A stretch of DNA of 45,209 nt. Source: Phycisphaerae bacterium. GTDB lineage: Bacteria > Planctomycetota > Phycisphaerae > Sedimentisphaerales > SM23-30. Within the stretch, counting starts at the first letter, position 1; each line of letters starts with the position of its first letter. The stretch spans positions 1 to 45,209 of the forward strand of contig JAEIOG010000037.1 in assembly GCA_016342495.1 (NCBI GenBank), given 5' to 3'. Positions 1 through 45,209 of this stretch are shown here, piece after piece. The position numbers and the translations under genes were made by a program. The notes under the pieces are model-generated. The model was not told the DNA's origin. It did no database searches and worked only from the letters and a program-made list of their open reading frames with translations.

Positions 1-114
1 TTTTGAATTTATCCATGATTCCCTTCACGCTCACTGGACAAATCAACAATACCAATCATTGCTGTGAACGGTTACGAAACTTTTTAGTCTTATTTCTAAC
101 AGGTTGTGCAGGTG
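1..114 (+). promoter_or_regulatory. CRISPR leader-side sequence
   Basis: This AT-rich, gene-free stretch lies directly before the first intact repeat. The repeats end in ATTGAAAC at their right side and the only decayed repeat is at the right end. By the usual convention for this repeat family the leader, which holds the crRNA promoter and the integration site for new spacers, is therefore on this left side. I see no clear -10/-35 pair, and the leader continues out of the window. The cas operon is expected further left but cannot be seen. Confidence 0.6.
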
Positions 115-796
115 GTCGCTCCCCCCGAGGGAGCGTGGATTGAAACTTTAAAAGACAGCCACCCTGTCCTCAGAAAACAACGTCGCTCCCCCCGAGGGAG
201 CGTGGATTGAAACTCAGCTGGTCAATGATAATCGGCCAGTCATGAAAGTCGCTCCCCCCGAGGGAGCGTGGATTGAAACATTGCGCTGGCTACTATTACA
301 GAAGATCAAAGAAGTCGCTCCCCCCGAGGGAGCGTGGATTGAAACACATCCGGCTTGATAATATGCCGGCCGGCAGTCCGTCGCTCCCCCCGAGGGAGCG
401 TGGATTGAAACCCTTGACTGGGACGGGAACCGTCCAGCCTTTTCACGTCGCTCCCCCCGAGGGAGCGTGGATTGAAACAGATGATGGTGACCAGGTGTGG
501 ATTATCGACACTGTCGCTCCCCCCGAGGGAGCGTGGATTGAAACGTGTAAGTGAAGTATCCTTAGACGAATGGAAGGGGTCGCTCCCCCCGAGGGAGCGT
601 GGATTGAAACAATTACCGAAATGGATACAAAAGACACAGCACAAGTCGCTCCCCCCGAGGGAGCGTGGATTGAAACTCTTGCCAGTAATGGGAGTTATCA
701 TTCTCAATGACGTCGCTCCCCCCGAGGGAGCGTGGATTGAAACCCTATATATAATGTGACAAAACATATTTTCTCAGTCGCTCCCCCCCGGGATTG
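115..796 (+). CRISPR. Type I-C-like CRISPR array, 10 intact repeats plus one degenerate
   Basis: A 32-nt repeat starting GTCGCTCCCC and ending GTGGATTGAAAC recurs identically at 115, 182, 248, 314, 380, 447, 513, 579, 645 and 712. The ten spacers are 33-35 nt and all different. The repeat carries a short internal palindrome (CTCCC...GGGAG) and the ATTGAAAC end typical of subtype I-C repeats, in which Cas5 rather than Cas6 processes the crRNA. An eleventh repeat at 777 keeps about the first 12 bases and has lost roughly 10 internal bases, which marks the old trailer end. No cas gene is in the window, so the subtype rests on the repeat alone. Open reading frames across this region are artefacts of the repeat. 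Confidence 0.97.
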
Positions 797-1011
797 GCCA
801 GTGATTTTCAAAGGTGAGGAGCGTTTTGTGTAAAATACAGCGATATAGTGCTAGGATTTTCTTTGGTGTAGCCTACATTTTTTAAAACTCACTATTTTTT
901 GGTTTTTTCTTGTTAGTGTAATGTTAGGGTGCTATATTTAATAAGTAATGTTGGCAATTATCCTTATGGATAAGGCATTTTTATGTTTTTTCACCTGAAA
1001 AGTGGGGTTTT
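797..1011 (+). promoter_or_regulatory. umuDC promoter region
   Basis: The gap between the CRISPR trailer and umuD has no gene. A plausible sigma70 promoter is TTGTTA at 910-915, a 17-nt spacer, then TATATT at 933-938. The same segment holds a direct repeat of TGTTAG 13 bp apart (911-929). It sits over the promoter where a LexA-type operator would be expected for an SOS gene. I do not recognise an E. coli or Gram-positive LexA box, so SOS control is inferred from the gene family only. Confidence 0.45.
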
Positions 1012-1437
1012 ATGAATATAGAAGCGATTTATAGAGCTGGGACGGGTAGTGTATGCCTGCGGCCATTGTTTTTGTCGGCGGTGGCGGCGGGGTTTCCTTC
1101 GCCAGCTGAGGAATATATCGAAGGCAAGCTGGACTTGAATAAGCATCTGATCAGCAACCCGGCATCAACTTATTTTGTGCGGGTTACTGGTGAATCGATG
1201 ATTAATGCTGGTATTCACCCTGATGATATGCTTGTAGTCGACAGAGCTGTTAATGCCAAAGATGGCGATGTGGTGATTGCTTGCATTGATGGCGAACTGA
1301 CGGTCAAGACAATGCGAATAAAGCGGGGCCAGATTTGGCTAGTCCCTGAGAATAAGGCATATCAAAAGCAGAAGATTTCTGATGCAATGGATTTTGCAGT
1401 CTGGGGAGTTGTCCGGCATGTTATACATTCATTTTGA
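1012..1437 (+). CDS. umuD: UmuD-like S24 peptidase subunit of translesion polymerase V
   Basis: This 141-aa protein has the length and layout of UmuD. RecA-stimulated self-cleavage of UmuD gives UmuD', which joins UmuC as DNA polymerase V. The predicted cleavage bond is Ala26-Gly27 (context AVAAGFPSPA). The catalytic dyad is Ser62 in GESM and Lys99 in LTVKT. It has no DNA-binding N-terminus, so it is not LexA or a CI repressor. The ATG is taken because the family usually starts a few residues before the IYR segment; there is no strong Shine-Dalgarno. The gene is followed 11 nt later by umuC, an obvious operon. Damage-induced expression is expected from the family. Confidence 0.93.
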   Translation: MNIEAIYRAGTGSVCLRPLFLSAVAAGFPSPAEEYIEGKLDLNKHLISNPASTYFVRVTGESMINAGIHPDDMLVVDRAVNAKDGDVVIACIDGELTVKTMRIKRGQIWLVPENKAYQKQKISDAMDFAVWGVVRHVIHSF

Positions 1438-1448
1438 TCGGGGGAAAT

Positions 1449-2708
1449 ATGATATTTGCTTTGGTTGATTGTAATAATTTTTATGTTTCCTGTGAACGGG
1501 TATTTAACCCGGCTCTGGAAAACAGGCCGGTTGCAGTTTTGAGTAATAATGATGGCTGTATCGTGGCCCGTAGCAATGAAGTTAAAGCTTTAGGAATAAA
1601 GATGGGAGTGCCTTATTTCAAAGAAAAACCTTTTCTTAAAAAACATGGCACAGCAATATTTTCTTCTAATTATGCCCTTTACGGTGATATGTCTCAGCGG
1701 GTTATGAAAACTCTGGCAGGCTTTTGCGATGACATGGAAATCTATTCAATTGATGAAGCATTTCTGGATTTGAGTAATCTTGCAAACATTGATTTATGCG
1801 ATTATGGCCAACAGATTAGAAGAACAGTCAGGCAATGGACAGGGATTCCGGTTTCAGTTGGTATTGGGCCAACAAAAACATTAGCGAAGCTGGCTAATCA
1901 TTTGGCTAAACATGGTAATGGAGTTGTTGATCTAATTAATTGTGATAATATTGACAGCATATTATCTGGCACACCTTTGACTGATATCTGGGGTGTTTCG
2001 CGAGGGTATTCTAATCGACTGGCAACTGGAGGAATTGGCAATGCTCTGCAGTTGCGGGATACTGATGACCATTGGCTTAGGAAAGCATTGGGTGTTGTAG
2101 GTGTTAGAATAGCCCATGAGCTGCGTGGCCAGGTTTGTTATGACCTGGAACATAGCCCGCCACAGAATAAGACTATATGTAGCTCAAGATCTTTTGGCAG
2201 GCCAATCGAGAGTTTTGATGAATTAAGCCAGGCAGTAGCACAATATGTTAGCAGAGCAACTCAAAAACTAAGGAAGCAAAAGTTAGTAGCGGGAAGATTA
2301 ACAGTATTTGTAATGACCAGTGCCTTTGATAAAAAGCAGCGTTATTATGATAGTCAAAGCGTTGAGCTGCCGGTAACCAGCAGCGATACCGGAGAGTTGA
2401 TCCATTATGCATTGGGCTGTTTAACTAAAATTTATCGTAAGGGTTATAAATTTAAGAAAGCTGGCGTGCTATTAGAACAGCTTATCGATAAGGATCGGGT
2501 ACAACTTAATTTGTTTGACGATGTTGACCGGGGGCGTTCAGGAAAATTGATGAATGTTATTGATAAGATTAACTCGATGCAAAGTAATGCCATCAGCTAT
2601 GGAGCTGCAGGAATTGAGCAGAAACAGAAATGGAAGACGAAGTTTCAGATGCGATCTGGGCGGTATACTACCAGGTGGGATGAACTTGCGGTAGTGAAGG
2701 CGCGATAA
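1449..2708 (+). CDS. umuC: UmuC, Y-family DNA polymerase V catalytic subunit
   Basis: This is a full-length 419-aa Y-family polymerase that copies damaged DNA with UmuD'. The N-terminus carries the metal-binding FALVDCNNFYVSCE motif (Asp7). The palm motif YSIDEAFLDLS supplies Asp102 and Glu103. A C-terminal QLNLF at residues 352-356 matches the beta sliding-clamp binding motif, and the DUF4113-like tail (residues 365-419) is present. The ATG at 1449 is chosen over an upstream in-frame TTG at 1434 because it sits behind GGGGGAAAT and begins directly at the conserved FALVD motif. It is co-transcribed with umuD. Confidence 0.95.
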   Translation: MIFALVDCNNFYVSCERVFNPALENRPVAVLSNNDGCIVARSNEVKALGIKMGVPYFKEKPFLKKHGTAIFSSNYALYGDMSQRVMKTLAGFCDDMEIYSIDEAFLDLSNLANIDLCDYGQQIRRTVRQWTGIPVSVGIGPTKTLAKLANHLAKHGNGVVDLINCDNIDSILSGTPLTDIWGVSRGYSNRLATGGIGNALQLRDTDDHWLRKALGVVGVRIAHELRGQVCYDLEHSPPQNKTICSSRSFGRPIESFDELSQAVAQYVSRATQKLRKQKLVAGRLTVFVMTSAFDKKQRYYDSQSVELPVTSSDTGELIHYALGCLTKIYRKGYKFKKAGVLLEQLIDKDRVQLNLFDDVDRGRSGKLMNVIDKINSMQSNAISYGAAGIEQKQKWKTKFQMRSGRYTTRWDELAVVKAR

Positions 2709-2760
2709 GTAATAGAAAAAAATTAATGTAAACAGAAAAAGCTTGCCGATATATTTTTGT

Positions 2761-2806
2761 AAGGGTGGAACCGGGCTCTGGTTACGCATCTCCCTCCGAG
2801 ACCCTT
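2761..2806 (+). ncRNA. Candidate structured RNA element (three-way junction)
   Basis: Between umuC and the next gene, AAGGGT (2761-2766) pairs with ACCCTT (2801-2806). Inside are two small hairpins: AACC/GGTT (2769-2772 with 2780-2783) and CTC/GAG (2790-2792 with 2798-2800). The second presents CCTCC in its loop. The first strand, GGGTGGAACCGGG, looks like the T-box core, but there is no room for a T-box stem I. It could be an attenuator or terminator (TTTT follows) or a leader element of the gene at 2850. The fold was assigned by eye. Confidence 0.35.
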
Positions 2807-2849
2807 TTAACTATTTATTTGATAAGAACTTAGTTGAAAGGAACATTTC

Positions 2850-3137
2850 ATGGACAATACTCAATTATTACTTTTTGATGAACCTGCAATAGCAGATACC
2901 GGTGTATGGTGCCAGTTGTCCCAGGAGATCGATCCGGGACAATGGGCCCAGCTGTGTCGTATTATAGGCAACCTAGATATAAATGAGTTCCAAAGGGTGC
3001 AGGAATATCTTCATGGTCGCCGTAACTGTCTCAAGCGGCCTAATCCGGATTCATTGCGGGCTAGGTTCAAAAGAATGTATAAATTTGATCAGGCAGACGC
3101 GAAAGAACTACCACTGGTTAAGCTGGGCTGCGATTAG
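2850..3137 (+). CDS. Small protein of the umuDC cassette with N-terminal clamp-binding-like motif
   Basis: This 95-aa protein is not one I recognise. Its N-terminus MDNTQLLLFDEP contains QLLLF at residues 5-9, close to the bacterial beta-clamp binding consensus QL(S/D)LF also seen at the end of UmuC next door. The rest is soluble and mixed-charge, with a Trp-containing segment (residues 19-36) and a basic stretch RRNCLKRPNPDSLRARFKRM (about 58-77). The ATG is preceded by GAAAGGAA. It lies 141 nt after umuC on the same strand and may belong to the same damage-response unit. A role at the replication clamp is inference from one short motif. Confidence 0.55.
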   Translation: MDNTQLLLFDEPAIADTGVWCQLSQEIDPGQWAQLCRIIGNLDINEFQRVQEYLHGRRNCLKRPNPDSLRARFKRMYKFDQADAKELPLVKLGCD

Positions 3138-3163
3138 GGTTCAGGAAGCAGATTATTTATTGC

Positions 3164-3298
3164 TTAACTTAAGCCAATAGCTTTTAGGATTTTTATCGCA
3201 TTTTCAAGAGACAAAGATAGCTTGTCTTGCTCAAAAGCACTAACGGTAGGTTTACTGATACCTACAATGCTGGCAAGCTTATCTTGCGATATTTTCAT
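3164..3298 (-). CDS. Short XRE-family helix-turn-helix protein, possibly truncated
   Basis: This 44-aa reading frame encodes a recognisable HTH: ISQDKLASIVGISKPTVSAF followed by E-Q-D-K and a LENAIKILKA helix. It is the size of an XRE HTH without its first helix. The frame is open upstream for about a dozen codons (reading ILKSRIERCL) but offers no standard start, so the original gene may have been longer. Such short XRE proteins are often antitoxins or phage regulators. No partner toxin is intact beside it. The stretch 3299-3448 up to the DUF4143 gene holds no gene I can support. Confidence 0.55.
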   Translation of the reverse strand: MKISQDKLASIVGISKPTVSAFEQDKLSLSLENAIKILKAIGLS

Positions 3299-3448
3299 TA
3301 AACATCTTTCTATCCGAGATTTAAGGATAGTTAATGCCGCCTATGATGATTATCTTGGGAGTCTGCCTGTGAGTATGATCTATTAAGAGCTCATAAGTTT
3401 ATGGCCGATGAGTTGATTAAAAATTCCGGGCAATATTGCATGATGCGT

Positions 3449-4621
3449 TTATTCCGATGGAGTAAACATTCCATGAAGTAATGGATTGCAAACTCTGGCA
3501 TCTTTATAGGTTGTTTTTTCCTGGCCATCATACCAGACAAATTTGTCTACAGTTTCAGTTTTTGAGATCGCAGCTTCAAAATGTTTTAATCCCGAAATGA
3601 AATCTGGCTGAAAAGTTTTAGCTGATTTGATTTCTATAGCTGAGAATTTGCGGCCTTGAGTGACCAACAGGTCAACTTCGTTGCCATGAGAGTCGCGATA
3701 GAAATGAAGTTGTGGCTGTTGACCTTGATTAAGCAATTTTTTGACCACTTCGAGAATCATCAGATTTTCATATAATCCACCTCTTAATGGGTCTCGCTGA
3801 ACTTGTTGAGCGGTTTGGAGTCCCAGCAGCCATGCGGCAAGGCCAACATCTGTAAAATATAATTTGGATGATTTTACCAAGCGTTTTCTGATATTTCTAA
3901 AATATGGTGGCAGTTCAAAAAGTATGTATGATGCCTTTAGAACTGAAACCCAACTCTTGATAGTTGATGAGGTTACGCCAATATCATTTGCTAAAGAAGA
4001 GTAGTTGATTAGTTGGCCAACACGGCCTGCTATAAGCCTTAGAAATTCATTAAAGCGTGTCAGGTCTTTGAGATTGATCAATGCCCTAACATCTCGCTCG
4101 ATATAAGTAGCAATATATGATGAATAAAATCGACTTGGTCTAAGTTGGTTTTCATGCAACCTTGGGTAGAATCCCTGGATTATCATTTCGTAGGCATTTT
4201 GCTGCGGTCTTTTATATTGGATAAGCTCATTAATTGAAAAGGGAAGCAATTCTAAAATAGCGGTTCTTCCTGCCAGTGACTGGCTGACGGCCTGATGAAC
4301 TTCAGGTTGATGGCTGCCTGTAAGGATGAATTTGCCTGGGGTTTGTTGTTGGTCAATCAAACCCTGAAGATAGCTTAAAAGTTGCGGGACTCTCTGGATT
4401 TCATCTAGAATAACTCCATGGGGAAATTCAGACAATAAGCCACGGGGGTCATTTATAGCATTTTGACGAATATCTGGATCTTCCAGCGAACAATAGCCTA
4501 AAGACGGAAAAGCCATCCTGGACAGAGTGGTCTTACCAGATTGGCGAGGGCCTAATATGGTTACAGCCGGATATTCTTTGGCACATTGCAACAACTCATT
4601 TTGTATATTTCTAATAATCAT
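3449..4621 (-). CDS. AAA ATPase with C-terminal DUF4143 domain
   Basis: A 390-aa protein of the widespread AAA_14/DUF4143 family. Walker A is GPRQSGKTT (residues 24-32) and Walker B is VILDEIQR (about 69-76). Sensor-like ILTGSHQ follows, and the C-terminal half carries the DUF4143 PD-(D/E)XK-like core with EVDLLVTQG and AIEIKSAK. The biological role of the family is unsettled. The start is placed at MIIRNIQ, typical for the family; an in-frame ATG lies 7 codons upstream. No Shine-Dalgarno is evident. Its direction and position next to the integrase leave it unclear whether it belongs to the host or to the element. Confidence 0.85.
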   Translation of the reverse strand: MIIRNIQNELLQCAKEYPAVTILGPRQSGKTTLSRMAFPSLGYCSLEDPDIRQNAINDPRGLLSEFPHGVILDEIQRVPQLLSYLQGLIDQQQTPGKFILTGSHQPEVHQAVSQSLAGRTAILELLPFSINELIQYKRPQQNAYEMIIQGFYPRLHENQLRPSRFYSSYIATYIERDVRALINLKDLTRFNEFLRLIAGRVGQLINYSSLANDIGVTSSTIKSWVSVLKASYILFELPPYFRNIRKRLVKSSKLYFTDVGLAAWLLGLQTAQQVQRDPLRGGLYENLMILEVVKKLLNQGQQPQLHFYRDSHGNEVDLLVTQGRKFSAIEIKSAKTFQPDFISGLKHFEAAISKTETVDKFVWYDGQEKTTYKDARVCNPLLHGMFTPSE

Positions 4622-4641
4622 AGTATATGAATAATAACTCA

Positions 4642-4684
4642 TTTTTGTGTAAATTTCAAGTTAAACTTTAAATTTGCACAAAAA
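4642..4684. repeat. Imperfect inverted repeat upstream of the DUF4143 gene
   Basis: TTTTTGTGTAAATTT (4642-4656) and AAATTTGCACAAAAA (4670-4684) are inverted copies matching at 14 of 15 positions around a 13-nt loop. It lies between the DUF4143 start and the end of the integrase gene. It could be an operator for the ATPase gene, or core-type sequence of an attachment site, since it directly borders the integrase. I found no matching copy at the right end of the window. Confidence 0.45.
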
Positions 4685-4729
4685 ACATCATATTTTAGGC
4701 TGAAAACAGGGTGTGGTTGATTGTTGTGC

Positions 4730-5926
4730 CTAAAACACCGGTAAGCTCTGGATCGCCGATTCGATCTGATTTTGGGTGGTGTGGGTGTAAATATTCATGG
4801 TCAGTTCGATTTTGCTATGCCGCATGAGTTGCTGGGCGGTTTTAGGATGGACTCCGGCATTGGCCAGCAGGGTGCCAAAGGTATGTCTTAAGCTGTGAAA
4901 GTCGAGTTTGCCGCTGCCGATATCGCGATGAATAATTTGGGCAGCTTCGAGATCAGCTTTGATCATTTTTGAGGTTTTATCGGGGACATGAATTAGCTGG
5001 TCATCTGGTTTTTTACCCTGTATATGGTTTTTTAGTAATTGAGCTGTTTCGCTCTTTAGCGGCAGCCTTGCAGTTTGACGGTTTTTGGTAAATTCTCCGG
5101 GTAGAAAAATGACCTGGGTATCACAGTTGACATTTTCTACTTTCAAGGCCCGCAGTTCCCCAGCTCGCAGGCCAGTCTCGATAGCTAATCTGTATAGCAA
5201 TGCCCGTCTGGACCCAGATAGACTAAAGAGTCGGGGCTGTGTGGCAGTGGTTGCCAACAGTTTGTGTATTTCCTGGGCGGTTAAAGCTCTTCGTAACTGC
5301 GGGTCAGATTTGAAGAGTTTCATATTAGCAACTGGCGACTTTATCAAATGATTTTCCATAACCGCCCAGTTACAAAATGCTTTAATGTTTTTGATGAGAT
5401 GGTTGCGGGTGCTGTTAGATAATGATAGCTTTTGATTTCCTTTTTTGCTGGTGGCTTTGATAAGCCAGACAGAAATTACTGATTCACTGATATCACTGAA
5501 ATACAGGAAGCTGCAGCCATTGATGCAGCGTTTAATACGGGCATATTGTTGATTAATGTGATGTTCGGTACAGCCACAGCCTTTGAGGTATTGTTTCCAT
5601 TGTTCCATATGCTCTGTGAGCATTTTACTGGCGGCATGTTCCTGACGATCAATAAGGCCGGTAGCAGCGATCTTGGCTTTTACTTTATGGTTAATAGTTT
5701 CGAGCCATTGGGTTAATTCGCCAGTTAAAGGCAAGAAGCTGGACTTTAACGATACCATCGCCTCAATCTTATGGGCAAAGACCTGTGCGGTTCTTTGTGA
5801 TGCCAGGCCGGTTGAGAAACGATGCCGACAGCCAATGTGATCGGTAAAGTCAATGGTCCAGTTCTTAGGGACAATGATCTTGCCATCCCTGCCTTTATAC
5901 TTCATTTTATAGATATTAACAGCCAT
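4730..5926 (-). CDS. int: Tyrosine recombinase integrase
   Basis: A 398-aa phage integrase catalysing site-specific insertion and excision of the element. An N-terminal arm-binding or core-binding region (about 95-200, SAM-like) precedes the catalytic domain (about 210-395). The active-site set is complete: Arg254 in ETGLRAGELRA, Lys281 in FTKNRQ, His344 and Arg347 in FHSLRHTF, His370 in LMRHSKIE, and Tyr380 in MNIYTH. The ATG follows AAAGGT. It lies 69 nt downstream of the excisionase on the same strand, so both are likely read from one leftward promoter. Its presence at the left boundary suggests that attL lies near 4.65-4.73 kb, though I could not define it. Confidence 0.95.
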   Translation of the reverse strand: MAVNIYKMKYKGRDGKIIVPKNWTIDFTDHIGCRHRFSTGLASQRTAQVFAHKIEAMVSLKSSFLPLTGELTQWLETINHKVKAKIAATGLIDRQEHAASKMLTEHMEQWKQYLKGCGCTEHHINQQYARIKRCINGCSFLYFSDISESVISVWLIKATSKKGNQKLSLSNSTRNHLIKNIKAFCNWAVMENHLIKSPVANMKLFKSDPQLRRALTAQEIHKLLATTATQPRLFSLSGSRRALLYRLAIETGLRAGELRALKVENVNCDTQVIFLPGEFTKNRQTARLPLKSETAQLLKNHIQGKKPDDQLIHVPDKTSKMIKADLEAAQIIHRDIGSGKLDFHSLRHTFGTLLANAGVHPKTAQQLMRHSKIELTMNIYTHTTQNQIESAIQSLPVF

Positions 5927-5995
5927 ATTGTACCTTTCAAAAGCTTGTTTCGTTTACACCATTAATCCATTTTATGGCCTAAGTCATCAAGTCAA

Positions 5996-6247
5996 TTAAA
6001 GGGATTTAAGCAGATTTTTTTTATGCTGCTGCCATCGGTGGGCATTAGGGCAATCGAATTTTATCCATGCCAGGATTTCATCGCGGGGCCAAAGAATCCT
6101 GCGGCCAAATTTAGTAGGGGCAGGTATTTTACCTTCGGTTCTTAGCTGATAGAGTAAGGTGCGACTGATACGTAATTGTGCTGCAAGTTCATCGGTAGTT
6201 AGCATAAGGGGGATCTGGTTTTCTGAATTTTGATATTTGTTTGTCAT
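5996..6247 (-). CDS. Excisionase-type helix-turn-helix protein
   Basis: An 83-aa MerR-like/excisionase-family DNA-binding protein. The domain LTTDELAAQLRISRTLLYQL followed by GKIPAPTKFGRRILWPRDEI is the classic HTH_17 layout, with a winged turn and a Trp before the last helix. It sits directly upstream of the integrase on the same strand, the standard place for a recombination directionality factor, and probably also bends DNA at the attachment site. The start ATG at 6247 is preceded by ACGGA. The 57-bp conserved promoter element lies 43 nt before it. Confidence 0.88.
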   Translation of the reverse strand: MTNKYQNSENQIPLMLTTDELAAQLRISRTLLYQLRTEGKIPAPTKFGRRILWPRDEILAWIKFDCPNAHRWQQHKKNLLKSL

Positions 6248-6290
6248 AGCGGTTCCGTAATATCTAAAAAGTTAGTTCAATCTATACTGT

Positions 6291-6347
6291 ATATCTATTG
6301 TTAACTCACCAAAACCTTCACCTGTCAGAATTTAGGGTATTTTTTTT
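6291..6347 (-). promoter_or_regulatory. Conserved phage promoter element, copy A (towards xis-int)
   Basis: Read on the minus strand this is A8, six variable bases, AAATTCTGACA, seven variable bases (GGTGAAG), then a 25-bp block starting GTTTTGGTGAG and ending AATAGATAT. The same 11-bp and 25-bp blocks are identical at 9749-9805 and 27349-27405. It ends 43 nt before the excisionase start. The A-tract resembles an UP element and TTCTGACA a -35-like box. I interpret it as a promoter, or promoter plus operator, used by the phage regulatory machinery. Confidence 0.7.
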
Positions 6348-6426
6348 AATAAATATTAAAAAAGTATGCATAAGTATTTATTTAATAACAGCTTAGAATT
6401 TTTTGTAAAAAAATAGGAATTCTGCA

Positions 6427-6455
6427 TTGACAATACCCTATCAATTACCTAACAT
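6427..6455 (+). promoter_or_regulatory. Sigma70-type rightward promoter
   Basis: A perfect -35 TTGACA (6427-6432), a 17-nt spacer and TAACAT (6450-6455) make this the best host-type promoter in the region. It would transcribe the 53-aa membrane peptide and the two unknown genes up to the terminator at 8906. It is divergent from the conserved leftward element at 6291-6347, so the 6.25-6.6 kb gap is a divergent control region. The untranslated leader from about 6462 to 6600 contains no gene I can support. Confidence 0.7.
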
Positions 6456-6600
6456 AGTCACTGTATTAACCTGTGATACAAACGAAGGACTGGTCCGGAA
6501 ACCGCAGGTATTCAAAAGGCTTAAATCATTTACCCACAACGTTTTATGAGTAGAAGATCTGCGCCTATTTTCAGTGTATTCTTATCTATAAGGCTATGTT

Positions 6601-6762
6601 ATGCATTTAACTATGACCATAATTAAACACAAAGACTTTTTCGCCTGGCTATTAATTGTCATGATGATCGCAGCGTCGATTCGTTATGGTACAGCCGGTG
6701 ACCTACGCAAATGTATTTATTGGGCCTGCGGGGCCGGGCTTAATATTGCAATTACAATATAA
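6601..6762 (+). CDS. Small membrane protein with YW motif
   Basis: This 53-aa peptide (49 aa if the internal ATG at 6613 is used) has a hydrophobic helix FFAWLLIVMMIAASI followed by GDLRKCIYWACGAGLNIAIT. The ATG at 6601 has a weak AAGG seven bases upstream. The second half resembles the end of the 46-aa peptide encoded at 14311-14451: both show (D/W)-R, three residues, Y-W, a small-residue helix, L, and a VT/IT ending. I do not know its function. It is first in the transcript from the promoter at 6427 and probably sits in the inner membrane. Confidence 0.5.
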   Translation: MHLTMTIIKHKDFFAWLLIVMMIAASIRYGTAGDLRKCIYWACGAGLNIAITI

Positions 6763-6811
6763 CCACCATATGTTTATTTAAAAATTCAATCACAACAAGG
6801 AGTAGCTATCA

Positions 6812-7984
6812 GTGAAGCAATACAATCCACAATTAGTAATGAGACAGGTCAGCAAAAAACTATTGAAAACATTTTTTCAAGAGAACTGGAACTGTTGTTT
6901 TAATATTGACTGGGATAATTTAGTTAAAACCCAAATACAGGATATTTATGATGCATTTTTGAAGTTACCTGAAGAGCGACGGCGTTTACTGGAAGTTGAC
7001 CTGCAAGATATTCATAGCATAGCTGCAAGTGACAGCGGCATATCAATATTGGTGGAACAGGCATCTTTAATTTGCATTGATATTAATCAGGAGTTAGAGA
7101 AATATGAGAGCCGCTATGATATGGCTATGGCTGTTTTCCTTAAACATCCTGATATTTGGAAAGAAGCGGTACCTATTGTTCATGTTGAACACCTCAGTAA
7201 ACGATTCTGGTATCGTCGCAGTAATTTACCAATGACCAATAGCAGTCCATCTCAGATGGCTATTGATGCATTTAAAACAGATATTTCAGCATTTTATCTG
7301 CAAGCTCAGGGTCGCGGGCAAAGTTGCCAGGTAGATATAATTAATCGAAATGAACATCAGGACTATTACTTTGTATATCTTAGTGACCATACTGATACTG
7401 ATATAACCTGGGATAATCAAGGTCAATTAAAAAGAATTAATCGACGTCATGCCTTTGAAATTGTATTTATATATGATGTATTTCAGGGGACATTAGATAT
7501 ATATGCTCAGGGCGGCAAAAAAATCATTCAGCCTTTACAGCAGATTTTTGCCAAAGAGATTTTGGGTATTGATATTGACCCTCAAGATAATAGCACACCT
7601 TATGATGTTGCTAATCTAAAGCAGAGATCATTTACCTTTGCAACTGACCCGGAAGATGGGATTAGCCAGGTATCGGTTCGGATGCTGAAGATGTCACCTT
7701 TAGGTAATAGGAAAAAGAAGATCATAGTGAAATTGCCAGCTGATGGCCATCCAGAGGAAATCTATGCATTTCTTGATAATGACTTAAATGGTGAAAAATT
7801 GCCATTATCGGTATTACAGGTAGAACGAGCAACTATATCAATAAAACTTAATGGCTATGGCAGACGAAAGGCATTAACCTTTGATATTGGCCCAAAATCA
7901 AGCAACCTTAAGAGTCAACCGGAAAACATTCGTCAAATTGGCGAGAAATATTTAAGGAGATGGGGAATTGACCGATCCGCTTAA
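6812..7984 (+). CDS. Conserved-looking protein of unknown function
   Basis: A 390-aa soluble protein I do not recognise. A charged N-terminal half, with an ILVEQASLICIDINQELEKY helix around residues 85-105, is followed by a segment with many aromatic residues (about 130-260). The C-terminus ends in EKYLRRWGI. There are no membrane helices, no signal peptide and no nucleotide-binding loop. The GTG start is supported by AAGGAG eight bases upstream. It overlaps the next gene by 17 nt, which suggests translational coupling. Position just right of the integration genes, under a host-type promoter, fits an early or lysogeny function, but that is inference. Confidence 0.6.
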   Translation: MKQYNPQLVMRQVSKKLLKTFFQENWNCCFNIDWDNLVKTQIQDIYDAFLKLPEERRRLLEVDLQDIHSIAASDSGISILVEQASLICIDINQELEKYESRYDMAMAVFLKHPDIWKEAVPIVHVEHLSKRFWYRRSNLPMTNSSPSQMAIDAFKTDISAFYLQAQGRGQSCQVDIINRNEHQDYYFVYLSDHTDTDITWDNQGQLKRINRRHAFEIVFIYDVFQGTLDIYAQGGKKIIQPLQQIFAKEILGIDIDPQDNSTPYDVANLKQRSFTFATDPEDGISQVSVRMLKMSPLGNRKKKIIVKLPADGHPEEIYAFLDNDLNGEKLPLSVLQVERATISIKLNGYGRRKALTFDIGPKSSNLKSQPENIRQIGEKYLRRWGIDRSA

Positions 7985-8882
7985 TGTTTTCTGGCTTTGT
8001 GCATATAATGATAATTCTATCCTGACATATGATGACTTTATAGCAATATCAAAGCCGGTAAGGGATATATTGTTAAATACAGGACTATTTAGACAGGGGC
8101 CAAGCTCAAGCTCAGTTGAATGTGACAGCTGTGATGCTGGCCATATTGAAGAAGTTATCCAGAAGGATTATCCTGATGGTAAGCGGCGTTTTTTTATTCC
8201 ATGCCCGCATTGTATTAGTGTTCAAATTGCTCCTGAAAGACTGCAACAGTGGATTCCAGATTATCAAAAAGCAGCCGAGCTGTTATATCAGTCTTTGGAT
8301 TGTAAAGGAAGTTCCCAGACAATCCTGCCGAATCTACTTTGGAATATAGGAAGGGCAGCATTAGCTGGTCAATCTCGTCCGGTTTGGCTGGCTAGAGTTA
8401 TTAATGCTGAAGTAAGGCATTATTTACCTTCTGGCAAGCAGCCGCTACTGTTTGTCATTTTTCCGCAGCAATATAGAGTGGATAATTTTGACCCTGACCG
8501 TATATTTCAGATGAGTGAGCTTACAAGTCTCTCCGATGGGCAACTTCGATTTGATGTAGACGCTGTTGAAAGCCAGCTGGGGTATTTGATCGCAACTGGC
8601 CAGTCTGCCTGTAAAGCCCCTCGAAAAGATGCCAAAAGGGCATCGGTGATAAAAGCTGCCAAGCATGAATTGCATAATCATATTCTTTCAATGAAGAGCC
8701 TGCTGGCTAACTCTGATGATATTTTGCCCCGCTTTAGTCAGCGGGACCTTGCCCGGCGTCTGGGTGAATCAGAACCTATGATTTCCAGGATTCTTAAAGA
8801 ACCAGATGAGCTGCTTGGCATTCTCTGGAAAACAGTTAATGATGAATATATGATTCGCCAATATCGTCGTAAATCCGGCTGA
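7968..8882 (+). CDS. Zinc-ribbon and helix-turn-helix protein, putative regulator
   Basis: A 304-aa protein with a four-cysteine zinc ribbon near the N-terminus (CDSCDAGH about residue 46, and CPHC about residue 75). A C-terminal helix-turn-helix reads FSQRDLARRLGESEPMISRI (about 263-282). The architecture suggests a DNA-binding regulator coupled to the preceding gene, with which it overlaps by 17 nt. The TTG start is accepted because AAGGAG lies nine bases upstream and no better start exists. No CI-like repressor is otherwise visible between the integrase and replication genes, so this pair is a candidate for lysogeny control. Confidence 0.55.
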   Translation: MTDPLNVFWLCAYNDNSILTYDDFIAISKPVRDILLNTGLFRQGPSSSSVECDSCDAGHIEEVIQKDYPDGKRRFFIPCPHCISVQIAPERLQQWIPDYQKAAELLYQSLDCKGSSQTILPNLLWNIGRAALAGQSRPVWLARVINAEVRHYLPSGKQPLLFVIFPQQYRVDNFDPDRIFQMSELTSLSDGQLRFDVDAVESQLGYLIATGQSACKAPRKDAKRASVIKAAKHELHNHILSMKSLLANSDDILPRFSQRDLARRLGESEPMISRILKEPDELLGILWKTVNDEYMIRQYRRKSG

Positions 8883-8905
8883 TAATATAATACCCTATAC
8901 TGCAG

Positions 8906-8942
8906 ACGCAATTACCAATAAAACGGTATTTGCGTTTTTTTT
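8906..8942 (+). terminator. Rho-independent terminator
   Basis: ACGCAATTACC (8906-8916) pairs with GGTATTTGCGT (8925-8935), with one mismatch and an 8-nt loop, and is followed at once by a run of eight Ts. It lies 24 nt after the stop of the HTH gene and closes the transcript that begins near 6462. Confidence 0.88.
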
Positions 8943-8975
8943 ATGCCCACATTTTCAGGTCAAAATTATATGAAA

Positions 8976-9088
8976 ATTTCACTTGCCGCTGTTTGCTGAA
9001 ATCTAAATTAAAAATATTTATTTTATAAATCACTATTAGTAAAGCACTTATAGCTACGAAATAATTTCACATCGCTATTTGCTGAAAT
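8976..9088. promoter_or_regulatory. Twin operator-like palindromes upstream of the sigma gene
   Basis: Two related sites, 8976-9002 and 9064-9088, both start ATTTCAC and end TTTGCTGAAAT, so each is an inverted repeat of ATTTCA with a similar GC-richer centre. Their starts are 88 bp apart. They lie between the terminator at 8942 and the sigma-factor gene at 9156, the natural place for a repressor to control entry into the lytic programme. No unambiguous -35/-10 pair was seen between them. Confidence 0.5.
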
Positions 9089-9155
9089 TTTCCATCAGGC
9101 TGAAAGCCCAGGTAAATTGCCAGGGCAAAACAATGCCTTCTATGGAGATATCCTA

Positions 9156-9746
9156 ATGGATAAAAACAGCACTCTTGATTCTTATATCAAAACTACTATT
9201 GAAATTACTGCCAGAAAACTTATCGGAAAATGCGGGATTACCCGGGATGATCTGGAAGATATCCAATCAGAAATGATGCTCGATGTAATTCGACGTATAC
9301 CCAAACATGATAATCTGCGCTGGTCAATTAAGACCTTTATTCCGCATATTGTCAATCGTAAGGCTTTTCAGATTCTAAGGCATCAGCGTTGCAGTAAAAC
9401 CAGGATTCAACAATTATCACAATCCATGGACGCCCCACGGGGAAGTGAGTATTGTAAATTCAACATCAGTTTTCATGACATTATTACAGAGGATGCAGTA
9501 AAAAGTTCACGAGGAAATTCAACCAGGTCTGATATTGACCATGTGGATTTACGTCATGATATCCAGATTGCAATAAGACAGTTATCCCCTTTTCATCAAC
9601 AGTGCTGCTATGAAATTATGAACAGTCAGAGTATCGCTGAGGTCAGCCAAAAATTCTCCATGGTAAGAGGAACATTTTATGCACGGGTAATCAAGCCAAT
9701 TCGAGAGGTTTTCACCGAAGCTGATTTGAAAGAATATCTCATATAA
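9156..9746 (+). CDS. Phage-encoded sigma-70-like (ECF-type) sigma factor
   Basis: A 196-aa protein with two sigma-like regions. Region 2: GITRDDLEDIQSEMMLDVIR (about 28-47), followed by FIPHIVNRKAFQILRHQRC (about 62-80), the usual N-R-x8-R-R pattern. Region 4: DIQIAIRQLSPFHQQCCYEI, then SIAEVSQKFSMVRGTFYARV as helix-turn-helix (about 155-180). It has the ECF length with no region 1 or 3. The ATG at 9156 has GGAG eight bases upstream and is preferred to a TTG at 9117. It would redirect RNA polymerase. The conserved 57-bp element starts 3 nt after its stop codon and recurs twice more in the element, which makes those sites its likely targets. Confidence 0.78.
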   Translation: MDKNSTLDSYIKTTIEITARKLIGKCGITRDDLEDIQSEMMLDVIRRIPKHDNLRWSIKTFIPHIVNRKAFQILRHQRCSKTRIQQLSQSMDAPRGSEYCKFNISFHDIITEDAVKSSRGNSTRSDIDHVDLRHDIQIAIRQLSPFHQQCCYEIMNSQSIAEVSQKFSMVRGTFYARVIKPIREVFTEADLKEYLI

Positions 9747-9748
9747 TA

Positions 9749-9805
9749 AAAAAAAATGGTAAAAATTCTGACAGGTAAGGGTTTTGGTGAGTTAACAATA
9801 GATAT
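9749..9805 (+). promoter_or_regulatory. Conserved phage promoter element, copy B (towards recombination operon)
   Basis: This copy has the same 11-bp (AAATTCTGACA) and 25-bp (GTTTTGGTGAG...AATAGATAT) blocks as copies A and C, an identical A8 tract, and GGTAAGG in the variable 7-nt position. It begins 3 nt after the sigma gene stop. It ends 31 nt before an ATG at 9837 or 58 nt before the GTG at 9864 of the exonuclease gene. It would drive the recombination-replication genes. Confidence 0.72.
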
Positions 9806-9863
9806 AACCTGGAAAATTAAAAAAAAGTAAGTTTGAATGCTATTTCATGAAAGGAATACTAAA

Positions 9864-10709
9864 GTGCCTACTGAATATGAAAAAAATAATATTAATGAAT
9901 CATCCCGGATTCACATCGACATGGATGTATTAACAATCGAAATGGCAGATGATTATCATGCCAAGGCTACCGAATATATGAGCAGTCATCAGTTGATGGA
10001 TTTTATTAAGTGCCCATTGCTGTACTATAAAAAACGGGTAGGTTTAATTGAAGATAAGGATTCGCCATCATATTTTATGGGCCGAGCGGCTCATACCAGG
10101 ATTCTGGAAGGTCGAGACATTTATCAGCGTGACTATGCTGTAGGCGGGCCGATTAATCCTTCTACCGGTAAGGCTTATGGCCCATTAACCAAGAAGTTTG
10201 CTGATTGGCAGGCAGCTCAGGGTCGACCGGTGATTTCATCAGAACAGGCCCAAACAATTGAAAAGATGGCTTGCGGTATTGCTATGAATAGTGATGCTGT
10301 TGAATTGATCAGCTATGGCACCGCTGAAGGTGTAGTTAGAACTCCATATTGTGGATTAAATTGTCAGATTCGTATTGACTGGCTGCATCCTCATCAGGGA
10401 ATTGTTGATCTTAAAACCTGTGATGATCTTAACTGGTTTGAAGCTGATGCCAGACGATATCGATATCATAATCAATTGGCATTTTACCAGGCGGTATTAG
10501 CTACAGCTATTGGCCAGTATGTACCGGTGCATATTATCGCTATTGAAAAGAAAGAGCCATTTCGCTGTGGGCTCTGGAGACTAAGTGACCAGATGCTTAG
10601 TAATGCCAGAATAGAAAATGAAATGGCTATGGAATCAATCATATCCTGTTATGCAAATGATTATTGGCCCAGCGGCTATGAGGAAGTTCGAATCCTTGAC
10701 ATTTGCTGA
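9864..10709 (+). CDS. RecE-like exonuclease, PD-(D/E)XK superfamily (DUF3799-like)
   Basis: A 281-aa putative 5'-3' exonuclease that would produce single-stranded ends for recombination. Family marks in order: an HQLMDFIKCPLLYYKK motif near residue 45, GRAAHTRILE (about 74-83), the catalytic core IRIDWLHPHQ then IVDLKTCDD (about 170-191), and a YHNQLAFYQ motif (about 205-213) ending the nuclease fold. The GTG at 9864 with AAAGGA eight bases before it is preferred; an ATG at 9837 gives 290 aa. It is followed by a Sak4-like ATPase and a DUF669 protein, the usual phage recombination set. Confidence 0.8.
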   Translation: MPTEYEKNNINESSRIHIDMDVLTIEMADDYHAKATEYMSSHQLMDFIKCPLLYYKKRVGLIEDKDSPSYFMGRAAHTRILEGRDIYQRDYAVGGPINPSTGKAYGPLTKKFADWQAAQGRPVISSEQAQTIEKMACGIAMNSDAVELISYGTAEGVVRTPYCGLNCQIRIDWLHPHQGIVDLKTCDDLNWFEADARRYRYHNQLAFYQAVLATAIGQYVPVHIIAIEKKEPFRCGLWRLSDQMLSNARIENEMAMESIISCYANDYWPSGYEEVRILDIC

Positions 10710-10715
10710 TGTTTT

Positions 10716-10750
10716 AGTCTTCAGTTGTCAGTCTTTGGTCTTTAGAGATT
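10716..10750. repeat. Degenerate 7-bp repeat tract
   Basis: AGTCTTC, AGTTGTC, AGTCTTT, GGTCTTT and AGAGATT follow each other in exact 7-bp register just after the exonuclease stop. The periodicity and position after a stop codon resemble the TAGGCNN arrays in the structural operon, although the unit is different. Confidence 0.45.
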
Positions 10751-10807
10751 GAAACTGAAGGCTTATCTTAACTTATGAAATTTTAACCCAAGTATAAAGG
10801 AATAACT

Positions 10808-11509
10808 ATGTCTATTTTTGAAAAAGTATTAAATGAAAACAATATGCGAGCTCCCAAGGGGATAGTATACGGACCTCCTGGAGTCGGTAAAACTACATAT
10901 AGTTCAGGTTGTAATAATCCCATCATCGTGGATTGTGAAAATGGTGCAGCCCATGTCAGTTGTCAGCGGACACCATATCTGGCTAACTGGGACGAGATCC
11001 TGCCCTGGCTGGATGCCTTAGCTAATAGCGACCATGAATATGAAACGGTAGTTATCGATTCAATTGACTGGTTATTACGCCGCTTAGAAGAACGAGTCGC
11101 CGGTGTCAATGGTGATGCCCGCAATATGGATAATACCATGAACCGCAGCCATGGTGGCTATGGCAATGGCAAACAGGTATTACGTAACTATGTTTATCAG
11201 TATCTGCTGCCGACTTTAGATGCTATCGCTAATCGTGGAATAGCTGTGGTATTACTGGCCCATGCTTCACGCCGTACAATTACTACTATCGATGGTATTG
11301 TCATGGAAAAATCAGCACCTGAGATTCATCCGGATCTGATGAATACCATGATCGAATGGTCAGATTTTGTGGGAGCTGCCCGAATGAATAAAAATGAGCG
11401 TGAGCTTATCTTAAATGAAACCGGTCAGTTATTGGCAAAGAATCGTTATGGAATCAATGAAGTGCTGCCCTTGAACTGGGATGCGATGGTAGCGGCAATC
11501 TGTAAGTAA
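10808..11509 (+). CDS. Sak4-like RecA-fold ATPase (AAA_24)
   Basis: A 233-aa ATPase of the phage recombination type. Walker A is GPPGVGKTT (residues 22-30) and Walker B is VVIDSID (81-87). A later VVLLAHASRR is typical of the RecA-like core sensor strand. Sak4 proteins act as short RecA-like annealing proteins with a phage SSB and exonuclease, and that is exactly the neighbourhood here. The ATG follows AAAGGAATAACT. It could be a generic AAA_24 protein of unknown role, but the flanking exonuclease and DUF669 gene favour a recombination function. Confidence 0.8.
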   Translation: MSIFEKVLNENNMRAPKGIVYGPPGVGKTTYSSGCNNPIIVDCENGAAHVSCQRTPYLANWDEILPWLDALANSDHEYETVVIDSIDWLLRRLEERVAGVNGDARNMDNTMNRSHGGYGNGKQVLRNYVYQYLLPTLDAIANRGIAVVLLAHASRRTITTIDGIVMEKSAPEIHPDLMNTMIEWSDFVGAARMNKNERELILNETGQLLAKNRYGINEVLPLNWDAMVAAICK

Positions 11510-11645
11510 ATACCCAACACCCAAAGGGTGAACTTCTCTGGCAGAGCCAGTGTTAAAGGCACATATATTTAACCAAGAGCTTAACAGTAAAACTTAGTAT
11601 TACGAATAAACACGTTTAATAAACAATTTTTAGGAGAATTTTAAA

Positions 11646-12107
11646 ATGGCAAATCTAAATGGATTTAATGCAAACAATGTTGAACCGGATGCAGGCTTTG
11701 AACCAATACCAGCTGGAAAATATCCGGTGGTAATTACCAAAACTGAAATGAAGCCTACCAAAAACGGCGATGGCAGTTATCTGGAAATTGAACTTGCTGT
11801 TACCGAAGGTGAATTTCAAGGTCGCCTGGTATGGGACAGGCTTTGTCTTGATCATCCTAATCGTCAGACTGTCGAAATTGCCTGCAGTAAACTATCTGCG
11901 ATCTGTCGGGCCGTTGGTGTTATGGAGCCACAGGATTCTGTTGACCTGCATAATATACCGCTGGTGATTACTGTTAAGCTCAAAGAAAGAGAAGATAATG
12001 GCGATCTTACCAATGAAGTCAAAGGTTATGGTGAAAAAAGTTCACTTAAACCTCAAACACAGCCAGCTGGCAATACTGACAAAACTTCCCCGTGGAAGCG
12101 TTCTTAA
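11646..12107 (+). CDS. DUF669-family protein, putative phage single-stranded DNA-binding protein
   Basis: A 153-aa protein with the DUF669 pattern: NANNVEPDAGFEPIPAGKY near the start, then ITKTEMKPTKNGDGSYLEIE and WDRLCLDHPN, a beta-rich OB-like fold. The C-terminus is a flexible polar tail (KPQTQPAGNTDKTSPW). DUF669 genes regularly neighbour Sak4 ATPases and are thought to supply the SSB function. The ATG is preceded by TTAGGAGAATTTTAAA. It shares the operon with the exonuclease and ATPase. Confidence 0.8.
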   Translation: MANLNGFNANNVEPDAGFEPIPAGKYPVVITKTEMKPTKNGDGSYLEIELAVTEGEFQGRLVWDRLCLDHPNRQTVEIACSKLSAICRAVGVMEPQDSVDLHNIPLVITVKLKEREDNGDLTNEVKGYGEKSSLKPQTQPAGNTDKTSPWKRS

Positions 12108-12119
12108 AGAAAGGGTCAG

Positions 12120-12419
12120 ATGATAAATTGTAAAGCCAAAGGTTCTCGTCTGGAATTAAAGAGCATGAAGTTACTGCAGGCATCTGGCTATCAGTGTATC
12201 AAGTCTGCCGCTTCATTAGGTGTATTTGATATTATTGCAACGAATCGATTAGGTATTCGCTGCCTGCAGGTCAAAGCTAATAACTGGCCCGGGCCATCAG
12301 AGCGTGAGAATATGAAAGAGGCGGCAAGGTCATTACCTGTAAATGCCACCATTGAATGCTGGCGTTGGGATGATAATGCCCGCCAGCCATTAATTAAACA
12401 TATTGATGAATTTAAATAG
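12120..12419 (+). CDS. Holliday-junction-resolvase-like nuclease
   Basis: A 99-aa PD-(D/E)XK endonuclease of the Hjc/VRR-like type. The fold signature is visible: KGSRLELKSMKLLQASGYQC with the first acidic residue, SLGVFDIIATN with the catalytic Asp, and CLQVKAN with the catalytic Lys (Gln where Glu is common). The start ATG follows AAAGAAAGGGTCAG and lies 12 nt after the DUF669 gene. It probably resolves branched recombination or replication intermediates. Confidence 0.75.
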   Translation: MINCKAKGSRLELKSMKLLQASGYQCIKSAASLGVFDIIATNRLGIRCLQVKANNWPGPSERENMKEAARSLPVNATIECWRWDDNARQPLIKHIDEFK

Positions 12420-12442
12420 GATTTTAATAATCCTCAACACTG

Positions 12443-12485
12443 AGCTTTTAGTCTCCAGATTAATATGGCCTGGAGACTAAAAGCT
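12443..12485. repeat. Perfect 16-bp inverted repeat (hairpin)
   Basis: AGCTTTTAGTCTCCAG (12443-12458) and CTGGAGACTAAAAGCT (12470-12485) are perfect inverted copies around an 11-nt loop. They lie between the resolvase and the next gene. No T-run follows on either strand, so it is not a standard terminator. It may be an mRNA-processing or stabilising hairpin, or an inverted pair of 7-bp repeat units. Confidence 0.75.
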
Positions 12486-12503
12486 AATAAAACAGGAGTT
12501 TTT

Positions 12504-12743
12504 ATGGAATTTTTATTTGGAATGGTAGCCGGAGTGATAACAGTTTTTGTTATTAATGATATTAAAAATGATATTTCACCTCGGGTCAAAAACCCAGCCG
12601 GCCATGTTGATAATCTGGCTAAAAAAGCTGATAAGCATCTGGATAATCTTAAACAGACTAAAACCCAGATCACAGATATCAGTAATAAGGCCCGGCAAGC
12701 TGATGATGATGTAACCAGTAAGATCAAAGATCTAGCAAATTAA
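12504..12743 (+). CDS. Small membrane-anchored coiled-coil protein
   Basis: A 79-aa protein with an N-terminal membrane helix (MEFLFGMVAGVITVFVIN). A strongly charged helical region with repeated D/K/L heptads (HVDNLAKKADKHLDNLKQTK, about 34-53) probably forms a coiled coil. The start at 12504 is chosen because AGGAG lies five bases upstream; an upstream ATG at 12465 falls inside the inverted repeat. The function is not recognised. Its place between a resolvase and ParB-like genes suggests a replication-associated membrane factor, but this is speculative. Confidence 0.6.
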   Translation: MEFLFGMVAGVITVFVINDIKNDISPRVKNPAGHVDNLAKKADKHLDNLKQTKTQITDISNKARQADDDVTSKIKDLAN

Positions 12744-12761
12744 TATACAAACAGGAACAAT

Positions 12762-13487
12762 ATGAAAATAAAGAAGTTAAATATTGAAGATATTCGTATC
12801 GACGGCGGCACTCAACCCCGAGTTGAAATTGATGGCGATGTGGTCGCTGAGTATGTCGAGCTATTGGAAAACAAGGTTCAGTTGCCATCAATAACTGTCT
12901 TTTATGATGGGGTATGCTACTGGCTGGCTGATGGCTTCCATCGCTATTGGGCTAATATGAAAATTGGTAATGGCCAGATTGAAGCCGAAGTTGCTCAGGG
13001 CACTCAAAGAGATGCTGTTCTTTATTCTGTAGGTGCAAATGCCAGCCATGGCTTAAGGCGAACCAATCAGGATAAAGCCAAGGCTGTTGAAATACTGTTA
13101 AAAGATGACCAGTGGTTGCAATGGAGTAATTACGAAATTGCCCGGCGATGTGGAGTATCCCACGTAATGGTAAGTAAGCACAGGAATTCACTATTAACGG
13201 TTAATAGCGAAAGACCAAATGCCCGCACCTTTGTCAATAAAAATGGCAAGACGACGACGATGGATACTACCAATATTGGCAAAAGTAATAATCGCAAAAA
13301 ATATGGTGGAATCAGTGATGATGCATTTGAGCCTGTGCGACAATGCAGTCAACTAAAAAAACGGGCAGCGGTGGAATTGCCCTATGAAGCTAATTATGCA
13401 GCTAATGCAATAATAAGTGCTATGGGCGAAGAGCTGGCATTTGAAATTGCAGAAGCTATTGTCTCAAAATTGAAAGGTAACAATTAA
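12762..13487 (+). CDS. ParB/Srx-fold protein
   Basis: A 241-aa protein with an N-terminal ParB-like domain: IRIDGGTQPR, then VCYWLADGFHRYWAN containing the DGFHR motif, and ANASHGLRRTNQDKAKAVEI (about 91-110). A helix-turn-helix-like NYEIARRCGVSHVMVSKHR follows (about 123-141). Such proteins are common beside phage replication genes and may be regulators or ParB-type nucleotide-using DNA-binding proteins. The ATG follows AACAGGAACAAT. It ends one base before the ATG of the next ParB-like gene. Confidence 0.75.
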   Translation: MKIKKLNIEDIRIDGGTQPRVEIDGDVVAEYVELLENKVQLPSITVFYDGVCYWLADGFHRYWANMKIGNGQIEAEVAQGTQRDAVLYSVGANASHGLRRTNQDKAKAVEILLKDDQWLQWSNYEIARRCGVSHVMVSKHRNSLLTVNSERPNARTFVNKNGKTTTMDTTNIGKSNNRKKYGGISDDAFEPVRQCSQLKKRAAVELPYEANYAANAIISAMGEELAFEIAEAIVSKLKGNN

Positions 13488-14311
13488 TGTCAATAACTAA
13501 TACCAAAACACTCAATAGTGTCATTATGAATGTCAGCCCGGTTCGAGCAAAAAACTGGCTGGAAAATGCGAACTCTAACAATCGCAGCTTATCTCAAGGT
13601 CATATCAATAAACTTGCCCGTGATATGACTAATGGTAAATGGAAGCTTACTCATGAAGCGATTGCCTTCGATCCCCATGGCGTGCTTTTAGATGGCCAGC
13701 ATCGTTTGTATGCTGTGATGAAATCGGGCAAGGATATAGAAATGGCAGTTACCTTTAATGTTCCTACTAATGCCTTAATGGCAATTGACTGTGGTAAGCC
13801 AAGGTCTGTCGTTGATATCCTCAAGCTCAGTAATGAAGATGGCTTCATTGACAAACGTCATTTATCAACACTTCGTGCGATTTTGGGCGGCTACTCGGTG
13901 GGCCCAGGCCTTACCGCCCAGGAAACTTCCAAAGAGCTCAATCAGCATCGTCAGGCGATAGATTTTTCAGTAAAGCATTTATCCAGCTGCAGTTGTCCTG
14001 GTATTTGTAATGCAACTACAAGAGCTGTTATTGCCCGGGCATGGTATAGCGTTGATATTGATAAGTTATCGCAATTTTGTAAGATTCTTACCAGCGGCAT
14101 TATAACTGGTAATAATCCTTCGGCCAGAGTGATGGTCTTGCTAAGACAGTTTTTAATGACTAGCACGGGATCTTCTTCAGCTCTCAGACGCGAGAAATAT
14201 GGCAAGACTCAGCGAGCCTTAAAGGCTTTTATCAGAGGTGAATCTCTTAAAAAACTTATGACTGCGACTAAGGAACTATTCCCTCTGCCAGAAGAAAGAC
14301 AGGGGCGCTAA
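13487..14311 (+). CDS. Phage protein with LLDGQHRL (ParB-like) motif
   Basis: A 274-aa protein with the signature FDPHGVLLDGQHRLYAVMKS (about residues 61-80), found in a family of phage replication-region proteins related to ParB/Srx domains. AIDCGKPRSVVDIL follows. The C-terminal half is alpha-helical and lacks recognisable motifs. It overlaps the preceding stop codon and is followed by a 1-nt overlap with a small membrane gene, so the block is tightly co-translated. The function of the family is unknown to me. Confidence 0.65.
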   Translation: MSITNTKTLNSVIMNVSPVRAKNWLENANSNNRSLSQGHINKLARDMTNGKWKLTHEAIAFDPHGVLLDGQHRLYAVMKSGKDIEMAVTFNVPTNALMAIDCGKPRSVVDILKLSNEDGFIDKRHLSTLRAILGGYSVGPGLTAQETSKELNQHRQAIDFSVKHLSSCSCPGICNATTRAVIARAWYSVDIDKLSQFCKILTSGIITGNNPSARVMVLLRQFLMTSTGSSSALRREKYGKTQRALKAFIRGESLKKLMTATKELFPLPEERQGR

Positions 14312-14451
14312 TGAAGTTTGAGAAATTATTTCCAACAATTCTTATTGTTCTGGATATTTGTGCGGCGGTGGGTTATCTGCCGTCGCACAACTGGAGGATG
14401 GTGGTTTACTGGCTGGCCGCTGCAATATTAACTACTTGTGTGACATGGTAA
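14311..14451 (+). CDS. Small membrane protein with YW motif, second copy
   Basis: A 46-aa peptide with two hydrophobic segments (FPTILIVLDICAAVGYL and YWLAAAILTTCVTW). Its ATG overlaps the stop of the preceding gene by one base, and its own stop abuts the helicase start. It is therefore embedded in the operon and very likely translated. The second half, NWRMVVYWLAAAILTTCVT, parallels GDLRKCIYWACGAGLNIAIT in the peptide at 6601. It may have two short transmembrane helices with the Arg at the turn. Role unknown. Confidence 0.62.
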   Translation: MKFEKLFPTILIVLDICAAVGYLPSHNWRMVVYWLAAAILTTCVTW

Positions 14452-16173
14452 ATGATGAAATTAAGGAAATACCAACAACAGGCTATTGATGCAGTTTATG
14501 ACTATCTGCGAAATAATGATGGAAATCCCTGTATTGTGCTACCTACAGCGGCAGGTAAGAGCCATGTGTTAGCTCAAATATGTGCCGATGCAGTTACGCT
14601 ATGGAATGGGCGGGTATTGGTGCTTACCCATGTCAAGGAACTGATTGAACAGAATGCTGAAAAGATTAGTTATTACCTCGACAATAAATTGACTGGTATT
14701 TATTCGGCAGGATTAAATAGCCGTGATACCGATAAGCCTGTAATTGTCGCAGGTATTCAATCGGTTTATAAGCGAGCTTGTGAGCTGGGTCATTTTGAAT
14801 TGATCATTATAGATGAATCACATTTGCTGAATCCTGATAGCGAAACGATGTATCAGCAGTTTTTAACTGATATGAAAGCTGTCAACCCCGATGTCAGAGT
14901 CATAGGATTAACTGCGACACCATTTAGACTTAAAGGTGGAATGATCTGCAGTGAAGAAAATATCTTAAATGAAGTATGCTTTGAAATTGGGGTTAAGGAA
15001 TTAATCAGCCAGGGATATCTTTGCCCCTTAAAAAGTAAAGCAGGTAAACGCAAGGCTGATACTTCAGGTTTACATATTCGTGGCGGTGAATTTATTGCCA
15101 GCGAAGTTGAACAGTTAATGGATGATAATATGCTGGTAGATTCTGCCTGTAGAGAAATTATCGAACAGACAATAGACCGCAATAGCGTATTGATCTTTGC
15201 TGCCAGCGTTAAACATGCAACCCATATTCAAAAAACCTTAAAGAATAAAACCGGATTGGATATCGGATTAGTTACCGGTGAAACCTCAGCAATTGATCGT
15301 GCAGAGATATTGGCAAGATTTAAGGGTGAATCAATCCAGAAGGATTTCTTTAGTGAACCTGAAGGGCCACTTAAATATCTGGTTAATGTCAATGTATTAA
15401 CCACAGGTTTTGATGCCCCTAATATTGACTGTGTGGTTTTATTGCGGCCAACGAACTCTCCTGGACTTTATGTTCAGATGTTAGGGCGGGGTTTTCGATT
15501 ACATGAATCCAAGGATGATTGTTTAATTCTGGATTTCGGTGGTAATATAATTCGACATGGCCCGGTTGATGCTCTGCAGATCAAAAACAGAAGTTCAGGT
15601 TCAGGTAGTGCACCTGCTAAAGAGTGTCCAGATTGTCAGGCATTAATCCATGCAGGTTATTCTAAATGTCCAGAGTGTGATTATGAGTTTCCGGCATCAC
15701 AAAAAAACTCTCATGACAGTTCGGCAGCGTCTGCTGGAGTGCTTTCTGGTCAATATGAAGATACCCAATATGATGTGAAAGATATTGCTTATCATTTTCA
15801 CATGAAAAGAAATGCTACAGCAGATACTAAGCCAACTATGCGAGTTCAATATCAAATAGGCTGGAAGCACTGGCAATCAGAATGGATATGCTTTGAACAT
15901 AGCGGCTATGCCCGAACTAAAGCAGAAAATTGGTGGAAGGCCAGAAGTGATATGCCTGTACCTGATACGATAAATGAAGCTATTGACCTGGCTAATGCCG
16001 GGGTATTGGCTCCAACTTCACAGATTACAATCAGGACTACCGCCGGTGATAAATATGACAAAATCGTTGACTGTGTATTAGGCGATAAGCATGAAGTAAT
16101 TGAAAATTGTCAGGAAAGAGAAACTGATATGATGTCTGAATATAACTGGCCTGAAGATGGTATACCTTTTTAA
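14452..16173 (+). CDS. Superfamily 2 DEAD/DEAH-type helicase with zinc ribbon
   Basis: A 573-aa helicase. Motif I is LPTAAGKS (residues 30-37), motif II is DESH (121-124), and motif III is LTATPFR (about 154). The C-terminal RecA domain has TTGFDAPNIDCVVLLRPT and the motif VI segment QMLGRGFRLHESKDD. A four-cysteine ribbon (CPDCQAL... CPECDYEF) follows around residues 390-412. The last 160 residues are a less conserved accessory domain. It probably unwinds branched DNA during phage replication or recombination. It starts directly after the small membrane gene, and a second ATG at 14455 is possible. Confidence 0.88.
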   Translation: MMKLRKYQQQAIDAVYDYLRNNDGNPCIVLPTAAGKSHVLAQICADAVTLWNGRVLVLTHVKELIEQNAEKISYYLDNKLTGIYSAGLNSRDTDKPVIVAGIQSVYKRACELGHFELIIIDESHLLNPDSETMYQQFLTDMKAVNPDVRVIGLTATPFRLKGGMICSEENILNEVCFEIGVKELISQGYLCPLKSKAGKRKADTSGLHIRGGEFIASEVEQLMDDNMLVDSACREIIEQTIDRNSVLIFAASVKHATHIQKTLKNKTGLDIGLVTGETSAIDRAEILARFKGESIQKDFFSEPEGPLKYLVNVNVLTTGFDAPNIDCVVLLRPTNSPGLYVQMLGRGFRLHESKDDCLILDFGGNIIRHGPVDALQIKNRSSGSGSAPAKECPDCQALIHAGYSKCPECDYEFPASQKNSHDSSAASAGVLSGQYEDTQYDVKDIAYHFHMKRNATADTKPTMRVQYQIGWKHWQSEWICFEHSGYARTKAENWWKARSDMPVPDTINEAIDLANAGVLAPTSQITIRTTAGDKYDKIVDCVLGDKHEVIENCQERETDMMSEYNWPEDGIPF

Positions 16174-16298
16174 AGATTAGAATGCAGAGCTAAAGGGACA
16201 TGCACCAATGCAGTAGCAAAATTAGCCAAAATGCCTTTAAAAACATCAATAACAAATGTTGACGCAAAAACTGTGATAACAATTATTAACTCATTCAT
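16170..16298 (-). CDS. Antisense 42-aa hydrophobic peptide
   Basis: This peptide runs against the replication operon between the helicase and primase genes. The ATG at 16298 has a perfect GGAGG seven bases upstream, which makes translation likely. The product, MNELIIVITVFASTFVIDVF followed by a charged GILANFATALVHVPLAL tail, has one membrane helix. Its stop overlaps the helicase stop. Size, hydrophobicity and strong Shine-Dalgarno resemble type I toxins or small phage membrane peptides. No family is recognised. A near-perfect palindrome lies about 90 nt upstream. Confidence 0.5.
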   Translation of the reverse strand: MNELIIVITVFASTFVIDVFKGILANFATALVHVPLALHSNL

Positions 16299-16385
16299 GG
16301 GCAAGCCTCCTATATTTATTAGGGTCAAAACAAAACTGTTTATGATTAACAAAACAAAGCAAGCCCAATAGCTAAGATGTGCCAA

Positions 16386-16402
16386 CAGGTTTCGAAACTG
16401 TA
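16386..16402. promoter_or_regulatory. Palindrome GTTTCGAAAC upstream of primase and antisense peptide
   Basis: GTTTCGAAAC (16389-16398) is a perfect 10-bp palindrome extended imperfectly by ACAG/CTGT on each side. It lies in the divergent gap between the antisense peptide (16298) and the primase-helicase (16486), so it could be an operator for either. The GAAAC half-site resembles the TGAAACT units of the iteron block at 18653-18824. Confidence 0.4.
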
Positions 16403-16485
16403 GGTCCCTCTTAGCTCTACATTCTATAAGTACATTATAACATATAAACTAGCATTTTGCAAACAATATATCAGGAGTTTTAAGT

Positions 16486-18642
16486 TTGGACGAAATAGCA
16501 AAATTATATCTCCGGGCCAGTTTAGCTGTCCTGCCAGCTAAACGCAGTGAAAAACGGCCTGCAATTGGCAGCTGGAAAAAGTATCAGCAATCTCTACCGA
16601 CAGCAAATGAAATTGATGCCTGGTTTAGTAATAGTCAAGATGGCATTTGCATTATCACTGGCAAAGTCAGCGGCAATCTTGAGATTATTGATTTCGATAA
16701 TGGCGGTGAGCTGTTTGATACCTGGATTCAGCTAATCCCCAAAGAGCTGGCCAGACAGCTGGTAATTGAGAGTACACCATCTGGCGGCTATCATGTTGTC
16801 TATCGCTGTGAAGATGCAATTGATGGCAATATGAAACTGGCTCAACGCAGAGCTGATAATAAAGTGCAGACCTTAATTGAGACCCGCGGTGAAGGAGGAC
16901 TGTTTCTATGTGCTCCTACCGGCGGCTATGAGCTGATGCAGGGGAGATTTGATAATATAGCTGTATTGACCAGTAAACAGCGAGAGCAGCTGCTGGAAGC
17001 AGCTGAGGCATTAAATGAATATGAAACTGAAACAGTTCTCAGTCCTGCACCTTCAGTTATCACAGATTCATCTTTTCGCCCGGGCGATGATTTTAATAAG
17101 CGTGGCGATATTGCTGGGATATTGCGAGATCATGGTTGGGTATATGTAGCTACTTATGGCATCAATCAACGTTGGCGAAGGCCCGGTAAGCCTAAAGGCT
17201 GGTCCGCTGATTTAAGGATAGCAGATAATGTATTTTATGTATTCAGCAGTAATGCAGATCCCTTTGAATCTAATAAATCATATTCACCTTTTATGACTTA
17301 TGCAATATTGGAATGTAATGGTGATCTTTCCCAAGCGGCAGCACAGCTGGCTAAGGAAGGTTATGGTGATAGCTTAGAAGTTAATAATGATAATGTGGAT
17401 ATCTCTGGCATCATTAACCAGAAATCAAAAAAATCAGATAAGATATTTCCTGATGACCCGGATGACTGGCTGGTATATACACCAGAGCAGAAAAGAGAAA
17501 TCCTAAATCGTTTTAAGCCTAAAACCTGGGCACAGCGTAATGCCGAGTTTACTGGTCTTAATAAGCCAATTATCTATGGGCTGTTACGTGAAGGTGAAAC
17601 TATGAATATAATCGCATCACCTAAAGTTGGTAAATCATGGCTGGCATCATCTTTGGCATTATCAATTATCAGTGGCAGAGACTGGATGGGCTTTAATGTA
17701 GAACAAGGTAATGTTTTACATATCGATAATGAACTCCATGAAAATACCAGTACCTGGCGTTATGGCCAGGTTGCCAAGGCTATGGATATTGATAAAAGCT
17801 TATGCGAAAGGAAAATGACTACGGTATCATTAAGAGGTAAGCTGGCTAATCTTAATGACCTTGGCAAGTTATTTGCAGTCTATCAGCCCGGTGAATTTAA
17901 GCTTGTCATTATCGATGCTTTCTATCGAACATTGCCTGTTGGCACAGATGAAAATGATAATGCTGCAATTGCCAATCTATACAATAATATTGACCGCTAT
18001 GCTGCTCATTTGGATTGCGGGTTTATCTTAATCCATCATTCCAGTAAAGGTAATCAAGCAAATAAATCTGTTACCGATGTCGGAGCTGGTGCTGGAAGTC
18101 AGTCAAGAGCTACTGATACCCATCTGGTATTAAGGCCACATGAGCAGGCCGACACTGTCGTTATGGATGCAGCAGTTAGAAGCTGGGCTCCAGTTGAGCC
18201 GATAGCACTGTCGTGGCAGTGGCCGATCTTTTCTCGCAACGATGATGTCGATGTTTCAGCTCTTTTGGGAGCGATGAAAACTGATGCTCCCAAGCGGGAT
18301 GTATCACTTGATGAGTTCGTTGAAAGCTGTGTTTCGATACATGATCCATGTACTCAAAGTCTGATAAATCATGAAGCTAAAAGGCAGCATGACATATCTC
18401 GGCGTAAGGCCAAAGAGATGGTTCAGGAGGCAATTGATAATGGCAAGCTGATAGAATTTAAGTTCGGATCAAAGACAAAATATGTCAAAGTTCGAGGTGA
18501 ATTCAAAGGTGGAAAAGGTCAATTAGCAGCTGCAATTTTGACTAAGGATCTCAATGCTAATGACCAAACTATAGCTGAGCAAATTGATTCGACCAGTCAA
18601 TATGTCGGTCAAATTCGACGTAAACTGCAAGGTGATTACTAG
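16486..18642 (+). CDS. Primase-polymerase / RepA-like helicase replication protein
   Basis: A 718-aa replication protein. The N-terminal primase-polymerase domain (about 10-165) shows KRPAIGSWKKYQQ, IDFDNGGELFDTW and ESTPSGGYHVVYR, the D-x-D and S-x-H type motifs of the AEP fold. A central RecA-like ATPase has Walker A ASPKVGKSW (about 379) and Walker B KLVIIDAFYR, with ILIHHSSKG as the sensor strand, as in RepA/DnaB-like AAA_25 helicases. A C-terminal winged region follows. The TTG start has AGGAG eight bases upstream. It should prime and unwind DNA at the phage origin, and the iteron block begins 11 nt after its stop. Confidence 0.87.
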   Translation: MDEIAKLYLRASLAVLPAKRSEKRPAIGSWKKYQQSLPTANEIDAWFSNSQDGICIITGKVSGNLEIIDFDNGGELFDTWIQLIPKELARQLVIESTPSGGYHVVYRCEDAIDGNMKLAQRRADNKVQTLIETRGEGGLFLCAPTGGYELMQGRFDNIAVLTSKQREQLLEAAEALNEYETETVLSPAPSVITDSSFRPGDDFNKRGDIAGILRDHGWVYVATYGINQRWRRPGKPKGWSADLRIADNVFYVFSSNADPFESNKSYSPFMTYAILECNGDLSQAAAQLAKEGYGDSLEVNNDNVDISGIINQKSKKSDKIFPDDPDDWLVYTPEQKREILNRFKPKTWAQRNAEFTGLNKPIIYGLLREGETMNIIASPKVGKSWLASSLALSIISGRDWMGFNVEQGNVLHIDNELHENTSTWRYGQVAKAMDIDKSLCERKMTTVSLRGKLANLNDLGKLFAVYQPGEFKLVIIDAFYRTLPVGTDENDNAAIANLYNNIDRYAAHLDCGFILIHHSSKGNQANKSVTDVGAGAGSQSRATDTHLVLRPHEQADTVVMDAAVRSWAPVEPIALSWQWPIFSRNDDVDVSALLGAMKTDAPKRDVSLDEFVESCVSIHDPCTQSLINHEAKRQHDISRRKAKEMVQEAIDNGKLIEFKFGSKTKYVKVRGEFKGGKGQLAAAILTKDLNANDQTIAEQIDSTSQYVGQIRRKLQGDY

Positions 18643-18652
18643 CTGAATAGGA

Positions 18653-18824
18653 TGAAACTATCATGAAACTGGAAATTGAAAATTTGAAACTAGTTTCACG
18701 TTTTGTTGAAACTAGTTTCAAAACTAAAAGTCATAAGTGCCTATTTAACAAGGAGATATGATTATTGAAACTGAAATGAAACTGAAAAGCCCAAACCAGG
18801 GTCAAAAACGTGGTCTCAGTTTCA
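18653..18824. repeat. Phased TGAAACT iterons, candidate replication origin
   Basis: TGAAACT occurs at 18653, 18664, 18685, 18707, 18766 and 18777, and inverted (AGTTTCA) within two perfect palindromes TGAAACTAGTTTCA at 18685-18698 and 18707-18720 and again at 18818-18824. Pairs are 11 bp apart (18653/18664, 18766/18777) and the palindromes are 22 bp apart, so the sites face the same side of the helix. The block directly follows the primase-helicase gene. Iterons beside a replication protein commonly form its origin; an operator cluster is the alternative. Confidence 0.7.
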
Positions 18825-18892
18825 TGAGGGTATTTTGCGTAAGTGCTTGTTATGTAATGCTTTATGCGATTTTTAAGTTGAAAATAAAGTGA
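18758..18892 (+). CDS. Possible 44-aa peptide over the iteron block
   Basis: An open frame starts at an ATG just behind AAGGAG (spacing only 2-3 nt) and runs for 44 codons: MIIETEMKLKSPNQGQKRGL and then a hydrophobic CVSACYVMLYAIF segment. It overlaps the last iterons. The Shine-Dalgarno spacing is poor and the composition is not clearly coding, so it may be accidental. Confidence 0.22.
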   Translation: MIIETEMKLKSPNQGQKRGLSFMRVFCVSACYVMLYAIFKLKIK

Positions 18893-18895
18893 AAA

Positions 18896-18991
18896 TGAAA
18901 CCACCTACCCCTTACAGGGGTAATGCGGGGTGGTTTGACCACCCCCGCGATTACCCCTGGAAAAGTAAGGAATCGCGACGGTGGGAATAAG
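18896..18991 (+). CDS. Possible 31-aa peptide over the GC-rich hairpin
   Basis: ATG at 18896 opens a 31-codon frame, MKPPTPYRGNAGWFDHPRDY then a basic tail ending RRWE. It has Pro/Trp/Arg-rich composition, no membrane segment and no known family. It coincides almost exactly with the 18916-18958 inverted repeat, so the base sequence may be constrained by structure rather than by protein. No Shine-Dalgarno of note. Confidence 0.22.
18916..18958. repeat. GC-rich near-perfect inverted repeat
   Basis: AGGGGTAATGCGGGGTGGT (18916-18934) pairs with ACCACCCCCGCGATTACCCCT read in reverse (18938-18958), with only two single-base bulges and a 3-nt loop. This makes a stem of about 19 bp in an otherwise AT-rich region. 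No T-run follows, so it is not a standard terminator. Its position right after the iterons suggests an origin structure such as a primase or nicking loading site. It may also fold in RNA. Confidence 0.8.
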
Positions 18992-19016
18992 AATTTTATT
19001 ACGAGAGGATAAGTAA

Positions 19017-19262
19017 ATGAAAGAAGTATGTTGTTTTAATTGTCAATTTTTTTCGCCGGGCGAGTTTGGCTGTTCGAGCTGGGCTAAAAAGGAAGCTCTG
19101 AAAGATTATGATGATGCAGATGTTGGCTAATGCAGAATTGAACCACCTGTGCTGGGGCAAATGGTCAAGTTGGTGAAGTGCAAAGAATTTAGAGAATGTG
19201 GGCAATGGCCTATTGTAGCTACTGGCCATTGGTGTGGTAAGTTCGCATCGCGATTTTTGTAG
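19017..19262 (+). pseudogene. Cys-rich zinc-ribbon-like protein interrupted by an in-frame TAA
   Basis: The frame opens at ATG 19017 (GAGG eight bases before) and encodes MKEVCCFNCQFFSPGEFGCS and a polar stretch, then TAA at 19128-19130. Reading on in the same frame gives CRIEPPVLGQ, a C-x-E-x-x-E-C region and WPIVATGHWCGKF, ending with TAG at 19260. The C..C..C-R-x-x-P-P...W-P...W-C-G-x-F order on both sides of the stop is that of a single small metal-binding protein found in phages of this kind. The gene therefore looks like one 81-codon protein broken by a single nonsense codon, or read through. Confidence 0.6.
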
Positions 19263-19315
19263 CAGCGAAATTGTGGAATGTTTTGCATAAAGCAATGCAT
19301 CTACTATATAATAAT

Positions 19316-19387
19316 TACGAAAACGTAACGCCACACTATGTGCGGTGACGTATTCGTAAAAACAACGGGTCCTCCCTACGAAAACGT
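19316..19387. promoter_or_regulatory. Repeated TACGAAAACGT motifs upstream of the methyltransferase
   Basis: TACGAAAACGT occurs at 19316-19326 and 19377-19387, and an inverted near-copy ACGTATTCGTA lies at 19348-19358. The first and the inverted copy form an imperfect hairpin (16 of 20 positions) around CTATG. The block lies in the gap between the broken Cys-rich gene and the methyltransferase and is probably regulatory. The rest of 19263-19476 holds no gene I can support. Confidence 0.4.
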
Positions 19388-19476
19388 CCGTTTTAGGCCA
19401 TGGGAAACGGGCACGTTATTGCATACAGTTTGTTTAGCGTGTCCGGTTTTTTAAATAACTAATTTTGGAGAAATAT

Positions 19477-20694
19477 ATGATTAAAAAGTTTGAAGTGAAA
19501 ATTGTTGATATTGATACTATCACCCCCTATGAAAATAATCCCCGGGTCAATGATGCTGCGGTGGAGGCAGTGGCAAAATCATTGCAGGAATTTGGATTTC
19601 GTCAACCGATTGTTATTGATGCTGACAGTGTTATTATCTGTGGCCACACCAGGCTAAAGGCAGCTAAACAGTTAGGCCTTACAAAAGTCCCGGTCCATAT
19701 TGCGACGGATTTAACCCCAGAGCAGATCAAGGCCTTTCGCATCGCAGATAATAAAACCGCAGAAATCGCTGACTGGGATTATGAAATTTTAGCTATTGAA
19801 TTAGCCGAGCTTACCGAATGTGGTTTTGATATGGAATTGCTGGCTTTTGATGAAAAAGAATTATTGCTGATTTTAGGTGATGAAGCAACTGAAGGGCTCA
19901 CTGATCCAGACGAGGTCCCCGGGGCCTCTGACGAGCCGCTGGTGAAGCCTGGTGAGCTATGGCAATTAGGTCAGCATCGTCTGTATTGCGGTGATGCAAC
20001 TGACCCTGATGCTATGGAAGCTTTGTTGGGAGATGACAGGGCCAACCTGCTGTTGACTGATCCACCTTACAATGTCGCCTATGAAGGTAAAACTGCTGAT
20101 AAACTTACCATCGAAAATGATGCTATGGAAGATGTGCAGTTCAGAGAATTTCTGGCATCAGCTTTTGGAGTTGCTAATTGTTTTATGCATGAAGGAGCTG
20201 GGTTTTATATCTGGCATGCAGACAGTGAAGGTTTTAATTTTAGAGCTGCATGTCAGGATGCCCAGCTTCAAATCCGTCAGTGCCTGGTCTGGGTGAAAAA
20301 CTCCATGGTGATGGGCAGACAAGATTATCACTGGGCGCATGAACCTTGTCTGTATGGCTGGAAAGTCGGTGGTGCTCATAGCTGGTATGCAGATCGCAAA
20401 CAGACGACTATTCTGGAATTTGATCGGCCAAGCAGAAGCACTGAACATCCGACCATGAAGCCGGTGAACCTATTTGAATATCAGATGAAGAATTCATCTA
20501 AGCCCGGTGATATTGTTCTGGACAGCTTTGGCGGTAGCGGCACAACGATGATTGCAGCTGAGCGATTAAGCAGAAAAGCTTACCTAATGGAATTGTCACC
20601 AGCTTATTGTGATGTGATAATTTCCAGATGGCAAAACCACACTGGTAAGAAGGCAAAACTGATAGAAGCTAAATTCCCGAGCAATGTCGTTTGA
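19477..20694 (+). CDS. ParB-domain DNA N-methyltransferase
   Basis: A 405-aa phage methyltransferase with an N-terminal ParB/Srx-like domain (PYENNPRVNDAAVEAVAKSL, then VIICGHTRLKAAKQLGL, residues about 15-75). The methyltransferase domain follows: catalytic DPPYNV (195-200), then late motif I VLDSFGGSGTTMIAAER with the SAM-binding FGGSGTT. The motif IV before motif I order and DPPY indicate a beta-class N6-adenine or N4-cytosine enzyme. ATG 19477 with GGAG six bases before it is preferred to TTG 19465. No restriction enzyme is adjacent, so it is probably a solitary methylase protecting phage DNA or controlling replication. Its 3' end overlaps the doc gene by 26 nt on the other strand. Confidence 0.88.
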   Translation: MIKKFEVKIVDIDTITPYENNPRVNDAAVEAVAKSLQEFGFRQPIVIDADSVIICGHTRLKAAKQLGLTKVPVHIATDLTPEQIKAFRIADNKTAEIADWDYEILAIELAELTECGFDMELLAFDEKELLLILGDEATEGLTDPDEVPGASDEPLVKPGELWQLGQHRLYCGDATDPDAMEALLGDDRANLLLTDPPYNVAYEGKTADKLTIENDAMEDVQFREFLASAFGVANCFMHEGAGFYIWHADSEGFNFRAACQDAQLQIRQCLVWVKNSMVMGRQDYHWAHEPCLYGWKVGGAHSWYADRKQTTILEFDRPSRSTEHPTMKPVNLFEYQMKNSSKPGDIVLDSFGGSGTTMIAAERLSRKAYLMELSPAYCDVIISRWQNHTGKKAKLIEAKFPSNVV

Positions 20695-21061
20695 AGAATT
20701 CAGCAATAGCTTGCTTGTCTTTTTCGCCTTTGGCAACGGCTAATGTGAATTGGACTAAGGTATTATTGTCGATTTTGAATTCGATGTCATTCAATTTGAG
20801 AAAAATGATAGCAGCAGCGGCACCTACTCGTTTGTTACCATCAACGAAAGGATGATTTTGTACCAGATGAAACATGTATGCAGCAGCCATCTGAAAAATA
20901 TCGCTATGAACATATTTACCATCAAATGAAGTTTGAGGTATGGCAATAGCTGACAGTAACAGATTGGTATCACGAATAGTTATGCCGCCGCCATGGGCTT
21001 GGGTAAGCCGCTGATGAATTTGCAAAATATCTTCGATTTCTAAAAAATGAATATGGGGCAT
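20669..21061 (-). CDS. doc: Doc-family Fic-fold toxin
   Basis: A 130-aa Fic/Doc protein. Doc toxins phosphorylate elongation factor Tu and stop translation. The active-site motif is HPFVDGNKR (residues 70-78), the Doc form of HPFx(D/E)GNKR. IEDILQIHQRLTQAHGGG near the start and MAAAYMFHLVQNHPF before the motif fit the family. It begins right after the AbrB-like antitoxin gene, with which it forms an operon, and converges with the methyltransferase. Confidence 0.88.
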   Translation of the reverse strand: MPHIHFLEIEDILQIHQRLTQAHGGGITIRDTNLLLSAIAIPQTSFDGKYVHSDIFQMAAAYMFHLVQNHPFVDGNKRVGAAAAIIFLKLNDIEFKIDNNTLVQFTLAVAKGEKDKQAIAEFFKRHCSGI

Positions 21062-21289
21062 TTATTTTGCCAGTTCTTCAAAAGCTTTATCATAAGTTGC
21101 CAGGGTATCTTCCATTGCATCCTGGAATTTCTGTTGGCGAGCAGTTTCAACTGGACGAACCAGAAGAGATTTGCCATCTTCAGTAGAGAGCAGTAAAGGG
21201 CTGTCTGGTTTGATGTTTAATAGCTCCATAATAGCTTTATCTATGACAAGAGCATAGCTGTTACCGTGTTTTGTTAATGTTTTAATCAT
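21062..21289 (-). CDS. AbrB/MazE-type antitoxin
   Basis: A 75-aa SpoVT/AbrB-fold antitoxin: KTLTKHGNSYALVIDKAIME (about 3-22) is the swapped-hairpin DNA-binding strand region, followed by LLNIKPDSPLLLSTEDGKSL. The acidic, helical C-terminus would neutralise the Doc toxin encoded directly downstream. ATG 21289 follows a GAAAGG. A promoter lies just upstream, and autoregulation is expected from the family. Confidence 0.85.
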   Translation of the reverse strand: MIKTLTKHGNSYALVIDKAIMELLNIKPDSPLLLSTEDGKSLLVRPVETARQQKFQDAMEDTLATYDKAFEELAK

Positions 21290-21321
21290 AATATTGCCTT
21301 TCAGTGTAACATCGTCAATAC

Positions 21322-21350
21322 ATTATACATACTTTATTAGTACAATGCAA
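21322..21350 (-). promoter_or_regulatory. Promoter of the Doc antitoxin-toxin operon
   Basis: On the minus strand TTGCAT (21345-21350) and a consensus TATAAT (21322-21327) are separated by 17 nt, 32 nt before the antitoxin start codon. Confidence 0.7.
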
Positions 21351-21375
21351 TATTATTTACAATTATGTATCCTAT

Positions 21376-21954
21376 TTAGTATAAGTCTTTGTATCTCAAA
21401 GGTTTATGTTTTTTTGATAGAATGAATTGGCCTCGGTCAGCTTTCTCAAAGCATGAGCTATCACCTTTGGTTTTGATTTCTTTATTGATTGCGGAATGAA
21501 GGGTATTAGCTGGAGTTTTACCGGATTTGGGCTGCCAGAGATTTAACTCTATGGCTTTGGCGATAATGTCCCTGCATGATAGTGGGCTATTGCAATTGTT
21601 AAGTATCTTGGCAGCAGCGTTTATAAGTGACAGAGGTTTAGCCTGGGCCTTGTTTGGTTCAGGTTGGCCGCTGTCTGGGTCTTTGGTTTCGGTTACGGTG
21701 TTGGCCTTGACAGTCTCTATAGCTTGTTGCTGGCGTTGAGCTTTTTTCTCGTTGATTTCATCTTCGAGTTCATTGAGGCTGTTAACTGGTTTGATTAATC
21801 TTTGGGCAGATTTGATATGGATTTTTTTGTGGGTGCTTAGGTTAATTGCATGCCAGCCTTCTTGATGATGTTTGGCGGTAATTTGAATTGTGACTAATGC
21901 ATTAGTGACTTTACATTTGTAATGATAGCCGATTTTGATTTCTGATTCTTGCAT
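21376..21954 (-). CDS. HARE-HTH domain protein
   Basis: A 192-aa protein whose C-terminal domain (about 105-182) is a HARE-HTH (HB1/ASXL-type winged helix): SLINAAAKILNNCNSPLSCR, DIIAKAIELNLWQPKSGKTP, and NTLHSAINKEIKTKG ending in GQFIL. The N-terminal part is a small beta domain with IGYHYKCKVTNALVTIQI and a charged Gln/Lys-rich linker. HARE-HTH domains occur with restriction and DNA-modification factors and probably bind DNA. ATG 21954 has AAAGGA upstream and is preferred to a start at 22005. It is the last gene of a four-gene leftward operon. Confidence 0.75.
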   Translation of the reverse strand: MQESEIKIGYHYKCKVTNALVTIQITAKHHQEGWHAINLSTHKKIHIKSAQRLIKPVNSLNELEDEINEKKAQRQQQAIETVKANTVTETKDPDSGQPEPNKAQAKPLSLINAAAKILNNCNSPLSCRDIIAKAIELNLWQPKSGKTPANTLHSAINKEIKTKGDSSCFEKADRGQFILSKKHKPLRYKDLY

Positions 21955-22059
21955 GGTATTGTCCTTTCTGCAGTTGTTCAAAAAATGTGGTTTGATGAAA
22001 GCCAAAGGTTTAGTTTGTACTGAAATTATTAAAAGATTTGGCTCTCGGTCCTTACCGAG

Positions 22060-22326
22060 TTAGTCCATAAAGTTTTCGAGAATGCGATAGTAGTCATGAA
22101 TTTCTGAGTTGGTGCCTTCGTAGCCATCAAGGTAGTATTGCAGACAGCCAGCCATCGAGAATACATCTTCTTGACAGTCTGGCAATACATGGTGTGTCAA
22201 TACATTGTCGCCATCTATCATTACAACCTTGATATATTCATCGCCGTGTTTGCGGGTGATGGTTGCGGTTTTTGTTGGGTCGCCGCCTTTGTTTTCTTTT
22301 ATTAGATTGATTTCGGAAATATTCAT
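22060..22326 (-). CDS. Hypothetical 88-aa protein
   Basis: A small soluble acidic protein starting MNISEINLIKENKGGDPTKT, with an AGCLQYYLDGYEG segment near the centre. There is no recognised family and no membrane segment. The ATG has AAAGGA nine bases upstream. It belongs to the leftward operon of short phage genes between the HARE-HTH gene and the AbiE module. Confidence 0.55.
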   Translation of the reverse strand: MNISEINLIKENKGGDPTKTATITRKHGDEYIKVVMIDGDNVLTHHVLPDCQEDVFSMAGCLQYYLDGYEGTNSEIHDYYRILENFMD

Positions 22327-22344
22327 GCTGGTTTCCTTTCGGTA

Positions 22345-22533
22345 TTATTTATCGCTGTTTCTGCCTGCTTCATAAGCAGCTTCCAGGGCGGCCTTGATGC
22401 ACCATATTGCTTGTTCCTGAAAATCTTCGCCGCATTTACGGGTTTCAAGAGTTTCAAGGTTCAGCCATTCTTGAGCGATAGCCAGAAGGGTTTTGGCTTT
22501 TTTGTCTGGTTTTTTTGTTGTTTTGTTAGTCAT
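22345..22533 (-). CDS. Hypothetical 62-aa protein
   Basis: A short, basic then helical protein (MTNKTTKKPDKKAKTLLAIA, later EQAIWCIKAALEAAYEAGRN). The ATG at 22533 is preceded by AGGAATTAAAACC and is preferred to an upstream start that would overlap the previous gene. No family recognised. It lies 4 nt after the preceding gene in the same operon. Confidence 0.5.
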   Translation of the reverse strand: MTNKTTKKPDKKAKTLLAIAQEWLNLETLETRKCGEDFQEQAIWCIKAALEAAYEAGRNSDK

Positions 22534-22537
22534 GGTT

Positions 22538-22780
22538 TTAATTCCTGGTTTCCTGGAGGGTTGTATTGATTTCATCGCGTATCGCATCTGGTTCGGTTCC
22601 CATAAGGGCCGCTAAGGTTTCAAGCATTTTTTCTTTGATCTGGTTTAAGTCGCCTATATGGCCCCAGTTCAGTCTGGCATCTTTGCCGTGGACTTCCAGC
22701 TCGCAGCTGATAAAGCCCTTCAGGTTGGCAATGTCTGCTTTCAGGTTTTGGTGCTGGTTGTTCAAATCTTGCTTAGTCAT
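22538..22780 (-). CDS. Hypothetical 80-aa helical protein
   Basis: The first gene of the leftward small-gene operon. The product MTKQDLNNQHQNLKADIANL continues with a Trp-containing turn and an IKEKMLETLAALMGTEPDAI helix, so it is probably all-alpha with a coiled coil. ATG 22780 follows AAAGGACTTAAAC. No family is recognised. Confidence 0.55.
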   Translation of the reverse strand: MTKQDLNNQHQNLKADIANLKGFISCELEVHGKDARLNWGHIGDLNQIKEKMLETLAALMGTEPDAIRDEINTTLQETRN

Positions 22781-22826
22781 GTTTAAGTCCTTTATTATCA
22801 AGGGTTTATGCTTTAATTACACTTGT

Positions 22827-22854
22827 ATATTACCATATAAATTAACAATAGCAA
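22827..22854 (-). promoter_or_regulatory. Promoter of the HARE-HTH operon
   Basis: On the minus strand TTGCTA (22849-22854) and TAATAT (22827-22832) are separated by 16 nt, 46 nt before the first start codon. The sequence around it is very AT-rich. The remainder of 22855-23017 shows nothing I can support. Confidence 0.55.
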
Positions 22855-23017
22855 GTTACATAAGTCATTATATTGCAGTAATTTACATTAATTTATGATA
22901 TGTGGAAAAAAGATGAGAAGATATGTGGATAGCCATAAAAAAGTTGATATATAAACATGGATTCCAATTAGAAAGGCGCGTAAAGATGCTGTAAATGCAA
23001 GGCTTTAGTTTGAATGG

Positions 23018-23866
23018 CTATTGAAGTTTGCTCAGTTGGCTAAGAAAAAGTTCCTGGCTCCAAAGATCAAGCGACCTTAATTCATTTAAGCGAATAAAAC
23101 GGCGGACATCTTGGACTGTGGCTTTGAAATCCAGTGACATGATTCTCTGTTTAAGCTGCTGGGTTAGCCAGCTAAGGCCTGCCTGAATTGACTGATTTTT
23201 CCATGGGCCCAGCTGATTAAGTGCTGATGACAGAAAGTCATAATTGACCTGGGGGTATCGACTGGTATACCAGAGAAAATCATACCAGTCTCTGCCCTTG
23301 ATGTATTCTCTACATAAAAGAGCATGAATTTTACCGGCAAAAAGCGTTGGTTTATCCTGAGTGGTAACCGAGGAGATAAATGGAAAATCAAGGATAGATA
23401 ACTCAGTTTTTCCGCCAGCAGGAGGATTAGTGTCAACTTCAAGTTTGATCTGTATTTTACGCAGAGGTCCGGTTTTCCCGCTGTAGTTGAGCTGAATGAC
23501 TTTGCCAAGTGAATCATCTTTTAAGAAAGCTTTTTTAACAATAGAATCGACTTTAGAGCGATCATTGATTTTTATCTGATAGCCATAGTTGTTAAGTTCC
23601 TCGGTTAATGCATCCAGGTGAGTTTTGAGTTCAAAACTATTATCAGGGGTATGCAGGATAAAATCCATATCCTCAGAGAATCGATTAAGGCCATAAAAGA
23701 TTCGCAGGCAGGTTCCACCTTGAAAAGCGGCATGTTTGAAGAAGTCAGTGCGACCCAGTGCAGCTAATGTTACTTCCTGAGTGATTTCACGAATAGCTTG
23801 CTGTTCTTCGATTTCAGATTTACAGTTATAAGAATTTAGTCTGTCTTGAATCAGCTTGATACTCAT
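23018..23866 (-). CDS. abiEii: AbiEii-type nucleotidyltransferase toxin
   Basis: A 282-aa toxin of the AbiEii/AbiGii nucleotidyltransferase family. The catalytic core shows FQGGTCLRIFYGLNRFSEDM (about 48-67), with Asp66 and Asp68 as metal ligands. The family's KIHALLCREYIKGRDWYDFL segment (about 178-197) supplies the late K..R-D-x-x-D motif. Family members inhibit growth, MenA-like enzymes by modifying tRNA acceptor ends; together with AbiEi they act in abortive infection. It overlaps the antitoxin gene by 4 nt in the usual order. Confidence 0.88.
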   Translation of the reverse strand: MSIKLIQDRLNSYNCKSEIEEQQAIREITQEVTLAALGRTDFFKHAAFQGGTCLRIFYGLNRFSEDMDFILHTPDNSFELKTHLDALTEELNNYGYQIKINDRSKVDSIVKKAFLKDDSLGKVIQLNYSGKTGPLRKIQIKLEVDTNPPAGGKTELSILDFPFISSVTTQDKPTLFAGKIHALLCREYIKGRDWYDFLWYTSRYPQVNYDFLSSALNQLGPWKNQSIQAGLSWLTQQLKQRIMSLDFKATVQDVRRFIRLNELRSLDLWSQELFLSQLSKLQ

Positions 23867-24501
23867 AGTTTTAATTCCTTTTGCAGGCTTTTAAGAAAAT
23901 CCAGAACTCGCTGACTGCGATAATTATTGGAGATTTCATCGAAATCTTCGCTACTGAGTTTTTCGAATTCGTCCGGTTCGACACGCAGGCTCTTAATTGC
24001 AGGTTTGGTCCCAAGCCAATCCAGCTTGTGAATATAAATATAATCAGCTAAGGCTTTAAGAGCTGTTGCCATTAAGAAGATATTGCCATTGGAATCTTTA
24101 ATGCGATCGACTCCGGCATATAGAATTTTCTGAGGGACTCGTTTATAGCTGAACAATCCCAATGGGGTATTAAATTCCTTGGAATTTTTTAAACTTGCAT
24201 TGGTGCAGGCATAAACTGCTTCAGGGATCCAGCCATGATAATTTAAAGCTGATTCCAGGCTGATATAGCTGGGGCCATAGACATGCTGGGCGATTGCAAA
24301 GGTGTTAACTGGCTTTTGTTGGAATTTGCGGTTCAGGCAATAAAGGCCACGACGAATTTTAATAATTTCATCATTGGCAAGAGCGCGTTTAACTAGACCC
24401 TGACGAGAATTGTCACTGCCAGGTAACAGCACAGCGGTGTCATTAGAAGAGAACAGCCCAAAAGGGGCTTTCTCATAAAAAATTTGAGTCAGTTTATTCA
24501 T
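23863..24501 (-). CDS. abiEi: AbiEi-type antitoxin / transcriptional repressor
   Basis: A 212-aa AbiEi protein. The N-terminal winged helix (about 1-60, including KRALANDEIIKIRRGLYCLN) binds DNA, and the AbiEi C-terminal domain shows YISLESALNYHGWIPEAV. It represses its own operon and neutralises AbiEii. Two inverted repeats sit upstream around the promoter, the arrangement known for AbiEi autoregulation. The module was probably acquired as a unit by the prophage, since it separates the small-gene operon from the terminase genes. Confidence 0.87.
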   Translation of the reverse strand: MNKLTQIFYEKAPFGLFSSNDTAVLLPGSDNSRQGLVKRALANDEIIKIRRGLYCLNRKFQQKPVNTFAIAQHVYGPSYISLESALNYHGWIPEAVYACTNASLKNSKEFNTPLGLFSYKRVPQKILYAGVDRIKDSNGNIFLMATALKALADYIYIHKLDWLGTKPAIKSLRVEPDEFEKLSSEDFDEISNNYRSQRVLDFLKSLQKELKL

Positions 24502-24530
24502 TATTAATCTCTAACGTTATTTTTAACAGA

Positions 24531-24551
24531 AACTGTCATTATGTGACAGTT
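24531..24551. promoter_or_regulatory. AbiE operator, proximal inverted repeat
   Basis: AACTGTCA and TGACAGTT flank TTATG, a perfect 8-bp inverted repeat 29 nt upstream of the abiEi start. It matches the core of the distal repeat. Confidence 0.75.
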
Positions 24552-24558
24552 AATATTA

Positions 24559-24587
24559 AATATATCATATTTTCGTCATAATGTCCA
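24559..24587 (-). promoter_or_regulatory. abiE promoter
   Basis: On the minus strand TGGACA (24582-24587) and TATATT (24559-24564) are separated by 17 nt. The promoter sits between the two AbiE inverted repeats, so repressor bound at both sites would bracket it. Confidence 0.6.
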
Positions 24588-24597
24588 GTAAACTTTA

Positions 24598-24626
24598 TAG
24601 AAACTGTCATTTTGTGACAGTTTCTA
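24598..24626. promoter_or_regulatory. AbiE operator, distal inverted repeat
   Basis: TAGAAACTGTCA and TGACAGTTTCTA form a perfect 12-bp inverted repeat around TTTTG. Its centre is 71 bp from the proximal repeat, close to a whole number of helical turns. Confidence 0.78.
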
Positions 24627-24665
24627 CGAAAAATATCCAAATAATTCAGTCTCAAGGAGAAACTA

Positions 24666-24866
24666 TTGTCAAAGTCACCCGTGAAAATCACCACCTTAAC
24701 AGCAGAGCAGATCGCTAAGTTAATATCTGGCTCGGTAAATACTAAAATTACCGCTGAGATTGTCAGAGAAATCGCCGAAATTGCAGACATTGTCAAGGCT
24801 GATGGCACTATCAGTTTGATTGATTTTACTGCATATCTGGCTAAGGAGGTGGTAAGTGGCAATTAA
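24666..24866 (+). CDS. Small protein upstream of the terminase
   Basis: A 66-aa helical protein, MSKSPVKITTLTAEQIAKLI then repeated acidic helices with TAEIVREIAEIADIVKADGT. It starts with TTG behind AAGGAG and overlaps the terminase start by 11 nt, so the two are coupled. By position it could be a small terminase-associated protein, but the sequence shows no HTH and I do not recognise it. Confidence 0.5.
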   Translation: MSKSPVKITTLTAEQIAKLISGSVNTKITAEIVREIAEIADIVKADGTISLIDFTAYLAKEVVSGN

Positions 24867-27117
24867 TCCCATTAAGTTAAAACCAACCGAGCTGACCAGG
24901 CTATTAAATTCAGCTGGTTTTGGTGAAGTCATCAGCGAAAGAACGCTCAGACGTCAACGCAATCGGGCAGGTTATACTATCGGTGACACCCGCACTATTA
25001 ATCTTTTCAAGTATGCCGGGTGGCTCACCAGCGAATACCTCAAACCCGCTAAAGAAACCGGCGGCTATGAAGCTCTCAAAGAAGCAGCTAGAAAGCGTAA
25101 TGCCGAATTAGCTAAATCCGGTCAGGAAATCGGAGATATTCCAGCTGTTATCGATCCTGAGCGGAAGGCTAAGGCTATTGCTGAATTTAAGTATTTCTGT
25201 GAGGTATATTTCGCTGAAGTATTTTATCTGGGCTGGTCTGCCGATCATCTCAAGGTAATTGATAAGATTCAAAAAGCTGTTTTATCCGGAGGTCTGTTTG
25301 CTTTGGCGATGCCTCGCGGATCAGGAAAAACTGTGTTAATGCAAATGGCATGTTTATGGGCGGCATTATCTGGTGCTACAGAATTCGTTTGTCTGATCGC
25401 AGCATCTGGGGACCGGGCCAAGGATCTGCTAGAAAATATCAAGGTCTGGCTGGAGACTAATGAGTTATTACATGAAGATTTTCCTGAAGTAACTTATCCG
25501 ATCAGGGCCTTAGAGAGAATCACTAATCGCCAGAAGGGCCAAAAGCACAATGGTATTGCAACCAGAATCGAATGGGCTGCAGATAAGCTGGTATTGCCAA
25601 CTATCGATGGCTCAAAATCTTCCGGTGTGGTAATTTCCTGCAGCGGCATGAAAGGTTCAGATATCCGCGGGCAAAACCATGCAAGACCTGATGGCAAAGT
25701 TGTCCGTCCCCAGCTGGTAATGGTAGATGATCCTCAGACCACCGAATCGGCATGGTCACCATCTCAGTCACAAAGAAGAGAAGCGATTTTAGCTGGCGAT
25801 GTATTGGGGATGGCAGGACCTGGCAAGAAAATCTCCGGTCTGATGGCCTGTACGGTTATTCGGCCAGAGGATATGGCTGATAATATTTTAGACCGGGACA
25901 AACATCCTGAATGGCAGGGCGAGAGAACCAAGATGGTTTATACTTTTCCAGCTAATGAGAAGCTCTGGGCCACATATGGGCAAATCCGAGGAGATTCATT
26001 TCGTAATGATGGCGATGGAAGTGAAGCTACTGAATTCTATCGCGAGAATCGTCAGGAGATGGATATCGGTTCGATTATTGCCTGGGACCAGAGATTCAAT
26101 GAAGATGAACTATCAGCTATTCAGCATGCGATGAACTTAAGGCTTAGAGATGAAGCTGCATTTTTCGCTGAATATCAAAATGAGCCTATTGTAGAATCCC
26201 AAGGTGAGGAGATGTTAACCGTTGAGCAGATCATCGCCAAGTATAATGGCTATGATAAATTAATCCTGCCAATTGGCTGCAGCTATATCACTATGTTCAT
26301 TGATGTCCAGCAGAAGGCATTATTCTGGATGATATGCGGCTGGGAAGATAATTTTAGCGGTTATATCATCGATTATGGCACCTGGCCAGACCAGAAGCGA
26401 AAGTTTTTTACCTTGCGTGATATCCGCAATACTTTAATGGCAGCAAAACCCAATGCAGGTCTGGAAGGTGCAATTTATAATGGCCTGGAAAAACTCTGCA
26501 CAGAAAAGCTGGGGCGCTGTTATCGAAGAGAAGATGGAATTGAAATGAAAATTGACCGCTGTTTAGTTGATGCCAACTGGGGTCAATCTACCGATGTGGT
26601 TTATCAGTATTGTCGCCAGAGCCAATATGCCGGAATCATTCTGCCATCTCATGGCAAATACGTCGGGGCATCCTCGATGCCATTTAGCGAATATAAACGC
26701 AAGAAGGGCGATAGGGTAGGCTTACACTGGCGAATCCCAAATACCGCCGGTAAACGAGCGGTCAGGCATGTTCTAATCGACACCAATTACTGGAAGAGTT
26801 TTGTCCATGGCAGATTAGCAGTTGCGATGGGTGACCCGGGCTGTTTATCACTTTATGGCAGAGATGAAAAACAGCATATTCTACTGGCAGAGCAACTGAC
26901 CGCAGAATATCGCATTAAGACCATCGCTCGTGAAAGACAGGTTGATGAGTGGAAGTTAAAAGCTAATCGACCTGATAATCACTGGTTTGACTGCCTGGTC
27001 GGAGCTTCGGTAGCTGCTTCCATTGCCGGAGCTAATTTAGCGGAACTGGCTATTAAATCTACAGCACCTGCCAGGCGAATAAAATTGTCAGATTTACAAA
27101 AAATGAAAAATATTTGA
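24856..27117 (+). CDS. terL: Large terminase subunit with N-terminal HTH-like extension
   Basis: A 753-aa DNA-packaging motor. Walker A is MPRGSGKTV (about 152-160), Walker B LVMVDDPQ (287-294), and the C-terminal nuclease begins with YITMFIDVQQKALFW, whose Asp is a metal ligand. The first 60 residues (LLNSAGFGEVISERTLRRQR, NRAGYTIGD) look like a helix-turn-helix that in other phages belongs to the small terminase, so DNA recognition may be built in. The GTG start has AAGGAGG upstream. Length is above the 500-650 aa typical for the family, consistent with an extension. Confidence 0.9.
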   Translation: MAINPIKLKPTELTRLLNSAGFGEVISERTLRRQRNRAGYTIGDTRTINLFKYAGWLTSEYLKPAKETGGYEALKEAARKRNAELAKSGQEIGDIPAVIDPERKAKAIAEFKYFCEVYFAEVFYLGWSADHLKVIDKIQKAVLSGGLFALAMPRGSGKTVLMQMACLWAALSGATEFVCLIAASGDRAKDLLENIKVWLETNELLHEDFPEVTYPIRALERITNRQKGQKHNGIATRIEWAADKLVLPTIDGSKSSGVVISCSGMKGSDIRGQNHARPDGKVVRPQLVMVDDPQTTESAWSPSQSQRREAILAGDVLGMAGPGKKISGLMACTVIRPEDMADNILDRDKHPEWQGERTKMVYTFPANEKLWATYGQIRGDSFRNDGDGSEATEFYRENRQEMDIGSIIAWDQRFNEDELSAIQHAMNLRLRDEAAFFAEYQNEPIVESQGEEMLTVEQIIAKYNGYDKLILPIGCSYITMFIDVQQKALFWMICGWEDNFSGYIIDYGTWPDQKRKFFTLRDIRNTLMAAKPNAGLEGAIYNGLEKLCTEKLGRCYRREDGIEMKIDRCLVDANWGQSTDVVYQYCRQSQYAGIILPSHGKYVGASSMPFSEYKRKKGDRVGLHWRIPNTAGKRAVRHVLIDTNYWKSFVHGRLAVAMGDPGCLSLYGRDEKQHILLAEQLTAEYRIKTIARERQVDEWKLKANRPDNHWFDCLVGASVAASIAGANLAELAIKSTAPARRIKLSDLQKMKNI

Positions 27118-27125
27118 GAATTTCG

Positions 27126-27146
27126 CAACAGCCCACCTGTTTTTTG
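27126..27146 (+). terminator. Possible weak terminator after the terminase gene
   Basis: AACAG (27127-27131) pairs with CTGTT (27137-27141) and is followed by further Ts. The stem is only five pairs, so it would be weak. The following stretch to 27348 is AT-rich and holds no gene I can support. Confidence 0.35.
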
Positions 27147-27348
27147 CAAATATAGAAGGTATGAAAAATGTTTTTTTAATGGGAGAAGATTAATAATTAT
27201 GTTGTTTTGAGAAAAAATGAGAAAATATTAATTTTCTTTCGCCAGATTTACCCCCCAAGCGCAGAAGTAATAGATAGAGAGTGTAATAAATAATCAGCTT
27301 TGAAAAACAAAAAAATATGGCTTTTTGAGTGTTTTTTCAAAAAAAGTA

Positions 27349-27405
27349 AAAAAAAATGGTAAAAATTCTGACACCTCACCGTTTTGGTGAGTTAACAATA
27401 GATAT
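27349..27405 (+). promoter_or_regulatory. Conserved phage promoter element, copy C (towards structural operon)
   Basis: This copy is identical to copy B except in the 7-nt variable segment, which here is CCTCACC and forms a CTCACC/GGTGAG hairpin with the following conserved block. It ends 43 nt before the ATG of the first structural-operon gene, the same distance as copy A to the excisionase start. It would drive morphogenesis genes from 27449 onward. Confidence 0.72.
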
Positions 27406-27448
27406 CACAGATACATTGGTGATTGTATTAAATTAACAGGAGTAATAA

Positions 27449-27646
27449 ATGGATACTGAAATTGAAGAATCTATCAAAGACAATGCCTCTGGTCCTCGTA
27501 AGGCTTCAGGAGATGCCGGGTCAGTTGAGCAGCATAGTTTAACTGACCAGATTGCAGCGGATAAACATCTGGCATCGAAAAAAGCAGTGGCAGGTAAAGG
27601 GCTGGGAATAAAGTTATTGAAAATCTCGCCGGGCGGGACGGGTTAG
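27449..27646 (+). CDS. Small protein between terminase and portal
   Basis: A 65-aa hydrophilic protein beginning MDTEIEESIKDNASGPRKAS, with a conserved-looking second half LTDQIAADKHLASKKAVAGK and an ISPGGTG end. By position between terminase and portal it could be a head-tail joining or packaging accessory, but no family is certain. ATG with AGGAG upstream. Its TAG stop is the first three bases of a 7-bp repeat array. Confidence 0.55.
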   Translation: MDTEIEESIKDNASGPRKASGDAGSVEQHSLTDQIAADKHLASKKAVAGKGLGIKLLKISPGGTG

Positions 27647-27678
27647 GTATTAGGCGATAGGCATTAGGCGATAGGAAA
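27644..27678. repeat. 7-bp repeat array 1 (TAGGCNN), starting on a stop codon
   Basis: TAGGTAT, TAGGCGA, TAGGCAT, TAGGCGA and TAGGAAA follow in exact register. The first TAG is the stop codon of the preceding gene. Confidence 0.85.
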
Positions 27679-27702
27679 TTATAGTTGGTATTTGAGGATT
27701 AG

Positions 27703-29136
27703 ATGAAAATAAAATTATTTACCCGAAAAAAAGATTTGGATATCAAATCCCAAACCTCTAGCCTAAAGCCTCAGGCCTCTGGCCTAAATTCTAAGGCCTC
27801 TGGCCTAAATTCTAAGGCCCCTGGCCAGAAATTAAAAGCCCGTTATGATGCCGCCCAGACCACCGCTGATAATGCCCGGCACTGGGCAATGGCTGATTCG
27901 CTATCAGCTGATAGTGCCAATAGTTGTGATATCAGAAGGAAACTGATTTCCCGCAGTCGTTATGAAGTAGCTAATAATTCATATGCTAAAGGAATTGTGC
28001 TTACCTTAGCTAATGACTGTATCGGAACTGGCCCGCGATTGCAGGTATTAACCAAAGATGCAGTTTTCAATCGTAAAGTTGAAACTGCCTTTATGGACTG
28101 GTCCAGGTCAATATCACTGGCAGCTAAGCTTAGAACCTTACGAATGGCAAAAACTACCGATGGAGAAGGGTTTGGGGTATTAACCGTTAATAGTGCAATT
28201 ACCGGAGCGGTGAAATTAGATCTGGCATTAGTTGAAGCAGATCGGATAACTACAGCTGATTATCGATTGGCTATGAATAATAATATTGATGGGATAGAAC
28301 TTGACCGTTTTGGGAATCCAGCAAGATATTCAGTTTTAAGCTCTCATCCAGGTGACAGTGGATTATTTGTTAATAATTATGATATTGTCGATGCCGATTC
28401 GATGGTGCACTGGTTTAGAGTTGATCGTCCCGGCCAGCATCGAGGGATACCGGAAATTACTGCAGCATTACCGTTATTTGCACAACTACGAAGATATACT
28501 CTGGCGGTTCTATCAGCGGCTGAGACGGCAGCAGATTTTGCAGCGGTATTATTTACCGATTCACCTGCTAATGGTGAAGCCGCGGGTGTTGAACCGATGG
28601 ATATCATCGAATTGGAAAAACGTATGGCAACGGTTCTTCCTGATGGCTGGAAGCTCGGTCAGATAAAAGCAGAGCAGCCTGCTACCAGTTATGCCGAGTT
28701 CAAAAGAGAGATATTAAATGAAATCGCTCGCTGTCTGAACCTGCCTTATAATATCGCGGCCTGTAATTCATCGGGCTATAACTATGCCAGCGGACGGTTG
28801 GACCATCAATTATACTTTAAAGCTATCCGAGTCGAGCAGATGGATTTAGCGACAGTGGTTTTAGATAAAATATTACAAGCCTGGCTTAATGAAGCGATGC
28901 TCTCGAGCGAGTTTTCATTATTGCGGACATTATCGAATTTACCGCATCAGTGGTTTTTCGATGGCAATGAACATGTTGACCCGGCCAAGGAAGCTAAAGC
29001 CCAGCAGCTAAGACTTTCATCTAATACCACAACTTTAGCCTATGAGTATGGTCGGCAGGGTAAAGACTGGGAAACTGAATTAAATCAGCGGGCCAAAGAA
29101 AAACAGTTAATGACAGAATTAGGTCTTGAGCACTAG
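27703..29136 (+). CDS. Portal protein (lambda gpB-like)
   Basis: A 477-aa portal that forms the DNA channel of the capsid. Typical segments are DNARHWAMADSLSADSANSC, RYEVANNSYAKGIVLTLAND, the WFRVDRPGQHRGIPEI motif (about 234-250) and a C-terminal YNYASGRLDHQLYFKAIR. Residues about 18-42 (TSSLKPQASGLNSKASGLNS and on) are encoded by a 7-bp repeat array in CCTNNNN orientation and do not belong to the usual domain. ATG at 27703 lies 24 nt after repeat array 1 without a strong Shine-Dalgarno. Its stop TAG opens another array. Confidence 0.9.
   Translation: MKIKLFTRKKDLDIKSQTSSLKPQASGLNSKASGLNSKAPGQKLKARYDAAQTTADNARHWAMADSLSADSANSCDIRRKLISRSRYEVANNSYAKGIVLTLANDCIGTGPRLQVLTKDAVFNRKVETAFMDWSRSISLAAKLRTLRMAKTTDGEGFGVLTVNSAITGAVKLDLALVEADRITTADYRLAMNNNIDGIELDRFGNPARYSVLSSHPGDSGLFVNNYDIVDADSMVHWFRVDRPGQHRGIPEITAALPLFAQLRRYTLAVLSAAETAADFAAVLFTDSPANGEAAGVEPMDIIELEKRMATVLPDGWKLGQIKAEQPATSYAEFKREILNEIARCLNLPYNIAACNSSGYNYASGRLDHQLYFKAIRVEQMDLATVVLDKILQAWLNEAMLSSEFSLLRTLSNLPHQWFFDGNEHVDPAKEAKAQQLRLSSNTTTLAYEYGRQGKDWETELNQRAKEKQLMTELGLEH
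27755..27824. repeat. 7-bp repeat array 2, translated within the portal N-terminus
   Basis: CCTCTAG, CCTAAAG, CCTCAGG, CCTCTGG, CCTAAAT, TCTAAGG, CCTCTGG, CCTAAAT, TCTAAGG and CCCCTGG are ten units in perfect 7-bp register. The orientation is opposite to array 1. Read in frame they give a Ser/Gly/Lys/Ala-rich linker without a stop codon. Confidence 0.85.
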
Positions 29137-29168
29137 ATATTAGGCGATAGGCATTAGGCTTTAGGAAT
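29134..29168. repeat. 7-bp repeat array 3 (TAGGCNN), starting on the portal stop codon
   Basis: TAGATAT, TAGGCGA, TAGGCAT, TAGGCTT and TAGGAAT in register. The first TAG is the portal stop codon. Confidence 0.82.
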
Positions 29169-29190
29169 TATTTTTATTAGGAGAATTAAT

Positions 29191-31149
29191 TTGGATATGC
29201 AAACAAAAAAGAACGAGTCCTCTGGCCTAATGCCTCTGGCCTCTAGCCTTAAAATGTTAATGTTTAACTGCCCGCTGAATATTGAGGCAGGCTCTGATAG
29301 TAAATCAGTACCTAAATTTTCAATGACTGCCTATACCGGTGGTAAAATGAATATCAGCGGTTTTGCCCATCCGGTGGTAGTTGACTTAGATGGTCTTGAA
29401 ATAGCCAGCCAGAGTATTCCTATTCGGCTGGACCATAAACCCACCCAGGGTGTCGGTCACACCGATAGGGTTATTATCCAGGATGGCCAGATAAAAGCTG
29501 ACGGTTTAGTTAGTCGTGATACCAGCTGGGCTCGCGATGTGGTAAAAAGTGGTAAAAATGGTTTTCCCTGGCAGGCAAGTATCGGGGCATCGATTATTGA
29601 TGCCGAGTTTATTCCCAATGGTAATGAAGTTACAGTCAATGGCAAAAGCTTTGCTGGACCTTTATATGTAGTTCGTAAATCAATTCTTAAGGAGATCAGT
29701 TTCGTGGATAATGGTGCAGATTCAAATACCAGTGCAAAAGTTGCAGCTAAAAAGACAGAAGTTATAAACCCCCAACCATCGCTGGCAGCTGAAGGTGTAT
29801 TGACAGAACCGCCAGCTCAGATAGCATCTGTCCAGGCAGCAGATGATTTTGATGTGGTTCTGGATGTACGTAAGAAACTCGCAGATGAAACCCGCCGTAT
29901 CGCTGCGATCCAGAAAGTCTGTGATGGCAAACACAATGAAATTGAAGCTAAGGCCATTGAAGATGGCTGGGATATAACTCAATGTGAACTGGAAGTCTTG
30001 CGGGCATCGCGGCCAGCGGCCCCGGCGGTTCATGTCTCCAAACAAATCACTGAACCTGCTATTTTTGAAGCAACGGCCCTGATGGCCGGTGGTGTAAGTG
30101 ATAATCGTTTATCAGCTCTATATGAAAACCCGGTTCTGGAAGCTGCCGAGAAATTGCGTGGTATCGGTATCCAGGAATTCTGTGAAAAAGTTTCCGGTGC
30201 CAATTATTTTCCGCGTTATCGTCGTGATGCCTCCGGTTGGCTGCAGGCGGCCTTTAGCACTACGACTCTACCGGGTATTTTATTGAATATCGCCAATAAA
30301 ATGCTGCTGGAAGGTTATAACTATATCGAAGATTCCTGGCGACAGATAAGTAAAATAGCCAGTGTCAATGATTTCAAAGAACATAGCCGCTATCGTATGA
30401 CCGGCAACTTCACCTTTGAAAAAGTTGGACCAGATGGCGAACTGAAACATGGCAAAGTCGATGAAATGCAGTTTGGCCAGAAAGCAGATACCCATGGTAT
30501 CATGTTCGCTCTGACTCGTCAGATGATTATCAATGATGATTTAGGTGCCTTTACCGATATCCCCCGCCAGATCGGTATGGGAGCAGCTGAAGCTATCGCC
30601 GATGCGGTCTGGGGGCTATTGTTATCGAATCCCAATGCATTTTTCTCAGCTGATCATAAGAATTATCTAGCTGGAGCTGAAACGGCTTTAAGTGTCGATG
30701 CTTTAACTGCAGCTGAAGTGCTCTTCCATGAACAGACTAAGCCTAATGGTAAACCACTGGGTATTGCACCGCGGATTATGCTTGTACCAATTGCCTTGAA
30801 GGTTATTGCCCAACAGTTAATGACATCCCTGAACCTCAATGAAACGACCACCGCTAATAAGGCAAAACCTCAGAGTAATCCTCATGTCGGTAAGTTCGAT
30901 GTGGTCTCCAGTGCATATCTTAATAATGCATCTTTTGCTAATGCCAGTTCCAAGGCCTGGTATCTTTTTGCTGATCCTAACCGGATACCAGCTATTGAAG
31001 TTGCATTCTTAAATGGTGTTGACCGGCCAACAGTTGAAAAAACCGATGCCGACTTCAATACTCTGGGCATCCAGTTCCGCGGCTATATTGATTTTGGGGT
31101 TCGGGAACAGGATTTCCGCGGGGCTGCAATGTTTAAAGGTCTGGCGTGA
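29191..31149 (+). CDS. Prohead protease fused to major capsid protein
   Basis: A 652-aa fusion. Residues about 30-200 resemble a phage prohead protease: IPIRLDHKPTQGVGHTDR, then FPWQASIGASIIDAEFI and LKEISFVDNGADSNT. After a Pro/Ala linker and a charged helical segment (about 220-300, scaffold-like) comes the capsid domain: LRGIGIQEFCEKVSGANYFP, TTLPGILLNIANKMLLEGYN, and QEQ-less ending FGVREQDFRGAAMFKGL. The start TTG follows TAGGAGAATTAAT. The second translated 7-bp array encodes residues about 10-21. The protease would cleave itself from the capsid part during maturation. Confidence 0.83.
   Translation: MDMQTKKNESSGLMPLASSLKMLMFNCPLNIEAGSDSKSVPKFSMTAYTGGKMNISGFAHPVVVDLDGLEIASQSIPIRLDHKPTQGVGHTDRVIIQDGQIKADGLVSRDTSWARDVVKSGKNGFPWQASIGASIIDAEFIPNGNEVTVNGKSFAGPLYVVRKSILKEISFVDNGADSNTSAKVAAKKTEVINPQPSLAAEGVLTEPPAQIASVQAADDFDVVLDVRKKLADETRRIAAIQKVCDGKHNEIEAKAIEDGWDITQCELEVLRASRPAAPAVHVSKQITEPAIFEATALMAGGVSDNRLSALYENPVLEAAEKLRGIGIQEFCEKVSGANYFPRYRRDASGWLQAAFSTTTLPGILLNIANKMLLEGYNYIEDSWRQISKIASVNDFKEHSRYRMTGNFTFEKVGPDGELKHGKVDEMQFGQKADTHGIMFALTRQMIINDDLGAFTDIPRQIGMGAAEAIADAVWGLLLSNPNAFFSADHKNYLAGAETALSVDALTAAEVLFHEQTKPNGKPLGIAPRIMLVPIALKVIAQQLMTSLNLNETTTANKAKPQSNPHVGKFDVVSSAYLNNASFANASSKAWYLFADPNRIPAIEVAFLNGVDRPTVEKTDADFNTLGIQFRGYIDFGVREQDFRGAAMFKGLA
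29219..29253. repeat. 7-bp repeat array 4, translated within the protease-capsid N-terminus
   Basis: CCTCTGG, CCTAATG, CCTCTGG, CCTCTAG and CCTTAAA in register, read in frame as SSGLMPLASSLK. Confidence 0.8.
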
Positions 31150-31152
31150 GAT

Positions 31153-31201
31153 TAGGCTAGAGGCGATAGGCGATAGGCGATAGGCGATAGGCTTTAGGAT
31201 A
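31153..31201. repeat. 7-bp repeat array 5 (TAGGCNN), bordering the four-helix-bundle gene
   Basis: TAGGCTA, GAGGCGA, three TAGGCGA, TAGGCTT and TAGGATA in register, starting 4 nt after the capsid stop. The last units contain the stop codon of the antisense four-helix-bundle gene. Confidence 0.85.
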
Positions 31202-31553
31202 TTGATCTTAAAGATCTAAGTAGTGCATTTAGGACCTTGGATGTTTCTATACATTGTTCTTTGAGAGTTTTGTAATTAGCTTCTTCAATATAGTGTAATC
31301 TGTATGCAAGTGAAATCTGATATTCAACTTCTTTAGCTGAACCATAGGCAATGTTAAGGAATTTGATATATTCAGCCATTGAGTTTCTAGCTGAACCTTC
31401 AACTATATTGGATGCAATAGAAACAGCAGCTCTTCGCAGTTGGCTGGTTAGCCCAAACATCTCATTATTGGGAAATGATGATGTTACCTGGTAAATAGCC
31501 AGGGCAAGATTGTCTGCTAATTCAAACGCTCTAAGTTTCGTATGGTCTCTCAT
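31194..31553 (-). CDS. Four-helix-bundle protein (23S rRNA intervening-sequence/S23 family)
   Basis: A 119-aa all-helical protein with family marks LRAFELADNLALAIYQVTSS, the FPNNEMFGLTSQLRRAAVSI segment, ASNIVEGSARNSMAEYIKFL and a closing EQCIETSKVLNALLRSL helix. Relatives are encoded in 23S rRNA intervening sequences or stand alone, and include the diversity-generating-retroelement accessory protein Avd, but no reverse transcriptase is present here. It is the only antisense gene inside the structural operon and is flanked by 7-bp repeats on both sides, so it looks inserted with them. Its function in this setting is unknown. Confidence 0.85.
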   Translation of the reverse strand: MRDHTKLRAFELADNLALAIYQVTSSFPNNEMFGLTSQLRRAAVSIASNIVEGSARNSMAEYIKFLNIAYGSAKEVEYQISLAYRLHYIEEANYKTLKEQCIETSKVLNALLRSLRSIS

Positions 31554-31596
31554 AATTTAATTTTAACAGTAAATAATAATTAATCAAGTTTTAACT

Positions 31597-31651
31597 TAGG
31601 CATTGGGTATAGGTTTTGGTTTTCCTAAAGCCTCTAGCCTCTAGCCTGCAT
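31597..31651. repeat. 7-bp repeat array 6, inverted halves
   Basis: TAGGCAT and related TAGG units (31597-31616) are followed by CCTAAAG, CCTCTAG, CCTCTAG and CCTGCAT (31624-31651) in the opposite orientation. This is the upstream border of the four-helix-bundle gene. Confidence 0.75.
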
Positions 31652-31673
31652 ATGACTGAAAGGATTAAGCAAA

Positions 31674-32009
31674 ATGGCAAAATTTGTTCATGAAGGTAAA
31701 TCAATTGACTATACTCCCAGCTCAGCTGTTACTGCCGGTGATGTAATTGTATTAGGCGACCTAATTGGTATCGCAGCAATTGATATCCCAGCTGATCAGC
31801 TGGGAGCCTTAACCGTAGCTGGTGTTTTTGATTTACCTAAAGCTGTCGGGGCATCAACTGCTATTGCAGCTGGTGCGATGGTTTATTGGGATAGCGCTGA
31901 TGGTAAGGCTAAAACTGATGATGAAACCGGGGCCAATAAATATATCGGTAAAGTTGTCAATTCAGCTATTGATGCTGACATCACAGTGAGGGTTCGCTTG
32001 TCACAATGA
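31674..32009 (+). CDS. Capsid decoration protein (DUF2190 family)
   Basis: A 111-aa beta-rich protein with the DUF2190 pattern: KFVHEGKSIDYTPSSAVTAG near the start, VIVLGDLIGIA, and VYWDSADGKAKTDDETGANK then YIGKVV. Family members coat or cement the capsid. It follows the capsid gene as usual, apart from the four-helix-bundle insertion. AGGA lies ten bases before the ATG. Its stop overlaps the next start (ATGA). Confidence 0.85.
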   Translation: MAKFVHEGKSIDYTPSSAVTAGDVIVLGDLIGIAAIDIPADQLGALTVAGVFDLPKAVGASTAIAAGAMVYWDSADGKAKTDDETGANKYIGKVVNSAIDADITVRVRLSQ

Positions 32010-32359
32010 CATGGCAAAGTGAAAATATGTTAAATAATGGACTTAACTGGCTGGAGCAGAAGTTAAATGATTTCTGCTCCAGCGAAGTTCAATATCGACG
32101 CAGTGACGATATTAAAAATATCCCGGCAGTTTTTGGTAAAACCGATTATGAACTCAGCGATGAATATGGTTTTAGTCTGGGTGCTTTTATCTGGGACTTT
32201 TTAATTGATGTAAGCCTGCTGGGTTTTGAACCTCAGGTGGGAGATCAGATAATCGTTAATGGCCAGATATTCGGAGTTATGAACTTATCTTCTCAGGGAT
32301 GCTGGCAATGGACCGGTCCTAATCGAAAAACCTATCGCATACATACAAAGGAGTTATAG
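32006..32359 (+). CDS. Putative head-tail connector/stopper protein
   Basis: A 117-aa protein starting MTWQSENMLNNGLNWLEQKL, with a beta-rich second half LGFEPQVGDQIIVNG and GCWQWTGPNRKTYRIH. That fits a gpFII/stopper-like small beta-barrel. It overlaps the decoration gene by 4 nt. The family assignment rests on length, the P-x-x-G-D turn and position. The TAG stop is the first codon of array 7. Confidence 0.6.
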   Translation: MTWQSENMLNNGLNWLEQKLNDFCSSEVQYRRSDDIKNIPAVFGKTDYELSDEYGFSLGAFIWDFLIDVSLLGFEPQVGDQIIVNGQIFGVMNLSSQGCWQWTGPNRKTYRIHTKEL

Positions 32360-32446
32360 GCAATAGGCTAGAGGCGATAGGCATTAGGGGCCAAGTAATT
32401 TAACCCTATAGCCTATAGCCTATAGCCTATGGTCTAATGCCTAATC
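32357..32446. repeat. 7-bp repeat array 7, inverted halves, starting on a stop codon
   Basis: TAGGCAA, TAGGCTA, GAGGCGA, TAGGCAT and TAGGGGC (32357-32391) are followed after 13 nt by CCTATAG (three times), CCTATGG, TCTAATG and CCTAATC (32405-32446). The two halves are inverted and can pair. The first TAG is the stop codon of the connector gene. Confidence 0.85.
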
Positions 32447-32449
32447 AAT

Positions 32450-32701
32450 ATGAAATGTGAAGATCAATATGAAAAGGTATGTAAAGATGAATTCCGTAGT
32501 TTACATCATAAACTCGATAAGCTCGATGAAGCTATTCGTGGTAATGGCAGGCCCGGCATGCAGGTTCGACTTGATCGACTGGAGCAAGCTAAAAAACAGG
32601 AAGAACGTTTAACCTGGCTGATAAAAGCATCGGTGATAACTGCAGCAATTACCGGAATCTCATCATTGATATGGAAAGTTATAGGAGCGATAAATGGCTA
32701 A
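32450..32701 (+). CDS. Coiled-coil plus membrane-helix protein (XhlA-like)
   Basis: An 83-aa protein with an N-terminal amphipathic coiled coil (FRSLHHKLDKLDEAIRGNGR, then LDRLEQAKKQEERLTWL) and one C-terminal membrane helix (ASVITAAITGISSLIWKVIG). The layout matches XhlA/hemolysin-type accessory holins. The ATG follows directly on array 7, and the 3' end overlaps the next gene by 8 nt. It could alternatively be a membrane anchor unrelated to lysis, since the other lysis-like genes lie near 37.3 kb. Confidence 0.6.
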   Translation: MKCEDQYEKVCKDEFRSLHHKLDKLDEAIRGNGRPGMQVRLDRLEQAKKQEERLTWLIKASVITAAITGISSLIWKVIGAING

Positions 32702-33128
32702 AGCTTTAGTAATACAGGTTGCCGATGCTGTTACTGCAGCATTAAACATAATAGAATATGAGATTGATTTTATTGCCCAGAGGATGTTGGTGCCTAAATT
32801 TCAGCTGGGTGACTTAAAGAATCTTAAGGTAGCTGTTGTCCCAACTGCAATTGAATCTGAACAGTTAACTCGCAGCCAACAGGAAAGAAACTTTTCTATT
32901 GATATTGGTATCCAGAAATTAATCACAGATGATAATGAAGTTGAGAATTTATTGAAACTGGTAGAAGAAATCAGTAACTCATTTATATCTACCGGCATCA
33001 GTTTAGATGATGGCCAGAATCTCTTATGGTATAAAACTACTAATGACCCGATTTATGATGCAGATATGCTTCGAGACAATAAAGTATTTATGAGTTTATT
33101 AACAGTTGAATATAAGGCATTAATATGA
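32694..33128 (+). CDS. Putative tail terminator / minor tail protein
   Basis: A 144-aa protein, MAKALVIQVADAVTAALNII, with FSIDIGIQKLITDDNEVENL and a YKTTNDPIYDADMLRDNKVF then SLLTVEYKA ending. This alpha/beta pattern is seen in tail-completion proteins of siphoviruses. Position between head-tail connectors and tail genes agrees. It overlaps both neighbours by a few bases. Confidence 0.6.
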   Translation: MAKALVIQVADAVTAALNIIEYEIDFIAQRMLVPKFQLGDLKNLKVAVVPTAIESEQLTRSQQERNFSIDIGIQKLITDDNEVENLLKLVEEISNSFISTGISLDDGQNLLWYKTTNDPIYDADMLRDNKVFMSLLTVEYKALI

Positions 33129-33646
33129 ACGATGAAATAATCAAGATAAAAAGAGATGAGGGCAGCTATCGAGCTACCCCGACCTTAAAGTCTGTGCAAC
33201 TTATTACTTCAGCTGCTGAGATTGTTGATAGGGCGATAGCTGATATCAATTCAGATAGTATCGGGGTAATTAATATTATCGATAAACTGGGTTATCCGAT
33301 TAATGATCTGGTTATGCAGTTTTATAAATCTGATGGCTCAGCTGGCCAGTTTGCAAATATTCAGATTTTTGCAGGTCGCAGCGATAATAGTTCCTTAAAG
33401 AAAGTCTTTCAAGGTAGTATTGAAATTGGTTCAGCACTTTGTGCTAACACACCAGATGGAACAGATATTATCGATGGTTTATGGGCAGCTAAAATCATCT
33501 CAGATGGTAATGACCACTGGGGTGCCAGGGTTATTGGTAATGCCTGTAATGAAATAGCCCAGCTGTGTTTTGATTTGCGAGGTTGCCGCTGTTTGTATGT
33601 TGTTATTGATGATACTGATGTTAAAGCTGTGGTAAGTGGCTATTAA
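33125..33646 (+). CDS. Phage structural-operon protein of unknown function
   Basis: A 173-aa protein, MNDEIIKIKRDEGSYRATPT, with a central IIDKLGYPINDLVMQFYKSD and a beta-rich end LRGCRCLYVVIDDTDVKAVV. There are no membrane segments. It is tightly packed (4-nt overlap with the preceding gene, 17 nt to the next), so it is a component of the head-tail or tail module, but the family is not recognised. Confidence 0.5.
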   Translation: MNDEIIKIKRDEGSYRATPTLKSVQLITSAAEIVDRAIADINSDSIGVINIIDKLGYPINDLVMQFYKSDGSAGQFANIQIFAGRSDNSSLKKVFQGSIEIGSALCANTPDGTDIIDGLWAAKIISDGNDHWGARVIGNACNEIAQLCFDLRGCRCLYVVIDDTDVKAVVSGY

Positions 33647-33663
33647 AAGAAAGTGAGAATAAT

Positions 33664-34152
33664 ATGCGTCCAGGTTATAATGAAGTTCAAGTCCCTCCTG
33701 AAGATCAGTTACTTACAGAAGAAGTTGTAGTTGAGATACCAGTTGCCCCGACCGAGAAACTCGATGCACAGGTAAATGATGCGATAAAATCTACCGTGTC
33801 CAAAAAGATCGATATGGTTAAGCAACTTATTGACCTTGTCGATAGCACTGTTGATGTCGATACCGATCTGGCAAAGTATGATTATACTGCCAAACTGATT
33901 GAGCTGGGAATACCAGCTGGCCAGCATGAAATTGTTGCACAGAAATTAGTGATGCTTTGCAAACTCAAAAAGGATGAGAAAATCCGCATAGCCAAATGTG
34001 CAGGTATTAGAGCAGCTGTTGTAGCTGGCGCTGATGCTGGTACTTTAATCTCTGGTGTACCTTTTGCTAAAAGTGTTGACGATCTTGATATAAAACTTAT
34101 ACCGGACGGCTTTATTGTCGGTCTTAAAGATGGGATTAATACCAATGGCTAG
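33664..34152 (+). CDS. Phage protein of unknown function
   Basis: A 162-aa acidic protein, MRPGYNEVQVPPEDQLLTEE, with a helical middle (KKIDMVKQLIDLVDSTVDVD) and an Ala-rich RAAVVAGADAGTLISGV segment. Not recognised. The ATG follows AAAGTGAGAATAAT. It overlaps the beta-helix gene by 8 nt. Confidence 0.5.
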   Translation: MRPGYNEVQVPPEDQLLTEEVVVEIPVAPTEKLDAQVNDAIKSTVSKKIDMVKQLIDLVDSTVDVDTDLAKYDYTAKLIELGIPAGQHEIVAQKLVMLCKLKKDEKIRIAKCAGIRAAVVAGADAGTLISGVPFAKSVDDLDIKLIPDGFIVGLKDGINTNG

Positions 34153-35434
34153 CTCGGCTCATATAATTAAAAATAAGATTGGCAGTACCGGCTGGAATGG
34201 CGGTTTTTGGGTTATTGGTAAATATGGTTTAACTGCGACCAGCTATCGAGGTATGTATATGCCAGATGGCGGCCCGGTCAATACTCCAGGTCTGCCATCT
34301 GATGCTGAAAATGGCCAGTTCCTGAAATCAACATTTATAAGTCCTCCCCTTATTGGTATGGGGGTTCGACAAGGGTCTAACTGGGTATATATTGACAGTA
34401 TAATCGATAATGGCGATACCTATACGATTTTAGCTAAGTATTTGACAACTGATGTAGGTTATACTTGGGATGTTGGGACAGAAGTTCGGTTCGGTGGTTG
34501 TATCGCCAATGGTGGCGAAGTTGTCGCTGCTGTCCCTAATGCAGATGTTAATGTTGAATTAGGTCATGTGACTCGTGTTATCTGGACAAGTGATAATCAG
34601 CAAATAACTTATAAGATCCCCATGTCGGCTTTTTGTGCGACCACACAATCGAATGACCATGTTGGCAGTTGTCATTGGAAAGGTTATTATGACCATCCCG
34701 GCGACAATCCTGATATTGCTAATCAGCCAAAGTGGTATGTAGATTCGGCGGCAGATATTAATGAGGCGATGCTGGATATTTCTGGGCTGGTTAATATATC
34801 ATTTGACCGGATAAGATTTGTTCGTCCTAATTCCAGCTTTACCGGTCGAGATATGCTTTTAGGTAGTCTCGATACCGCCAGCTTCACTTTTTCTAATAGT
34901 GAAATGCAGGGCGGTAATAAGGCCGTGGGTGCTACTGGCTGGGAGAACTTAGCTATTGTTGATGCTATTATCCGTGATGTCAATTATATCGGTATATCCA
35001 GCAGCTCCAATAATGCCATGCTGTCTAATCTGAAAATTTTTAACTGTGACAATTATGGGTTAACTGCTTACTATGGCTCTCTGCATAATATAACGGTGAG
35101 CGGTTGTGATGTTGGGATAAAATTATACTTCACTCAGGCTGACTGTGCTTTTGCTTTATCGAATATTGTATCTGCCGGTAATTCACTCGATTGGGATCAT
35201 GATGCAACTGTTGTAGTTTCTCCGTATATGAGCAATTGTATAAGTGGTGGTGATATGCCAGAAGTATATAAACAGCTTAACCCGCTGGATTGGGGCATTG
35301 AAAATGTTGACCCGCAGTTTATTTCGCTGAATCCAGAGAGCGTTGATTTTCTGGTCCCGGCCAATACGCAGGTGCGACAATTGATCGGCTTACCTGAAAC
35401 CCAGGTCAGGCGAACTCGAACCAGATATCAATAA
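34145..35434 (+). CDS. Parallel beta-helix protein, putative tail fibre/spike or surface-binding protein
   Basis: A 429-aa protein whose second half (about 200-390) has regular beta-helix turns: ISFDRIRFVRPNSSF, ASFTFSNSEMQGGNKAVG, AMLSNLKIFNCDNYGL, LHNITVSGCDVGIKLY. This is the pectate-lyase-like repeat of many tailspikes and capsid-attached adhesins. The N-terminus (NKIGSTGWNGGFWVIGKYGL) may be a particle-binding domain. The ATG at 34145 is chosen; in-frame starts at 34115 and 34130 exist. A host-binding or polysaccharide role is inferred. Its location among connector genes, not at the tail end, is unusual for a spike. Confidence 0.62.
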   Translation: MASSAHIIKNKIGSTGWNGGFWVIGKYGLTATSYRGMYMPDGGPVNTPGLPSDAENGQFLKSTFISPPLIGMGVRQGSNWVYIDSIIDNGDTYTILAKYLTTDVGYTWDVGTEVRFGGCIANGGEVVAAVPNADVNVELGHVTRVIWTSDNQQITYKIPMSAFCATTQSNDHVGSCHWKGYYDHPGDNPDIANQPKWYVDSAADINEAMLDISGLVNISFDRIRFVRPNSSFTGRDMLLGSLDTASFTFSNSEMQGGNKAVGATGWENLAIVDAIIRDVNYIGISSSSNNAMLSNLKIFNCDNYGLTAYYGSLHNITVSGCDVGIKLYFTQADCAFALSNIVSAGNSLDWDHDATVVVSPYMSNCISGGDMPEVYKQLNPLDWGIENVDPQFISLNPESVDFLVPANTQVRQLIGLPETQVRRTRTRYQ

Positions 35435-35438
35435 AAAA

Positions 35439-35519
35439 TAATGCCCGGCAGTGCGTTCCCGTTTGGCAGAGGACTAGGCTGTAGGATCGCCAGCTGCCTG
35501 TGCTAGCTGTCGGGCATTA
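35439..35519 (+). ncRNA. Candidate structured RNA between the beta-helix and gp10-like genes
   Basis: TAATGCCCGGCAG (35439-35451) pairs with CTGTCGGGCATTA (35507-35519), 13 pairs with one G-U. Inside, GGCAG (35465-35469) pairs with CTGCC (35494-35498) and GGC (35477-35479) with GCC (35489-35491). The closing stem is GC-rich compared with its surroundings. No U-run follows, so it is not an ordinary terminator, and it does not satisfy tRNA geometry. It may be an mRNA regulatory structure. Confidence 0.45.
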
Positions 35520-35541
35520 CTTATTTCAGATCAAGGATACC

Positions 35542-35967
35542 ATGTTAAAAGTAACTGAACATTTTTTCGATTCTAAAAAAGTCCTGCGGGCAGTTGATAA
35601 AGCAACTCATAAGGTATTAAGTAAGTTCGGTTCTTTTGTTCGCAGCGATGCCAGGCGAAGTATAAAAAATCGCAAAAAACCTTCAAAACCCGGCCAGTCA
35701 CCAACTAACCAGACCGGTTTGCTTAAAGGTCATATATATTTTTATTATGGCCCGGCAACTAAATCTGTTGTGATCGGACCGGCAAGATTGGCCCGTAGCA
35801 AATTCAATAATCTACCGACATTGGAATATGGCGGAGCTGGTAAAGTAAAAACCAAAAAAGTTATAAAAAATATCAATGTAAAGGCCAGGCCATTTATGAC
35901 ACCGGCCTTTAATAAGAATAAACAAAAAATGCCGCAGATGTGGCGTGATTCGGTTCGTAGGTATTAG
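35542..35967 (+). CDS. HK97 gp10-like head-tail connector / neck protein
   Basis: A 141-aa basic protein with the gp10-like pattern: RAVDKATHKVLSKFGSFVRS near the start, SKPGQSPTNQTGLLKGHIYF in the middle (the P-G-x-x-P...T-G-L-L motif), LEYGGAGKV, and ARPFMTPAFNKNKQKMPQMW at the end. The ATG at 35542 with AAGGA upstream is chosen over an earlier start at 35500 that would lie in the RNA structure. Its TAG stop falls within array 8. Confidence 0.8.
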   Translation: MLKVTEHFFDSKKVLRAVDKATHKVLSKFGSFVRSDARRSIKNRKKPSKPGQSPTNQTGLLKGHIYFYYGPATKSVVIGPARLARSKFNNLPTLEYGGAGKVKTKKVIKNINVKARPFMTPAFNKNKQKMPQMWRDSVRRY

Positions 35968-36006
35968 GCTATAGGCTATAGGCTATAGGCGATAGGCATT
36001 AGGTAG
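35958..36006. repeat. 7-bp repeat array 8 (TAGGCNN), containing a stop codon
   Basis: TAGGTAT, three TAGGCTA, TAGGCGA, TAGGCAT and TAGGTAG in register. The first unit is translated as the last residues of the gp10-like gene and the second begins with its stop TAG. Confidence 0.85.
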
Positions 36007-36041
36007 AAGACAATATGATTATTATAAGGAGATAGGCAGTA

Positions 36042-36506
36042 ATGGCTGAACAGTTCAAATTAGGTATGAAAGCAAAAATGTATTATGGCGCAGCTGGCGT
36101 AGAAACGATTGCCACTCTGACAGAACTTAGTAATGTTCGTGATGTAACGGTCAATCATGAAACTGGTGAAGCTGATATTACCACTCGAGCTAATAATGGC
36201 TTTGAGGCAACGGCAGCTACTCTGAAAAAATGTGCCATCGATTTTGAGATGGTCTATAAGCCCGGCGGCACTGACCTTGGCTTAGATGCGGTGCGGGATG
36301 CCTGGATAAACAATGCACCCATCACACTTGCTGCTTTGACCGACGCCCATGATGCAGCTGGTGCAGAAGGTCCCTTTGGCGATTTTGTGATAACTAACTT
36401 TACACGCAAAGAGTCTTTGGCAGAGGCGATTATTATTTCTGTCACAGCGAAACTTGCGAAGCTTGTTGCTTATCAGGGCGCAACTGTTACTCCACCGGCA
36501 GAGTAA
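36042..36506 (+). CDS. Major tail tube protein
   Basis: A 154-aa beta-rich protein. MAEQFKLGMKAKMYYGAAGV, the VNHETGEADITTRANNGFEA segment (about 45-64) and the C-terminal FTRKESLAEAIIISVTAKLA are typical of siphovirus tail tube proteins in the lambda gpV/phi13-like group. It is followed by the tail chaperone pair, as expected. ATG behind AAGGAGATAGGCAGTA. Confidence 0.8.
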   Translation: MAEQFKLGMKAKMYYGAAGVETIATLTELSNVRDVTVNHETGEADITTRANNGFEATAATLKKCAIDFEMVYKPGGTDLGLDAVRDAWINNAPITLAALTDAHDAAGAEGPFGDFVITNFTRKESLAEAIIISVTAKLAKLVAYQGATVTPPAE

Positions 36507-36561
36507 TTATTAGGGCAGGTTTCTCGCCTGCTCATTTATTAAAATTAAATGGAGCAAATAC

Positions 36562-37041
36562 ATGAGAATTTTTAGCGACACCACTGGCAGACAGTGGCAG
36601 ATTAATATGACTATTGGCTCGGTCAAGCAGGTAAAGGCTTTAACTGGCTATGATTTGCTGGAGCTGGATAAAGGTGATCGGCCTTTACTGGCAACTTTGC
36701 GTACCGATATTATGGCAGTTTGTGATGTGATCTTTGCCCTGGTTAAAAAACAGGCTGAAGAAGCTGGTATTAGTGATGAACAGTTTGCAGAGGCATTAGG
36801 TGGCAATGCAATTGTAGTCGCTCAGGATGCTTTTTGGGACGAACTGGAGGATTTTTGCCAGAGCCTGAACCGCCAGCACCTGGCCAAAGCGATTCAGGCG
36901 ATGGGCAAGACAGTGAATCTGGCATATCAGAAGATCAGTCAACAGGTCGACCAGCTGGACATCGAGCAGATGCTGAACGATCAGTTTACGAAAATATCTG
37001 GCGAGCTGCCGGAATCATCGGAGTTGACCCCAGCGGATTAA
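36562..37041 (+). CDS. Tail assembly chaperone, first frame (gpG-like)
   Basis: A 159-aa protein, MRIFSDTTGRQWQINMTIGS, VKALTGYDLLELDKGDRPLL, with a helical C-terminus. It lies between tail tube and tape measure genes, where the gpG-type chaperone is found. The second chaperone domain is encoded in an overlapping frame, so a minor frameshifted longer product is likely. The ATG follows AATGGAGCAAATAC. Confidence 0.75.
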   Translation: MRIFSDTTGRQWQINMTIGSVKQVKALTGYDLLELDKGDRPLLATLRTDIMAVCDVIFALVKKQAEEAGISDEQFAEALGGNAIVVAQDAFWDELEDFCQSLNRQHLAKAIQAMGKTVNLAYQKISQQVDQLDIEQMLNDQFTKISGELPESSELTPAD

Positions 37042-37274
37042 CTTTGCGAGAGCTGATCTGGATGGCAGAAGCTAAAGGCCGTTTTGACTGGCTACAGACC
37101 TCATCGATTATGGCATTAATTGCCAATGTGAATCGGGACAGTAAATCTGATCCGATTCCAGCTAATGCCTTTAGTCCCTATGAGCAGGATAGCCAGTTAT
37201 TAAATAATGATGTATATGATGCTACCGATGAAGTAATCGGTAAACATAAATTCAGGAGTATTTTTGGAGCTTAA
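36834..37274 (+). CDS. Tail assembly chaperone, -1 frame extension (gpT-like)
   Basis: The frame shifted by -1 relative to the first chaperone encodes, from about 36984, SVYENIWRAAGIIGVDPSGL, TLRELIWMAEAKGRFDWLQT and ALIANVNRDSKSDPIPANAF, the recognisable gpT/GP25-like tail chaperone tail. Before 36984 the frame is only the out-of-frame shadow of the first gene, so the natural product is probably a fusion made by -1 frameshifting around QFTKI/VYENI (36980-37000). No ideal X-XXY-YYZ heptamer is seen; the nearest A-rich stretch is ACGAAAAT. A stand-alone start is unlikely. Confidence 0.6.
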   Translation: MGRTGGFLPEPEPPAPGQSDSGDGQDSESGISEDQSTGRPAGHRADAERSVYENIWRAAGIIGVDPSGLTLRELIWMAEAKGRFDWLQTSSIMALIANVNRDSKSDPIPANAFSPYEQDSQLLNNDVYDATDEVIGKHKFRSIFGA

Positions 37275-37275
37275 T

Positions 37276-37614
37276 ATGATGGAAACGATATGGACAATCC
37301 TAAACAGTCCGATGGGTATAGGCTTTGCAGCCTCAGTTGTCTTATTCTTACTGAATCTGGTTTATTCTAAAAAACCTAATTGGCGAAATTTTGAGGGTAC
37401 GATTATCGCAGCTATTAAATATGCTGAAAAATCTATCCCCGATGATGCCAGTAATAAGGGTTTATTAAAACTGGATAAGGCTTTGGGTTATACTATCGGG
37501 GTATATGAACAGGTCAGCTGCAAAAGAGTTACTCAGCAAGTCAAAGATAATTTGCGTGAAGGTATTCAGATCAAACATGCCGAACTGGAGATTGCGGGGG
37601 CACTGGCAAAATGA
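37276..37614 (+). CDS. Holin-like membrane protein
   Basis: A 112-aa protein with one N-terminal membrane helix (MGIGFAASVVLFLLNLVYS, about 11-29) followed by a soluble helical domain with NFEGTIIAAIKYAEKSIPDD. The pattern is that of phage LLH-type holins, which oligomerise in the inner membrane. ATG 37276 with GGAG six bases before it is preferred to TTG 37264. It precedes the lipobox protein, making a lysis pair. Confidence 0.65.
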   Translation: MMETIWTILNSPMGIGFAASVVLFLLNLVYSKKPNWRNFEGTIIAAIKYAEKSIPDDASNKGLLKLDKALGYTIGVYEQVSCKRVTQQVKDNLREGIQIKHAELEIAGALAK

Positions 37615-37961
37615 ATACATTAGCGGCGATAATTATTGCTGTGCTAAGGTTGCTGGTTCCAGCTGTGGTTGATTATTATAAGCCCAAATATAAGCAGGCA
37701 GATAATCAAAGCACAGTTAAAGCCGCTCTGGCTCGTAAGATCAGGCAGAGTTGGCCTGTGGTGCTTTTGTTATTGTTTATGATAACTATCACCGGCTGTG
37801 TAAATACCCGAACTATCTATGTCCCAGATGGCACTCCGGTAAAGTTGCGTGAAACAGTTAAAAATGTAAAAGTGTGGATTATGGTCGATGGCAGACAACA
37901 GCCATCGACTATGAATATTCCTGCAGGCTGGTATTGCGTGGCCTTAGATGAGGATCAGTAA
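37611..37961 (+). CDS. Putative lipoprotein of the lysis region (spanin-like)
   Basis: A 116-aa protein with a first hydrophobic segment (TLAAIIIAVLRLLVPAVV) and, after a basic stretch, a second (SWPVVLLLLFMITITGC) ending in a lipobox Cys63. Past the Cys comes VNTRTIYVPDGTPVKLRETV and a WYCVALDEDQ end. A second internal signal suggests an outer-membrane lipoprotein, as in o-spanins that complete host lysis, although the whole is atypical for Rz1. It overlaps the holin gene by 4 nt. The lipobox implies an outer membrane in the host. Confidence 0.55.
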   Translation: MNTLAAIIIAVLRLLVPAVVDYYKPKYKQADNQSTVKAALARKIRQSWPVVLLLLFMITITGCVNTRTIYVPDGTPVKLRETVKNVKVWIMVDGRQQPSTMNIPAGWYCVALDEDQ

Positions 37962-40285
37962 TGAGTAAAGCAGGTGCGATTCGGGCCGGCAGAGCCTATG
38001 TGGAAATGTTTGGCGATGATACCAAACTTCAGCAAAGCCTGCGTGCTTCTGAAAATAAGCTCAATGCCTATGCCGCTAAGATTGGTAATATTGGCAGGCG
38101 GATAACTATGGTATCTGCCGCCGCTGCTATGCCCGGGGTGATAAGTACCAGGATTTTTGCTGAATTCGATGATCAGATGCGCTCTGTTCAGGCTGTCACC
38201 CAATCGACCGGTAAAGAGTTTTATAACTTAACTGAGCAGGCAAAATTTTTAGGCAGAACCACATCATATACCGCCCGGCAGGTAGCAGCGGCTATGCTGG
38301 AACTGGGCCGGGGCGGTTTTGACAGCAGTCAGATTAAAAACACTATCAGTCAGGTCCTAAACTTAGGCCGGGCTACCGGGACTGAACTGGCTTTAGCTGC
38401 CCAAATTGCTATGGCATCCATGAACCAGTTTAATATCTCAGCGGAGGATTCTGGCCGGGTTATTGATGCTTTGGTTGCCGGTACGAATAATTCTGCCCAA
38501 ACTCTTGACGATTTAGGGCAGGCAATGGGATATGCCGGGGCGATTGCGAATGATTTTGAAGCATCATTCCAAGAGACAGTAAAAACTATTGGCGCATTAG
38601 CAAATGTTGGTATTAAAGGCACAATGGCAGGTACATCGATACGTATGATGATGACTCAATTGGCAAGTCCCGCTGTTCAAAAGACTTTACAGAACCTTGG
38701 TGTGTCAGTGGGCGATGCAGGTTATAACTTCCGTAACTTCACAAGCATAATGCAGGAGCTGGGCACTGTTCTAAAGCAGATGCCAAACATGCAGCGTATG
38801 GCATTGCTTAAAGAGATTTTCGGCCAGCGTGCTATGACCGGTGGTGCTAAGCTGATAACAGCTGATTTCCATAAGTTAAATAATGCCGTAGATAATGCAT
38901 CTGGCATAGCTGAGAAAACTGCTGGTAAAATGGATGCTGGTCTGGGCGGCTTTCTGCGAATAATGGCATCAGCTATCGAAGGTGTGGCTCTGGAGTTGGG
39001 CGGGACATTAAGTAAGGCATTAAGCGATGCAGCATCCAGGATTACCAAAGTTGCCGGTAGGGTAGTAGACTGGATTAAAGCTCACCGAGCTCTGGTCAAT
39101 ATTCTGGCGGCAACTTTAGTGATGACTTTAGCTTTTGGCGGGTCATTACTGGTAATTGCCGGAGTAATCAAAGCAACAGCTATTGCTGTGGGGGTGTTAC
39201 GGATGGCAATGACGGCAGCGGCAGGGACTTTTGCATTGCTGAATACAGCTATTATAGCCTTAACATCGCCGATAGGAGCACTTACCCTTGGTGTTGTCGC
39301 ACTGGGCCTGGAAATTGCTAATATGACCGGAGCCAGCGGCACGGCACTTGCCTGGCTAGGTAATAAGTTTAGTGACTTAGCCCGTTTTGCCAAAGAGGTA
39401 TTTAATGGTATCGGTGCTGCTTTAGCTCAAGGTGATATTGCACTGGCGGCCACTATTTTGTGGTCGCTGCTAAAGCGTGCCTGGTATAGCGGGGTATATG
39501 CTTTACAGGCGATATGGTCAAGGTTTAAGTCAGATATGAGTACATCATGGTATGTTATTCTGGCTGGGGCAAGAACTGCCTGGCATGGTCTGAAGATGGG
39601 CTGGATTGCCACTGTAGAGGTTATGAAAAAAGTCTGGGCCGGGTTCCAGAGTTATCATGCCAAAGCAGTTGAAGCAACAGCTCACGGTATGCTCCGAACT
39701 TATTATGCTGCCAAGAACAAAACCGGACTAATGAGCGATGATGAGTATAAAAATGCACTTGACTATCTGGAAGCAGAAAAAGAAGCTGCTACTGGGCAAA
39801 TTGATGCCGAGTTCGCGGCAGATGTCAATGCTGCCCGTAGTAAAGCTGATGCCGAACGCAAAGCTGCATCACAACAGCATCTCGCTGAGACCGAATCGCT
39901 GGCTTCTGATGAAGTTGCCCGCCAGCAAGCCCTTGATGCTCAGCGACAGATGGCACTGGCTAAAACTGATGCTCAAATCGCAGCGGCCAAAAAAGCCTAT
40001 GCCGATGCTATAGCCAGGGCTCATCAAGAGCAGAAAAAAGCTGAAGATGAAAGCGATAAACCCGGCGGTGGTAAAGTATCAGCACGGCTAAATGGCGTTC
40101 TGGGTGCTTTATCAGGTAATATAGCCGCATCATCAGTTACCGGGACTTTTAACGCATTTGCCGCTTCAGGTTTAGGGGCAAGTAATCCGCTTGCTGATGT
40201 AGCTACTTACACCAAGCAGACCGCAGAAAACACCTCTGAGATGGCTTACGAGCTATCTAACAGTTCAGGAGCAGTATTCTCGTGA
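37961..40285 (+). CDS. Tail tape measure protein
   Basis: A 774-aa tape measure protein that fixes tail length and assists DNA entry. The TP901-like core is visible: RIFAEFDDQMRSVQAVTQST, FLGRTTSYTARQVAAAMLEL, QIAMASMNQFNISAEDSGRV, GYAGAIANDFEASFQETVKT, GTMAGTSIRMMMTQLASPAV. Hydrophobic segments near 380-440 and a charged Ala-rich coiled coil (about 600-700) follow. Start overlaps the previous stop (TAATG). The core-helix region is complete. Confidence 0.92.
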   Translation: MSKAGAIRAGRAYVEMFGDDTKLQQSLRASENKLNAYAAKIGNIGRRITMVSAAAAMPGVISTRIFAEFDDQMRSVQAVTQSTGKEFYNLTEQAKFLGRTTSYTARQVAAAMLELGRGGFDSSQIKNTISQVLNLGRATGTELALAAQIAMASMNQFNISAEDSGRVIDALVAGTNNSAQTLDDLGQAMGYAGAIANDFEASFQETVKTIGALANVGIKGTMAGTSIRMMMTQLASPAVQKTLQNLGVSVGDAGYNFRNFTSIMQELGTVLKQMPNMQRMALLKEIFGQRAMTGGAKLITADFHKLNNAVDNASGIAEKTAGKMDAGLGGFLRIMASAIEGVALELGGTLSKALSDAASRITKVAGRVVDWIKAHRALVNILAATLVMTLAFGGSLLVIAGVIKATAIAVGVLRMAMTAAAGTFALLNTAIIALTSPIGALTLGVVALGLEIANMTGASGTALAWLGNKFSDLARFAKEVFNGIGAALAQGDIALAATILWSLLKRAWYSGVYALQAIWSRFKSDMSTSWYVILAGARTAWHGLKMGWIATVEVMKKVWAGFQSYHAKAVEATAHGMLRTYYAAKNKTGLMSDDEYKNALDYLEAEKEAATGQIDAEFAADVNAARSKADAERKAASQQHLAETESLASDEVARQQALDAQRQMALAKTDAQIAAAKKAYADAIARAHQEQKKAEDESDKPGGGKVSARLNGVLGALSGNIAASSVTGTFNAFAASGLGASNPLADVATYTKQTAENTSEMAYELSNSSGAVFS

Positions 40286-41073
40286 GTATAACAATTGAGG
40301 AAAAATATGGTTCACCCTTTTTACGCAGAGGTCTAAACGCCTCTGCTACTTTGGTTTATTTGATTTCCGGGACAGCAAGTGAATTTGATGCGATAAGCAC
40401 ATTAGCTGGAAATGCACCGACCGTATTTAGCTTTATGCAACGTAAAAGCTATAGCGTTAAACCCATATCTAATACAATCTGGGAAGGTAGAGCTGACTAT
40501 GGAGCTAATGCCCCGGACACTTCTACCTTTACCACAAGTTTTGATACCACAGGTGGCACTCAGCATATAACTCAAAGTTTAGAAAATCTGGGTAATTATG
40601 CACCAGCTGGCAAAACTGCACCAGATTTTATGGGTGCAATTGGTGTGACAAAAAACAGCGTTCAAGGTGTCGATGTCCCTGTGCCGGTCTTTAAGTGGCA
40701 GGAAACTCACTATATCACCAATGCCAATGACAATGCTTTAGTTTATCGCAATTTAACCGGTTGCACTAATGATGCAGCTTTTAGAGGTTTTGCCGCTGGT
40801 GAGGTGAGATTTCTGGGAGCTTCAGGTGAGTATGATGGGGCCAGCAGTAAGTGGCGGGTTACTTTTAAGTTTGAATCTGGTGTGCATATAACAAATTTAG
40901 CGGTTGGCGATATAACTGTTACCGCTAAGCCTGCCTGGGCCTATTTATGGGTCAGGCATGGCACCGCTGAAGATAATGCCGCTAATACCTTAGTCCAGCG
41001 TCCCATGTCAGCTCATGTGGAGTTAGTGAGCCCTGATGCAGATTTCAGTTCCCTTGGCATAGGCGTTGCATAA
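40282..41073 (+). CDS. Putative distal tail / tail-tip protein
   Basis: A 263-aa beta-rich protein beginning with a GTG that overlaps the tape measure stop by 4 nt. Segments include FLRRGLNASATLVYLISGTA, YSVKPISNTIWEGRADYGAN and a C-terminal AGEVRFLGASGEYDGASSKW, then WRVTFKFESGV. The position after the tape measure is where the distal tail protein is normally found, but the sequence is not one I can assign to the Dit family with certainty. Confidence 0.55.
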   Translation: MSITIEEKYGSPFLRRGLNASATLVYLISGTASEFDAISTLAGNAPTVFSFMQRKSYSVKPISNTIWEGRADYGANAPDTSTFTTSFDTTGGTQHITQSLENLGNYAPAGKTAPDFMGAIGVTKNSVQGVDVPVPVFKWQETHYITNANDNALVYRNLTGCTNDAAFRGFAAGEVRFLGASGEYDGASSKWRVTFKFESGVHITNLAVGDITVTAKPAWAYLWVRHGTAEDNAANTLVQRPMSAHVELVSPDADFSSLGIGVA

Positions 41074-41873
41074 TGGCATTTGAAAAGGCCGTATCAGGAC
41101 AACCTATCAAGATACCTGCCAGTGATTACAACGCTGCTATGGCAGCAGCTGAGGCTTACCAAAAGCAAATATCTAATCCGTCAGTTAATATAAACCCTGA
41201 TGATGCTGATGTGGTCATGGTTCGTAATAGTTCCGGTGGAAATCTTGTCAGATATGCAGTTTTACAAATTGCCGGGCCGATGTTTGAACCGGCAGTTAAT
41301 CTTGACAGCTTCAAGGACTATGTGGGCTTTGATGGTGAAGCGGTATCAGATGACACCTTACCCTTTGTTATTGTGCAGGAACCGATAGCAGCTGGCGAAG
41401 TTGGCAGGGCTTTAGTCACTGGTATTACAGTCAGCCCGATTCTTGTCACTGATGATACCCACAAGTATGCTGGAGTGGCTAGTGGTGTACCTTTTCTGCA
41501 AAGCAGTGATTCCGGTACAGTTACGATTTTATGGAAACAATCTGGTACAGGTGTTAAATGGGCGATGGTGAGGCTGGGTACAGCAGGTGTCACAGAGTCA
41601 TCCAGCGATTTTGAACTGGTTCCGGTCCGTATCGAGGAAGATATAGCTGACGGCGTTTCAAAGGTACAAGTTAAGGAGTACAATAGCCTGTATAATGATT
41701 TTGTCGGCGACCCATTCTATGTCTATATTAAGCCTAATCATGCTACGATAACCGACAAAGAAGATGTTGTGCCATGGAGAACATCAGGGCAGCCGGGCTT
41801 GATTGCTAAAGACTGTCATGGTTCATGGATTCTTGTTCGTCCTGATATTCAGCCAGCTGGGAGTTGTATATAG
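41073..41873 (+). CDS. Tail-region protein of unknown function
   Basis: A 266-aa protein starting MAFEKAVSGQPIKIPASDYN, with KQISNPSVNINPDDADVVMV and a beta-rich remainder (GVKWAMVRLGTAGVTESSSD). It may be a tail-fibre or baseplate-like component: its N-terminus reads like a short attachment domain. It overlaps both neighbours by one base. No family is recognised. Confidence 0.5.
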   Translation: MAFEKAVSGQPIKIPASDYNAAMAAAEAYQKQISNPSVNINPDDADVVMVRNSSGGNLVRYAVLQIAGPMFEPAVNLDSFKDYVGFDGEAVSDDTLPFVIVQEPIAAGEVGRALVTGITVSPILVTDDTHKYAGVASGVPFLQSSDSGTVTILWKQSGTGVKWAMVRLGTAGVTESSSDFELVPVRIEEDIADGVSKVQVKEYNSLYNDFVGDPFYVYIKPNHATITDKEDVVPWRTSGQPGLIAKDCHGSWILVRPDIQPAGSCI

Positions 41874-43123
41874 TGAGTGATGGTCGTAAATACTTGCGAG
41901 ATGGATTGCCGGTACTAAGCGGAAATGGAAAAACTTTATCTGTCGAAAAGTCCTGCTATTGTGACTGCTGTCAATGCGTCAATGTGGCTATCCAAGGAGT
42001 TGGCATCTTTACATTTCGAGGTGACAAAACATCTCCAGACTGTTCATGGGACTACAATTATATGGTGTACGACGATTATAGGGAAACGCACCTGTTTTAC
42101 AGTTACACTCTTACTAAGTCTGGTAGCTCCCTGCGAATGGTAGGGGTGTGTTCAGCTTGGAATTTTGAAGAAACTATTTTTGATGGCTCTGTGAGTTGCG
42201 GGTCTGGTTATTGTAGTTCCCCAACAACACTACATATAACCAATAGTCTCAGTGGCAGTAGCAGTTATGGTATTGACTGGCCGAGCGGTGTTACAGTATT
42301 CCCTTTTGAAAATCAAAAGTGGAAGGAAATGGATTCCGATCTGTGTGTTAGCATAGATTATGCCGGTTTGAATTTTCTGGCACATCATACACAAGGCTGG
42401 ATTATTTATAGTGATTACGCTACAGTAACTAGGTATCATTGGGGTGTAAATCCTCTAGGGCCATCTATCTTTGATGGGACATCGGCTGCTGTGACATTGG
42501 GGTATATCTATGCGACAGACCAGTGGGCTGTGCAGCTACACTATCGCCCGGACCGTTCTGTTCTTACCCAAACAGAGACAGTCAATATCAGCGGTTTTCC
42601 TGGTACCAGCTCAGTAAGTTTCTCAGTTGCCACAGTTAATTTTACCAGCGTAGAAAGTGCTGCCAGCTGTCCAAGGCCATACACTTATCCAATGCTCTAT
42701 GGCTCATGGGCTAAGTTGACTTTTGTGCAAAAAAATATTGCTGGCTGGTCTGACTGTAATGACCAGTTTGTTGAAGGTGATGTCTATAATCTTACTTTTT
42801 TACCAGCTGGCGACCCTGACAATCTATGGGGGGTAGATTATTATGTCGGCACATCACGAAGCAATGGCTATATTTATCTCTGGCGATGCCCACCGGGCTC
42901 ATACCCTGATATGGGTGGCTGGTCGTTCGCTTTGGTTCTCGGGGAGTACGGGCTTGATGGTCATTGTTATTGTCGCACAGACTATGTTGGGTCCTTGTTC
43001 AGTTGTGATGAGTCTCAAGGGTCAGCTACTACCGGCCCGGTGATGTTGCGATCTAATGGCGATACTGATGCCCCTTGGGGCACCGCTTACTTCCAGCTTG
43101 ACTTACCGGAGGATGATAGCTAA
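41873..43123 (+). CDS. Cysteine-rich tail protein of unknown function
   Basis: A 416-aa protein rich in Cys, Gly, Tyr and Ser, starting with GTG 41873 (GGGAG nine bases before). An early cluster SCYCDCCQCVN (about 28-38) could bind metal, and more paired cysteines lie near the middle (SCGSGYCSS) and the end (GLDGHCYCRTDYVGSLFSC). Composition suggests an extracellular disulphide- or metal-rich fold, probably at the tail tip or a fibre. No family is recognised. Confidence 0.52.
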   Translation: MSDGRKYLRDGLPVLSGNGKTLSVEKSCYCDCCQCVNVAIQGVGIFTFRGDKTSPDCSWDYNYMVYDDYRETHLFYSYTLTKSGSSLRMVGVCSAWNFEETIFDGSVSCGSGYCSSPTTLHITNSLSGSSSYGIDWPSGVTVFPFENQKWKEMDSDLCVSIDYAGLNFLAHHTQGWIIYSDYATVTRYHWGVNPLGPSIFDGTSAAVTLGYIYATDQWAVQLHYRPDRSVLTQTETVNISGFPGTSSVSFSVATVNFTSVESAASCPRPYTYPMLYGSWAKLTFVQKNIAGWSDCNDQFVEGDVYNLTFLPAGDPDNLWGVDYYVGTSRSNGYIYLWRCPPGSYPDMGGWSFALVLGEYGLDGHCYCRTDYVGSLFSCDESQGSATTGPVMLRSNGDTDAPWGTAYFQLDLPEDDS

Positions 43124-43530
43124 TGTCATGTCCAAAGACTAAAAGTGAAATATGTGAAAAAGTTGGTGGCTTTGTTGATGCAAGGTTCTGTACTAAAATT
43201 TGTAAACAGAACCCATCACAGTTAAAAACTTCAAAAGCTCCGGTAGTTATTGCTAAAGCCCTGTCTGGCATTGAGCCATGGCAAAGAAAAAACAGTCAGC
43301 TTATCAGGGACAGGCAAGGCTGTAACTGTAAAGACAATGATGAGCATTTTACTTAATGGCAGGCAAAAGTAGATGCTGAGTTTCAATTGCAGGCACAAGA
43401 GCAAAAGGAAGCTTATGCCCAGCATTTACAATATTGCGCCCAGGTTTGTGGTAAGCTGCGAAGCGATGACTGCCCGGTGTGTGCGACATTGCTGAAGGCT
43501 GGGTTTGTGTGTCCGGATGGGAAATGGTGA
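43123..43530 (+). pseudogene. Cys-rich protein split by an in-frame TAA
   Basis: ATG 43123 overlaps the preceding stop and encodes 77 residues (MSCPKTKSEICEKVGGFVDA ... GCNCKDNDEHFT) before TAA at 43354-43356. The same frame continues without a break: WQAKVDAEFQLQAQEQKEAY, then QYCAQVCGKLRSDDCPVCAT and VCPDGKW, ending TGA 43528. The downstream half is a bona fide domain, because a second copy occurs at 44908. The gene therefore seems to be one 135-codon protein interrupted by a nonsense codon. The second half alone could start at a TTG but has no Shine-Dalgarno. Confidence 0.6.
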
Positions 43531-43584
43531 TAGCTCATTGTTGCAGGTTATGTATATCGAAGAATATAATAATTAATCAGGAAC

Positions 43585-44172
43585 TTAAGATCTGACAAAT
43601 ATTAATAAAAGATCGTAGTCATTATTGTCAGCAGCCCTAAGGGCTTCAATGTACTTTTTTCTATCTTGACCAGATTTAATAAGATCAGTTTTTCCCCATG
43701 TGAATGGGGATTTGTTGAAAACATGCTCTATAAGAATATCAGTTATTAATCTGGCATGTCTTCCATTGCCGTTTGGAAATAAATGTATCAAAACCAGTCT
43801 ATGGTGGAATCGAGTAGCGATTTCATCTTCAGAAAAAGTTTTATGCTCAATCCAGTATTTTGCGTCATCGCATAATAGTTTCAAGTCAATAGATATTTTA
43901 TATATTGGCACGCCTATATTCTTTTCAGTTTTCCTGAATGTTCCTGCCCATTTCCAGGCATCACAAAACATTTTTTTGTGGAGTATTTTAATGAAACGTT
44001 CATTAAGAACATCGTTGGGCTTTTTCTCATCTACCCAAGCCAGTGCTTCATTGATGTTTTGCTGTTCCCATCGATCAAGCTCTTCCCGTTTTGTTATGTG
44101 AGTAGGAATTAACCCCTCAATTTCATTAGGATCAAGCGGTGTCGCTCCTTCAGCGTAATTGAATTCCATCAT
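43585..44172 (-). CDS. Mobile mystery protein B (Fic-domain toxin)
   Basis: A 195-aa Fic protein. Active-site motif HLFPNGNGR (residues 130-138) is the HPFx(D/E)GNGR loop with Leu and Asn substitutions. TPLDPNEIEGLIPTHITKRE at the start and WAGTFRKTEKNIGVP before it are hallmarks of the mobile mystery protein B family. Fic enzymes usually transfer AMP to target proteins. It overlaps the mystery A gene by one base in an operon, presumably toxin after antitoxin. Confidence 0.88.
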   Translation of the reverse strand: MMEFNYAEGATPLDPNEIEGLIPTHITKREELDRWEQQNINEALAWVDEKKPNDVLNERFIKILHKKMFCDAWKWAGTFRKTEKNIGVPIYKISIDLKLLCDDAKYWIEHKTFSEDEIATRFHHRLVLIHLFPNGNGRHARLITDILIEHVFNKSPFTWGKTDLIKSGQDRKKYIEALRAADNNDYDLLLIFVRS

Positions 44173-44636
44173 TATTTATCCCATAGTGATCTTGGCATTG
44201 TATTGATAATATCAGTTATAAGATTTTCAAGTGCTATATATTTTTCGTTTTCACTAAGTTCTTGTTTTTCCAGCCGCATCATCTGGTCGCTTTGGCTCAT
44301 GCGTTTTTCAGCTATAATTCTCGCTTGATTTCTGACTGTTTTTTCAAGCGTCTGTTTAGGTGCAAAACCATAGACAAATTCACAATCCAGAGCTTCAGCT
44401 ACATTTTTTAGCGTTTTGACAGTTATGTTTCCAGGTTTTTCATCTTGTTCAATGCGACTGACACGTTGCTTGTTAGTGTTTAAACGCTTAGCCAGTTGCT
44501 CACCTGACATCCCCAGTGCATCCCTGGTAGCACGAACCCATCCTTTTCTCGGAGAGACTACCGTCTTGAGAGGCAGGAACTGCTCCAGTGTTTTATCCAG
44601 CTGTTCTCGAGCTAAGTTTTTATGTTTTGCTTTCAT
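44172..44636 (-). CDS. Mobile mystery protein A (XRE-type HTH, antitoxin partner)
   Basis: A 154-aa protein, the standard partner of mobile mystery protein B. The N-terminus LAREQLDKTLEQFLPLKTVV precedes an HTH GMSGEQLAKRLNTNKQRVSR (about 42-61). A helical region with the KTLKNVAEALDCEFVYGF segment follows. It probably represses its own operon through the operator-like repeats overlapping the promoter at 44674-44702 and controls the Fic toxin. Confidence 0.88.
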   Translation of the reverse strand: MKAKHKNLAREQLDKTLEQFLPLKTVVSPRKGWVRATRDALGMSGEQLAKRLNTNKQRVSRIEQDEKPGNITVKTLKNVAEALDCEFVYGFAPKQTLEKTVRNQARIIAEKRMSQSDQMMRLEKQELSENEKYIALENLITDIINTMPRSLWDK

Positions 44637-44673
44637 ATGTATACCTACTTACTAAAAAAGAATTATCTATAAG

Positions 44674-44702
44674 TATATAGACTATATCGGCAAATTTGTC
44701 AA
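44674..44702 (-). promoter_or_regulatory. Mobile mystery A/B promoter with overlapping palindromes
   Basis: On the minus strand TTGACA (44697-44702) and TATATA (44674-44679) are 17 nt apart. AT-rich palindromic TCTATA/TATAGA-type sites overlap the -10 and recur upstream near 44732-44750, suggesting autorepression by the HTH protein. The gap 44703-44907 holds no gene I can support. Confidence 0.65.
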
Positions 44703-44907
44703 TATAAATGTAGAAATTATTGAAATAATAGTCTATATTTATATAGATTACAGATTTAAATGCAAATACTGGCTTATTATTGGGCTTAGCTGTGAATTGA
44801 TAAGTTGAGATGCTTATTTTCACCAATACCCAATATCAATCTTGCTGTTAGAAACTTGTAAAGTCACGCCAACTGTAATAGCCATAATTTTTATACGATA
44901 GATTTTT

Positions 44908-45081
44908 ATGGCAAACCTAACACCAGACTGTCGATCCAAAGGTTGCGAGTTCGGGAAAGTCTATGCCGAATATCTGCAATATTGCGGGCAGGTCTGCGGT
45001 AAGCTGCGAAGTGATTATTGTCCGGTATGTGCTACTTTGCTGAAGGTGGGGTTTATGTGTCCGGATGGGATGTGGAGATAG
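44908..45081 (+). CDS. Cys-rich small protein, second copy of the domain at 43425
   Basis: A 57-aa protein with eight cysteines: MANLTPDCRSKGCEFGKVYA, then QYCGQVCGKLRSDYCPVCAT and MCPDGMWR. From the YA-x-x-L-QYC segment on it is nearly the same as the end of the interrupted gene at 43123-43530, at both DNA and protein level. The C-x3-C...C-x2-C pattern suggests zinc binding. The two copies flank the mobile mystery pair. No Shine-Dalgarno of note precedes the ATG. Confidence 0.6.
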   Translation: MANLTPDCRSKGCEFGKVYAEYLQYCGQVCGKLRSDYCPVCATLLKVGFMCPDGMWR

Positions 45082-45085
45082 TGGC

Positions 45086-45209
45086 ATGTCTGAAAATGTT
45101 TCAATGCCAGTTGCTTATGCCTTTTATGTTAATATTACTCCGGCAATTAAACAAGTGAATTACCCCACTTTTGCATATTGCACTTTTTCGTGGTTGAAAA
45201 ACTTTTTCA
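45086..45209 (+). CDS. Partial open frame at the window edge
   Basis: ATG 45086, 4 nt after the previous stop, opens a frame that stays open to the window end (41 codons): MSENVSMPVAYAFYVNITPA and on. Function and reality cannot be judged from this fragment; it may be the next gene of the element. Confidence 0.3.
   Translation, partial: MSENVSMPVAYAFYVNITPAIKQVNYPTFAYCTFSWLKNFF

Follow-up and report, generated by a model that had tools for sequence, protein, structure and literature searches.

Three near-identical elements in a planctomycete prophage are very likely promoters for RNA polymerase bearing the phage's own ECF-like sigma factor; no transcription-start, binding or in vitro data are available for any member of the family. 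The elements lie in a 45,209-nt stretch of DNA from a Phycisphaerae bacterium (GenBank assembly GCA_016342495.1, contig JAEIOG010000037.1, forward strand), referred to here as the window. The pairing of sigma factor and promoter recurs in related phages of many phyla, which suggests that one phage protein may co-activate integration/excision, replication and virion genes.

Three copies of a promoter-like element in the window

The elements, their uniqueness, their positions and their repetition are seen directly in the sequence. Each copy consists of A8, six bases, AAATTCTGACA, seven variable bases (GGTGAAG, GGTAAGG and CCTCACC across the three copies) and GTTTTGGTGAGTTAACAATAGATAT. The copies and their component elements are as follows.

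6291..6347 (core 6291-6333), − strand: copy A, promoter-like element facing an excisionase-like gene and the integrase (sequence, repeat and genome search)
6323..6328, − strand: −35 of copy A, CTGACA (placed in the register of the family motif CCGACA-N17-GTAWGTAAC)
6297..6305, − strand: copy A candidate −10 GTTAACAAT, 17 bp from the −35 (family register; diverged from the family −10, inferred)
9749..9805 (core 9763-9805), + strand: copy B, promoter-like element facing the exonuclease and Sak4 genes (sequence, repeat and genome search; same position in relatives)
9768..9773, + strand: −35 of copy B, CTGACA (placed in the register of the family motif)
9791..9799, + strand: copy B candidate −10 GTTAACAAT (family register; diverged from the family −10, inferred)
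27349..27405 (core 27363-27405), + strand: copy C, promoter-like element before a 65-aa gene and the portal gene (sequence, repeat and genome search; orthologous positions)
27368..27373, + strand: −35 of copy C, CTGACA (placed in the register of the family motif)
27391..27399, + strand: copy C candidate −10 GTTAACAAT (family register; diverged from the family −10, inferred)

The original prediction, made without database searches, described three 57-bp copies at these coordinates with an A8-6-11-7-25 layout. The coordinates and layout held, both when the sequence was checked and in an independent repeat search, which recovered the copies as repeats D6 (62 nt, 90% identity), I2 (61 nt, 87% complementary) and I1. 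The length held only in part: copy A departs from the others in the A-rich 14 nt (TACCCT versus TGGTAA), so the strictly common part is a 43-bp core with 36 fixed positions. Allowing up to three mismatches, the 43-mer occurs exactly three times in the 5.42-Mb host genome, each time at a window copy, with no occurrences of the backwards control. The best non-copy site in the window matches only 22/36 fixed positions. An exact 29-nt half of the element was not found in IMG/VR.

Every copy points towards a downstream gene. As predicted, copies A and C end 43 nt before a start codon (ATG 6247 and ATG 27449, respectively), and the A8 of copy B begins 3 nt past the sigma stop codon (9746); copy B ends 31 nt before ATG 9837. 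The genes concerned, together with a possible early promoter, are listed below.

5996..6247, − strand: excisionase-like helix-turn-helix gene, first after copy A (Pfam HTH_17, E 6.4e-13; phrog_66 excisionase)
4730..5926, − strand: tyrosine integrase, second gene after copy A (Pfam Phage_integrase, E 2e-27)
9837..10709, + strand: PD-(D/E)XK exonuclease, first gene after copy B (DUF3799, E 1e-27; phrog_412 exonuclease VIII)
10808..11509, + strand: Sak4-like ssDNA annealing ATPase (phrog_124, E 1.3e-32)
27449..27646, + strand: 65-aa gene directly following copy C (orthologues recognised in other phages, G016 among them)
27703..29136, + strand: lambda-type portal protein (Phage_portal_2, E 4.1e-53)
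6427..6455, + strand: host sigma-70-like promoter (10/12), divergent from copy A (inferred, not enriched over shuffles)

The window encodes a two-domain sigma factor

The gene immediately before copy B encodes a sigma factor.

9117..9746, + strand: phage sigma factor gene, encoding just regions 2 and 4 (hit to phrog_1740, RNA polymerase sigma factor, E 2.4e-9)

The open reading frame is listed from TTG 9117, giving a 209-aa product; it probably starts at ATG 9156, giving 196 aa. The window protein alone is below threshold for Pfam Sigma70_r2 and for TIGR02937 (sigma70-ECF; 18.7 bits). The TIGR02937 cut-off is exceeded by the relative L019 (60 bits) and by the homologue in Wolbachia phage WO (49.9 bits). 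A conserved DxEDIxQE motif and the region 2 helices are present in alignment A1, as expected of a region 2 with a core-binding and a −10 helix. Region 4 is predicted by AlphaFold to form a helix-turn-helix (helices 139-201, pLDDT about 90), and Foldseek matches against PDB were nearly all sigma factors, including the sigma-4 domain 3hug. With both regions recognised, we assign the protein to the sigma-70 superfamily as a two-domain ECF-like member.

Most sigma relatives share a motif at the 3′ end of their genes

Relatives of the window sigma (mostly 21-37% identity) came from Phycisphaerae, Desulfobacterota, Alphaproteobacteria, Magnetococcales, viral contigs and phage WO. The window protein used singly as a query gave no match in IMG/VR; alignments of the relatives (A3 and A4) were used as search queries. 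Clustering at 70% identity gave 97 sigma clusters. The family motif CCGACA-N17-GTAWGTAAC, which like its spacing is read directly from these sequences, is located at the sigma gene 3′ end, or overlaps it, in 71 of the 97 clusters, and in 70 of the 97 the site falls within the top 1% of control windows from its own locus. With a matrix built from Phycisphaerae prophages, the motif is also recovered outside them, at 44 of 65 distinct loci from other phyla and from viral contigs. By this matrix it is absent from 26 clusters, in several of which the sigma stop codon lies within, or almost against, the following gene. The original prediction would have been refuted by relatives that keep the sigma factor without a common motif, or by an element abundant in host genes. 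The first check favours the hypothesis, and the second outcome was looked for and not seen, leaving the regulon reading unrefuted.

Across phyla, the motif takes the form of two asymmetric blocks at a fixed spacing with a free spacer sequence. When spacers of 13 to 21 bp were compared at a threshold of ≥18 bits, the 17-bp spacer had 42 primary and 20 secondary sites, and no other spacer had more than three of either. In IMG/VR, CCGACA-N17-GTAAGTAAC occurred in at least 120 stretches compared to 12 for N19, and a sigma gene ended at the site in 25/120 and 0/12 of these, respectively. Secondary copies of the motif point towards recombinase modules and towards the 65-aa gene that precedes the portal gene, the same modules as window copies A and C. 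The motif is found at the position orthologous to copy C in G016, L200, L330/L276, L221/L241/L282 and L300. An exact 43-mer common to the relatives was rejected as a candidate, as it was not found in 396 other genomes of the class and each phage has its own version.

These data bear on two alternative explanations. The first is that the copies are non-promoter repeats, such as recombination sites, replication origins or a recent dispersed repeat. The near-identity of three copies within a single phage fits this, as does the reuse of repeats by phages, but each window copy is oriented to a gene whose start codon is 31-43 nt away. Furthermore, orthologous positions in distant phages hold diverged forms of the motif, indicating that the elements are old and under selection rather than recently copied. 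We consider this explanation practically excluded. The second is that these are host sigma-70 or host ECF promoters that neighbour the sigma gene by coincidence. In its favour, CTGACA differs from TTGACA by one base, and the two blocks are 17 bp apart. However, the family −10 (GTAWGTAAC) is unlike TATAAT, and the motif is hardly found in host genomes yet is tied to the sigma gene across many host phyla. No match to the host consensus TTGACA-16/18-TATAAT overlaps any window copy. This explanation can also be set aside almost entirely.

Under the preferred reading of phage sigma promoters, we infer that the window element is a diverged form of the family motif, CTGACA-N17-GTTAACAAT. Its −10 departs from the family −10 (PWM score −0.4). 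A second register, GTGAGTTAACAATAG at 13 bp from the −35, resembles the family −10 at the wrong spacing; its likeness to GTAAGTAACCAATAG of G260 made it a candidate. We ranked it second because the family strictly keeps a spacing of 17 bp and the −35 matches in the 17-bp register. The dedicated regulon of the original prediction is supported by the motif in sigma relatives, without transcript data, and is refined to a −35/−10 pair with a 17-bp spacer, a diverged −10 in the window and a set of relatives that includes phage WO.

Bases of the proposed promoters covary with sigma residues

A as the first base of the −10 pairs with Met85 in 10/11 cases and in 0/65 otherwise. Residues 73, 77 and 81, at four-residue steps, also covary with a −10 base, and −35 bases covary with residues 183, 185 and 188. 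The covarying residues are the expected ones and fall in sigma regions 2.4 and 4.2; there are no binding data. In phylogenetically independent pairs the covariation is in the right direction, with too few pairs for significance.

A further alternative is that a phage repressor or activator, not sigma, binds the elements as operators, which would overlap ordinary host sigma-70 promoters and link control of the three modules. In its favour, the stretch of 25 contiguous bp common to the window copies is longer than a −10 requires and takes in GTTTTGGTGA within the spacer, and a subset of relatives have long dyads around the −10 (7/72 sites, 0.1 expected). However, most sites lack a dyad, and the motif is asymmetric, with two blocks at a fixed 17-bp spacing and a free spacer across phyla. 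It is also tied to the sigma gene 3′ end and has no sigma-70 consensus overlap, and the covariation falls in sigma regions 2.4 and 4.2. We regard an operator role as very unlikely.

Phage WO carries a related sigma factor and its own three-copy element

The WO relative (QHJ75499, 164 aa) is accompanied by a three-copy element, located after the sigma homologue, before the methylase/terminase operon and before a structural cluster. In accession MN180251 the three motifs map to 26803 (−), 27873 (+) and 21186 (−). The gene after the WO sigma belongs to phrog_124, as does the Sak4-like gene of the window. Wolbachia small sigma factors (158-181 aa) have been reviewed with their targets still to be determined (PMC7397232). 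A Cappable-Seq study of Wolbachia reported only sigma-70 motifs and no lytic activity (PMC12558409). Our analysis predicts three exact start sites in WO and names candidate targets for these factors.

A proposed sigma-dependent regulon

Sigma binding to the elements, the timing of events and the early promoter are all inferred. In our model, a host-sigma transcript under control of the lysogeny circuit would produce the phage sigma; the putative promoter at 6427..6455 is a possible origin of a rightward early transcript reaching the sigma gene. Region 4 would read CTGACA as the −35 and region 2 the GTTAAC-containing block 17 bp downstream as the −10. Copy A would then switch on the excisionase and integrase leftward, copy B the exonuclease, Sak4 and replication genes right behind sigma's own stop codon, and copy C the 65-aa gene, portal, head and tail. 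Not all late genes are accounted for by this regulon, since the terminase genes (24856-27117) precede copy C.

On a bolder reading, one ancient ECF-like sigma family with the 3′-end promoter CCGACA-N17-GTAWGTAAC is a lysogeny-to-lysis master switch in temperate phages of several phyla, including WO, with sigma and promoters co-evolving in each phage as a private, orthogonal pair. We lean towards this view by a small margin.

Comparison with known systems

The principle of phage or element sigma regulons is already known from SPO1, phiEco32, 7-11 and SigN. Xpf of PBSX, SPO1 gp28 and gp33/34, and T4 gp55 are phage sigma or sigma-like proteins that activate middle or late operons; their promoter consensus differs from that of the window family, and sigma homology is not established. 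We found no description of this widespread family or its promoter in the literature searched.

The best NCBIfam match of the window sigma is NF041236 (E 6e-5), the CASP-sigma of type III-E CRISPR (PMC10028731), also a locus-encoded ECF-like sigma with promoters within its own locus. CASP-sigma, however, belongs to a defence system and is regulated by Csx30, and we rejected this identity for the window sigma (23 bits against a cut-off of 100).

SigN (ZpdN) of the Bacillus subtilis plasmid-prophage pBS32 is likewise an element-encoded sigma with an element-restricted regulon that includes DNA replication functions (PMC6751061). SigN is autoregulated and LexA-controlled, and structural genes are largely excluded from its regulon. 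In contrast, none of the three window copies, the only ones present, lies upstream of the sigma gene on its own strand (before 9117, + strand), which leaves no site for positive feedback of the SigN kind, and one copy faces structural genes.

In Wolbachia, QHJ75499 is related to the window sigma and has its own three-copy element, whereas PMC7397232 gives no targets for the small sigma factors. What was annotated generically as a sigma-70 family protein, or as a hypothetical protein in WO, becomes a testable regulator with named target promoters in several phyla. The motif and its 3′-end rule also offer a bioinformatic handle for annotating operons in uncultured temperate phages, and the family a natural series of orthogonal sigma/promoter pairs with hints of residue-base specificity.

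Close parallels are SaPh711_gp47 of phage 7-11 and gp36 of phiEco32 (PMC8948821), sigma-70-superfamily phage factors that send host core polymerase to dedicated phage promoters, as we infer for the window sigma. The 7-11 promoters are bipartite (GTAAtg-16-aCTA) and experimentally proven (PMC8948821). By sequence only, the window shares the hallmark of these systems, namely dedicated, repeated promoters upstream of phage modules. Phages 7-11 and phiEco32 are lytic podoviruses with another consensus and a proven regulon of late (plus middle) genes, whereas phages of the window family largely bear integrases, include the integration module among the predicted targets and have one promoter abutting the sigma gene; homology between the sigma factors is not established.

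Three promoter-like elements in the prophage

The original prediction placed three copies of one element in the prophage, each facing a different module, and the coordinates held exactly:

6291-6347 (minus), copy A, facing an excisionase-like HTH gene and a tyrosine integrase
9749-9805 (plus), copy B, starting right behind the sigma stop codon and facing a PD-(D/E)XK exonuclease and a Sak4-like ATPase
27349-27405 (plus), copy C, facing a 65-aa gene and a lambda-type portal
9117-9746 (plus), sigma factor gene

Leaving aside the A-rich lead, the copies share AAATTCTGACA-N7-GTTTTGGTGAGTTAACAATAGATAT, 43 bp with 36 fixed positions. The copy pairs were recovered blind by a repeat finder run on the window, and the next best match in a window scan reached 22 of the 36 fixed positions. 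Allowing up to three mismatches, the 43-bp element has three matches in the whole 5.42-Mb genome and its backwards control has none. Chance is ruled out as the origin of the three copies. The 43-bp element was not found in the 396 other genomes of the class, nor was a 29-nt half of it found in IMG/VR. No sigma-70 consensus overlapping copies A to C was found. A divergent sigma-70-like site at 6427-6455 (plus; 10/12 match), which is not above shuffle expectation, might act as an early promoter reading towards the sigma gene. We consider it very likely that the three elements are promoters of the phage sigma factor.

The sigma factor and its relatives

The 209-aa ORF starting at 9117 encodes a sigma factor; it matches phrog_1740 and conserves regions 2 and 4. 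Both domains are confidently predicted as helical by AlphaFold. Structures matched by Foldseek in the PDB are nearly all sigma factors, the majority of them of the ECF or housekeeping type; a flexible link between the two domains probably accounts for the low TM-scores. The top NCBIfam match of the protein is the CASP-sigma of type III-E CRISPR systems (E 6e-5, well below cut-off), a hint that this defence protein and the phage sigma family might be related.

Relatives of the sigma factor are present in 61 of 397 genomes of the class (including the window's own genome), and a search at the order level brought in none closer than 37%. Scanning named genomes yielded further relatives from Desulfobacterota, Alphaproteobacteria (including Bartonella queenslandensis, Pseudovibrio and Ruegeria), Magnetococcales, Verrucomicrobia, Calditrichota and others, and 19 more came from IMG/VR.

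A motif at the 3' end of sigma genes

The key test set the 500 bp behind every sigma stop against the remainder of the same prophage. Several relatives (G and L handles denote their genomes or loci) have their own second copies of the post-stop sequence: G001 (31/31 bases), G233 (three places) and G066. Controls for this comparison reached at most 17 points. Reading the post-stop sequences gave a common layout of TCTCCGACA, 17 bp and GTAAGTAAC, right behind or overlapping the stop codon. A matrix was trained on the Phycisphaerae set and then cut down to the -35 and -10 columns. Of 65 distinct loci from named genomes and viral contigs, 44 have a motif match at the sigma 3' end that passes the 1% level set by control windows of the same locus. 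After clustering at 70% protein identity, 71 of 97 clusters score ≥10 bits there and 57 score ≥14 bits; the Phycisphaerae clusters among the 97 doubled as the training set.

The 17-bp spacing is strict. At ≥18 bits it yields 42 primary sites (at sigma 3' ends) and 20 secondary sites (elsewhere); no other spacer length between 13 and 21 bp gives more than three of either. The strict DNA pattern occurs in at least 120 IMG/VR stretches, versus 12 with a 19-bp spacer; a sigma gene ends at the site in 25 of these 120, lies anywhere in the stretch (median 8.8 kb) in 31 of them, and is present in none of the 12. A search of 40 host genomes that carry the sigma gave 10 strict-motif sites, of which at least five lie at sigma 3' ends; there were 0 sites with a 19-bp spacer and 2 with the pattern backwards. 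Host genes in these 40 genomes make no notable use of the motif.

Applied to the window copies, the family register gives CTGACA-N17-GTTAACAAT. The G205/L135/L205 group has an identical -35. The window's -10 is a drifted form with a low score against the family matrix, as would fit a sigma factor whose region 2.4 has likewise drifted, although this is an inference. A 13-bp register remains possible for the window element and cannot be strictly excluded.

Two further arrangements were observed among the relatives. The motif is absent in G143:C1 (three copies), G205:C31, G243 and G097, where the sigma stop overlaps or nearly reaches the beginning of a following gene that was read as the exonuclease; this placement raises the possibility that the two are translationally coupled. 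In a minority of sites at sigma 3' ends (7 of 72, 0.1 expected; L202, L161, L171, L170, L162, G233:C134 and G233:C75), the -10 is flanked by the arms of a long inverted repeat, perfect or nearly so, the left arm lying in the spacer and the right one in the leader.

Covariation between promoter bases and sigma residues

We compared promoter bases with protein columns across 76 clusters (residues in window numbering). The strongest covariation with the -10 is at residues 73, 77, 81 and 85, in four-residue steps along region 2, and covariation with the -35 includes, among other columns, residues 183, 185 and 188 of the recognition helix in region 4. Met85 accompanies an A at the first -10 base in 10 of 11 clusters and is found in 0 of the 65 others; Arg188 accompanies a C at -35 base 4 in 10 of 14. 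Phylogenetically independent pairs point in the same direction (about 1.9 of 2; 2.1 with and 0.3 against, of 3) and are too few for a test. The covariation supports, without proving, the likely reading of the motif by the sigma family.

Secondary sites and the proposed regulon

Secondary sites in L115, L146 and L159 face serine recombinases (genes read from sequence), usually behind a small gene (phrog_11806). The site in G001 faces a recombinase (phrog_95), and that in G009 an integrase-like gene identified by eye, whose first 70 residues have no PHROG match. In G016, a site 14 kb downstream lies before a 65-aa gene whose product is clearly an orthologue of the one behind copy C. The 65-aa gene and portal also lie behind the motif in L330/L276, L221/L241/L282 and L300, from a blind IMG/VR pattern scan, and in L200. 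Motif wiring varies, because other orthologues of the 65-aa gene (G075, G346, G244, G243 and L248) have no obvious motif copy in that position. At a loose threshold of 14 bits there are 78 secondary matches versus 32 in reversed sequence, so single weak secondary sites are not to be trusted. The originally inferred regulon, in which the phage sigma may switch on excision, replication and morphogenesis together, held in outline.

Phage WO of Wolbachia

A survey of 50,697 phage records gave, as the clearest relative of the sigma, a hypothetical protein (164 aa, 27% identical) encoded by Wolbachia phage WO. It is followed by TTGCGGACGAATT-(5-6)-GTCATCGTACATATATA, and the next gene, as in the window, is Sak4 (phrog_124). 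A second copy, in divergent orientation, precedes the operon that carries the DNA methylase, terminase and portal genes, while the third stands before a structural cluster; WOVitA4 has two of these copies. According to a review, it is still to be determined what the sigma factors of Wolbachia, the extra small ones among them, have as targets (PMC7397232). A Cappable-Seq study reported sigma-70 motifs only and no sign of a lytic cycle (PMC12558409), and therefore neither supports nor refutes our reading. The proposed WO targets are likely to be new.

Other features of the window

A repeat search revealed arrays of 7-bp units (TTAGGCGATAGGCATTAGG and complementary CCTAATGCC type) between structural genes in both orientations (27632-27680, 29108-29170, 31141-31203, 32352-32443 and 35953-36015); they resemble heptanucleotide repeats seen in other bacteria. 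Between an AbiE-like pair (23018-24501, minus) and the terminase genes, 24518-24637 holds two near-identical 44-nt copies, each with a ACTGTCAT-TGTGACAGT-like dyad; by appearance they may be operators. The left end carries a CRISPR array (115-760; ten 32-nt repeats GTCGCTCCCCCCGAGGGAGCGTGGATTGAAAC, ~66 bp apart), which is probably host DNA, and a LexA/UmuD-like and UmuC-like pair (1012-2708). Near the right end are a Fic-domain and HTH pair (43585-44636; both pairs from reading ORF translations) and a 125-nt duplication (43409-43533 and 44957-45081; 81% identity), conceivably linked to the phage end.

Comparison with known systems

Established cases of a phage sigma factor that has its own promoters are gp47 of 7-11 and gp36 of phiEco32 (PMC8948821), and SigN is another (PMC6751061). 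SPO1 and T4 also have such phage sigma factors. We found no prior description of the present sigma family or its consensus in the open literature searched (subscription journals were outside its scope). The kind of system is known, and the sigma family and consensus are probably new. Compared with these systems, the present family is broader across phyla, has temperate gene content, includes the integration module in its inferred regulon and embeds its predicted promoter at the end of the sigma gene.
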